Of a stretch of DNA of 64,000 nucleotides, positions 1 to 64,000 are shown piece by piece. Source of the stretch: Muricea muricata (lineage: Eukaryota; Cnidaria; Anthozoa; Malacalcyonacea; Plexauridae); NCBI GenBank assembly GCA_963855995.1, contig OY979730.1:682501-746500 (forward strand), in the 5' to 3' direction. The first letter of the stretch is position 1. Every line of letters begins with the position of its first letter. The notes beneath the pieces were generated by a model. That model ran no database searches, was not told the DNA's origin, and was given only the letters and a program-made list of their open reading frames with translations. The translations under genes were made by a program, and so were the position numbers.

Positions 1-66
1 AAATCGATAGAATACGACACTGATCGCAAGAGAACTTGAAAAAGGACTTCCTAATCGAGTTTTGAG

Positions 67-222
67 AAGGGGCAGGGGTTGAGAGGGGGCGGGGTTTGAG
101 AGGGGGCGGGGTTTAGGGGAAGGGACGGGGTTCGAGACGGGGCGGGGTTTGAGAGGGGGCGGGGTTTAGGGGGAGGGGACGGGGTTCGAGAGGGGGCGAG
201 GTTTAAGAGGAGAGCGGGGTTG
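67..222. repeat. G-rich minisatellite
   Basis: Imperfect tandem copies of a roughly 17-base unit resembling GAGAGGGGGCGGGGTTT. The + strand carries many closely spaced runs of four or more G, so it could form G-quadruplexes. It lies downstream of the paralog A stop codon. No gene is seen in it. Confidence 0.75.
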
Positions 223-1031
223 GAGGGTCGACCAATGATGTCTATTGAGGCTAAAAAGCAAATTGCAAGGCAAATCCACTAAGAAAGATTCCTGGTTGGA
301 TGGGAAAATATTCTTTTAATTCAAACTATTATGTTATATGAAATAGCGTGTACATAACGTTCGTTTGCACAGTTTCTGTATCTGTACAAGGATATATTTT
401 CATTCTAATTTAATACTACAATTAGAAAGTAATATTTCTAATAATTAACTTAAATTCACAGTTAATGAAATTAATTACAACATGTACATAAAATTATTTG
501 TGCTTTTCGAAAAAGGGCACAATTGACAATAAATTTAATGTATAAATATAGCCCCCCCCCTCCCTTGTGTTTTTTCTACAGTAAAAGTCTAGTGAACAAC
601 TAAAACGATACAGTGTGCATCTAAATTCATTGAGAAATATAGGACTGCCTCCAAATTAGAAGTGTTGATTTACTGAATGAAGACCCCCCCCCCCCCCCAA
701 CACACACATCTTTGAGCCCCAAATATGCTAACAAATACAGCATAACACTATAACAATGCTAAACACAAACGATTTTGTGGCTAAAATCCAACTACATGTT
801 GCATAAAGCAACTTTTCCAGCTTGGGCATCTCAGCCCCCCCCCCCCCCCATATTTACAGGAATTGATATTTTGGGTTAGGAGGAGATTCTAATTTTGAGA
901 CAGTCCAAAAATCTTTTTGTATTTTAAGGCTTGGTTTTGGATTAGGTTTTGTTTTTGCATTGTCTACATACAGCTATGAGCTCTGATCATGAAACTGATT
1001 TGAGTTAAAATATACAATATATCAGGTTACT

Positions 1032-4000
1032 TCAGACTACACCAATTCTGAGCTCTGGAATATGTGTTCCTGAGTCAACCATAGGCTTGGGATTTCTGTC
1101 TTGGGCAGATACCGACATGGTATCTATATCAGGATTATCTGAACCTGTTGATGACTCAGCTCGACTATCTTGGTTCGAGTGGCTGCTATCATTTGATGGT
1201 GTCCTACTCCGCATCTGATATTGTTCAGTACGACCCCTGTTAGGAGGGTTATCATCTCTGTTCCTTTGGTAAGAATTCCCTATTTTATTTAATATCCAGG
1301 GATCCTCATTTTCTTCTACAGGTGATGAGTTCTGATTTGGAGTTGATGATCCAGAATAATCACTCCCCGGTTGGCTTATCCCCAGGTTTTCGACACCGGG
1401 CATTTCACCCGGAGTATTTTCCACCTGTGTGGTATTATCCGTAACATCTTCTTGTATAGCTGTGGAGACGTCTCCATTAGCCAAGCCAGGGTAAGGAGGA
1501 GGAGGGTACTCCGGTATTTCATCCCACTCATCACTGGCTATCGTAGGTGTGAACGATTGACGTTGCAGTTGAGGGGTACCTGAACCAGAGCCTGTTAGAG
1601 AACCATGTTGATTCAATAATGCTCGTCTATGTAAGGAAAGGTGTGGTGTGGTCTCAGGGGTTCCATGGGGAGTCTCCTGGGGTGTTGGAGGGTACAAGTC
1701 AGGGCAAGCCATCACTGAAACAGAAGAGTTATTATTTACAGTGTTAAGGTCAAAGTCATTTCAGTACCTGATCAAGTCAAGCTAAAAGACCTCCTCAGCT
1801 TGCATGTAAATCAACCCAATTTGATCAATCACATATCTGTAAATTAACCACATGATTGTTGAATGGTTATATAGGTAACTCTTTTCAAGATCACAAGAGA
1901 TGAAATGGTTAAATTTCAAGTAAATGTTAAGGAGGTTTATCACTTCACTCATGTGCGATCAATGCCAACTGTTTGAATGGCTCAATAAATTCCCATTTAT
2001 CCTTTCTACCCAATTTTCTATATTTGGTTGCACAACACTGCCAAGTCGCTTGTAAACAGGATTAAAACAAGACCGTTTCAATGCCTTTGCAGATATTTAA
2101 TGAATACTCAACCCCAGACAATGTTATCATGATATACTGATGTCAAACAATTGTAGAGCTGAAAGTTATATTTTACAGCTGAAATTACCAGTGTGATGAC
2201 AAGTGGACATACACAAAGACATAGGATTATGAAAATCTAGCATAATTGAACAGTCCTTCCCAGGGATCTCGTCCCTCCCCAACGGAACTATCAAGATCAT
2301 TCTGTTTGGGGTGTTTCTGAACAGCCTTTTTGATTTACCAACAATATGAATTCTGTTGTTAAACTACCTGACAATTTCTAATCAATTTCCTGTCAAGTTT
2401 TGTTTTTTTCTCATATAAAATAAGTACCATCAAGGTTTTAGAAGTGGGAGTTGTTTCCCCTCCTACCTACTCATGTTCCAGACCCCCTCCCCCTCCCAGT
2501 GGTTATACCTGCATCATATGAGGGCGGTGCATTATCTGCAACCACATCAGGCCTGTTATCATCCTCCTCCTGACAACTGGCACTGGGTAATGTTCTGCGC
2601 CTCAAGTCTCTCTGGTTACTTCGTCTTGCTGAGATTATTGTAAGACAACTGAACAATGTAAACAGTGCAATGCATATAGCTCCTACTACCACACCAACAT
2701 ATTGTATGTCGCCAACATTTTCTGATGTTGGATCACCTAGAAGCAATTATTATTTCAAAATAATCACTTTGTAAGAAAGGTGGTCAGTGCTATCCACTAT
2801 AGTGATTTTTTCAACAATTCAACTACAAAAATACAGCAATTAATGCACTTACCATTTGGCGTTGGTAATGGTGATGGTTTCCTAACTGTAACACTTTCAA
2901 TTGTTAGTTCAGGATCATGGAAATGTGGACATGAGGTGATATTAAATGACACCTACAAAACCATCACACAATACTCATAGAAAATAGTACTCATGGATGA
3001 TTCCAATTTTTAGAAGTAAAATTCACATGAAATATATGTTTAATCAATATCTTTTTACACTGATAGAAATCAATCTCATTAGCATATAGTTAATTGTGTC
3101 CACTCTCGTGCAAAGCACTTGTATTAGAGCCCTTGTAGTAGCTGTTATTTACATTTAAATGCACATATTTAAAGCAAAGTTACAGGGTTCCAAAGTAGAG
3201 TGTATCTGAGTGTACGATGCCACTATTGTCAGTAGCGCTTTATTAAAGCCATAGACTAATTAGCCATGAATATTCTGAATGTGTCAAAATGACTGATGTG
3301 ATACAGTATGTACACTGATCTACATCTACTATGACTAATTTGAATACAGCCCACAACAGAAAAGGTAGATCCAAACTATATCACATTGTCAATAATACAT
3401 GTTAGCTGCACTATAATTTACCTTTATTGGTTGATTTGTGCTCAGAGGTGCACATTGTTCCATAGATTGACTATAACCAATGTCAAATGGAGCGCCATTT
3501 ATAAATAAGGTCAATACTGGATCATTTAGCCGATTAACAATAAAATAGATGCAAAACATTTCTTGCCCATTGCCCGTCTGTAAGTCATCATAACTTGCGA
3601 AAATTGAGGTATATGTCAGTATATTGTTGGTGTGCCTGGATATTAATCTGTAGGAAACAGTGCCTAAAATGAAAGAAAAACAAAAATAAGCAATGAGCTG
3701 CAATTCACCCTGGATTATGTTCATTTCTCTATTACTTCACTGGGTGCCACACGTGTTAATAAGATAATAAACTGTTTAATAAAAACCATATTGTAGCTGA
3801 AAAGCTGAGTTACACAATCTTATACACACGTGAGCTATCAAAATTACTCTTTACAATTTAATGTAAATACAGTCACATAATAATAGCAATATATAATTAT
3901 ATAAAACTCTTATTGTTAATCAGTGTTGTCCAGTTAAATAGTGATCAAGTGTGAAATATGTCGTTCTGATTGGTTGACAGTTTCACTAACCCTAGTTAAC

Positions 4001-6966
4001 TTTTATTATTACTTTTTTATGTGACCAGCCCTTGACAGTAAAAGCACTTAATATTTTGAAGGGCAGGTGACACACACAACCAAGATTCCCCCCCCCCCCT
4101 CCCTCCCACACAAGCACACAGAGACCAAATCATGCTGGACCCATCCCTAAGTGAACACTCCTTCATTTCAACTCCTATTTAATTATATCTGGAAATGACC
4201 AAAAAAATATTATTACCTGGATTTCCATTATCGAAATTTGCCCAGTAACATTCCTGACCACGAGCAATTTTCCAACGATCAGGGTGGTTTAGTGCTACAA
4301 CAATAAATGCATTCATGTTTTTTTTTAATTCTTGGAGCATTTATTCACAGAGGGAGGAAACCCAGTCCAGAATACCAAGAGCACAGGACATACTGGCCTA
4401 ATTAGCTTTTTCAGAGGTGAAAGTCATGAAATATTTATTTATTTATTGTGCTTCGCCTCCAAACATCATACGGTAATTCAATTAAAGAAGCTGGGATACC
4501 ACAACAGCTTAACACCAATCACAGTGGGCCCTTCACAAAATATCATTATAAATATAGAAACAGAAATAATTAATAAATTTTCGCCGACGGCTGGGTGTTA
4601 TCGTTGAGTAGGGGCGAAGAAAAAGTTGAAGTTTTCATTTAACAATAACCACCCTGAGGCGAACAATTGTTTTAGTATGATTTCATTGGTGATTATTTAG
4701 GAAAACAACAACAAATATGCTCAATGTTTCATGATAACAAAGCCATAAAACCAGTAAAAATATAAATAAATTACCATTTAGTGTGAAGATGTCTTAAGTT
4801 AAAGATGAAACGTTACTTAGTAAAAATTTATTTATATTTTTACTGGTTTTCTGGGTTTGCTAAAAGTTATATGTTGGGACATCATATTTATAGCAAGAAT
4901 TCTTTTCCCACCTGGCAAATCTCTAGCCACAATACTGTCCCATGATAGTAATACATGAGACCTTTTCATTAACACAAACAACTAACAAATATAGGGCAGT
5001 GTTGTTGTCATGTTGGTTTAAAAACTGCCAAGGTAAAATGAGCAAATATACATAAAAAGCTAAATAAAACAGTGTTGTATCAAGTGTTGCATGCCATTGT
5101 CAGCAGTGTTCTGTATGCAGTAATACTAAATATAGTAGCATTAAATCCAAGATGAATATATCCGTATGACATCTTCACCATTGCACATGTTGATTTCTTG
5201 GAATTTTTTGGAAAACTAAAACTTGTGATGTTGTGTGCAGTATTAAAATTTTGTTTCACTACAATACAAAGTTTTTTTTATGAATAAAATGTGTCAATTA
5301 ATAAATATGAATTCACTGCAAACTGCTCCAAATTATTGTAACTCTGAGTCTATTTTTCTCCTGACTTATATGCAATGACCAGCATTCACTATATGACAAG
5401 TCGTGCATGATTTTAACATATGTAATTGAGTGCATGTGCACACACTTTAAATTTTTCCTGCAGCTGATAAACAGAAACAATGACGTTAGCAGTCATTTTC
5501 ATATGCCAGAATAAAACCTGCATGCAATTTGTTATATAGTGTAAACCAGTCTTAACTCATAACTAATAACATCATTCATGATAAGTTTTATGCAACTAAG
5601 AACTACCATATAGACTCAACCACTATGTAATAAGTAAAAAAAAAGAAAAACCGATGAATTATCTATTTTATTGTAGAAAACCCACATATTTTTTAGCCTA
5701 GGAGTCCAGACCTCCCCCTGTCCTCCCTCATAAACAATTTCATCATAACAATTTGTGGGAATAAATTCTTTTCGCATCATAAGTTCATGTTCTAAAAGAG
5801 ACAAAGTTCTTTTTCATGCATCATTGGTTTTTACCTTAGGCATTAATATAATACAATATGCTTTGCCACAATAAAGTTGAAGTGGAAAGCCGTAGCGGGC
5901 TTATTTGCATGACAACATTCAGTACACCTCCTTGACAATAGAGTCATCGAAGCTCCCATGGCAGGACATGCTGAGTAATAGTGTGAATTAGCAATGAAAC
6001 GTAGTTGTGAAAATGAATTTTAAATTGCTTGCATTCGTTCAAAAGTGAAAACTTGCATAGGATTATTAACAATCTCTGCTGAACATCACACAGGATTGTA
6101 CAAATGAATTGACTTGGGCTCAAGTTTGACTTGTGCTCAGTAGTTACACAGAGTTTACAGTAGATGACCTTGTCATTCAAGCAGTGTCACACAAAACATG
6201 ATTATATTCACATGCGCACAAATTTAGAAAAAGTGTATTAACAGCAAGTCAATACAATGCCTAAAAACACAGTTTAAAATCTCGTCTTAAAACATTGGAG
6301 GCTGCTCCCACACTTGTTTGTTGATAGCAAAACACGCTTTTTAATATGTCATGTTGACATTTTTTGTGGGTGATACGCCGACATTCAAAACAAAAACACA
6401 ACATACGACCTTTCCAACCAAATATTTTAAAATCCATCCCTCCGCTGATTGACCTTTCTAAAAATTTAATTGCGACTGCGGCATACATTTCCTACGCCAT
6501 TATAAACACGTTAAATATACACATCGACAATGCGAACATATTTGGCGGTGTTAAAATTTTATAGGCGTTTGAATCGTAGGAGAAAGCCATTAAGCATATC
6601 TTGTGGTCTCATTCTGCTACTCGATATAATGGAGAAAAAAACACAAGACGCTTGACAGGTGCACGGCAATAAAGATTTATTTATTTGCCTCGACGTGACG
6701 AGAAATCGCCTGGGAAGACGGCTTGTAAGTAAATGTACACCGTATAAAGAATCATGTATTGTATGCCGAACGTAGCTGTAAAAACGTAAGAATTGGGTCA
6801 AAACACAGCGAGATTTACAAATCTGTGAATTCCGAAAAAAAGTTTGCGAATGAGTGATAAAGAAAATGTCACATTTATTGAGTTAGAGCTTACCTAGGCC
6901 TTGAGCCCGAGATATAATGAAAATTAGAACCAGGAATTTATGACACAGCACTAAGCCGTTTGACAT
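1032..6966 (-). CDS. Single-pass membrane protein with PPxY tail (paralog A)
   Basis: Eight exons on the minus strand: 6966-6894, 5791-5686, 4961-4912, 4294-4217, 3663-3422, 2952-2853, 2736-2509 and 1714-1032. All use GT-AG junctions with matching phases and give 519 residues. Exon 1 encodes a signal peptide (MSNGLVLCHKFLVLIFIISR). The ectodomain (about 22-225) has five or so Cys and matches no domain I recognise. A transmembrane helix lies at about 229-253, followed by basic residues. The cytoplasmic tail has PPSYDAVM at the exon 7/8 junction, PPPPYPGL at about 363-370, and a long Ser/Thr/Pro-rich end. PPxY motifs are known ligands of WW domains, so ubiquitin-ligase-controlled trafficking is a reasonable inference. 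The tail matches paralogs B and C in this window. The 50-base exon 3 and the exon 2 donor (GTGGGT) are the weakest parts of the model. Function is unknown. Confidence 0.8.
4747..4850. repeat. Small foldback repeat in paralog A intron 3
   Basis: Two 26-base arms at 4747-4772 and 4825-4850 are inverted copies, starting AAAACCAGTAAAAATATAAA. About 52 bases separate them. It lies inside an intron and could be a small MITE or part of a SINE. No target duplication was identified. Confidence 0.6.
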
Positions 6967-7434
6967 GACCAGCGTCCTTTCCTGAGAAAACACGATCAAA
7001 TTCTTGTTTACTCAAGTCTTGTGCCTTGCCCCTTCGATTTTATAAGATGCTCCTTTAAATCCCTTGAATAGCCAAAGACCCAAGCTAAATAGCACTTTGT
7101 ATCGGCTCGATCAGTGGGCGAAATACGACCTTATAAACATATTAGATATACTGACGTCAAAATTATTTCCATTTACAAAATAACTCAGTACAAAATCTTC
7201 ACTTCAGGAAGAAACGAATCCGCGATGCTCATATAGTTCTGGCAGCGGAAGACCAACTTCCAACGTTTTTGCGTCATGTCGTGCGAATGAAATGGACCCA
7301 GAAATTCATCGAAATTGAATGATTTTCGGTGCAAAAATAGCTTGGTCGGTCATACAGTATTTGATTTCAAAGAAGGTCTAACTAAATTGATGGGTACCCT
7401 CTTTAAGCACTTCCAGCTCAGCAATCCAAAAAAT

Positions 7435-7870
7435 TCTAATACAGACTTCTCTCTAATACAAGTACAGATATCTCTCTAATACGGAAATCTCTCTGATACA
7501 TACATCTCTGTAATGCAGATATCTGTAAAAAGCAGACATCTTTCTAATACAGATATCTCTCCAATACAGACATCTTTCAAATACAGCCCTAAGAGGCACA
7601 TCTCTCTAATAAGGACTCTCTAATGAAGACATCTCTCTAATACAGACAACTTTCTAACACAGACATCTCTCTAACACAGACATCATTCTAATACAGACAC
7701 CACTCTAACTCAGATCTCTCCAGTAATACAGATCTAGACTCTCTCTGATACAGGCAACTCTTTAATACAGATATTTCTCGATCGAATTTACATATCTCTC
7801 CCTCGCTCTCTCTCTCTCTAATACAAATCTATAGACTCTTTAATGCAGGCATCTATTTAATACAGAGATC
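7435..7870. repeat. Degenerate TCTCTCTAATACAGACA minisatellite
   Basis: Many imperfect copies of a roughly 15-20 base unit built from TCTCTAATACAGAC(A/AT). It lies 5' of the paralog A start codon, in the space between divergent genes A and B. Confidence 0.8.
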
Positions 7871-8207
7871 TGGTCATATTCAAAGTTAAACAAGCGTCAT
7901 TCAAATTAGAAAAAAAGGCACAAATGATACAAAGGTAACATCGATCTTTCAAGCTAAAGCTGAAAGCTTACTTCTTACGTGGAAGTTGAGTTCGTATCGT
8001 TTGTGAAGTGCGAATAACCTGTCGTATTTTTCAGTACCAATACTGGCAATTCGAAAAAAGACGAAATCAATGGTCTTGAAAAAAGAGCCATGTAGGTCTA
8101 AAAAAAGTATCAGAAACCACCTAAGGGTTCAATTTAGTATCAGCATAATATAAGTCATTAAAATATTGCGCTCCAGGTATTATAATCAAACTAGAAAGAA
8201 TGGATAA

Positions 8208-8576
8208 GGTCATAGCCCACACTGGAAAGTTTGGGACTTTAACGGGAGATTTCCTGCGGAAGGTAAAGTGTGAAAATTGCTAATGCGGCAAAATTCTGCA
8301 GCAGAAAAATCCGTAAAAGTCGCAGCAGGATCTGCGGCATACACAATAATATAAACAAAACTTGCGACAGAACAATACAATATATACATGAAGTATTTCA
8401 CTTCATCCATTTGTCAATTAGCGCAATGATCATGATTTGCGCCTGCAATGTGTAATAGTCAGCGCCATTGCAGTAGGAGTGTAGGACAAAAGAAAAAAGA
8501 AATGACCACGTTCACATGCGGCAGTCTCCTGCGGCAGCCGGATCATACTTTCCACTATGGGTCATAGCGCATAAAT
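8208..8576. mobile_element. Possible MITE with imperfect terminal repeats
   Basis: The left end reads CACACTGGAAAGT, and the right end reads as its imperfect inverted copy (reverse complement CATAGTGGAAAGT). GGTCATAGC occurs just outside both ends, offset by one or two bases on the left. Pattern and flanks resemble a hAT-type non-autonomous element, but the match is imperfect. Confidence 0.4.
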
Positions 8577-8999
8577 CATCAAAATATTAAGAATGAACGA
8601 GTATATAAATGCATGAATAATTATGAACGAATAATTATGCACGAGTGTATCAATGGGTAAATGGAAAAAATCTGAACTAAAAGAAAAACCCATGACATTA
8701 CAAGGCAGACTGAATTCACTTCAGTATGATAAGATTACTGTTGCCTAACGCGCGGCATTGCGCCTTTTATACAGTATTGCTTTGAGTGCCAGCTGCGCTA
8801 AGTGACTGTCTTGAGCACGCGATTGACGTATTATATTTCATTACACAATATGTTTCCAAACAAGTTATTCAAATCCCTTATTATTGCGTTGAAACGAGTT
8901 TCGTGTTCACTTGTCTGGTGAAATTTGACCCGGGTTGACATTTAAGTCCCTCTCTCGCACACACACACGTACATTGTCGTTTGACGTCCTCCTCGTACC

Positions 9000-9132
9000 C
9001 TGAGCGTTCGTGCCTTGGTACAAACGGGTTTGGCAAAGTTTCAAGCATTGAGGACTCACTACTGATATCTTAAGCATTTACTGGACGTTTTTCGGAGCGT
9101 CGTTGCTACGAGAGCGATCATTCAAAGCTATG
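9000..9132 (+). promoter_or_regulatory. Candidate 5' noncoding exon and promoter of paralog B
   Basis: The stretch is richer in G+C than its surroundings and ends AAAGCTATG followed by a consensus donor, GTAAGACG. A clear acceptor (CTTCTTTAG) sits at 15181-15189, five bases before the paralog B start codon, so an upstream exon must exist. This is the best candidate I see. Transcript evidence would be needed to link them. Confidence 0.35.
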
Positions 9133-10022
9133 GTAAGACGAATTAATTTCATTGTTTGTGCGTGTGTGAACTAGCGCGTTGTAGAGTATACTGACATGTC
9201 GTAATCTTTATTTTGCGACGTCCGAAAGCAGCCAACGAGATGTCCGTCTATGTTCGTGCGGAGAAAATAGGGACAGGGATATAACGACTTCCTCGATGTC
9301 TTTTAAACAAAAGCTTCTTACATCTTTATGCTTAGTATTTACAGCGCAGGGGCAATTGATCGTGCTCGATTCCTGCCGGCTTGCGCAAATTATTTTGATG
9401 TTGTGTTTTTTCAATGAAAACCATGTGAGTTTCATTTTGTTAGTTTGTCGCTTCGCACATCGTGAAACTGTTTAGATTGAACGCGCGAATGCGAGATCTT
9501 AGTATATTCGAAAGCAAGCAATCTTGTGTGTATGTGTGGAATAAATAGATGAATTAAACAGTAAAATTCGCGTAATGGATTCGCAAAGAGTTGGACGCAG
9601 CCGGCCGACCGAAATCGCATACAAACCATTCTCAGGCAAGTCACATGCCTATTCAAGCGCGACACGAACATTTTAATCATAGCAGATGAAAGTCATCTAT
9701 TCTTGGGGGTTTGAAGAGATAGAACTATGTCTGTACCTAAAAAAATGAGCAGAAATTTAATGTCTTGAGCAGTACTACTACGAGTCTCTCGAAGCGTTTA
9801 GATTTCGCTTATATTTTCAGGAAGTTTTATCATTCTTGACTTGCAGCTGCCGCGTTATTTTGCATCATACACAGAAGGAACTATTCGAGGCCTTGCAGGA
9901 GAAGGCGACGCGTTTAATTCTAAAGGCATGTGCTAGCTTTCACGTATGACTGTAGAGAAAAAAAGCGCTTTATCTCAATTTAATCACCGACGATAAAAGT
10001 AAAAAGAGTAAGAAACACATAA

Positions 10023-10236
10023 ACCAATACCAGCCGACAATTTCAAAAAATGTAATACAAAACATAATCCGAAGATTAGCATCTTGAAACCCAAAATATG
10101 AGTTAAGCAAGAAAATTGAGTAATTCGATTTTATTACAAAATCATCAATAAAATCGAAATATTACTTACTCAATTTTCTTGCTTAACTCATATTTCGGGT
10201 TTCAAGATGCTAATCTTCGGATTATGTTTTGTATTA
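10023..10236. mobile_element. Foldback element with 14-bp target duplication
   Basis: Near-perfect inverted arms of about 65 bases (left from 10053, right ending at 10236) carry AATACAAAACATAATCCGAA at the outer end. The 14-base direct repeat TAAGAAACACATAA flanks it at 10009-10022 and 10237-10250. About 30 bases lie between the left duplication and the left arm. It encodes nothing. Confidence 0.75.
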
Positions 10237-12223
10237 TAAGAAACACATAACTTGAGCATGTTTGCTTCAATGTTGTGACTTCGCATCCTGATACGAGTTG
10301 TATCCAGTACGAAATAAAAAACAAAACAGTATCTCACATGGTTTGGATGTTCTGTGTATCTCATTGCAATAATATAGACACAACTTAATATACTTAATTA
10401 AACAGTTTTCGCACCAAATGTCTGAAATTCAAGACAATGCGCGTATATTGCGCATTTCACGGTGTATGTTCGAAACACGCCCGCGGGAACATGTAGAGAG
10501 TAAGCGGTTAGAAAATAACAAGGAACAAATTATTTGGAACGCAACCACACCACAAAAAACCGATATATTAAATTGTTCAAATCCTCTTTGATATTATCAA
10601 GCTATTAACTATTGATAGCTTCACAATACAAAGACCACATTACCTTAGGACGTACACAGTTGCCCAAATTATCGCCAACCAATTTAGACGTACATAAAGT
10701 ACAAGTGCTTGGTTCGGCTTTTGTTCGATTCTATTCAGCATACTTGATTTAAACCAAGTTTTTAACTGGTAATATACAGAGGACAATTTCTGAGCAGAAT
10801 CGCTGCTCATTCAGTTTAGATGTTGAGTGATATTGAACTGATATGCGTGCCAAGCTGTCTGAACGAGCCTTTGTGCTATGCAATAAACTTGTTTACTGCA
10901 ATTTTACACTTCAGCACAGGCTATAGCCTTGACTTTTTCCACTGAGGAAAATATATAAATGGCACATCAAAACTAAATCGTGAAGTATATAGTGATGTGC
11001 CATTTTGATCTTCAGATCAATGAAACACCTATAAATCCCCAGCACTTGTCTGATCTGGAAAAATAGGATATTCGAGCATAAAAGCCACAAAAAACGGGGG
11101 CATTAGGTCAACAGTCTAAAACAAGCAAGAAATTTCATGGACATTTTATGATGCGGTTCGTTTTAGACCCTCTAGTTTGTCATTCACAATGCTAATTCCT
11201 CTGTCTATACTGTATTATCACAACTTATCTCGTTTTTTTTTCGATTGTCGTCATGACTAAAATGTGAGTTAGATTCATCTAGCCTTGGAGTACATATATG
11301 TCGAACATATATGTCCAGAGTTTTATCACGTAGGTATATCAGTACAAAACAGCTAAGGTTGAAAGAATACTTTATCAAAAGAAGTTTGCTTGCAAACACT
11401 CAAACCATAGCATTTTTAACGATGTAAGCAATTAAATATAAACACAACGGCGACGTTTCAAGCGACTCTTCGTGAGGAAGTTGGTGTAGCTTGTCGGGGA
11501 AGTGTTTTCGCTCGAAACCGTTCCTTTCTGTTAACTTTTAGGTATAGTTGATAAATATGATATAGGCATTTGTGTGTTAAATTTAACTGCATTTGCGACA
11601 CTGTCAACGTTTGCGATTCGTTTATTTTATTTATCGTGACATGCAACTCGACACAACGGCAATAAACAGGATGCGTTACTTATGTTGGTCACGAATATAT
11701 GTACAAAGTGGGCAAAATGTCGTGTCAGTATCCCAAAATAGGTTGCCATTGTTCCATTTTATCCTCGAATGTTCCATTTACTGTTCCAACTTTCGAAAAA
11801 ACTGAGAACAGACATGATACTTGAGTCCTTTCGAAATTGTTTCTCTGCGATGTATATTGGTTAAAAAAACCTTTGAATATCAAACTGGCAGATGAATGTC
11901 GGGTACTCGCTAGCCTATAAAGCGTGCCTAAATACTATTTTTTAAGCCAAGCAACATTAAAAGGAACGTTGAATTGTTCCTTAATACGAACATTTGTTAG
12001 ACAGCCAGATATTTTGAAAACATCCTAGTGTTCGCCTATCTTAGCAATCAATTTTCAATATATTTATTTTCTTGTTAATTTTTCGCTGTCACCTTATTCC
12101 TGAAATACAGGCTGTAGAATGCGTCCTCTTAAATATCTCTCCTCGAAACAGCCGGTTCTGACCGAGAAAGACTGAAAACATGACTATAGATATCTTCAAT
12201 GTCTCGATTGGATTTCGTATAGG

Positions 12224-12279
12224 GGATTCGCTGCAAAATGATATCGAAGTTGGATTCGCTGCAAAATGATATCGAAGTT
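12224..12279. repeat. Perfect 28-bp tandem duplication
   Basis: Two back-to-back copies (12224-12251 and 12252-12279) of a unit beginning GGATTCGCTGCAAAATGAT. The lack of differences suggests a recent event. Confidence 0.95.
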
Positions 12280-13882
12280 GGTTGTTTTATGGCAAACCCG
12301 ACATGTAGCTGTGTTTAATGCGAGTGATAAACGTATCATATGGGTCTTTCCGTGAGAGTTTTGTGTTGCTAACATCAAGCTGTTTCTGCCTTGAGTGCCT
12401 CACGTATAAAGAGACCGATGACAGTGTCACTGCACATCACATCTTTTAATGCAACCATTGACAATATCACCTGTTGTGTTTCGTGTGTGGACTTTGAAAG
12501 GCGGCTCGGACGAAGGCCAGTCAAGAGCAACACGTTGTGTGCTTTGAATAAGCGACAAACATGTAGATCGGAAAAATGAATGTACCGAACCGTCCATGAA
12601 TAGAAATTCTCGTCCATTTTAGTTGAGATCTTAAAAGTTTTTAATTGCAGTATTTGCTAATGATTTTTGAATAATCCGGAAGTCTGATGCATATATCTCG
12701 TATTTCGCTCATTATCCCGCATAAAACATTAATATGGTATTCATTAGAATTGCATTAACATGTATAGAGGCACACGCAATTTGTACCAAGAACAAATATG
12801 GTCAAACTAAAACTTTCACTAACTAAACGATACATAAACAGAGCTTTTGTAAGTTATTTAGCTGCATGGTGAATATATCGTTGTGGTTAAATATCTAATG
12901 GGTTTTGGTTCTTTAAACTGCGCTAACGAGACTCGTATATGAATTCAACTATACGACGATCACTTCCTTACTCTATCTTTTACCTAACTGTGTTTCATCC
13001 TCCCAATTGATCAATCAAGGGTCCTTGCAAGTCAGGAAAAGGCAGTGGCTGGAAGTGAAAGCCAAATATATAAACCTCTCTATCTATCTATCGTCACTAT
13101 GTCGACAACGTCTCGTTGAGAGAGATTATTTCAATCTAAAGATGATCATCTTGTTTTGCCGATAGAAAGGTGTAATGAGGCTCATTGTCAATCGAGTTCC
13201 ACTTACACAAGTGCAGAAAAACATGTAAGTCTGATAATGGAAGTCAGCAGACATAACAGGCTTCGATGTTTTTGTGTATAATGAAAACAAACTATATTTA
13301 ATCGCAGCTCCAAGTAAACATCCTGTTAGGCCGATAACTTAAGCTGGAACGTTTGTGACACTATGTTCAGTTTACGAGTCAATTTCAATAGACAGTTTCA
13401 TCCTGGAATAAGGGGCTGCATATAAGGTTGGAATGCATATTGTACATGCAGATGCAAATAATATGAGTTAGTCTTCATCATTCAAAGCAAAGAATGTGGT
13501 AAAGGGGGATAATCGGGGATAAGATGAGTCAAATTGGAATTCTGTGGCGTCATCTGGGCTTAGGACAGTAAAAATGTGTTAATTTATAACCCTTGTTGGT
13601 TTTATGTTAGGGCGGTATACTACTTTATTAAATTTTCGTGTTGACAAATATGATACAAACGGCTCTTCATGGATGGGAAAACATTTTTCGCATTACATGC
13701 GTCAAACTTACTGGACGTCTTAATTCTATGAAGCCAGACCTCACTACAGCCACATAAGCACAAAGTAAACCAAAAAAATGCTGGGAAGTGTGCGACGTAG
13801 GCACAAGCATAAGACTACGAGCATAAGCCATGGTAGGACAAAAAAAAATTTCAATAGAATATTTCCAATTCCAATACACACT

Positions 13883-14064
13883 CTGGGCCGAAACTAAAGC
13901 GCTAATTGGGGGGGGGGTGCATATTCATATATTCGCGTTCTGCCCGACGAATTTTTTTTGAAATCAACGGTAATGACAACTGATTTCAAAAGAAATTCGT
14001 CGGGCAGAACGTGAATATATGAATATACACCCCCCCCCCAATTAACGCTTTAGTTTCGGCCCTG
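13883..14064. mobile_element. hAT-like MITE with 8-bp target duplication
   Basis: A 182-base foldback element. Terminal repeats begin C(T/A)GGGCCGAAACTAAAGCG, the arms are about 80 bases, and the loop is short. Perfect 8-base duplications TACACACT lie at 13875-13882 and 14065-14072. Eight-base target sites and CA...TG ends are typical of the hAT superfamily. A G run in the left arm pairs with a C run in the right arm. Confidence 0.85.
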
Positions 14065-14768
14065 TACACACTGTAAGAACGTCTTTCTTTGACCGTTACT
14101 TTCTGTGACCGTTACTTCTGTCTCAGAAACATTTTCTCCATGTAGGATTGGAAATGATGCATAGGAAAATTTTCTACTTTATAATAAAGTCATCAGTTCT
14201 AGCTGAAAGCTCATAAACGAAGGAAAGTTAGACCCGTTCTGCGAAAAATGCTCTTGCGTGAAAACTTGTCTTAATACAAGTTTAACTGGTTTTACAGAGG
14301 ATAAACTAGTTTTGATTGTTTTGACAAGATGACTCATCTTCCTCCCACAGCTTGCAAGTAAGCAGGTTTACATAACAATATCTTTAAATCGTTTGCCTAA
14401 GTGACACGGAGTTGACACCGCATAATAAATGCTTCAGAATGTGCACCTGCAATAATTTTTCTGCAAAGGTCTTTACATCTTTTTTATATCTCGCTTGGCT
14501 CACGAGATATTTTGACCCCAGCATGAGAGCTGTCGGCCATCTTGGATGAATTATTGAGTTCATTCCGTGACGTAATAAAGTACAAGGAACAAACAACAGT
14601 TCGCATGTCTCGAAATATCTCAAGCAGAGGCAAACAAGATATGGAGATCTGTGACAGGCTTTGTCAGTTATTTCAAAAGCTCTTTCAAATGAGCAAAAAA
14701 TACTTTTTGTTGCCCTTTAAACATTTCGCAAAGAAGAAATCAGCAGCACCTATTTTTTTAATCTAGAA

Positions 14769-14907
14769 AATAGCACTTATGCGGGTTTTCCCTGAGATTA
14801 TTGTCCTCACCACCAAGCCTCGTATTGACGCATACGTTCTCTTTACATGAAAGTAAGACTTGGTGGTGAGGACAATAGCTTTAGGGAAAACCCGCATAAG
14901 TGCTATT
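14769..14907. mobile_element. Foldback element
   Basis: Inverted arms of about 49 bases (14769-14817 and 14858-14907), starting AATAGCACTTATGCGGGTTT, with a small mismatch in the middle and a loop of about 40 bases. It is probably a MITE. No target duplication was seen. Confidence 0.7.
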
Positions 14908-15194
14908 GGAATCATCACTAATAAGATTTTAGATTTTTCCCTCTTTCATGACCATGAAGAAAGATATTTTTTCAAAGTTTAATGCTACGTTTTGCAGTGC
15001 ACGCTTCCCACCCAAAGCACTACACAAATTGTGCAATATATAGCCCACGCCTTTGAACGTTGTTATATGACGTCGACCATGTTCTGTTGCACGTAGTTTT
15101 GTGTGGCCACTTTATGCTAAGTGTTGGACAGCGATGTCAATGCAAATAAATCACTTGAAAAATATTTCTACATCAATTTGCTTCTTTAGACAAC

Positions 15195-18100
15195 ATGCTC
15201 TTGACGTTTCTGAGCACAATACTTCTCGTCGGTTCAACCAACGGCTATTCTGGTGACTGTAAGATACCTAACAATACTATATACAAAAATAAATTAAGAT
15301 AGTATATCATACCACATCATGATCATTCCATACCATACTATGATCACACCATACCATACCATAACGTACCACACCACACCATAACATACCATACCATACC
15401 ATACCATACCATACCATACCATACCATACCATACCATACCATACCATACCATACCATACCATACCATACCATACCATACCATACCATACCATACCATACC
15501 ATACCATACCATACCATACCATACCATACCATACCATACCATACCATACCATACCATACCATACCATACCATACCATACCATACCATACCATACCATACC
15601 ATACCATACCATACCATACCATACCATACCATACCATACCATACCATACCATACCATACCATAATCATACCATACCATATCATATTATTCTGAAATTCTA
15701 CATGCATTAACAAATATTTTGTAACCAAACGTGCCCTGTAACTTTGACCAATCTTCGTTTAAGCTCCTGGAAACTGTACTGATATAATTCAAGTGGATGG
15801 AAGCAAACAATGTAACTTCTGGTGGCTTGGAAATTGTCGGAAGCACAAATGTAATCAAAAACGACAAATGGAAGATCAAGTGTTATGTTTTAAAGCCAAG
15901 TCTGATCGGGTTCAGATCGGTTGCAATATGAGATTACATTATCATTGTCCTTTTTCGGATATGAATCTGCGTGTCTACGATGGCTGCAATGGAACCAGCC
16001 TCGATTCAGAAAGAATTCAGCTGAGTGTGAAAGAGCGGTCGTGCAAATGGACGTCAAAGAAAACTAATTGCCTAAAAGTGGTATTGCCTAGAAGTAGGGA
16101 CTGGAAGGAATGCCTCTATTGTCAACTTGCCGGCGACAAAGGTATAAGGCAAAAGAATAATTTGTTAAGTTTACAAAGATCGTATGCCTAAAATGCATGA
16201 AATTGACTTCATGATTGGACCCTCCCCAGTCCACCCACTTGTTTAGGGCTGGCTGCGCCCCTGACTCAGTTAACTTGCTCCAATCCCGATATGATCGTTA
16301 TTGTCATCGTTACTTGGTTGCAATAACAAGGTAGATCTTGCCAATTTCAAACTCCTTTATACTGGAGACACGCGAGGAATTTAGAAAACACATGAATGCA
16401 CAATGACAAGACTGCGAGCATGATACGTGGAAGAACAAAAACAAATTTAAGAGAAAATTCTTTCTGCTTTGTCTTCGTAAACCTCTGAGGAAAAGCTATC
16501 CTTTGTTATATTGCTTATGCTTATGTCGCTAGTGAGGACAGACTATAATTTTGCCGGAACAATATTCCCTAGTGTTCCCAGGGCTCAAAAAATGACGAGA
16601 CAGTATACTATATTAACGCATTCACACTGAATTTTACAGGTGGTTGGGATTCCCGTCGGTATTCCCGTCGGCATGCACCATCTACGAGGCGAAAGACACG
16701 TCATCGTTCTCCTGTAAATGCTCGTACTGTACCTCGTGCACCAGCACCACCACGTACTACCAGACCGCCACGTAAGTGCATTTAAAATTTGAAATCCCTT
16801 GGTGAACATGCCAAAGTATCGATAAAATGCCAATTTTTGGAACAAGCATCACAGAATGGACTGCGCGTTTAGATTCTTTCACGTTGGGGTTGGTTCACAA
16901 GCGTACCATTTCACGTGCACGCTTAAAAATTCTCTTACACTGCTGGTTCAGAATCTGCTTGTGAAAAGTTTCCTTCACACTGCTTTGTCCGTGTTTGTTG
17001 GAATAAGTTTGGAACAAGCTGTTTACAGCTTGTAACGAGCTTGATGGCATCATCAGACTTTTACAAGGTTGCTATAACAAGTGTGGTATAATGCTGATAT
17101 AGCAAAAATGTTACAAGGTTGAAGAAATCAGGTTGTTATAATTAGTATTGCTATATCATGATGTTCGAACTATCTTGCGACATGTGTGATAATGCCATCA
17201 AGCTTGTTGCAAGCTTGCTCCAAACCAACGATACAACTCGAACGCTAACTCATTACAACAGTTCAGTTGTGGGTAAAGCCAAGTCAGTTTTTCTGAGTTT
17301 TGGGACGAAATACTTCACGCCAAAGATTGGACCATTTATCAAATTGAAGCTATTAAAAAGTTACATTTAATATAAAAAAATCAAAACTTAATTTAGACAA
17401 AAAAGAAATGCCTTAAAAATACGAAAACAACTGCAATTTGGAAAAATACGGCAAACAAGATGTTTGCTTAGGGAATTCTTTTCACATAAGAGTTGCTTCA
17501 CGTATGGGTTCTGAGGGATTGTTTCACGTAGGGGTTGGTGTTTTGGTGAACTGCAACTAAATACATTACGCATTCATATCTAACCGTAGTCGAGAAATAA
17601 TTGTGCGTTTACATCATTCTTTCAGCATGCAAGGAGCAGACATTTCGCAGAGAGCGTGGCAATTTCAGCTCGCCCAATTATCCCTCTTCCTATCCGAAGA
17701 ACCTGGACTGTATTTACAAAATCGAACGCCCAGAAAATGCAAGAATTCAGCTGACGTTCCAGTTAGTATAATGATATGCAGAACGTGTTGTATAGACTGC
17801 AGATAGCAAGGATCGATATCACAGTAAAACCCCGTCATAAAAGAACCAGTGGGTTAAGAACCGTCACTAGCCTGAAATTTGGACAATGCAAGAGCCACTT
17901 CAGGCTAGCAAATGAAACTGGTTCTTGAAAAACCCTCTTAAACCTTTAGCCGAATTAATAAGCTGACACTAGGAACAAAAAAAAAACACTGTAACCTTGC
18001 TAGCATCAACTATTTTTTGAATGGATATAAGAATCAGTTAAGAAGCATGTTGGCCTGATTACTTTCCAAGTTCAGCTACATAAGAACCATCTGTGTACGC

Positions 18101-20516
18101 GAAATTTGACAAAAAAATTCTCGTCAACTTTTACGAGGCCGCATGAATTAAGTACGTAAACAAGCAATTCCGTTGTCAAGTGTACTTTGTTGCATGTACA
18201 CACGAGCAAATTTCCATGTTGAAAAGCTGGTACGATTATCTTTTAAACCCGACTCCTTTTGAAGGAAAAATAGTCAGTATTCTCTATATTGGAAATATTC
18301 TCGCTTACACACGAGCAAATAAAACTTGTCAAGGAAAACTTGCTCGTCTGTACGGAGCTTCACTGTCCGAGACTGTCGACTGAACGAAATTTACTCGTGA
18401 ACCACGCTCGACAGACCTGAAAAGGAGATCAAACTGCTCGGAACGACCAAACTAAAAGATTTTAAATCGCCTAAATTTTTGTACCATGCCAGAATTAGAA
18501 GAAACTGAAATAGAAGTTTAAGAAATTTGTTTTGTTTCGTCTTAGAGCAGTGGATCTGCCATCGCGGATACGTGGTGATTGCAAGGGAGATATCATCAAA
18601 GTTTACGACGGAACCGCCTCGTGGGCACCTTTAAAAAGAGATGTCTGTGGCAGAGAGGCTGCAAACATCATATCGTCAGGAAATAGACTGAAAATAAGGT
18701 TTCGCTCAGGTCAACGGGGCGGAGGATATGGAGGATTCAAAGCGATATACGGCCCTTATCCAGACAGCACACGTAAGACTTTGAAACTATCATTAACTAG
18801 GGTCCTTTGATTGGCAAGAACATTTGCTCATTTGAAAAAGCCTTTTCAAATAACTAACGAAGCCTGTTAAAAATTACTCGTAGTAAATTAAGCGACAAAT
18901 AATAGTTTGCCAAAATGCTTTTACTCAATGCCGAATATCAAATAGCAAATAGACACGAGTTGCTGGTCTGACTAACAGGAGAATAAAAATTAATTTTGCT
19001 GTTTTTAATCAGTTATATCTTTGTTTTCTTTTATGCAACTCGTTGAAACTTTGCAATTGTGTTTGGCGAAGTAAATCTAAAGATATAGCTATTTAAGAAC
19101 TAAATGAATGGATTTCGATTGACAAATAGTGTCAGACTCCCATCAGTGGATTACTTTTGGATTTCGGAAATATCCTTATAAACATTTTCCATCAGACATG
19201 CAATGCCATTAAAATCTCCTGTCATCATTATATTACAGCAACCAAAGATGATGCGCAAAAGGTGACTGGCGTGGTGATTGGAACAGCATGTGGTCTTGTG
19301 TTTATTGCTGTCACCGTTCTGGCTCTCTGTAATTCTCGTAGATTGAGCTTCCTGCATTTTCGAAGAAGAGACGACGACGTCCAGTCCAGCTACGTGCAGG
19401 ACGCGGTACAGGATCGAGCTCCACCCGCTTACGATGAAGGTATGTGAGAGAAGGACAGAACCAGAAGAGCCACTGAATTGAAGCCAGTTTGATTCACTTT
19501 CACTGAGTTGGATTGGGTCGTATATCTAATTGAAGCTATCGAAATGTTGTCTGAATACTTAGTCTAAAACGTTGGGCGGGAGTCTGCAGCGCTTTACAAA
19601 ATTGCGGTTGTTTTCTTATTTTTAGGTATTTCTTTTTTCGCTTCAGTAAAGTGTTAAACTCTCGGGACAGCGAATTTTTCGTTGTTCTCTGCCGTGTCAC
19701 ATTGATATGAATCTACTTTTTTCACATCTCTGAGGGTGGTTCTGAGATAAGACTATTACGACTTTTTGCCTTAAGTCTTAATAGATTTACTTCGATATAC
19801 GACCCAAATTTAAGTGTTAATTAGATTTTAGTTAGTTCAACTCATAAAACTTGCTTAGTTTTATCCTATGGACCGGACTAAAGTTGTATGAACTCGTGTT
19901 GTGATTTCGAGTATCAGCAACTGTTAACTTTGTACTGGTTCAGATTTTGTCGAGTTCCTTGCCTGTTCTGACTCGTCATCGTCTTCCGTGGATGATTTAT
20001 TTCATTCTGAATCGAATTTGTTTCGTTTTAGTGATGAACTCGCCCGAGAAATATCCGATTGCTAACGAAAAGCCACCACCTCCTTATCCTGGGATTATTT
20101 TGCGCGTAGACCCTGAGCACGAAGTGCTGATATCCGACCAGTCACGAGACATCGAGGAGGTTGAGCGTGCGTCTGACATCGACTCGAATGACGTATCCGA
20201 AAGTCATGATGACGTCATCAGGGAAGCTGATGTAGATGTCAGGGAAGGTGGCGTCAGCAAGAATGACATCACAGAAAGCGACGTCAGAAGTGGAAGTGAT
20301 GTCGAAGATGATACACGCGCGGATACACGCGACGAAGGCACACGAATCAACGACAATGGCGCGACAGGAGCTGAAAGTATCCTCGTAAAACAAAGCCATA
20401 TTGTATCAGACGACGACGCCGCCACAGCAAACGAAGATCTGGATGATGCTGCTAGTGTAATGACAATTAAATCCTCGGTACATGAATATCCGAATGCAAT
20501 CTCCACCGATGTTTAA
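15195..20516 (+). CDS. CUB-domain single-pass membrane protein with PPxY tail (paralog B)
   Basis: Seven exons: 15195-15258, 15794-16141, 16640-16771, 17626-17761, 18546-18772, 19239-19439 and 20032-20516. They give 530 residues. Exon 1 is a signal peptide (MLLTFLSTILLVGSTNG). Exon 2 encodes a module of about 116 residues with 11 Cys that I do not recognise. Exon 3 is a basic Arg/Pro/Thr linker. Exons 4-5 (about 182-302) form a CUB domain: Cys near the start, NFSSPNYPSSYPKNLDC, IIKVYDG, a Cys after the YDG strand, and LKIRFRSG. A helix at about 311-333 spans the membrane. The tail has PPAYDEVM across the exon 6/7 junction, PPPPYPGI at about 384-391, and a long Asp/Ser/Val-rich acidic end. CUB domains bind protein or carbohydrate ligands outside the cell; PPxY motifs recruit WW-domain proteins. 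The architecture recalls the LRP10/LRP12 style of receptor without LDLa repeats. The ligand is unknown. Confidence 0.87.
15371..15670. repeat. ATACC pentanucleotide satellite in paralog B intron 1
   Basis: About 270-300 bases of nearly pure (ATACC)n, degenerating at both edges (CACACCATA, ATCATACC). The minus strand reads as three overlapping open frames encoding Met-Val-Trp-Tyr-Gly repeats. These come from the period-5 repeat, not from a gene. Confidence 0.98.
16960..17240. repeat. Degenerate ACAAGCTTGT-type repeat
   Basis: Repeated short motifs such as GGAACAAGCTG, TTACAGCTTGTAACGAGCTTG, ACAAGGTTG and AAGCTTGTTGCAAGCTTG occur in both orientations. It lies in paralog B intron 3. A related stretch lies at 61430-61690. 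Confidence 0.55.
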
Positions 20517-20807
20517 AACATCACTCATTAAAAATGCACGAAGTTTCCTATACCATGCACATACATATTTAGAATTCATATGGGATGACATTCCCAGTCC
20601 GATTACAGCCGCATTTTATTTCTAATGTATATACCACGAGTTTCATCTCTAGATCAAGACTTGGAGTTACCACGGAGCTATAATTTGATGGGGGGGGGGG
20701 GGGGGAGGAGGAAGGGGCATCTAAAATGCGTCTAAAATTTTAAGTTTGAATTTATGCTGAAGCGGTGTAAAAAACCCAAAATATACTTGTGACTGTGGGT
20801 TTACTAG

Positions 20808-20813
20808 AATAAA
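20808..20813 (+). terminator. Possible polyadenylation signal of paralog B
   Basis: AATAAA lies about 290 bases after the stop codon, in AT-rich sequence and after a 16-base G run. Confidence 0.4.
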
Positions 20814-21564
20814 AAGCACAGTTCGACCAGAGAACTTCAGTTTTCATGACGCGTGAATCGGCAATTTTTTCTGCGGGCGTGAATCAGTTTCTCAAGTTTT
20901 TCGTGATCCGTGAAATGATCAATTATTTTGGCGCAAAACTGTTAGAAGGTATTGGGGGCGTTCCAATTAGATTTAGCATATCATTTGTGGCGCGGTTCTT
21001 CGATAATGTGGAACCAAGTTTTACGAGAAAACAAGTAAGTAATAGATGTAAAAATATTAACGTAGAAGCGATGTTTTTTTTGAACGAATAACTGCACAAT
21101 TAAAATAGAGCAACTGATAAAGCACAATAAGCAATGTATAATAAGAATATAATTTTAAGCATTTTCTATCACTTGGAGCATGTTAATCCTAAGTTTTTGT
21201 AGATTAGAAATAAAGTTGACAATGTAGCTCTAAAATGAAATTCTTTCCAATCCAGTTTGTTCTTAGTTCCTACTGGTATTCGGATTTCTTCTCCCCCCTC
21301 CCCCAGGTTCCTGACTAGACCCTTTCTGAAATAAAACAAACCCTGTTTTAGCGTAAATTTATTGATTAAATATGTACATATACCTTATTACATAAATTTA
21401 GGATGCAAATAACAACAGGTACGATCACAACAAATATATATGCTACCTATGTGGAGCTTAAATATTAAAGCCGGTTGCAATTTCGTACTCTCCTCTCATT
21501 ACCGGCCGTCGATTTTGAAGAGCGAAAAAGCCACAAGCTATTTACGATTATAGTAATATTTACA

Positions 21565-21640
21565 AGGTGTTTTAAAATGTAAATATATCCAAGAATAAGC
21601 TGTAGTAATTTATTTTGACTTACGCTAGATCCGCTACTGC
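21565..21640. mobile_element. Truncated copy of the 26759 MITE family
   Basis: The stretch ending TTATTTTGACTTACGCTAGA and TCCGCTACTG matches the reverse complement of the left end of the element at 26759-26961, including interior sequence (AAGGTGTTTTAAAATGTAAA). The other terminus was not found. Confidence 0.65.
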
Positions 21641-23801
21641 TTCGGGGTATCCCTTCTGGGTATTCCCTATTCTGTGGTTAGACAAAAAAAAATCCCTGGA
21701 AAATATGAACACATCTAAGACAAACATAGACTCAAACTACAGCGAGTGAAGGCCAATTCGCATGAGCGATGTTTATTGCGAGTTTGAGAGACATTTTCTA
21801 CATTTGATGGATGTGAAAGAGTGGTTTAGCGTTAAGGCTCCGGGATGAGAGAGGCCAGTGGCACACTAGTGGTTCACTAGAGGTAAGATCAGTAACTGAC
21901 CCACTCGATCATATCGTCAAAATGTAGGAAATCGTACGTTAACTGGCAGCGAAAATCGCGCGTGCGAAATGGCCTCAAGATATTCAAAATAAAATGTGCG
22001 GCAAGTTAAAGGCATCAGCGGCATTTGGCCGAAGAAAGCATAGAGATACTAAAGTTACTTTACAGAAAGAGGATTGGTCATTTGTGGCCAAAGCCTCCCT
22101 CGTATTTTATCGATATTTGACCAACCAGATAAACTCAGTCAAATGGCCAATGCAGCTGCAAACTAATCGGGAAACAAAACAGAATTTTGGATTGGGAGAT
22201 TATGGGATATACTACTCAATAGGAAAAGGAATTTCATTGAAATTGGAGTGTACATCACGGAAATTCCTAACGGGAGTAACTCCTACAAATACGGAACTGT
22301 TCTGGTCAAAAATTCGGCTTTATTTCCCGAAATTACACAATGTAAAAAACTCGATTTTATTCGCGCTAGACGTGATGACGCGGGAGGAATAGAAAGGTCT
22401 GGAACCTAATTCCCAGTCACCACGTGTTATGAGACAACACTTTCTGGTGTTCGGTTGTTAACCCAACCAGGGGTCTGGCACGAGCAAAATCTACACTCAT
22501 TTTCCTCACATTACCTTTCTGCCGACGTAACGAAAAAATTAACACGACCCGGTTCAGGCGTCGAACGTTCATGTCCCAAACACGCTGACCGCAAAAGATA
22601 ACTTTATAGAATACAGCTTTCCAGCCAAAGAAGAAAGGCTTGAACTGTCCAGTAATCTTGGCAGATCAGTGTGCCATTGGATGGCACACGAATGTTTAGA
22701 CGCCTGATACGGGCTAGCAGATATTATTGTTACAATACGGATTCACGTCCGGAGTCTTTGCGATCTATTAATGAAACTGCCTAAAGAAAAAATGAATTTA
22801 AATCCCTTGTAAGTTTTTAGGATGAACATGAAAATCAGTTCAGTTTTGTGAAAACATCACGGAAATTTAATATTGCAAAGCTTGCAAGTTATTGCACTGA
22901 TGCGGTGTTTCCACAAAACGAAACAAATATAGAAATAAATTTACTAGCTTGGAAGAATAAATTCAAAGCCACTCCACACGGGTGAAAAAAATAGACGGGC
23001 TCTTTCTTGAGCGAGCAGTCGAAACAAATTTTTCCTTAACAAAGTCAAGACCCATCTATAGAACCAGTTTTTAAAATGAGTTTTGCATATCCTGGATACG
23101 GACTTCTCTTTTTTTAGACAATTATCGTTCTTGCTTCCGATGTTATCTCGAGTAAGCATCCTACCCACATACCTGTGAAATATTCGGACCCTAGGTACCG
23201 ACGCTACCTGCAAGTGCCCGAGACTAACTAAAATCGTTGATCAGAAGGTCTCATGCATGTTTAGGTAATGTAACAAGTGTTGTGTGGTTCGACTTTTTTC
23301 CTGTTCTGTGGCCGATTTAATTTCTTTATTCTTATTGATTAACTGACTTCTTGTATGTTTGATACATGACGATTTTCGAGCAATTCGATTTGATCATTAT
23401 TCGGTCATCTTTGGCAATACGATACACAACTCAAAAAACATTGTTCGGTACCCTATGCATGTTGCAGTTTGTAAACTTCAAGCAAAGCGGATAGTTTGAA
23501 CCACGCAGGGCTAACTGCAATTTTTGGGTAAAGGTTCGTTTTTACTCCGAGCATTCAGGTCAAGGATCATTTCTACTCTGTCGAACGGTCATTTCGACTT
23601 GAAGATGGTCCCAATGAGGAGTGAAAATTACACTTTACGGAATTTCTGATGTCTTGTGAAGAGTCGCATTACTCCTGGAAGAGTCCAAAAATTCCGAAAG
23701 CCAACAAGGAGTATAATGTCACTCTTTTGGAGACTCTCAGTCACAAATTAAAGTTTCAGTTGATTATTATAGATCAGTGTAGCAAAAGGTCAAGTATTAC
23801 C

Positions 23802-26800
23802 TCATATTACCTCATCATCTTTTGAGCCCAGAGCCTCTTCGTGGCTAGTCAGCGGTATTCGAGAGAGGTTTGGTGTAATAGTCCCGGCGGGTTCATCATC
23901 ATCTTCAATTTTAACTGTATCCGCACCCCGACTCTTGTACGGACAGTAGCCGAAGTAGCGGACGATCGCGACCCCGGGAATACAGGCAAGCGGCAAAAAT
24001 ATCATAAGCACGATACAAAAATATGCACCTCCCGTGTACTGGGCGGGCACTTTATCACCCTAAAAAGGAGCAATGGTACATTAACCATCAGTATCCACTT
24101 GTACCCTTAAACACGCACATATTCGCGAACATCCCTAGTCATCACGTATACTCATAAACATCCTTAGTCATCACCTGTACACAAACATTCCTGCTCATCA
24201 CCTCTTAATACAAAGATCCCTAGTCGCCACCTGTACTCACCAACATCCCTAGTCACCACCTGTATTCACCAATATCTCTAGTCGCCACCTGCACTCGCTC
24301 TGCTATCTACCTCTACTCCCATTAACTCCCAAAGATCTCATACGATCCTACCTTCAACACGTCCCATCGCTGATATCCAATTCCTTTGATGATCATATCA
24401 ATCACATTTGCGAAAAACACGACGATAATAAACAATGGTGCAAGGAATTTCCAGCAAATTTTCCAGTACCAGCCTGGCTTTTCATTCAACATGTATTCCA
24501 CGTCAAGCTCGAACCTAAGAGCGGAAAAATCAAGAAAGACAACTACAGCAACAATATTAATCGTTTTTATGTAATCACAGTCGTTTGTTCAACCACACGG
24601 TCGTTCACAAGTCTTTTATTCAAATGAAAAACTTGTTTTGGGCTGACGAAAACAGGCTTGAACAAAGTTTTTCTGCCAATATTGTTCAGTGTTGTCAACA
24701 ATATTGTTCGGCATTATAGAGCCCGAATTAGCCTGCAATCAGGTGTGATAATGTGGGCAGCAAAACATTGTAGGTCTGCACAAACGTACTTGTCCAGTCC
24801 ATAGACCCATGCGACCGCGATCAATTCGAAGAACGCGATGGTGAGCAGCGGTATAGTGCCAGAATAATCATTGAACAATTCCAACCAGTATACACCGGAC
24901 TCCGTACAGAACGTCAGGCCAATGATGTAAGAAACCAAGCATACCACAGCTGAAATTCATTTTACGAACAAAACCTTAGATGTTTTGTTGCACATATAAA
25001 GGGGGGGGGGGGGGTGTGTAGAAACCCATTTTCGAGTTTTTAATCACTTATATCTTTTGTTTTCATCAAATAACCTTTTTGGGACTCAGTGTGCACGGTG
25101 TCGTTTCTGAGCGATTTCATTTTGAATTATTTCAAAATGGTCCAGACTTGCTGACATATGTGCACATAGTCCTAGGAATCATGTTCAGTAAATCAAATTA
25201 CAAGTCTATAAGAAATTTGCAACTAAAATAGATTACATGTCATGACAAGATCTAGTAGTTTACATGGAAAAACGGATTTCCTTGTTACCTGGATAGAAAC
25301 TGCCTCAAAGAAGAGGACAGAAATTGGATTTTTATTTGTCATCTAACATGGACACGCAGAGTTGGAAAGAGTTTGGTTCTTAATTTTACCTGTGATGTAC
25401 TGTTTCTTCACATTGAAGATCTTCGAATCAAAAAGTGGGGTCACAACACCCTCCAAGGTTCCGAACATACTGCCAAAACCGAGCGTTATCAACATCATGA
25501 AAAACAAGATAGTCCACACATGTGGTGCCGGCATCTGGATGATAGCCTCAGTGAAAGCAATGAATGTCAATCCAGCACCCGATGCGACCTAGAAGACAAC
25601 GTTCATATTATCACACGGCCAAAATTTATGACTTGTAATTACACCGGTCTGTGGCAAATGTTTAATACTCTTACTGTTCGTTTTGTACCTATTTTGTTCA
25701 ACTCCAGCCACTGTAGTCCATATAGTTAACAGTCAATAGTCTTCAAAAAGGTATCCACCGAATAGGATAGAAATTCAGACATAAAAACGACGTCTAAGAT
25801 GAAAAAAGTAGTGTAATGCACAACTTCATATTGCCAACTGATGTCAGTGGCGCCACGAAGAATTACAAATTGCTGCTTCAATATTGACATTTTATGCATT
25901 AAATAACGTACGTATTTCGTTTAAATCGATATGGATGTAACTTTGAAGATCTTTTCCCCCGATAAGCTTAATAAACCATGTATTAATTGTGGTAGAGTCG
26001 AAAAATATTGTTATAAATAGACACAAGTGTTACACGTTCACTTTGTCGTTCATGTTTCTTTGTCGATTTCAGAATTTGTAAAATTGACCAATCACAGCGA
26101 AGCACAAAAGTTCTAAACATTTGCCACAGACCAGATTACAGGTTGTTGAAAACAGGATGGAACAAAATTAATGCTGTTGGGGCAACATTGCTCCTGGTTG
26201 TCAACAATATTGAATCAATACTTTTATTTCGCTCTAATCTGACGGAGTCTGGCTCTAGCCTTTATTTATTCGCCAGGTGTTGAGCAGAACACGAGAAAAA
26301 TAAAGCCTTATATTCGGGCGAATTTTGCTCCTTTTGGGATTAGAACATTTACCTTTGCTAATTCGTCTTCGACATCGCAATCTTTATGACCCTTACACTT
26401 CTGCGTGGCCTAAAGCACAAATAATTACATGGACGGTTGAGTTGGATCGTATTCTACTTTTGAATTTTTCGTTGGCCGACAAAAAATTAAGGTTTTGAAA
26501 TATTGTGGCTTAACCAATGGCCTGCAGTAAATGGTTTCAACGGTTGTCGAGTCCCTGCTATATGTTACTTCTTTTGTATTGTAACGTGTCGTATTCACTG
26601 TGCCTAAAGCTGTTCTCCAGTTCGATCGTATCGTACGATCCTAGTGTAGCTTTTTAGTGAGTAATAGTGCAAGATAGACAACTTAACACACTAGAAAGAG
26701 GTGCAGTCAAGGTGGAAAAAAGACGTTTATTGCATTGTATTGTATTTATGTCATCTACCAGTGGCGGATCTAGCGTAAGTCAAAATAAATTATCACAGCT

Positions 26801-29800
26801 CATTCTAGGGTATATTTACAATTTAAAATACCTTCAAAGCAACTTCATTGGTTAGATTTTATTCTTTTGAAATTCATAACCTATGACATTGTTATAAAGT
26901 TATTTTGAATTTAAAATTGAGCTGCTATAATTTATTTTGACTTACCCTGGATCCGCCACTGTCATCTACGTAACTTACTGCATAAAATGGCGAAGTCTTA
27001 AGAAATAAATAAAATTAGAGGCGTTTTCGTTTACCTTGAAGCCAAGCACAGCAAACACAACTAGGGAAGCAAGCTGCGATGTAAAACAGTTCACCAACGA
27101 AACAACGACGGCGTCGCGACGGCAGTTGTTGTGGACAGGATTGTAACTTGCCATGGATACTAAACCTCCAAAAGCGAGACTCAGAGAGAAAAAGATTTGA
27201 GTTGCAGCTTCTAGCCAAACGCGAGGATCTGCTAAATATTTGAACTAGAAAATAGCAACGAGTAATAGACAATTTGCATGTTAGACTAACTTTCAATCTA
27301 GGCAAGGGGAACAAAATTTTACTATAGTTAAAAAAAGCGTCCTAAAATTAGTAGAATTGCCAAGTTTGGTGGCGAAATGTTGTAAAGCATGGAAAATATG
27401 GCCTCGCAAAGTTTGCAAATTTGTATACATTTGTATTACGCGAGGAAAAAGTTACCACTTTAGATACAATTTTAGCTGAAAAGTGGTAACTTTTTCCTCG
27501 CGTAATACAAATGTATACAAATTTGACTTCTCAAGCTCATCAATTATGCAATTCAAAGTACTAGTACCTTGAAAAATTTCAAACTACTAGTACGTTGAAA
27601 AGTTTCAAACTACTAGTAGTTTGAAAACGAATACTTAATCAGCCCCGCTGTCCCCTGAGACATTTCAAATCCGCCAACTGCTTTTAAGACACTTTTCCTC
27701 TAGTTTCAAAACACTAATTAAATATGTATTTCTTTTGAATTTCCTTCATGAATTATCAATGAGTTTTAGAATGAACATTTCAACATTACATTTATATAGC
27801 GCATTTTTCATATGGATATGTTCAAGTGCGCTTCTTACAGCAATAAATAAATTTGAGATAATAAATATTAGATAAAATTATATTACAATAATGTTAAGAT
27901 TATATAAATCTATTACACCGATAACTACAAATAAAAGTGGACTGATGCACAGTCATTAATTAAAAGCATCTAAGAATAGAAATGTCTTTAGTAACTTTTT
28001 AAATATAGCTGTTGAGGATGCAGTCCTGATAGCTTTGGGAAGAGCGTTCCATAAAGTTGGGGCAGCGAGAGAGAATGATCAATCACCCAAGGTCTTAAGA
28101 GTCTTAAGTCTGGGGCGTTCGAGTAGACACGGATCGGAGTAAGATCTATGGTTTTAACTGGTGGTTTTTTTAATTGAGAGAAGCTCTTTAATGTACGTTG
28201 GAGCTTGATTGTTTAAAGCCTTGTATAAACTGGCTTACCAGGCAGATGGAGTAAGACTTACTTCTGGCTTAAACATGCGTTTGATGCCAACACCAGCTCC
28301 TTCCAATGTCAAGCCACGGATCAAAAAGATAAACAGCACAACATAAGGAAACAACGACGTAAAGTACACCACCTGGCAAAATTAGAAAGACATGCATGGA
28401 TGGATTTGCTAAACAAGATTTCGAATAATGGTAGATAGATTCAGAGACATATAGGACTCTCCTGGAGGGATTGCTGCCTCTTTTGGCACCACCACAACCC
28501 TGAGAAAATTGCTAATCTACTTCTGAAGGTCTGCCCCCCTGGGTTTTCTTGGTCCACTCCTTACAAGAAGAAATCCTGGCTACACCGCTGGATAGACTAC
28601 ACTGGGTTTTCGAATCCCGTTTATACCTTAGCCATTTAGGGTCTATATAATCTAAAAGTTTAATTTACCTTTTATACATATGTATAATAATTTGTAAAAT
28701 GTAATTATAATTGACCCTAATAAAAGTCATAATATTAATAACGTTCTTTAACCCTCACCTTTCCTGCAGCTGCAAGACCTTTCATCATGACAGCAAACAC
28801 AATGACCCACGCAAAAAGTAAAACAAGACAGAGATGCCACAAAAGGGGGCTACTGGCCGTCATTTCGTCACTGATCTGCAGGTTTTGGTGATACCAGTAG
28901 TAGACGGTAGAACCAAGTCGCTCACAGTCACTGATGTTGTTTGGGTAAGTGATGTTATATGGATAACTGACTGTAGTTCCATTAGTGCTGTTGATTGTTG
29001 CACCAGCGAAGCTCACAGTTATATTGAGACCTGAATTATACAAATTGTTTTATTACTAACAACAGATGTTAAACTGGGCTTCGGGTGTTCCTTTACAGAT
29101 GTTTTCATCCACAAACCATGTCAATTTACTGACGACTTCCAATCAATTTTTGCTAGGCTTAACATTGGATGTCATCTGGCAAGGTGTACCAGAGTTTGAT
29201 TGTTATTAGAACAATTAAGATGTGTTTATTTTTAAAATTTCCTTGATTTCCTGAATTTACAATTATAGTTTTTCAAAGTCAGTCCAAGGTGAATGCTTCC
29301 AGACTTCATCTGTTCACCAGGAGGTGTGATGTTTGGCATCACTGCTACTCTAACTGTACCAAACTTTCCAGCAAACTCCGACCCTTAACTTAGCCCAAAC
29401 TGACATTGAAAAATGGTCAATATTTCATACACAACATGTAATGCTTCAGTTGCCACCAGACAACAACCTAGTTTTGTGATGAATATAAAAAAGCTACAAG
29501 ATCATGGAAAACACTGTCTCAGGGTAATGTACTTTATGACTACGAGTAATTTCCATTACTTTTAGATTCTCGCACTTGCCTTACCTGGGGTTATGTGAGG
29601 ATATGAATCACAAGATTCAAATGGTAACTTTTCTTGCATCGAAATAAACATATAGTAGAAACTCCATCCAATGATCATGTTGTAATACACAGAAACAAGG
29701 AAGGAGACTACCATGCATCCAATACCAATTCCACCAAGATATGGTGAGATTTCATTCCAACAGGCTACAGAACCACGGCGAAGTCGTTGACCAATGCCGA

Positions 29801-32800
29801 GTTCAATAAAGAAAATAGGGATGCCAGCAATTGCAAGACATAAGAAATATGGTATGAGGAAGGCACCTGGAAAGAATATTGGGAAATATTTTAGACCCCC
29901 AAAAGCTGTTTGGGTACAATGCTGCATCTCTAATAATGTAATTCTCCTAGCGGGGGGGGGGGGGGGGTGGTGCACATCCAAACAAGTATATAATTACATA
30001 TGATATACTAGCTTGTTTTAAGTCTGTCGGTAAGCACATTGCATCAAAGCTGTTGGATTCTTCAAGTCAAATCAAGCCTGTGAAATCAGACTTCATAGAT
30101 TCAACTTGATACTTGCAGACTTGTGAAAAGTTTTCAACAATCAACCTGCATCAAATCTGTTGTTTAAGCTATGTGAAGGCAACCTGATATCTCACGATGT
30201 ACTGCTGATGTGCTTGGTCACAACGCTCAGTATTAAGGCTCAAACAAACATACATGAGTTGAGCGCATCTTGCACCATCAGCTCTCATCAACCTTGATGA
30301 CTGGTGACGAGAGTTGTATGAGAATTAATTTGTAATCGTAATATTACTTACAAAGTAGTTATAACAAGATGAAGGTACTTAAGAAATTCTTGAATTTCAG
30401 TCAAGAATTATAACTTTGTAACTATATGTACTAGGAGCTCCTGTTGCAAGGAAAATGTTGCTGTTATTTAAGTTTCTTTCGCACATTTACAAAACCTGAA
30501 TGTCATGAATGCAATTTTTTAAAAAAGTATACCAGTAATGATGATCATGAGACAATTTAAACTTTAATTTTGACTTTCACAATTCACACCCTTGCCTTAA
30601 ATCAACTCTTGTTTTATCAATTCTTTATGATTATCCAACCTAATTAACAACGCCTTTGGCGGTTAAAAATACTCAAACAGTTACAGACAAAGAAGTTTAA
30701 GAAACAGCATTTTGTCAAAAAAATTTCAAATGATAAGCATTCACATAACATACAATTGTTAAGGGTGACTGCTGTTAACAATTATAATGCCACGTACATC
30801 ATTTCTGTGTATAGAAATAAGTGTCTTAGGTCCCCATGCCAACATATAAGTCAAGGAATGAATGTATTCTTTGTGCAAATTCTTCAATATAAAGACACCT
30901 GTCATTCCTCAAACACCACCTGCAGAGCTTTTAATGGAAAAGCCAAATTTAGTATCGTATCACATATCAGATCACAATGCTAGCCACTAGTCACATTTAC
31001 TGTGTACAAGAATTATCCACATCAAGAATTTAGCAATACAGTATATTAGGGCATTGTAGAGATAAAAACCTACAATCCATATCAATTATTTGGCAACAGT
31101 TCAAGCTGATATAGTGTTTTTGAATTCTTTACAAATCTCTCTACCTATATTTGAACAGTTTTGGCTTAAAAGGTTGTGGTTTTGCAAAAGCTTCTGATAT
31201 TCTATTAATGTGCTAGGTGGCCTTTGATGTGTATATAGCAACACATGCAATAAGTCTAGCCCATAATATTTTGATGATTGGCAACAAGGGAATGTAGGTG
31301 GGCTTGTTGGAGGAGCTACAAAGACATGTGATGATGTTAAAGCATGCTGGAATGTACTGATCAATATAACAGGTTTTGTCACGCATGGATCGTTGCCAAT
31401 TATCAACGAGACAGATAGTCTTACATACATTAAAAAAGCTTGTGTGTTATGATGTTACTTATGTCAGTGTTCACGTTGTCATTTTTTCATGTTCACTAAA
31501 GTTATTTCCAAACTTGTAATGAGCAGTGTCTTTGCTTTCGTGTATGAGTACATAAGGGATATCATGTGATATAACATGCGGTCGATTGTAGTGAAAACCA
31601 CGAGTCGCAATATTATCAAAAGCCAACATAATGCTTTCAGCTCTGAAAATAGCATCCTAAGTGTGAAACAGAGGGCTGGAAGAGGCATACTAGGAAACAT
31701 TTCAAAATCATGTGATTATTGCATCATTTAACATGCTTGAGTGATATAGAGTTATAGACACATGTCATATATAGTGAATAACCTAGCAGGTGATGTGATA
31801 TACCACGCAGCTATATTGTTGTTCAGTTCTTTAACCAGTCGTCACTGCTTTCAGCAATGTAACCCAATTAAAAGTCATAAATTAGAAGAATTTTTAACTT
31901 AACCTGTTTTGTGGCACACAGCAGATTCAGTCTTGTGTTCGACATATTTTACAACATTTATGCACCCATCATTGGCAATGAATTAACCCACATTTAACAA
32001 AGTACACATTTCTGCCAAAACAAATGCAACAATAAACAGCAAATATTCCCAGAAATGCATTTATTAAAACTGTTGCAAAGCAAAAGTGAAACTTAATATG
32101 ACCACTGATGCATAACCCTGTACGACGCCTCCAATCCCCTGAAATACAACACCTGTAAAAGCCATGTGCATCTAAAAATCACAGACAGTTTAAAAATAAA
32201 ATAACTGCAACAACAGGAAGGCCAAATTTAGCAACATTTAGAGCACGCATAAAAACACAGGAAGAATGATTGAAGCCTTCTTTGTAAGTCAAGGAAATAA
32301 ACACCTATTATGGTGGAAAAAAACGCCTATTATGGTGCAATTACAAAGTCTACTTCGGAAGATGAATCAACTTTTTCAGACAAAACCTTTGTGAGTGAAT
32401 GTTCTTGATGTCTATGCGGTAGCCCACATCTTAACAACAAAGATGTTGAGCAGTTGTTATACTGCTTAGGAGAGAGACATCTGTTTCTTTTGAATTTCAA
32501 TCAACCTTTGTTTACATCAGAATTCCTGTTCGCCAAACGTGACGAAATAATCAAAGTACAAAGTATTTTTTCGGAAACACTCCCTCTAATTTGTTTCCGT
32601 ATCGTGATTACATTGCTAAAACCCGAATATTCAGGTAGACAGGGCTATTTTATAATAATCTTATCACTTGCCCCTTTTATCCGGCACAGCACATTATATA
32701 TTTGATCAAAACAACAGTGTCTGGTATTGGATATAAGGAGACACTGCGCTCCGAAACCGCTATAAAATATTTATTGTGCAGCACACAACATTGGCGTATT

Positions 32801-33746
32801 TCAAAGTGGAAAACAAGTTATTTCACTTTCGAGCTTTTGCTGAAATAGAAGACATTTGCTATAAAACATAAGTATGACAAAAATTCGCAGCATGTTCAAA
32901 GCCTATAATTAATTGTTCTAGGAACAAGCTGGCAATGAATGGCACGTTGAAAACGAAAGCTTCTGGCAAATTCTACGCCAAAATTTTCTATTTTACTTTT
33001 AATCACAATATTGACATCCGGCAATTTCCTGAGTACCACGGGTAACCATTGACGTACCGAAGAATTTTCGTTCAAGAAATTTTTCCTTTTCAGCTACTTG
33101 CATGCAAATTTATAATCTTTACAACAACGTAAATGTACACTCATGAATATTTTATTAACAATATCTTACTACGCCGCTACACACCCTCAAGGTGCCGTAG
33201 TCGGACAGACTTCAGTAAATAAAACTTTAACAAAGTTATATAAGTCTTTTCACTCACTTTTGAACAGTTTACAAAACGAAAAACTCGAAAGAACTCGGGA
33301 ACAGTTATGCTTCTCTTCTCTTCGCACGTGGCCGAAAGCCATTGAGCCACTGTTTTACCGCTTTCACAAAATAAATCGAGCCCTGAAACCCAACCCTTCT
33401 GACAATTCGTTCACTTAAGAATACCTTTCGTGATTTCGGGGCTTTAAATGACCGTTACGATACAAAAATCAGCTGTGGTCATTAACAAACTAAATGTATA
33501 ACTAACTCCTACCAACAACACAAAGCTAAGCGAAGCTCGCGTATGTAAACACACAATGAAAGTATATATACCTCCACCGTTCTTCTGAGCGAGATACGGG
33601 AAACGCCAGACATTTCCCAAACCAACAGCAAACCCAATTGTAGCCAAGACGAACTCTATATGGCGTCCCCAGTTGCCTCGTTCATCACGAGTATCGTTGC
33701 CGGCCGTCTCCACGTCGTACTTGTCTCTGTCTTCTTCTATATCCAT
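23802..33746 (-). CDS. SLC6A19-like: SLC6-family Na+-coupled amino-acid transporter (B0AT-like)
   Basis: Ten exons: 33746-33572, 29866-29585, 29030-28759, 28372-28262, 27244-27035, 26409-26353, 25588-25390, 24949-24790, 24514-24352 and 24059-23802. All phases agree, giving 628 residues, the usual SLC6 length. TM1 carries the Na+/substrate segment [15 protein letters not shown] (about 38-52). Next comes GQRLRRGS, typical of the SLC6A15-A20 branch, then [12 protein letters not shown] Cys pair and several N-glycosylation sequons lie in the second extracellular loop. TM6 has [10 protein letters not shown] and TM8 has [18 protein letters not shown] and the short following loop match B0AT-type transporters best, though the exact subtype needs a tree. 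Family knowledge: 12 membrane helices and plasma-membrane uptake of neutral amino acids with Na+. Intron 1 is 3.7 kb, and several introns hold MITEs and minisatellites. The start is supported by an N-terminal acidic tail just before TM1. Confidence 0.95.
24120..24320. repeat. Minisatellite in SLC6 intron 9
   Basis: Imperfect tandem units of roughly 30-35 bases containing CATCCCTAGTC(A/G)(T/C)CACCTGTACTCAC. At least five copies are visible. Confidence 0.75.
26759..26961. mobile_element. hAT-like MITE in SLC6 intron 6
   Basis: Terminal inverted repeats of about 34 bases begin CAGTGGCGGATC(T/C)AG. Perfect 8-base target duplications TCATCTAC flank it at 26751-26758 and 26962-26969. It is 203 bases long and encodes nothing. 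It lies between SLC6 exons 5 and 6. Confidence 0.9.
27416..27525. mobile_element. Perfect 45-bp foldback in SLC6 intron 4
   Basis: Arms at 27416-27460 and 27481-27525 are exact inverted copies, starting CAAATTTGTATACATTTGTA, with a 20-base loop. The identity of the arms implies recent insertion or conversion. A short three-copy CAAACTACTAGTA repeat follows at about 27555-27625. Confidence 0.85.
27785..28230. mobile_element. Interspersed repeat fragment, possibly LINE 3' end
   Basis: It contains TTTATATAGCGCATTTTTC near the left and GAGCGTTCCATAAAGTTGGGG farther on. These resemble phrases common in the 3' regions of invertebrate retroelements. No open frame survives. The identification rests on remembered pattern only. 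Confidence 0.4.
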
Positions 33747-34030
33747 TACTTGATCCGTTCTTTTGAAATGATGACTTCTTTTTTTAGTTTTAAAAAAATG
33801 TAGTCAAAGAAAATCAACGGTTTTCTTAAACACTCAACAGTTATATGTGAACACGAAGCTTTATAAGCCTAAACACGCGTACAATTCAACAGTCCGAGCG
33901 AATATAAACAATGCGTCGTAGTATTCGGGGCCACGTATGTATACAATTTGCGCGGGAATTTCGGGCGCGCGGGAAAAAGCACGCACCCAGAATCTAAACA
34001 AAGATTCTCGTTGCTTCACCACTTGACCAC
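33747..34030 (-). promoter_or_regulatory. Presumed promoter region of the SLC6 gene
   Basis: Directly upstream of the start codon the sequence becomes richer in CG, with CGCGGGAATTTCGGGCGCGC at about 33951-33970. No TATA box is obvious. The call rests on position and base composition. Confidence 0.3.
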
Positions 34031-37000
34031 GTCAACAGACAACAGCGAGAAGCAACGTGTTTCCTTTGATTCGTCACTCAAGCGGTTCACCTTCCGCTGA
34101 GAATGGTTAAAGCGGAAAACGGCCTAAATGGAATAGTGTGAAAAGGGGGGGGGGGGGCAAAGCACTGTACTATATGATCAAATGTATACAATAAATACAA
34201 AGTTGATAATGTCTCTCTTGATGCAAGAATTACACTAGTACTTCGACCATCGGAAAAATTGTGATGCTACGAAACTGCGGAAGAGAATGTGAACTTTTCT
34301 AGGGTGCCCCCCCCTTTTCTCTGCAACGAGGAAGGTACATTAAACACAATAAAAAATGAGAGCCAGAAAGTGACCTAACACAACTCACACGATTGCAAGG
34401 AGGTGGGGAGGGGGTGAAAAGAATACAAAAGCCTTGTATTCTCGGGCGATGCTTACGTTGCGTGAGCCCAGTTTGTTATTGCGCAAGTCACATCTCCCGC
34501 GAGTTATTAGCGGTGCGTTTCTGACACTTGAACTCCAGACTTGCAGTATCTATGGGAAAAATCTGCAAAATTACGAAACATTCCGAATTTTTGTATCTTT
34601 TAGGCCTGGTTAATTTTAATTCATCGCATTTCATCGCCAATCTATTGTGAAAGATCACTGAAGAAGAAGATTTCAGAAACACAGAAAATTTTATCCGTCA
34701 ACCATCACTGATCACCGACGATAAAACTATAAGGGCAACGTCCATGAATTACGATACACGAAAACCAGGCCTGAGTGTAACTCAGAGACAATAAACAACG
34801 CACCATGAAATTAAATTACAAACGCCAATGAGCAATCAGCTCCCGTCCGTCAACGAGAGTTTCCAAGCACTCATGACTAGCTAATGTTTGGAGTTATGAT
34901 CAGTACAGTTATGAGTCAATACTGATCAGTGATAATTCTCAGATAGATGATATCTGTATACCCCAAAATAAGGTCTCCACGCGAGGACACGTGCGTGCAC
35001 GGCACATTAGCTTATACATTAGATATATCATGTATTCTCTCCGTTCTTTTAAAATTTAAAAAAAAACCGACTCATAACTTATTCAGTATTTACATGCATT
35101 ATCTCGAGTGTACAATATAAGAGACCATGTATGTTGACAGAGAAATTCGCAAAAAATATAATAAAAAGACGATAATCCTACAAGGACAATATTTCAGAAA
35201 GAGGTCGGCCTTGTCCACATCATGGCCAAAAGTTCTAGTAAGAAATAAAAATATTCCAAAGATATATATATATATATATACAAGTACCGCGAGCCGGCAA
35301 GTTGCCTGATTTTACTTGCCTGAACTTTGGCAAACGCGACTGAGCAAAATATGTACGTGTTTCTCAGTATTACCAAATTCATTTGTGTTCTTTTTATCTT
35401 TGCGAATTCATTAGTTGTTATAGAAAAGTGAAGTGCCTAAAAATAAGCTAAAACAAAACGAAAAGCTTTTCCAAATCGGACATGCACAGAACGTGGTAGC
35501 GACGTTGAAATTTGGTTCAAATGCTGAAGCACTAGATGACTCTTATGATGATCACATTATTGTCGCCCAACTCTTGTGCGTCGTTGGCTATAATTTATTA
35601 GAACGATTTGACTACGAGCACGACTGCGCATGTCATTAAATCTCCTAAACGTGTGTCCTCGACAGGAGGACAACTTAAACTCTACTCCAAGCGAACAAGT
35701 ACAACATTAAACATTTTGTGCGAACACTGTAGACGGACGTCTGTTCTATAAATTGGAAAGCTTGTCAGTGTATATAACGCTATGCATCAGACAGTGATGT
35801 TTTGAAAATGCTCAGTATCTCGTAAAACCCAAATTAAAGTACAGCTTTTTCGAGTTAAAATCACCTTTATTTTGCAAGTTGAATATCCCTGCATGGTGCC
35901 ATTCCTTTTTCTACTTTACTTTGTTCAAAAAATCATTGTCCAGTGGGATAGCGTTATCCAGGTTTCGTAAAACCGGTAGCTTTAATTACTATTTATTACA
36001 TTCAGCTCATCCAATGCGAATGTCCACATTTTCATGCTTGTTTATTTTGTCCGTCGTATTGCCTCATTTTTCTGAGCATATTTTTCCTGAGCTCTATTAG
36101 AACTTCATCTCCATCGTAGACTTATTACGCCCGAATACCATGGGAAACGAACGACATGAAAACGAAGGCATTGAGTAAACAATGTCGATGGATAATAAAC
36201 ATGTATTGGAATACCTAGAGTTTTCATCAAGGCTTTATCACGTCAATTATATTTTGCACAAATTTGAAATTATATGACCGTGCGGTAGCCAGAATTGTGT
36301 GAAAAAAAAACAAGGCTGAAAATTTGATTTCTTGAAGAATTTATTGGCTCTTGTTTATATTTCAGTTTTGGCCGTGCTTGAGTTATGGCGAGATATTCTC
36401 ACGTGTATATATGGTTCCTCAGTAACGGTAATCGAATATTTACCGTCTAACAATCATAATATTGTTACACCTGCTTGAAGCTTTCCGCCAGTAATTGGAC
36501 AAACGTTTCTAAAGAATGAGCATTCTCGTTGTTGATATTTAGTTAAACAGAGATGAAAGAAACCTCATTCTTCCCAGCAGGTACCAAACTATGCTTTTCA
36601 AATCTCAGAGTCTCTTTGTTTCCGCCGTCTCTTTGGTGCGAAGTTAACCGTTTTAAACTGATGATGTCAGTACTCTAGCAGTTTATAAGCTTCCATGGGC
36701 ATTTATCAGTATTAAAGAACGAAACACCGCAATGGCGAAACCAAAAGTAATTAAAACAGCGAAACTGGAACTGTTATTTCGGTAAACAGAAGAAATATCC
36801 CGCTGTTTCGTTTCGTTCTCTCCCTGTTTGTTTTGTTCAAGTACTGTATCGCTTTGTCCTTTCTCTGTATCGGTTTTTAGGCTTGAAAATAGCGGGATAT
36901 TCAGACGTCAGATATTACAGCAGTTGTATATTAGTAAACTTAGTATAACTTCCTCTTTACAAATTAAGAAAGCCCTAGCAATGATAGGGATCTTGGAGAA

Positions 37001-40000
37001 AGGCATGCCCCCCTCGCCACAGATGGAATTTCTTATTTCTGGCACTCCTGGGCCATATGGTCATCAAATCTTGCAAGGATATAAAAAACGGAGCTATCTT
37101 TCTAAATTTCTCCTCATTTCTACTCCTTTCGAAATTTGTCAGATATTTTCCCGCTTTTTTGCTTACACGAGGCCTTGCGCACGCGCTTGACGTCAGACTA
37201 CAATATCGGTCTAACGATTTAGCTTTCGTTTAGAGATCAGTGCTCTGTTGTCCTACAATCCTCTAATCCAATCCATGAAATCAAATCCTAAATCTAATCC
37301 AATCACCAAAGCAAGGATCAAAGTTAGAAATTGGATTAGAATTAAGGATTAGATTAAAATAGGATGTCGTGTATTGTGAACACTGAATTATCATCCATTT
37401 TGACTGTCAGTTTGGTATGATGTAATCACTATTCATATTAACATGCATCCGTTATGGCTTATGATCAGTCTTCCTGTGACGTTCATGCCATATTTTCACC
37501 CACGTTTATTTACTAAAGTCATTCTCATTTTCAAAAGCTAAGTGGGCTGTCTGCCATTTTGCGTAGAAACGTTTGTTTGAATTGATTGTTTATAGTTCTG
37601 GCATATATATCGTACACGGAACTAGTAGCTGCATGTCACAAGCGACGTTTACGTCTATTAATGTGATCTTGATAAAGATCATGAACCGCAGAGCGTGTGA
37701 AAGTTCAAAAGGTTAGTGCTGCGCAAACTTTGGAACCGAGCAAAAAGCAAAAATGTTTAAAAGCTGCATTAGGGTCTAGTGGTTGTAAAGCCCATTAGCG
37801 AAACCCTGGATCAACATACAATTCAAAGTAATTGTCCCAGAAGCTTGTTTAAATATTTGGGAATATTTCTTCAGAAATCTTGTCAAGATGTATAGTAGTT
37901 TTGGTTTTGTCAAGTTTTGAAATGAACGGGGATGCGGAAATACATGCAGGAACTAAAACAGTGAGTTAAGCTTTGACCAAGGGTTAGTGCTATTTTGGGC
38001 CTCTGGTTAGCTTAATCCGAAATATATGTTTTAATATTTCTTCAAAGTCTTATCTGGGATATACTTTTTGTTTCTGGAGTTCTGGGCTCGGTTTTACAAA
38101 AGCGAATTCTTTCAAACATTCGACTGTTCACCAAGTGGTAAAACCCAAATCAAAGTTCAACTGATTTTCGAGTCAAAGACATTTATCATGCGAGTTCAAT
38201 ATGTCTGGTATCATTGTTTTTATACTTTCCTGCAGCATTTAAACCGGTCGCAGAAATAAACAGAGAGAGTAGTCGAGATGAAGAGGAAACTAAGTCAAGG
38301 ACGTGTTATTCAAAACCTGGTCAGCATAACCGTACACAGCGTCAAAAAAGGAAATTTCCCAGTGGCTTGCATGACGCTAAGAAATGCTCAAACGCGTCAT
38401 AGCTAGTTCGTCCGGAATCAGTCGAGTAGCTTCGCCTGATTTTTTTCAAACTGCCGCAGGAAGGCATAAAAAAGCAATAACATGCACTAAGGATGCTTAA
38501 TCGCAAAAGATGACTTTCACTACTAAAATCTTGAACTTCTAGTGCTATTCATCTTTCGTACAGCCAACTTCTGTATAAGAAGTAAAATCAGTAAAAAAGT
38601 TAAAAAACCCGAAGGAAACCAAAAAAGTGCTTTAATAAAACAAAGTTGAAGTTCACCCCAGCTTTAGACAAACGACCCTGGGGAAAAGGGATCAAGATAC
38701 ATTTGGTATAAACTATGAATTATAGTGATATTGCAACTAAACTGAACTAAACATAATAAAAAAGATGGCGGTATATCAATTTTACCATGATCCCTTGCGA
38801 TCCCGTAAATTAATTTTTATTCAAACTACGTATACCTGCCAAGTTTGATTTGTTAGCACAAGTGTCCGGTCGATAATTCATTTCCTTTTTTTTCCTCTGG
38901 CTATTTGCTGCCCTCCAAAAACAAAAAAGGAGACGAGAACACTATTGTAGTTCACTCTAGTCAATCGACATTCTTACCTATAGAGCTTATCAAACAAGAA
39001 AAACTTTAAAATCTATAGAAAAATATATAAATAAAACAAGCTGAACGTATCCTTACTGACATTCTTTCATCAGCCCAAAGTCAAGTATTTATGTATTTAA
39101 AGCAGGTCTCTTAAGAATCCCTAATGTAGCCATGTTCCGATGTGAATTCCGCTCATTTGAGACAGGAGACACACAAATACCACAAGCATTTCAAACAACT
39201 ATGATGGCGGCAAAACAAATAAATCACAGCTCATGCACGTTCTCATGGTTGTCGTAAAATAATTCACATATTTGATGTGTCGTCGCTGAGAAGATCATCT
39301 GATATTGTGACATACACAATTAATCAATCCTTCGTCGCTGATAAAATGCATGATAAATTTTTCGCCCACCTCTGAGAAACACAGAATTGTGTGGTCCACG
39401 TCCTACTCGGAGTACGTTTTTTCTTATATTTTATTAAATTGTCTGCTGGTAAGAAACTTGAAATGAACTTCTTAAGTCTGGTTTGCAATGTTAAAGTTTA
39501 GTCATCACAGCCGAAGATTCTTGCATGCATGCATGGTAGTTTATAAAATTTAAAGAATTTGCATGAATTCTACGAAAAATTAGCAAGGCATAGATCACCT
39601 GATTTAGTTTAGTTCTCAAAAGCTTTTAACCCATCTATTTACACTTTGAAATTGATTCACACGTGCAAATCAGCTTTAACTTTACTAAATCCTGACAATT
39701 CTATTGGTTCTAAGCTCGAAATTCATAACAATGCAATTCATGGTGGTGACATTTTGGTTGTTCTTCATGGTCAATTTGTAACCACTAAACTAATGGTTCA
39801 CTGCATTTGGAAGAAACTATTGTAAAGGGTTTTTTCATGCTGGTAACAAAATCATAATTCATCAATAAAAAAGAAAGCTGCTTGTCGATTTTACAGGGAT
39901 CCTTCACAAAAAGTGCACTTAATATATAGCGAAATAAAGTATTATCCACCAAAACTTATGTTGACAGGTCAAACTTCTTTGAGCAAGTACTAAATAATCT

Positions 40001-41002
40001 TGACCAGAGAAAAGGAAGTAAAGAGGAAAATAGTACAGAACTGCTGGGGCTAGTTGTCAAAAGCCAATTTCCTTCATTTTACAGCAACTTGTTTATATAC
40101 AAGACTGTTTGGAGACATTGCTTTACAAATCTTTTCTGGATCAATAGTAGCACTAATTTTCAATAGTTACTGTTTTAATACATAGTTGAAGAAAATATTA
40201 AACTTGCCAATGAACAAAGTTGGCAACAGCACTTTTTGTTGCAGCAAAATAGCTTTTAGTTTACAGGTCGCAACTTTTATTGTCTCCCATCAGTATTTGG
40301 TAGGAGTCTACTATTACCAGATGTACGTGGCCCAAAACTTTTATACACGTTCGTGGAAGAAAAGTTGGTTGATTAGGATTTTATGGCTAGGAAGCTAATT
40401 TTATAGTGAAGAGGAGTCAATTACTTTTGGGTACACATGAGTAATTACGGAGTTTCTATCAAAGAGTCTTAAAGAGTCTAATCTAGTGACAGCCGTTAAA
40501 GCATGACAGGATTTAACAATTTAAAAGAACAAGAAATGACGGAACTGAAGTCTGCAGGATTGTACTTGGTTGTAGCACCCAATGGAGTCAAGGTCACAGA
40601 CTATAGGATACATTTTGTGCATTGTTTCTTTTTGTTTCATTTTCTGCATGCACATTTTGGCCGCGAATCGCAACGCACAAACGTGCACAAGTTTATGGCA
40701 ACATGATAATGTCACGCGCCAAGATGCCTCCCTCAACGCCTCGCCTAAAGATATTCTCACCTATGTGATTTGATGTGATGTGCTATCAACAAAAACATTA
40801 TGTTATCTATCATCTAAGCCTATTAACACGTTTACCCAACATACTTCCGTCTTTTATCACCGGGTGTAGGAAAACACTCAGGCGTGTCTTGCGTCATTAT
40901 CCTGCATAAGCTTTACAAAGTTGTACATAGCGGAAAGCCTAGCCCATCTTAGCCACTCTAACATTAAAATATGCATTATGTCCATCTTCCCTTTGTATAT
41001 AG
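33747..41002. other. Gene-poor region upstream of the SLC6 gene
   Basis: No complete gene is recognised. It holds a 13-base G run at 34145, a TA microsatellite near 35264-35280, and AATCCAATC-rich sequence at 37260-37360. One acceptor-like site is followed by an open basic stretch (38235-38400, including RTQRQKRKF). That stretch might be an exon of paralog C, but it lacks a convincing donor. The 5' exons of paralog C probably lie here or in 41204-51376 and were not resolved. Confidence 0.5.
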
Positions 41003-41203
41003 AAGCTAGCACTGTCTGTGGGCAAGCTGGTAATAGCTTCGCGTTAATCGCGCATTGGGTAAGACGGTGCTCAGTTACTGGTTTTAAAATTTCGTTCTAC
41101 ACTGTTCATAAAGAATTATTCTTCGTATTAACAATGGGCTTATTAGGAAATTTCACTGTAATACGATTCACCTATGGTCGAAATGACGTGTCAACGCCGA
41201 CTG
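41003..41203 (+). CDS. Candidate ectodomain exon of paralog C
   Basis: An open stretch follows an acceptor-like TTTGTATATAG and ends ACTG before a strong donor, GTAAGTGG. It finishes in phase 1, as required by the next accepted exon at 51377, giving NDVSTPT-Ala-Ala-Gly. Paralog B has PDSTPT at the same place just before its membrane helix. It contains CGQAGNSFALIAHW and FTVIRFTYGR, which loosely recall the last strand of a CUB domain. The joining intron would be 10.2 kb and full of transposons. Confidence 0.45.
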
Positions 41204-41550
41204 GTAAGTGGATGATCTAGTATAATATATTTTCTCCTGATTTAGTCGAACTAACTGAACTGTAGTATATATTTATAGCATTGATATACCATATATGTTA
41301 TACATAGTTTACGACTGGTTTAATTCACGCAGTGAGTTTTACAAGCGATTTTAACTAATGGCTCAAAGTTTGAAAAAGTATTCCTGTGTAACGGACGCAA
41401 TGGATGAATACATGGCTGGTCACATGATTAAGCTTCGTAACATTGTCATATGACAGTGCTGCCGTTGATTAATCTGCCCACAGTTAAATGTGCTCACATG
41501 CAAACTATTTTTCAAAATTTAAGCTGCAACAACACTGCCAAAAATCCAAG

Positions 41551-41703
41551 CAGTGGCGAAGCCAGCCCGACATTTGGTCATGCAAATGCAAATTTTTCAC
41601 TGTTTATAGACCATATAAGGAATCAATTTCTAGAGAAATGAATAATGATTTAAATTTGCATGTCATGACTAATTGTCGGGCTGGCTTCGCTAATTCGCTA
41701 CTG
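41551..41703. mobile_element. hAT-like MITE, copy 1 (CAGTGGCGAAGCC family)
   Basis: It begins CAGTGGCGAAGCCAGCCCGA and ends with the inverted copy. Flanks AATCCAAG and TATCCAAG match at 7 of 8 positions, as an 8-base target duplication. A second member lies at 43878-44028. Confidence 0.85.
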
Positions 41704-43877
41704 TATCCAAGTCGAATACGATCTCATTCTGGTGTATAGAATTGAGTTATAGAGCCGAACTCTTTCTCGTCTTTTGCAAGGACAAACATTAAGATGTGAT
41801 AGTTCTATTCTGTGTGTATTCGTTCCCATACACCAGGGTAAGAAGAGTTATATCGTTTCGTGTAGATCAATAAATAAGGCCTAATTACTTGCTATTGTCT
41901 CAAGACTGTACTGAATGTTCAAATATTTTAATAATGGGATTGTTCGGATTGTATTGTGCGTTAGATTACCCTAAGTGGTAAACTTATATTTCATTTATTG
42001 AACGTGAAATATCAGCAACAGTGTTTACAGGGGAAGGATGAATGCTTCCTATAAATTTGCATGTCGAGTGAATATCCACTTAAGTTCGTAAGTTATGACG
42101 ATATAAGTGTAGCCTTATGTTTCAGATAAAACGGTTGCCAATTTTGTTGAGTTTGGTGTTACACTGCTTTAGCCCAGAGCATATAGAGTTTCAACTTCTC
42201 ATAGCTTAGCCGGTCAGCTAAGAAGAGACCTTCTTTCCCTGGCCACTTTTAGTAGCCATGATGAGTATTTTCAGGGGAGAAAAAGAAGAAAATTCGCATC
42301 TCTTTGTCAAATCGCGTCCGGTCTGTGTGGGCGTTTAGTAGTAAGCGAGAAACAACTTCAGCAACCACCAGTGAACTCTATATTTGAGACTGAAACGATA
42401 ACCTGGTCGCCATCTTTGAAGCCGTTCAGTACCAGATCCTTTCTAGTTTCTGTTTATGTTGACACCATTTTGTCAGGACGTACGATGTTTTCACTTTGAT
42501 TTAAGAAGTAACGTTATGGTGTATAAATTTATGAATTAGTTTTTGGATGCAGTATTTCTGAAAAAGAGCAAATAGCTTAGGTAAATGGCACTCAAGCAGT
42601 TTACGACAATTATATACCGCCATATTGGCTCCTAGTCTATTAACTGTGCCCGACTGTGTTATCGTTCCAGTATTTACTACTTCTAGACTTCACTGGTAAC
42701 CGGTAGTCCGTGCTGTAAAGTGACCCAAGTTTGTCAGACGTGTAAATAGACAACCCACATCTGTCAGTCATATGAGTCATATGATAACCATTTGGTATCA
42801 CCATTTTTATGCATTCACGGAAAGAAATATCGAGCTTTTATTCTATGTATTTTTGTAATTATAAAAATAATTGATGCTAGTGGTGAAAGCTACTAAATAT
42901 TGATGTAATTTTAACTAACATGAGAAGATTGGATTATCGGTTTCATATGATAACTTTTTAATCCTTTGCTGAAGGAAGCTGAGACCGATGCGGGAAATTA
43001 AATTTAAGCCTGACTGAATTTGAACGATGTTTTCCGGCTTTAAACATGGACATAAAACAACTTAGTTGTTATGAAAATCTAGGGATTATAGAAACACACA
43101 CAGCCGCAAAGAACGAGCCAAAAGATTATGAAAGGAGGATAAAGTTTAGGTTTATCCATAAGCCTCTTATAATAATAATTAAGGATTAATTACTGCATTT
43201 TTTCGTTATCACTGCTAATTAATACTAAAAATACCTTCATGATCAGCGCTCGATTTCTAAAGATCTTTAAAGTCTGGTTTGCATTGTCATAAGAATCAGG
43301 GATTTTTTCCTCCTCACGCATGTGAATGAAATATACGAAGAAACTAAAGTGTGGGACAAACATTAGATTGCTTTTGCAATGGTATAGAATTCAATCAATC
43401 ACATCGGCCAGAAGAAGTCATCTCGGATTCATATGACAATTGTGAGCCAGCCTTAAAAGCCTTAGTATATAAATTTAAGGAGGTCAGATTTAAAAATTTT
43501 AACCAACATATAACCCTGTCCCACATGTTGCAATTCCATTAATTTCTAATATTGAGAGACACAAGAATTGATTATGTTTGCTCTACCTAATCCGACACAA
43601 AGCAACTGACACACAATCAAAGATGAAAAAGAAACCTATATATACAAAGGTCCTCCATCAGAGAAATAATAGCTATATAATTGCTGTCGTGAAAGCGACT
43701 TTACCACTGAACAAATTTCGCATAATGTTGTGCCATAGCTACATACCTGCGGCAGAGCACTAAAACTCTTAGTTCGAGTTGTATTAAACTTAGAATGAAA
43801 CTCTTACTTTCTGTAAATTAATGAATTCTTTGCCGAAAAGAAAAAGCTAAAACGAGCATGTCCATTCGTTGGGATTA

Positions 43878-44028
43878 CAGTAGCGAAGCCAGCCCGACAT
43901 TTGGTCATGCAAATGCAAATTTTTCTGTCTTTGACCGTATAAGGAATGAATTTGTAAAGAAATGAATAATCATAATGATTTAAATTTGCATAGCATGACC
44001 AAATTGTCGGGCTGGCTTCGCCATACTG
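43878..44028. mobile_element. hAT-like MITE, copy 2 (CAGTGGCGAAGCC family)
   Basis: It begins CAGTAGCGAAGCCAGCCCGA and ends GGGCTGGCTTCGCCATACTG. The interior (CATTTGGTCATGCAAATGCA) is shared with copy 1. The target duplication is no longer clear. Confidence 0.85.
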
Positions 44029-45710
44029 GTCGGGAATGGTTACGTAACATATAATAACATGCTGTTATGCAATGTTGTTAGTTTGATTTGTATCCTTTTG
44101 TACCTTTTTTTTGAATTTGTTGGAATTAATAATAATATATGGTGGAAGTGACTCATGTTATAGAAGTCAGAATGTACAGAAATATGAACTAGTTTTGAGT
44201 GAAATTTTGCATTTGGTTTGGTGCTAACCCTTGGGTATCTTTATCAAAGATTTCCCTGGCAAGTGAACTAGTTACTATAGATTTGAAAAACAAACATTGG
44301 TAAGTTTTTAATTCATTGTCTTGTTAACTATTTTCAGTCAGAAAACATGTACATTAGTACTGTTAAACCTTAAGGATGAAAAGAACTTCGTAATCAACAG
44401 TTTAAACAAGTTAAACTAAATTCTTCAACTGAAATGACGCTTATGTAATTTATCGTGGGGCATGTATTTGTCTGCCGTTTTAGTCCGTGTGTCTTTAAAC
44501 GGCGTTATTTTCGCGTGTACTCAAAAAATCAATGTTCTGTTAATGTATAGGAAAGACGTCTGAGAACCTAATTTTTTAGGAACTGCGTTCGAGCGGTTTA
44601 TATATTTAAAAACGCTTATTTTACGCTTAGTATATTTAAAAACGTATGTAAATCATGTGTGTCATTCAGCGGTTTGTTTGCTCCGTGCTTTGGTTAGTTT
44701 TCTGCCTGTATTTTACATCAAAAAATGAAAATTCTGTTCTTGAGTCATGTATAAAGGCAATATCAAACAGTTTGGTGGATATTTATTCGGGAATGACTTT
44801 GCAGTGGAATAGAAAAGGCAATATTACGGCTCATATTTTTGTCCCGGGAACTCAACCTCGCTTGCTAAATGGATATGGAATTTGCATTGCTGATGAATTA
44901 CATTGGCGAAGCGGAACTCTATTGTTTGCACCATTATGGACCGTTTTTGTAGTAAATTATCTGCCAGCTCGAAGAAATGGATATCTAGAAGAATTAGATA
45001 TTATAACAATTCAACGGCTACGTTTCGTCTATTGTTGGTGTGCGGCGATGTTGAGATGAACTCTGATCCTGGACCAAAATAGGTCATCCATCCGTAATCG
45101 AAGACAAGCGGTACCTCGGTGTAGACACAAAAACCATAAAACCATATTGCAAAAAACCATAAGCGTTGCGTTTGCACTGAATGAAAAGATTTGATACATG
45201 CAAAGTGTACCCAAGATATCGATCCTAAAATTGTCTTCTTTTCTATACGAAAGGCAAAGACATGGATATGCCCTAAATGCATAGGTAGTTTTCTACCTTT
45301 TCACATGCATAATTAATCACGTACTATCGGACGAAGAAGTATGATTTCAACATTTGATGGTTGCTGATGACTTTGAGGCAGTACTCATTTGATGTTATAA
45401 GTACGAGTGAGACGTGGTTAAAGAATAATCCTCTATTACTCCAAGCATGTTAATATTCCTGGGTATTGCAATGCTTTCCGCAACAGGGACGAAATAAAAG
45501 GTGGTGGGGTTGGGGTATATGTGAAAGAAACAACAAAGTTCAAACGACGAACAGACATCGAGAATCGCTATCCAAAAATTGAACATCTATGGATTGAACT
45601 TCCAGGCCGAAATAAGAATAGTAAAATGTTATTGGGTACCATATATCGTTCGCAGAGTCAAATGCATTTTTCTGAGTGGTTAGTATACATTCAGTGATAC
45701 ATTAGAAGAT

Positions 45711-46244
45711 GGGATTGACTATCTCACGGGCGTTCTTTGTGGGCAACGTCAATATTTTTGGCATGTGGTCGTTTATACAAATTCGTTATTTCTTCGTAAA
45801 TAATCGTAACGTGTTCGTATTGGGACTATTCTCACTCACTGGGTCTGTATCTACTTCACCAAATTTAGCTAAAGAGGGAGCGCGTAGCGCGACAATCATT
45901 ACTCGCCCTTCGGGCTCGCGCTTTTGCTAAATTTGGTGAAGTAGATACAGTCCCAGTGAGTGAGAATAGTCTCAAATATAAAACCTTTTGCTAGTAAAGT
46001 TTAATATAGCAAAACAGTACGCTTACGTCTAAGTCCATTGTGACATATTTGCTACTTTGCTAGTGACATGAGTAATATGGGATACACAAAACACGAGGAT
46101 ACCCATATCACTGTGACACCGTTTTGCAATCCCAATACGAACACGCTACGATTATTTACGAAGAAATAACGAATTTGTATGAACAACCGCATGCCAAAAA
46201 TATTGACGTCACCCACAAAGAACGCCCGTGGGGTAGTCAATCCC
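45711..46244. mobile_element. Mutator-like foldback inserted in the LINE
   Basis: A 534-base element with inverted arms of about 115 bases starting GGGATTGACTA. Perfect 9-base target duplications TTAGAAGAT lie at 45702-45710 and 46245-46253. Long arms with 9-base target sites are typical of MULE elements. Removing it restores the reading of the host LINE endonuclease. Confidence 0.88.
45825..45970. mobile_element. Palindromic element nested in the foldback
   Basis: Arms of about 45 bases beginning ACTATTCTCACTCACTGGG surround a GC-rich core with smaller palindromes (GCGCGTAGCGCG and GCCCTTCGGGC). It lies within the larger element at 45711-46244. Confidence 0.75.
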
Positions 46245-46429
46245 TTAGAAGATTTATTAAGTGAACTTGTTTGTTCATGGGATGGAATAGTTCTTTTAGC
46301 AGGTGATGAAAATATTGATATGCTCAAGATCCACTTGTTTGTGGAGAGGCTGTAATAAATTCATTATTATTATTATTATTATTAGTAAAACCTAAGGTTT
46401 ACCGTTAGGTGAATTATGAGGGTAGACAT

Positions 46430-47419
46430 CATAGAAATAATAGATATAGAATGCGTACTCGTATCTTTTCTCTGTGAAAAACTTGTCGCCACAAAATGGC
46501 GGATTTATAAGGGCATTTGACTAGTTCCAGACTCCTGCAAGAGAGAATTTCGCGCGGTCGCAAGGAGTGCGATTTGTTTTTGTCAACCAGAGTTTACAAA
46601 AAAGACATAAATTCGAGACTTTGAATGGAAAAAAAGGTTTATAAAACGTTTCGAATAAAGGAAAACAGATTTTTTGAGACTTTTTACGTAAAAGATGGCA
46701 CAAAGAAACAGGAGAGTGCGATAATGCAAATGATAAGAGCAGAAAATACAAGAAATTGTTTGCGGAGTTTTCAAGTTGGCTGTGACAAGACTAAAAAAAT
46801 GATAAAAACTCACAGGTATGTTTTTGACTTTTAGCGTTTGAAAATACACATAATTATGTGATGTTCAACACTATTCTGAAAGCTCAAATGGTACCTTTGT
46901 TGTTTTAGTCGGAGTTCCTTACTGACCTTAGTTTTGAAAGGCAGTTTTTGAGAATTTTAAGCAATCGATATTTACAAACAATCACCTTGTTCGTGCACTG
47001 TTAAATATTGTAGTTTACATAACTTCTGTTATCTTAATGTCTTCTGATTTAGCTTCAAAAGTCAGTGCAAAAAGCGACAATTTGGTCACTTTTTTAACGA
47101 AATGTTTAGTTATATGCATGCAAAGCATTTTCAAAGTAAATCATGTTTACGCAAAACTAAAACCGTCTTTGTATCATAATACACAACTATTCTTTACCAT
47201 CAGTGTGTCACTGTCTTTATTTCATTGTTTCAAGAGAACTGTAATTAAACTGTAAATTCGACAAAAAACAATTTTTTATCAGGAACTGCTTTGTTTTACA
47301 GACTCTGACGTTTAACTCCTGGCCAAATTCAATATGGCGGATTTATAAGGGCAAATTATTTTAAATTTTAGGCACAGGCTAGGTTACCAAGCACGCATTC
47401 TATATCTATTATTTCTATG
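46430..47419. mobile_element. 990-bp non-autonomous DNA transposon
   Basis: Terminal repeats begin CATAGAAATAATAGATATAG, with about 27 bases matching at each end. Perfect 8-base target duplications GTAGACAT lie at 46422-46429 and 47420-47427. Near each end a direct copy of ATGGCGGATTTATAAGGGCA occurs (46494 and 47333 regions). Internal open frames are short and unrecognised, so no transposase is visible. Confidence 0.85.
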
Positions 47420-50400
47420 GTAGACATTAACATAATAAACTGAGATAAATTTAATATTTTTATCAATCCTGTTTTCTATATAAATAAGGTAGGATTGTTA
47501 TACGTGGTTAAAATGTGACTTATGCCATTCAACATGTGCAACAAGATGTTGTAGGTATCAAATTTTCTACGTTTGGCACACTGATTTATCACTGAAACAA
47601 TGTTAAAGAAAAAAGAACTTTTGTGTAGAGATTTTCTTTCATGTAAGAATCATTAACTATAATTTGTGCACTCACAATATCAACAATTTAATTGGTATAT
47701 GCATTAATTTGATGAAAAAATCATGTAATTTGATCAGATATCACATTTCACACAGACTTATTAGATTACACACTCTATAATAAGAATGGCACAAAAAAAT
47801 CATGTGATCCAGATAGGCCTTCACACGTGACTGTTATTTTTTACGATATACAATTTTTTTACGCTGTACGTGCAACTGAGAACGTTGGTGGAAAAGTATA
47901 CCAGCGTGATTCCTCTGATTACGTGAGGAAATTCTCCTGATGTTTGACATTCAGAATAGCAAATATTTTATGTGGTATCTATAACACTAATAGTAATAGC
48001 ATGCGGAGTAAAAGTCAAATCAGAACGAATCTATGCATGAAACATACCGAGTACTTTAAATTCTATGTGATATCATCAATGCCTTTATGAAACGATCTTA
48101 AAAAGAAAAAACTTTGTTTTACTAGAATATTATTGGTCATAACCCTCGCTTATCGCTGACTACCCTGGGATGGCTGACCATGTACACGGTCTGACTGGTC
48201 TGAGCGGTATTTTTAAAGCAAGATGTAAAAGAGAATCCTAATCTTCAGAATTTCTCGGCGCTTATTGTTGTAGTTACTGACTATAAGAAAGTCGTGACGT
48301 GACCTTGGTGTAACGATAACAACTTTCAATTTTGGAAATGACTGAATAATTGATCAATTGAAATGAAAGTTTCCATTCCAAGCACTCAAAGTTGATTTTA
48401 ACACAACTCGTGCATGCATGGCCTTACATTTAAAGATGATGATATTGTTTACAGGTGCATGGTCGTGACACCACGAGACTAGAGGGTTAGCAACTTTGAT
48501 AAAGCAAAGGCAAACTTAATGCCCCTATTAAGATAAGCAGTTTATCATATCTAATATTTTTGCCAATACTGATAAGTGGGTTGAAAATGTATTGTTGTTC
48601 GCAGTATGTGTTTCAACACATTTGTTGCCAAGTTTCTGCATGTTGAAATCTACTAGTGTGGGTTTAATATTGAAGTTTCGAGTAATTCACCACGCATCGA
48701 GTCAGCAACTCGCCTACATAAATATTATCTTCTACAATACTATTACCTCTTGAATAAAAAAAACTCCAACGTAATCCAGACAAATAGGGTAATTTGGTTC
48801 AAATGCTGACTAATCCACTATAGATCCACTATATTATACTTTGGCATGGGAAACCAACTTATTACGTTTCTGTTTTTTTTATATGCTTCTGACATGGGAA
48901 CCCTGCCCTACTTCTAAAGGCTGTTTTTTTTTCCAGTTACGTCTTTTATAATTTTTAATTTATTTGCTTCAATGTCGTTCACTCGCATAAATTTATTACA
49001 ACAAGGACTATAAATGCTATACAATATTGTAGATATGCATTAAAGTATAATTTGAATTGAACAAATTCTTTTATGGACAGAATTCAGTATTTCCTACAAT
49101 TTAACATGCTTTATTAATTCTATTCGTTGAATAAGAATTACTTAATTAGAACAGTTTATAATTTTCACGTGGGCCATACGTGTAAAAAACGCTCAAGTGT
49201 TTGAAGACAGCCCTAATTCCAAACCGCAATCTACTACAAAGATTGCATGCATTTGTCTTTTAAAGGATATTATTTTGTATCTGAGCGTCTCTTTTCTCAA
49301 AACGCACAATACCAAGCGTGTATGCATCACCATTGATTGAGGAGGGTACAGCTATTTCAATTAAGCTTGTCCTTCCAAAAGCGTAAACTATGAACATATG
49401 AGCACGCAAAGGATGATGGATTGTTGATTATTTAGGCCCGGATACTCAGGGAATTACCTTTGTAGGAAGTAAATTTGCCGTCATAAGTTTCCTATATGAG
49501 CTCTCGGTGCTCATATATATATTTACGTTCGCAGTTCAAAGGTCAAGTGACATATTCCATTCAAAAAATTATGTTGAAGGCTTTATAGTCAAAAAAGATT
49601 AAGGTAGGGGCTGGTTATACGAAACAGGCTATATGGCCCGCTTATAACCGGACTGGCTTGTGTCACGATAATGTTTCCTTGGCAAGAAACTGATCTTACC
49701 CCAACATAGATATGATTTTCAAATTTACTTTAGTCAAATTTTGAAGGTGCTGGAAATTACAGGAGAACATATTACATGTAGCCACCCACCAGACTAGACT
49801 AAACTGTCACGTGTAATCGTCTCATGAAAATATTTCCTCCCAAATGCGTTTTAAGCCAAAGTCCATTGCCTTTTTGCACGGGAATAACAATCAGACACTT
49901 CGCCTAATTGCGATAGTTCTCAACTCTTTTCCGTAGTAATCACGCAATGTACAAAGTACGTTAGGAAAAAAAATTAGTAACGAACACACGGGGTGGCTTA
50001 AGTCTTAACCCTTGAGAGACTAATCAACCCACGAAGCAGCGTAGAAAAACCCACATAGATATTGATGTTCAATTTTCAACGACCATAAAATGGTATGGAC
50101 TGACTACACTCTTTAATATTTAGCCGGCGGTTTTCCCTCCCACAGCCTTTCAAAAGACAAATGTAAATTTTGCTTGATGAGGCGACGCAATGCTTAATGT
50201 TTATAACCTGATATCAAACAATGATAAAAAAGAAAAAGTGATAATTTGATGATACCAATTCGTTTATCAATTATTTATATATAACTTTTTTATTTTATTT
50301 TATTTTAGCAGTCTGAAATAACATATAACTTTTTTACTCCTGATATGTTATAATAAATTACAACGTTAAATACTTTTTGGACACATGTCATGGCGTTGAT

Positions 50401-51376
50401 ATGTTGGTTTTATTTTTTTTTTTGACGCTAAAAGTTCATCTGGGTCTGCAGTGGAGCTTGTACAGTGGCTGAGAATGTTATAGAAGCTACAGGATGTACA
50501 TAGGAAGATATTTATGGGTTCTTTCACTACTTGAAATGACATAAACAGAATTGTACGAATGCACTAGGTAACGTTGCCAGTGTAGGTAGTCGTACGGGTG
50601 CCAAAGGGACCTGTTTACTCCAAAACGTCACACACTAAAACTACTATTTCTGAACAAAAATTTCAAAACTTACGAACAAATTGCTGGTTAAAAAAGTTGC
50701 TATTAACCAGTATTGAGCGACAACTGGTCCCTATGTATGGTATGTAATTTAGCAGATACTAAACATCACGCTATACTCAAATATGGTATATAGATGCATT
50801 AATTTACCCCTTCCACGCTGCGCAGTAACCGCATATCTATGGCACATATTGGGTTGTGAGGACATCCTTATTTCACGGAAGTGAAGTTAAAGAAAAAAAC
50901 AGTCACGAGTGATATATTCTTATTTGTGTCGATGTACACAGCACTGGTTGCTAGCCAACGCAAGCGTTATCATATATTGTAATGCAGCCATCGTTAATGA
51001 GTTGGGTCTCCTCCGCATATTTCCTGCCATATAGCCTGCGACTTGCCAAAATATATTTCATTGTTAGCGTATCAGTGCTTAGCACTCTTGTCTGTATTAT
51101 AACCATTATATAGCATTAACTATACAGACTGGTCTTCACACACTTAAAGATTCGTGTATTTGCTACTTTGTAAATCGATAAAAATCTTTTTTGTCGGGAA
51201 AAGGTAAGTTTGGCACCGTATTGAAATAACAGTTCGTGTTTGAAGCGAAGACACAAATTGGGCCTTCTTTGACTTCCCTTGCCAGTTTTAGATAAACGCG
51301 AAAGGTCTAAATAACTATACTGCGTCATAAACAAGATGATCACAAAACATATTTTACAACATTTTTTCTTTTACAG

Positions 51377-53313
51377 CAGCCGGGTCTGAGGACAAACTTT
51401 TGGCACAAATGGAAATATTTATTGTCGTGGTAGCGGTAATAGCCGTGGTTGCGGCTCTGATACTTCTCGTCTTGCTTCAACTGAGAATAAAAAAGCAAAG
51501 CGCAGCTGAAAATGCGGCCGCCAACTCACGCAGCACTCGTACACAAGTAAGCGTCGCTGAAGAGATTGCGTTGGACTACCCCGAGGATCAAATTCTGCAG
51601 ACCGGCCCGCCGCCATACAGAAAAGGTAAGCGAATTTGAAATCGTCAAGTTGAGAAGTTCGAGTTAGGGTAAAAAAAAACGTTCGTTGCTGGCACATCAA
51701 CACAAAGTTATTTATGTTTTGCCCGTTCGTAAACGTATTCGTTACTAGTATTGTCTTTTGATATCATGTTCAACCAATCACGAGAGCATTCTAGACATTT
51801 TGGCTGTCCTATTCGGTTGAAGTGCTTGTATTCTTGATATTGTATTGTTTGTTGACAAGGAGTATAATATTGTACGTGCTGAGAAGCCGATCCGGGTATA
51901 TACACTCAGTATATAGATGTGAAAAATAAAATACCATAATGAAATGTTTACAATAGACATTGTAAAAAGATAAAAAACGTACAAGGCGAAGAGTGACGCG
52001 TAATCAGTAACGAAAGCTCCTATATATATATAAAAAAATCAACCAATCCCACGGGCTTTTCGAGATCTCGAGAAAACCACAACGGTTTTTTTGCGACACT
52101 CCTTCCCGAGTAGAAAGATTGGAGTAACTAAAGATGAGTAAAGCAAAAAGTCACATCACTCTGTACAAAGGCTGCGGATAATATGGCCGAAGTGGAAGAT
52201 TAATTATATTTCAAAAATTGTGTTAGATATAATGTCTAGTTGTCATTTTGCCAAAGAGTTTCCAAGGCAATGTCGACTGGCGTTGTTTGTTTACATGGTT
52301 GGTATCCAACCCACAAAGTAAGAAAGACTTACATCGACCTAGTTGTGTAAAGACCAGAATCAGAGAATAACAAAAGTTAAAGATGAAAAATAAGCCTTAG
52401 AATTATGTCAAAGAGGTTGAACTATGTTAAAGACGGTGTAATGTCCGTTCTGAGCATCAATTAGGGCATATTTTTAAGAGACTGGCTTGAGAGGCAACCC
52501 TCGGTTAATATACAATATATGCGAGTAAAAAGATAAAAGAATATTTTGTGCACCAAATGTACCACATTTCACGGGCAACGGGGGGGGGGTGTTGTTGCTC
52601 TACCAGTGACATCACCACTCGGGCAATAACCCCCCTGTCAAAATTTTAATTGGTGCATAAAACATACTTTTATTGGTCAGAGTGTATTAACAGGGGGGTG
52701 ATGCTCTCAAACTAAAAGCTCTGGCATCAAGTCTGGAAGAATAGATCCTAAACATATAAATTTTAGTCGGGGAGTAATTCGTTTCATAGTGGTAAACTGA
52801 CCAAGTTTTTAATTTCTAGTAATGAAATCGCTCCAACTCTATCCACTGGCCGCATCAAGCAATATCGGAGATGGTTCGGTGAAAATCCAAATACCAAGCA
52901 GTCCTATCAGCAACGAGCGCTCGAAAAGAACCTGGAACCAACTTCTAAATGCCGTCCTCGGATCTGATGACCAAGGACCGAATATCCTATCGGGGAAATA
53001 TACCTTAGAGGATAATACTCCGATGTACAGTTCGCCGGTAATCGACGACGTGCTACCGACGTACGACGAAGTTCGCTTGGAAACTAGTTGTGAAGCATCA
53101 AAAATAGAGTCTGGCAAAAAAACTTTATCTCGACGAGAAAGCGCCGACATTGTAAAATCTGGACAATACGACATTCTGGGATTTAACTTCGGTATAGAAA
53201 AGACAAATTTATGTAAAAATGCGTGTGTTTTTACCATAACAAACGCACTTCAGACAGTTATTACGGATGATAAAATGCACCCATTGGAAAGACAACGAGT
53301 CGCTACACTATGA
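51377..53313 (+). CDS. Membrane and tail exons of PPxY protein (paralog C), 5' end unresolved
   Basis: Two certain exons, 51377-51625 and 52820-53313, joined in phase 1. The first encodes a short acidic stalk, a strongly hydrophobic helix (IFIVVVAVIAVVAALILLVL), a basic stop-transfer segment and, at its end, PPPYRK. The second starts Val-Met-Lys and continues LQLYPLAA, giving PPPYRKVM across the junction. This is the same layout and phase as paralogs A (PPSYDAVM) and B (PPAYDEVM). The remaining 163-residue tail has LPTYDEV, a basic patch (KKTLSRRES) and no further PPPPYPG motif. The 5' exons with signal peptide and ectodomain are not identified, apart from a candidate at 41003-41203. AATAAA follows at 53400-53405. 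WW-domain binding is inferred from the motif; function is unknown. Confidence 0.78.
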
Positions 53314-54254
53314 GCATTGCGTACCCAGGACATTATGTACCCAGGGCATCTTGACCCGAGGCAAACAATGGAAGAAAACATTTGTCTGCTCGGCTAAGGA
53401 ATAAATTATGGATGCACATTCTGAAAGTGGAAACTTAGATAATAAACCAATCTGCATTAACCGATCTTTGATCATTTCCTCCCATCTATAAACATCTATA
53501 TATCATCCCAACATGTACCCCGACACTAAGTGATGTAATCATAGCTAGCTGATCTGGCCGTGAGTAAAAGGCCTAGAACTAGTTACCCAAAAGAAATCCA
53601 TTTTCCCATTCTTAATCACTTTTATCTTTTATTTTCCTCCACGGAACTTGTCAAAACTTAGCAGCCAAACAAAATTATAAGACGGGAAATTTGGAAACAC
53701 TGAAAATGAATTCTATTTGATACGGAAATTTGTAGTTTGGATCGAAAAATGGATTTCTATTTGACAACTAGCTCCAGTACTTTTTCTGTGTTTTCAGATC
53801 CCACGATGAGAATGACAGGAATTTTATAGATGGTTACATATGCCAATATATACTAACCCTACAAGTATTTATACGTAATATTGACGAGATATTTTCATAA
53901 ACATATACGCGTTTTAGTGATATAACCGATGTAAGATATATGTATATTTATATTAACAAATGACTGACATTGTAAATAAAAAAATGCTATATTAACTGTG
54001 TGTGAATGAGGGGTTCTCGTCACTCGCTTTGAAACTCAGGCAAATTATACTACGATGCAAATCATAAACTCTGAGTTTGGTCAATTTTTTCTAACTAAAA
54101 ATATTCACTGATAGAGGTTGTAGTTACTAATAATCTCATACAATGAATACAGTGTATTGATTACAAAATATTAAGGCCTAGAAAAAGAAAAGAAGTGAAA
54201 CTAATCATACAGTTCATACACAAACATGTATCCGTTACAAAGTCACTATTCTTA
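53314..54254. other. Region between paralog C and the lysozyme-like/cytochrome c chimera
   Basis: It contains an early AATAAA at 53400 and AT-rich DNA. No gene or structured repeat is seen. Confidence 0.6.
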
Positions 54255-54554
54255 TCAAATACAACCACAAAGATAGTCAGCCAAGCATTTACGTTCCTTG
54301 GCTTTCTTTAGTCCAGCAAAAACCATTTTTGTTCCAGGTACCATTTTTTTGGGATTCTCTAGAAATTCATTCAGAGTGCCTCTACTCCATATAATGCCAC
54401 TGTCTTTCATTGCGCCAGTATATGAGTACCCAGGACTCTGAGCAGCAGGACGACCACAGATACCAAATAGATTAGGGCCCTGTTTGTGTTTACCGCCTTT
54501 ACCAGTGGTATGGCATTGTGCACCTTTTTGAACGAATAACTTCTTTCCTTTAGC
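54255..54554 (-). pseudogene. Cytochrome c copy fused to the upstream frame
   Basis: The last 99 residues of the open frame 54878-54255 are clearly cytochrome c: [43 protein letters not shown] and [12 protein letters not shown]. The haem motif CxxCH has become GxxCH (TGT to GGT by one base). The second Cys, the axial His and the axial Met remain. There is no intron and no own start codon: the frame enters from the lysozyme-like sequence. Cytochrome c normally shuttles electrons in the mitochondrial intermembrane space. The most likely reading is a processed retrocopy that landed in another gene. An expressed chimera with single-thioether haem, as in euglenozoans, is the exciting but less likely alternative. 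Confidence 0.8.
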
Positions 54555-55129
54555 GCAGCAGCGGTATTTGCGAGCTAAAACATAGACCATGAACTTTCCA
54601 ACACCAGTGACGACTGGAATGATTCGACTGACACCGCGCTTGTAGTATCGTGTCGAGTAAACTGCCTGCCAGTGGTACTGCTTTGCAGGAGGGATGGGAA
54701 CCCTAACGATCAACATCTTCAATCTTGCCGCTAGTCCGGAGTACAATGGTTTACGCAAGTCTTCGAAGCTCACCGTCGGCCAGTCAATGCCGAATTCACT
54801 CTTGATCTTTGCGAAATGCTGCTTCAAGCCAGGATACGTGGACACGTTTTGCGTCTCATTGAAGTTTCTTTCGTCCACCCGCCAAATTCCACCGTTGGAG
54901 CCATTCTGATAGGCTTTCGCATCTTGACCGTAATGAGTTTCAACAAACGCAACCGGTCAATCAGTTCGTTGGTAGCTCCGAGAGCTGATTCAACTTTTTT
55001 GATGACATAATGAACAACAATGGAACCGTTTGCGCCGGGAGTATACATTTCTGAGGAAGAGTAATGCGCAGAAATGTATCCCACTTCAATGACCAGCATT
55101 AAGAGAACACTTTTCAAAAAGAAGTCCAT
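54555..55129 (-). pseudogene. Frameshifted lysozyme-like secreted protein
   Basis: It starts at 55129 with a signal peptide (MDFFLKSVLLMLVIEVGYIS). The first frame is readable to about 54940, then the coding similarity shifts frame. The continuing frame shows [46 protein letters not shown] and AARL. A Glu followed by a Gly-Ile-Trp-x-Val-Asp segment recalls the catalytic-Glu and GLMQ-type motifs of lytic transglycosylase or lysozyme folds. I recall similar secreted proteins from cnidarians, but cannot name the family with certainty. No introns are visible. The frameshift falls just before the presumed catalytic Glu and would destroy the product unless it is an assembly error. The end of the second frame runs without a stop into the cytochrome c copy. 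Confidence 0.6.
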
Positions 55130-56028
55130 TTTATTTTGTTTGGGATGCTTAACCGACTGGTGTCCGAAGCTTTGAAGGCTTTAATGTGCTCAACTAAACT
55201 TGCGCAGTATAATTTTGCATACGAAGAAGTTCCGGAATGGACTTGCAAAGCTCATAAAAGTAAACAATACGAGACAAATTTTTAGCCACGAGCTTTGACA
55301 ATAAGAAGACGTCTTCCCCTTCTTGCGGATCTGACGTGTTTCCAACTGCGATGTGCCATATATTCGTTACCAGGGCCCAAAGAAACAATAATCTATCACC
55401 TCCTGCGCCCTCCTAGTTCACAGTTCTCGTTTTTGGAACGACAACCAAATTGAAATAACTGTATAAAATTCGTCTTGATTTACATAAATTGCTCTGAAAT
55501 TATCAGTTGTGTTGTCAATTTTATTTTCATTTGTGTAAATTTTAAGTGTTGCTTTATACAAAATACACCCTACAAATGTTCTGTTAGAAATGTAAAAAAG
55601 TTTTCATAAAAGTAATGTCAACCTTTTTAAGACCCACCGTTGTAAAAATTTATGACCGGGGGGAGGGATTGTAAGATCTCACGCATGAGAAACTGTCAAC
55701 CTTGGCATCTATGAATTGCAGCAATTAGACTCAATTAGAATCGACAATTTCAGTTAATTAGAATAAAAAAATAGCAACAATTTGAAGCATTTTTTGTTGG
55801 TGTTTTTGGATGAATTTTCCGTTGTTTTATTTATGGTTCCCGCGCTACGGTTATTTTATGTAGAGCTTCATGTTACGGCTATATCAGGCTATATTACCAT
55901 TATCCGTCGGAAGTTCCCGTAACCAGTCGTAGGTGTTTAATATATGCCAGAAATATATTTATATTTCGAAACAAATTGTGAAATGCTTTAAAGAACCCTT
56001 TGAATTTGTAAGAAAACGTAGACCAATC
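55130..56028. other. Region between the divergent chimera and the F-BAR gene
   Basis: It should hold both promoters. A 64-codon minus-strand frame at 55194-55388 has no recognisable similarity. No TATA box or repeat stands out. Confidence 0.5.
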
Positions 56029-59000
56029 ATGACAAAAACCCGTTTTGTGGACTGTTTTTGGGTAAGTAGTTTGTTTACCGTCATTACTCGTGTACGGAGC
56101 GCATTAATGCTTAGCATGAGTATTATATATACTTTAAGGAGGCCTAGGCATGTATTAATTGCTTGGCACTGCTGTGTAAGGAAGTAACAAACACGCTAGA
56201 TGCTTTAATCGGTAATGGATCGACCAAACTTGACGTTGATAAGTCAATCTACCAGTATGCTTACTGCACTGGTTTTATAAATGTGATATCTCCATAGAAA
56301 TGTCTCCAGGCTGCAACCGAGAATATCGAAAACGAATTATGCTGCGTGTATACTAGTTTGTTTATATTATTTATTTCCTGGCCAGACTTATCTATCGTCA
56401 GTGATTCAACATGTTTTAGACATATGCTAAATCTTAACATTCAATGTTAACAAATAGGCATGAAAAGCCCTGGAGGTTATTTAGAAAACGAAGCTGTTTA
56501 TTTATTTTCACTTAATCGACTGTGCATGCCTTACGGAGTGTTCATAAATTGACCACTTTTGGTTTTGATTAAAATTGAACAGGAAGACCTTCTTCGTCGA
56601 AATGCCAACTTGCTCAAAACTTTCTAGTTTACTCATTTCAAGATAATCAATATAACCTGACAACAACCTTGATTACATGAGCAAGATCTTTGATTAACAT
56701 CTCACAAATCACAACCACATACCATTATGCTTGCCATAATAAACTTTAATCATTTGGAAATACTGCAGACTGTGTACTTCTCTTGTATAGGGCAGTGAAT
56801 TTAATAGTACTGCTGGGTTCGACACATTGTGTAAGCGGTTGAGAGATGGCAAGCAAATGTGTATCGACTATGAAGACTTCATAAAACAAAGGTGCATATT
56901 TAAGTTTGTACACATTATATATAATGAATATATTAGATCGCTAAATATTTAATGGCCTTGTAAATGACACGAACTGTTGTGTTGTAGAGCCGAGGCGGAG
57001 GAAAGATATGGCAGATCCTTGCTAAAAATTGCTAAAGTTGGGGAAAATTGTGCAGAAATTGGGTGAGGAAGAGTGATATATGTTCAAAAATGGCTGTTGG
57101 AAAAAACAGGCGGACTTGCCTTATTCCTGTCAGGAAATTCTTCCACTTTGCCCCGAGATTATTTTTGAACATTTGCCTAAAACCAAGTTTACAACTAATG
57201 CATAAAGAATGGACATATCTTTCGAGTTTTCTTGATAGACAAGTTTTGAGACTGCTGTAAGGTTTTAAAGAAATTAATTGGAATTATCATAGGGTAGTTT
57301 GTGATCATGGTAATCTTATTGCTATCTCATTCAGTTACCCAGAAAACCAATAATTTTATTCAAACCTTTAAATTTTAGTTTGATCTCTTCATTTTAGCTC
57401 ACTCAAACAATCATGGGACATTTTAAGACAAGGTATTTACCAACCGATGATCCTGGCATGGACACATCTTCTTGACTGAATTCATTTGTTTCGTAATGTT
57501 ATTTTTAACAATTTATAGAAACTGAGAATATTGGCCGTGCACATGTAGAGTTTGGTCAACAATTGATGGAACAAGTTGAAAAGAGTGCGCGTGAATTTAG
57601 AGAGGAACAAAAGCACAAACGAAAAGTGGTAAAGTTTTGTTATCTGAAAACATTACAACCACACAGCAAGCAGCAATCTTTCATGAATCATACAAGTGCA
57701 TATCATACACATCACAAAATTCATGGAACAGTTGAGAAAAATTCATCATCAAGTGATCAAACATAGGTTCCATGGAATGTAACCCACACCTTTGAGATGT
57801 CGGTGCAATGCTCCGATGACAAAGCTATGAAAGTCGAAGAAAGAGTGAAGATAAATTTGAAAGTTTAAAGCCCCCCCCCCATCCCAGCTGACAAAAGCAA
57901 GCAACCTTAAGCCAACATGACGAATTTTTCTCAACTTTTCCTGCCTTGATTTTGACATGTCTATGGCAAGCTGCACTTTACTAATTTTGTGCTACTGTAA
58001 AAACACATGGAAACAAACTAGGGAACATTGTTTATGCCACCAAATGTTTCTTAATTTATTTGGAAACATTTTTGCTTTCTGTGAAGTGAATTTTGTCTCA
58101 GCAACAATATTGGGGGGGGGGGGGGTGTGAAGGTATATAGTAGTTAAAAAATATTTTCTGCTGCGATTCCTTAAGGTTGAAGAAAAGGTTAAAAAAGCTC
58201 AAAAAGACAAAAAGACATGTTTTGACAACAATTTAAAGGTACTGGACTATCCTTAAAAATTTGCCATTTCTATACAGTACATACTTGTATGCTATATACA
58301 TATTATATATGCTAGGCAAAAAGGAATTATGAACAAAAATGTAAAGATCATGACACATGTGAAGAAACTTTAAAGAAATCTGTTTCAATACAGGGAAAAG
58401 ACGAGGAAAAGGTAAGAGGGTAAAAATATAGGCAATTAACTCTTTATGCTGTCTTTCAGAAATTCAAAGTTGATAAAAAAGGGCACAAGAGCAGAGAGTG
58501 GAAAAACAAATTGATATTATTTTATATATTTATGATAGCTACGTCAAAGACTTCTGAGAGCAAAAACAGGAGTAGAGAATACAGGCAAGTGAAGTAATTT
58601 CTGAAGGGTGAATGTGTCAGTCTTAATTTCGAAAGCATTGCCTTCTGTTATTACTTTCTGCAAGTTAAGGTTTGAGCTCTGACAAGAGGCTAACTACATA
58701 TTGTAATATGGCTGTTCGATCAAGAATAGTTTAGTGCAACAATGTAGCTTTGTTAATATGTATATTTAAATTTCAGTAGAATATTTTCTTATGATAATAT
58801 ATTTTCATTCTTAGATACAAACTATCAAGCTACCGTGAATCAACTGGAAGAGTCACGAAAAGAATGGGAGAAAGAAATGGCTAGCTGTTGTAATGTAAGT
58901 CAATGTATTATGTCCTAAAAAGGAGACTACATGAAATGGTGCAGAGATTGACAATTAGACAATAACAGCTGGTCTAGTCTACTTTAAGTGAAACTGCACT

Positions 59001-60401
59001 AACCAATCACACATTAAAGAACAAAAATAGAAAACCACTCAAAATGACATGTTACGCATCTGTCTAGTAATAAGCATTTAAAAATGCAATAAATTAACTA
59101 TTATCATAAGCTGTAACTCAGCCTTTACACAAATTTTATAAAACTTTGCAAAATCTTTTCTTTGCATCAATATCTGATATGTTTATAACATTTTAACATT
59201 ATATTTATCCATCTATTATTAGATTTTCCAAGAACAAGAAGCAGAAAGGATTGCATTTCTAAGAAACAGTATGTGGACATACACAAACCTTGGCTCGACA
59301 AATTGTGTCAAAGTTGACAATGTAGGTCCAGAATAGAGATATAAAGATTATATTTTTTTCTCACACAACACATCCTGTATAATAGCCATAAATTGATTTA
59401 TTTTTGGGACACTATGCTTTTCTGAATTTTATTCAGAAACATTGTTTCAAACATGATCCAGAAATGTGAGAGTGATTACAATGAATCCATTTTGATAAAA
59501 CTGTCGTTTATTTTTATAGCATTATGAGGAAGTTAGGAAAATATTGGAACATTGTGATATAGATTCTGATATTCATTTGTTCGTAAGCTCAAAGCAAACA
59601 GGAGGCGAACGGCCAGGTATGATCTATGTCCATTATTCTATGCATGAGTTATTACGTTAAGTCACTTTTACAACTGGAACAAATGATAGACTAGCTTGAG
59701 TGCTTAACTCCACTTATAGTGTGGCCAACTTAAATATAAACATGATGAAGTTGTTGTATCTCAAATGCAAATTAAAAAGAGATAAATCTGTCAGTCTATT
59801 TTTGTTTTGTATCTATCATATCATTAAGCTAAACGTGTTTAATTAAAGATATGGAATAAACATTTTGCTTCAGTTTCAATAAAGTTCTACTTTGTCTTAG
59901 AAGAGCATTTGTCTTGTTTTCCTCTGCAGCTGAGATTTTATACGAGAATTACTACACAGCACAAAACAATCAGAAAACAGGTCTACCTTCACAGCAGTGG
60001 ACAAACCAACCCGTGGGATTGGGTAGTTTACCACCCACACCCGCACCCGCACCAGTTTCTAACAAGCCAAAGAACAGTAAGTGATAGCACCTTTTTATGA
60101 GGGTAATGCAGTAGCAAAACTCGTAATAACTTGGTATATATTTTCACTTGTAGACTATGATTATGATGATGATCCAACCTATTCCACCGTTAACGAAATC
60201 CAGAAAAGGGTGCCGCAAAAAACAGCTGCCAAAATGGTCAAAGCTGAATTTGATTACACTGCACAAGGTGCTGAAGAATTATCATTTCGTGAAGGTGATA
60301 TCATTAAAGTGATCCGCGAGGAGGACGACACATGGTGGTGTGGGGAGTTTCGTGGACGAACAGGGATGTTCCCAAGAGACTTTGTGTCATTGGCAAAGTA
60401 G
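56029..60401 (+). CDS. PSTPIP1-like: PSTPIP-like F-BAR and SH3 adaptor
   Basis: Thirteen exons: 56029-56061, 56791-56891, 56988-57062, 57398-57432, 57519-57628, 58176-58238, 58316-58411, 58539-58584, 58815-58894, 59223-59321, 59520-59616, 59930-60076 and 60154-60401. They give 409 residues, against about 416 for vertebrate PSTPIP1. The F-BAR domain (about 1-265) begins MTKTRFVDCFWGSEF and includes RLRDGKQMCIDYEDFIKQR, AEERYGRSL and the helix FQEQEAERIAFLRN. ILYENYY follows, as in PSTPIP proteins, then a proline-rich linker and DPTYSTV. The SH3 domain (about 353-409) has AEFDYTAQ, DDTWWCGEF and GMFPRDFV. Family role: dimeric F-BAR binds curved membrane and the SH3 recruits actin regulators; PSTPIPs also bind PEST phosphatases. 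The intron after exon 8 starts GC, not GT. An AATAAA lies at 60811. Confidence 0.95.
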
Positions 60402-62058
60402 GACAAGCAAAAGATGCATTTTTATCACATAATTATGTAATAATTTGAAATTATCAATAGATACAAGAAGGGAGGATGGCCCATTCCCAATAATGATTGA
60501 TGAAGACCTATTCATTGGTATTCAAGATTAGCAGTAGCTGCAGAAGTGCTTAGGTCATAACAATTATCTCTATACACAAGCATAACAGTCTATTTATTTT
60601 ATTGCATACTTGTATCACCTTTGAGTAAAAACTGTAGATATCGAATGAACTAGAGGCATGTTTGCAACCGAAGTATTCTGCTTAGTGCCTCACTGTTTGT
60701 ACAAAGGCTTATGACCAAAATATGATTTGTTGCTGGAATCAAACTTTACTTTAACCTGTTAAAGCACATGACTTTTCCTGACAATTGTCCTGTGTCAAAC
60801 AGACAGGACCAATAAAATCTGCAGAGCACACTGTAACTTTATGGAATATGATCACCTGAATGACCTCTACATTATTACGTCTAATGAATGTAAATTATTT
60901 TGCGTTGTATTACATTTCATAAAAAATATTGCATTAGATAATTTAAATGGCTTGAGTAGTTCTAGCCTGCATACAGATGTAATATTGTTATTGTATCTGT
61001 TTAAATAGAGGTTAAATTGCACGAATTAATATGAAATTCACTTTCTCCTCGACTGAAAACTTACTATTGGACTGTTTACTATAGTTTACAGTATTATTTT
61101 GATTGCATTTAACATTGAATTAATAGTTTAAAAAACTTCATAGTACCTTACAATATGGCATTGCTAATATTGGATTTAAAATCACATTACTAAATGTGGG
61201 GGTTAGTAGTAGAGTTGAGTTCAAAATTAGCAATGATCTGCACATTTCTCGTATTATATTATGACTGATCTACTAACATATAGTGTATATGCATACTGTA
61301 GATATTAAAACAACGAGTCAATAATCACATATAATTAATGCTGTTATTACTTATGTTGTAGTGATGTTGTTTTATATACATTACTCCGAAGTAGACCCAC
61401 CAGTGGTACGATTCCCATTCATACTGTCTTTCAACAAGTTGAAACAAGCTAGTCAATTTCATCAAGTTGCAACAATTAGACTGGTTACAACTTGAAAAAC
61501 AACCCAGCCTGTGCAAAACAAGTTGTGACAATGGAAATTGCAACAAGTGTGTTGACAACCTGCAACAGACTTACCATTAACAAGCTGTAACACATCCTGA
61601 TATTGGCTTGTTGATAACCGCTTAACTAGTCTGATGCAAGAAGTAAGGTGGTAACAGACTTTTTGCAACTTACAAGGTGGAAGCTAAGGCCCACACAAAC
61701 AGGACATGATTTACCAACACATTGTGATTTTCAGTTTTGAAAAGCAAATAAAACAATCAACAGAAATTTTTCCTGCAAGATATGTATACCAAATACATGT
61801 AGCTTACATTGCCCATATACCTCTGAAGATTGGACAAACACGGAAAGGGTTACAGTTAAAGGATGTTGAAATTGGAAATAAAAAATAAAGATTGTCTTGC
61901 AAAATTGCGTTCGGTCTGTGTGGACCTTAAATTACTTGAACATGTACTCTATTGCCCAAAACCCTCTATCCCTTTATAAAAGTCAGACAATGTGTGAAAG
62001 CCTAGCAGTAGACAAGAAATTTTGCCACACTGGAGAATGTCTTATGTCTTTTACATGC
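60402..62058. other. Convergent 3' region between the F-BAR gene and MAGOH
   Basis: It holds the two 3' UTRs, an AATAAA for the F-BAR gene at 60811-60816, and the ACAAGTTG-type repeat at 61430-61690. No further gene is recognised. Confidence 0.65.
61430..61690. repeat. Degenerate ACAAGTTG-type repeat
   Basis: Many short, partly inverted words such as CAACAAGTTGAAACAAGCT, AGTTGCAACA, AACAAGTTGTGACAA, GCAACAAGTGTGTTGACAAC and TAACAAGCTGTAAC. It resembles the repeat at 16960-17240 and may be a dispersed foldback family. Confidence 0.5.
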
Positions 62059-63741
62059 TCAGATTGGTTTGATCTTAAAATGAAGGCCAATAAGAGAAAA
62101 GACAAGGCACTTTAAATCTTGGACTAAATAGTACAAACATCTCAGGCCATCTGCATCACTAAAACAAGAAAAGAGAACCTTTGTCCAGGATTTCAAGAGT
62201 TTTTGCATGTTTGGCAAAATTTGGAAAAAAGTGACACTGAAATAGTTATCCTTGTCTAAATTTGTTAACCAACCCCTTTGCTTTATTTGCATCAGAATGC
62301 TCAGACAACTTTAGTTTCTGATAAAAATTTGTGCCTATAATACCCTGATAATATATTTTTTCAAACACTTACTTGCACTGGTTCACATCAACCAATGATC
62401 CAATCTTTGATGTTGTAAAAGCAATATGTAAACCATCCATGACAATTTCCAACTCCTAGGAAACAATGATACATCAGAGTTTGTACATTTTTATGTCTGC
62501 TCATAGCAAAATTAAGGGAGTTAAATCATTAATGATGTTATGCTTTTTTAGTTTTTAAATCACGCTGTTGTTTAACGAAACAAATTTGTAAGGCATTCAC
62601 TGAAACATATAAGCAGAAAAATTTTCCCAGAAACTAAGAATTAAAGGATTTTCTAAATATCATAATTCTAGCTACTTCCAAGACCTCAAGACATGTATTT
62701 AGCACATTACAATTACTGGGGGGAAATTTTTTCAACTTTACAGTCATTTGTGTTAAGTTTAGAGAGGTGTTGAAACATATATCAAATTTCCGAAATTCAC
62801 CCAGATAGATTAGCAGAAACAATAGGTCAAAAAAAGATCCATCACCCACCCACAGAGAAATTCCATCTAAAAAGAAAGGGGGGGGGGGGGGGGGGTTTAA
62901 AGAGTGCCTTATATATGTAAAGGATGTCCAGAGAGGAAGAGGGGGTGTTATTGTTAATTTCCTCGGTGGGTGAGGGAAGGGGGTTGTTGAGTTATTGATC
63001 TTTTCTGCAACAGCCCTATCATTGGTAAAACTTCTTTGGTTTTAAGTGGTCTCAAAAGATGCAAAAATACTAGGAATGGCAAGGAAATTATACCTGTCTT
63101 CCAACTCTGTCAGGTTGGGGCCATAATGAATCATCTTCCTTTAATATCTATGTGAAAACAAAATTTGTTTGTGCAAAAATCTAGATGGTTACAGCTGTTA
63201 AACAAGAGTTATCTGAAAGGCATCTCAAAAGTTTGTTCACTTCTAAACTACACACCTCACTGTCCTCAATAATTCGTTTCAACTCATCCATTACACTTTT
63301 TGAAACAAAAGCCTAAAAATAATTGTAAGTGCAGATGCACAAAACAGTTACCAAATGTTTATCATGAGAGAAAATCAAGACACAGAAACAACAAAGTATG
63401 TGGCAAAAACAATGAAAATTAGAGTTTTGAGGCTCTCTCTGCCTGCTATAGATCGTAGCTTTTATGCTTACCTCTTTCCTAATCATAGTATCATTTTTGT
63501 AGTTTGAATTGTTCGCATATCTCAGTTTACCTGACAACAATTGAACAATATGACAAAATCTTAACAAGAAAATATCAAAATTTCCACGAATAAATAGCAA
63601 TAAAGAGAGAAAAAACAAGCTTAACTACAGCCCTGAAACATATTCTTTCAACTCACCATCTGGTCTGAATTCAAACTCCAAGAATTCATGGCCAAATTTG
63701 CCTTTATGCCCAACATAATAACGAACATAAAAATCCGCCAT
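62059..63741 (-). CDS. MAGOH: MAGOH (mago nashi), exon-junction complex subunit
   Basis: Six exons: 63741-63657, 63530-63472, 63312-63256, 63147-63094, 62455-62373 and 62158-62059. They give 145 residues (human MAGOH has 146). Near-identity to the animal family is evident along the whole length: [81 protein letters not shown] and [25 protein letters not shown] pairs with Y14 (RBM8A), locks eIF4A3 onto spliced mRNA and acts in splicing, export, localisation and nonsense-mediated decay. The start codon lies where the family begins, with MAD before FYVRYYVG. One small difference is NQCNDADGL where human has NQSKDPEGL. The gene ends convergently with the PSTPIP-like gene. Confidence 0.98.
62878..62895. 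repeat. 18-base G homopolymer in MAGOH intron 4
   Basis: An uninterrupted run of G between exons 4 and 5 of MAGOH. It is the longest of about a dozen G or C runs of 9-18 bases in the window. Confidence 0.9.
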
Positions 63742-64000
63742 TTTGTATCACCGCGTGCTTTGGATGCCTTCGATGTATTCGTTACCAGACTTCAAGGTTA
63801 TGGCCGCGCGTAAAATCTCCAGTGAAAATTTCAAACTTTTATCGTTCTATCTTTTTATTTTACAAATTGTCCGTTTTTAAAGTTCTGTAATTTCCCTAAC
63901 TAGACCTTGATAAACACATTGTGAAAGTGGGAAACGAATTTAAAGCTAAATTTCTAATTCCTTAGTGACATTTTACGCTGCTTTCTTTGTAAGTTTCTTT
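63742..64000 (-). promoter_or_regulatory. Presumed MAGOH promoter region
   Basis: The sequence upstream of the MAGOH start includes a CG-bearing stretch (GGCCGCGCG near 63803-63811). No TATA box is evident. It is assigned by position. Confidence 0.3.

Follow-up and report, generated by a model that had tools for sequence, protein, structure and literature searches.

The window, by which we mean the entire stretch of 64,000 nt analysed here (Muricea muricata, GCA_963855995.1, contig OY979730.1, positions 682,501-746,500, forward strand), contains three genes, A on the minus strand and B and C on the plus strand. Their exon junctions were read from the DNA alone, and their membrane helices, like that of a further protein, D, were assigned by eye from hydrophobicity. 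In each of the three genes the exon encoding the transmembrane helix (TM exon) ends in PPxYxx|G, and the next exon, which is the last, begins with V-M-x5-Y-P. The junctions proposed in a preliminary description, namely 2509/1714 in A, 19439/20032 in B and 51625/52820 in C, can be read in the DNA as claimed, and so can the single membrane helix within the PPxY exon, the phase-1 split (G|TG, G|TG and G|TA, each giving Val and lying between GT and AG) and the TyrPro pair soon after it, which stands at equal spacing in all three genes (PPxYxx|VM-x5-YP). By reading frame, the TM exons of A, B and C (228, 201 and 249 nt) are also entered in phase 1 and hence belong to class 1-1, in C by frame only.

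For gene A, a complete Met-to-stop model of 467 aa was obtained. Its candidate exon 1 (6894..6966), with a start codon, the signal peptide MSNGLVLCHKFLVLIFIISRAQG and a phase-1 donor, is the strongest of four candidates on the minus strand between 3665 and 15000, the others lying at 14606, 4340 and 4316. It is followed, likewise on the minus strand, by ectodomain exon 2 (4217..4294, class 1-1), which was placed by coding score, splice sites and continuous frame and is less certain than the later exons, by ectodomain exon 3 (3422..3663, phase 1 to 0), by the juxtamembrane ectodomain exon 4 (2853..2952, phase 0 to 1), by the TM exon (2509..2736), ending in APPSYDA|G, and by the last exon (1032..1714), which encodes VMACPDLYP, a second PY motif (PPPPYPGL) and the stop. 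The ectodomain is small and holds four Cys in the model (hand count). Exon 3 gave no Pfam match, a PDB search with the joined ectodomain (E up to 10) yielded nothing, and a fold of exon 3 by itself, computed without an alignment, had a mean pLDDT of 57.7 and a best Foldseek E of 1.1.

Gene B likewise yields a complete Met-to-stop model (538/540 aa), in which a candidate exon 1 (15195..15258, plus strand as all that follow) encodes the signal peptide MLLTFLSTILLVGSTNG and has its donor after 15252 or 15258. Three class 1-1 ectodomain modules come next: a Cys-rich domain (exon 2, 15764..16141), a basic, Pro-rich linker (exon 3, 16640..16771) and a CUB domain encoded by exons 4 and 5 (17626-17761 and 18546-18772), which are class 1-1 as a pair. 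The CUB assignment comes from Pfam (1.7e-11 and 1.2e-06 for the single exons, E 4.6e-22 for the joined model), and B is the only one of the genes with such a domain in its ectodomain. The Cys-rich domain may be a CUB-like beta-sandwich; its Pfam matches are all below cut-off, it has no PDB match, and its single-exon fold without alignment (mean pLDDT 58.7) gave weak beta-sandwich and CUB matches. The TM exon (19239..19439) ends in APPAYDE|G, and the last exon (20032..20516) encodes VMNSPEKYP, the second PY motif PPPPYPGI, an acidic tail and the stop. The ectodomains of A and B are thus as unlike as had been supposed, small with four Cys in A and Cys-rich with linker and CUB in B.

The model of gene C consists of its TM exon (51377..51625, plus strand), which has an in-frame Met just before the helix and ends in GPPPYRK|G, and its last exon (52820..53313, plus strand), which encodes VMKSLQLYP, the second motif LPTYDEV and the stop; the 5' part is lacking. 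PPPPYPG(L/I) is therefore common to A and B, as noted earlier, and C carries LPTYDEV in its stead.

The split tail module shared by A, B and C is real and lies far above chance. The donor-side pattern CCNCCNNNNTAYNNNNNNGGTA and the acceptor-side pattern YAGTNATGN15TAYCC each have three matches in the window, with shuffle means of 0.01 and 0.03, respectively, and none of 100 shuffles reached three in either case. By composition, the probability that B and C both match A at the V, M, Y and P places is 2e-12. As regards common descent, the claim of three linked paralogs holds well for A and B, for which a single BLASTP comparison gave 34% identity over 83 aa (E 7e-12) and only 1/2000 shuffles of the TM exon was as good once the motif had been removed. 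It is weaker for C, which we join to A and B because of the shared junction, the spacing and a motif-sized stretch only. Outside the motif C is at shuffle level (893/2000 shuffles as good against A, 1395/2000 against B), it was absent among the matches of a genome search with B, and tblastn with parts of A or B over 264 kb did not match it. One could hence argue that C, and perhaps also D, is no paralog at all and has acquired its PY motif convergently, in C next to an intron by chance. This appears quite improbable to us, as C has the same phase-1 junction after PPxYxx, places V, M, Y and P alike downstream and also has a 1-1 TM exon, all at a distance of 50 kb.

The notion of a constant tail has to be narrowed to the helix, the PY region and the second PY motif, since the tails differ after Y-P (shuffles as good: A-B 63/1000, A-C 134/1000, B-C 665/1000). 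The tail introns have no sequence in common beyond short pieces that B and C share by chance, which argues against a recent duplication. Within 100 kb on either side, tblastn found only the A-B match between family parts and there is no fourth split cassette.

Outside the cluster, a whole-genome search with the TM-tail protein of B led to D on contig C2 (E 0.74), in which a helix lies beside an uninterrupted PPAYDDVINKPEDYP in one exon, along with a second motif, LPSYEEV. In local tblastn, D matched B at 7e-8 and A at 4e-5, and with the motif included it was better than 5000/5000 shuffles against either. With the motif removed, 1605/5000 shuffles were as good against A and 1963/5000 against C, which is shuffle level and would suit convergence, and 28/5000 against B, which is modestly better; by hand count, D also has 13 of the 17 residues of APPAYD-V-N-PE-YPI in common with B. 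From its sequence, D is likely a fourth relative whose likeness lies mostly in the motif. The idea of the tail as a trait of the cluster that is split by an intron consequently applies to A-C, but D carries the tail elsewhere and unsplit. The motif thus occurs outside the cluster as well and does not require the intron split. Another match of the same search, at C6:3698006 (E 1.1), was read as chance.

Pattern searches over the whole genome stayed at chance level, both for uninterrupted PPxYxxVM DNA (24+20 matches versus 25+36 in the reversed control) and for the totals of the split pattern (donor side 60+52 versus 75+73; acceptor side 53+52 versus 54+34). In eight of the 44 uninterrupted places that were read, no helix stands beside the motif in the frames printed, and none of the eight single donor or acceptor sites that looked best by eye contains the module. 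Among the places listed, comprising 100 donor places (contigs C1 to part of C14) and 90 acceptor places (C1-C14), with 12 donor places (C15 onwards, perhaps some on C14) and five acceptor places (C16 or later) left out of the count, no other donor is followed by an acceptor on the same strand within 41 kb, the nearest such pair being 41.6 kb apart; this, too, speaks against a chance arrangement in C. A scan of viral_contigs with the A/B/C profile gave 51 stretches that fit a pattern, none of which was confirmed, and Rfam gave no matches. Among the best-ranked matches in the open-licence PMC literature, we found no description of the A/B/C family.

Judged by their residues, the motifs of A-C are not new but extended PY motifs of the known ENaC/Commissureless type, with two in each tail. 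With D included, the first reads PPxYxxV(M/I)x5YP, which in A-C lies about 30-42 residues into the tail, and the second, further along, is PPPYPG(L/I) or LPxY(D/E)EV. All six [PL]PxY motifs of A-C have V, L or I at +3 (6e-5 by tail composition), both PY motifs of D have V there, and both prolines, the Tyr and the +3 residue are invariant across A-D. With a four-row profile, the top PDB sequence row was a chain PVI, which we take to be adenoviral from its name, with APPSYDEVMA (E 0.026; 4.3 with a three-row profile); the string is nearly identical to the family motif, and homology is not significant. Adenovirus protein VI recruits Nedd4 through PPxY according to a passage of PMC2841620, and the extended PPxYxxL of ENaC is described as a Nedd4-family site in a section of PMC2582799. 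In agreement with the earlier reading of PPxY as a WW ligand, the tails carry the kind of extended PY motif that binds NEDD4-family WW domains in other proteins.

Against this background, we lean towards a reading in which A-C, and probably D, are single-pass proteins of the cell surface whose ectodomains vary and whose tail, with its two PY motifs, recruits NEDD4-type ligases and thereby down-regulates the proteins themselves or their partners. Read from the DNA, different class 1-1 ectodomains (little or none in D and perhaps in C) precede the TM exon and the last exon, and these two exons together specify the cytoplasmic tail and its pair of extended PY motifs. Through both motifs the tail would bind the WW domains of a HECT ligase of the NEDD4 family. 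The protein itself would then be ubiquitinated, internalised and sorted to lysosomes, or else this would happen to a partner bound through the ectodomain or the helix, as Comm does with Robo1. With only two Lys in the 267 residues of its tail, A may be a poor ubiquitination substrate. Control by NEDD4-type ligases, as suggested in the preliminary description, is accordingly worded here as a putative function, and the label 'receptor' for A-C is one that we infer from the architecture.

PPxY also binds WW domains of proteins that are not ligases, and the tails might instead engage non-HECT WW proteins (YAP, dystrophin-like or WWOX-like) and, in place of turnover, mediate signalling or attachment to the cytoskeleton. 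PPxY is a general WW ligand, and there is literature on LATS1-YAP2 and on dystroglycan; the hydrophobic +3 residue and the paired motifs, however, are those of ENaC and Comm, both Nedd4 ligands, and we regard this alternative as unlikely. Similarly doubtful appears the view that the conserved Tyr acts mainly in YxxPhi (AP-2) internalisation or as a phosphotyrosine docking site for SH2 domains, with the prolines secondary. Every PY motif in A-C does double as YxxPhi (YDAV, YPGL, YDEV, YPGI, YRKV, YDEV), and YDEV resembles acidic SH2 ligands; yet of the seven YxxPhi in A-C, all but one (YDIL of C) have PP or LP ahead of them, and the invariance across A-D extends to both prolines and is not limited to Tyr and +3.

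A bolder version, to which we give only a small chance, would be that exon shuffling put unrelated heads on one NEDD4-recruiting tail, yielding a set of dedicated removal receptors or adaptors, each of which would clear its own extracellular ligand or membrane partner along a common route. Class 1-1 modules, a mark of exon shuffling according to a part of PMC8001218, are found by DNA reading in the TM exons of A, B and C, in exon 2 of A and in the Cys-rich, linker and CUB parts of B. In all three gene models, retention of the tail intron would put Gly in place of the +3 Val and bring a stop within 13 codons, so that splicing could switch the PY signal off; AT-rich introns often contain early stops, for which reason we keep such a switch only within this shuffled-heads version. 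If the tails do recruit NEDD4-type ligases, the genes would represent a natural modular system of variable heads and one removal signal. The exact conservation of intron and spacing provides a tight signature to find the family in other genomes, and the same signature would help to test whether heads were swapped at phase-1 introns.

Several known systems resemble this architecture in part. Pfam gave weak matches, all below the curated cut-offs, over the TM and/or PY regions to TMEM51 for C (0.0031, score 17.8) and A (0.06, score 13.5; cut-off 25.5) and, for the joined exons of D, to TMEM52 (1e-4, 22.7 versus 26.4) and TMEM51 (5e-4, 20.3 versus 25.5), and no match to either for B. Shisa-like (STMC6) proteins, CYYR1, WBP1 and VOPP1 are presented in part of PMC5578492 as trafficking adaptors with a Cys-containing ectodomain, one TM and a PPxY tail. 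The STMC6 head has six Cys (C*C*CC*CC), in contrast to the four Cys of A and the longer Cys-rich domain plus CUB of B, and the models of A and B gave no Pfam match to this set. ENaC subunits belong to an ion channel and are not one-pass receptors. The ENaC C-termini, described as a Nedd4-family ligand, nevertheless share with the family the hydrophobic +3 residue after PPxY. Commissureless of insects and PRRG4 of vertebrates differ in the ectodomain, which according to excerpts lacks Cys in Comm and is a Gla domain in PRRG, and A and B differ from both; searched with E up to 10, Pfam gave no Gla match for the models of A and B, and its results contained no Comm/PRRG-type family. Like A, B, C and D, however, both proteins are described in the same excerpts as having a single TM and a tail that holds two PY motifs; one of these is extended, with (L/P)PxY followed by acidic and then hydrophobic residues (GLPSYDEAL in Comm and GLPSYEQAV in PRRG4; passage of PMC5578492). 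Comm in particular cooperates with Nedd4 in acting on a membrane partner, its two PY motifs functioning additively in a single-TM protein that bridges Nedd4 and Robo1 (section of PMC12101832).

The three split junctions of the preliminary description were borne out in genes A, B and C, three genes of the window for predicted single-pass membrane proteins, where the DNA reads APPSYDA|VMACPDLYP (A), APPAYDE|VMNSPEKYP (B) and GPPPYRK|VMKSLQLYP (C) across the exon border. By reading frame, the exon with the membrane helix (TM exon; 2509-2736 on the minus strand in A, 19239-19439 and 51377-51625 on the plus strand in B and C) is in phase 1 on entry and exit and ends with PPxYxx followed by the first base (G) of a Val codon. 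The last exon (1032-1714, 20032-20516 and 52820-53313, respectively) starts with Val-Met, five residues and Tyr-Pro. The original observation is hence correct and well chosen. The conserved junction is the striking feature of this gene set, for which we found no description among the open-licence papers searched. Read-through into the tail intron (after 2509, 19439 and 51625) would replace the +3 Val by Gly in all three genes, with a stop after 12, 2 and 4 residues.

Within the 64 kb, the donor-side pattern (PPxYxx, then GGTA) matched three times versus 0.01 in shuffles and the acceptor-side pattern three times versus 0.03, with 0/100 shuffles reaching three in either case; all six matches belong to genes A, B and C. 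In the whole genome scanned (453 Mb, 74 contigs), in which the window occupies C15:682501-746500, both halves are at control level (donor side 112 versus 148 in the control, acceptor side 105 versus 88), and therefore one half alone is uninformative and what is unusual is the presence of three complete pairs within ~51 kb. Pairing the places listed on C1 to C14 (100 on the donor side, reaching into part of C14, and 90 on the acceptor side) gave no same-strand donor-then-acceptor pair of <41.6 kb; a further 12 places on the donor side and 5 on the acceptor side lie outside the listing. No fourth split module was found within 100 kb on either side of the window. A further PPxY ahead of a phase-1 donor-like site, PPPAYDVNQPPAYAE|G, lies ~53.9 kb past the right end of the window (G000:C15:800372, minus strand); the flank examined held no VM-x5-YP acceptor for it.

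The original interpretation, a clustered receptor family with a constant tail and variable heads, is supported in part. A and B are alike beyond the motif, with 46.6 bits and 34% identity over 83 aa (E 7e-12, BLASTP, one comparison), and only 1/2000 shuffles was as good for their TM exons once the motif was removed. Gene C aligns with B over 27 aa (E 2e-5) and with A at 29% over 80 aa (E 0.001), but without the motif it is at shuffle level (1395/2000 as good versus B, 893/2000 versus A). Since the tails past Tyr-Pro are also unlike (as-good shuffles 63/1000 for A-B, 134/1000 for A-C and 665/1000 for B-C), what assigns C to the family is its motif, spacing, junction and location.

Joined at GT-AG sites, the exons of the divergently transcribed genes A and B give models open from a signal-peptide Met to the stop, namely 467 aa from six exons in A (6894-6966, 4217-4294, 3422-3663 and 2853-2952 ahead of the TM and last exons) and 538 or 540 aa from seven in B (15195-15252 or -15258, 15764-16141, 16640-16771, 17626-17761 and 18546-18772 ahead of the same two). 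The candidate first exons are the least certain, as they were picked by a hydrophobic start and a phase-1 donor. The intron between the candidate signal-peptide exon and the Cys-rich exon of gene B contains ~76 copies of the 5-bp unit ATACC (15304-15684). The A ectodomain gave no match in Pfam and PDB sequence searches. Gene B has a clear CUB domain (Pfam E 4.6e-22); every junction bordering the signal, Cys-rich, linker, CUB or TM module of B is in phase 1, and the one within CUB is in phase 2. Symmetric 1-1 modules are described as a signature of animal exon shuffling (PMC8001218). The module set fits a swapping of heads ahead of a fixed TM exon; divergence from a single ancestral head is a possible alternative origin of the unlike ectodomains. 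The 5' end of gene C was not found (single weak candidate at 37633), and because an in-frame Met directly precedes the helix, its protein may have little ectodomain. Between B and C lie SLC6/SNF-type transporter exons (23811-33803, minus strand; Pfam SNF on three exons, lower-coordinate exons by coding signal). Beyond C, an SH3-domain exon (60081-60401, plus strand; Pfam E 1.1e-16) follows a cytochrome-c-like stretch (54258-54900, minus strand; Pfam Cytochrom_C E 4.1e-6), which looks like a decayed retrocopy since it is intronless, has GAQCH at the CXXCH place and shares its frame with unrelated sequence.

In a protein search of the whole genome, the TM-tail part of B matched five places, of which two are the B exons themselves. 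The others are A at E 0.42, C2:59957050 at E 0.74 and C6:3698006 at E 1.1, the last rejected as a relative for lack of the motif; gene C was absent. The locus on C2, termed D, carries helix, PPxYxxV and Tyr-Pro at matching spacing in a single frame, MYRLGISILAVIALALWYCKCRGRYRRR...SDAPPAYDDVINKPEDYPIYQAQ. Its motif is uninterrupted by an intron, a phase-1 donor lies 13 codons past the Val, and LPSYEEVV is encoded in a last exon of compatible phase. Just upstream (G000:C2:59958526-59960757), frames resemble, by eye, a LINE reverse transcriptase. With the motif kept, 0/5000 shuffles were as good for D versus A and versus B, and 169/5000 versus C; with the motif removed, D is at shuffle level versus A and C (1605/5000 and 1963/5000) and modestly above it versus B (28/5000). 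D is so linked chiefly through a 17-residue stretch adjoining the helix, upstream of the second PY motif ([PL]PxY), in which 13/17 residues are identical to B by hand count. As a query, D matched only itself. The alignment of A-D shows no variation at L27, R43, P61, P62, Y64, V67, Y74 and P75 (B numbering). As such, the three split modules of the proposed clustered tail stand, but the motif is not confined to the cluster and is a wider feature; only its split by an intron is found in the cluster alone. This could reflect intron gain in the cluster, intron loss in D or convergence of the motifs.

Each tail has two PY motifs, PPSYDAV and PPPYPGL in A, PPAYDEV and PPPYPGI in B, PPPYRKV and LPTYDEV in C, and PPAYDDV and LPSYEEV in D, with a hydrophobic +3 residue in 6/6 of A-C (6e-5 by tail composition) and in both of D. 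A PDB sequence search with the four-row profile (A-D) returned as top row, at a non-significant E of 0.026, a chain PVI containing APPSYDEVMA, which from its name we take to be adenovirus protein VI. For this protein, the PPxY is reported to recruit Nedd4 (PMC2841620). Given the likeness to the PY motifs of ENaC, Comm, PRRG4 and protein VI, the likeliest mechanism of the predicted tails is recruitment of a NEDD4-type ligase and, through it, clearance of the protein itself or of a partner at the cell surface. The conserved tyrosines could instead act as YxxPhi signals, which the PY tyrosines also match. If ligase recruitment applies, an adaptor role would suit the gene A protein better than that of a substrate, since its tail has few Lys (2/267 residues, versus 5/196 in B and 14/211 in C).

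Both the type of motif and the design, single-pass proteins with two PY motifs, are known. PPxYxxL is the extended PY motif of ENaC and a Nedd4-family site (PMC2582799), and the A-D tails are likewise hydrophobic at +3 of PPxY. Comm has two PY motifs, whose effects are additive and which link Nedd4 with Robo1 (PMC12101832); the motif critical in Comm is GLPSYDEAL, with GLPSYEQAV as the PRRG4 counterpart (PMC5578492).
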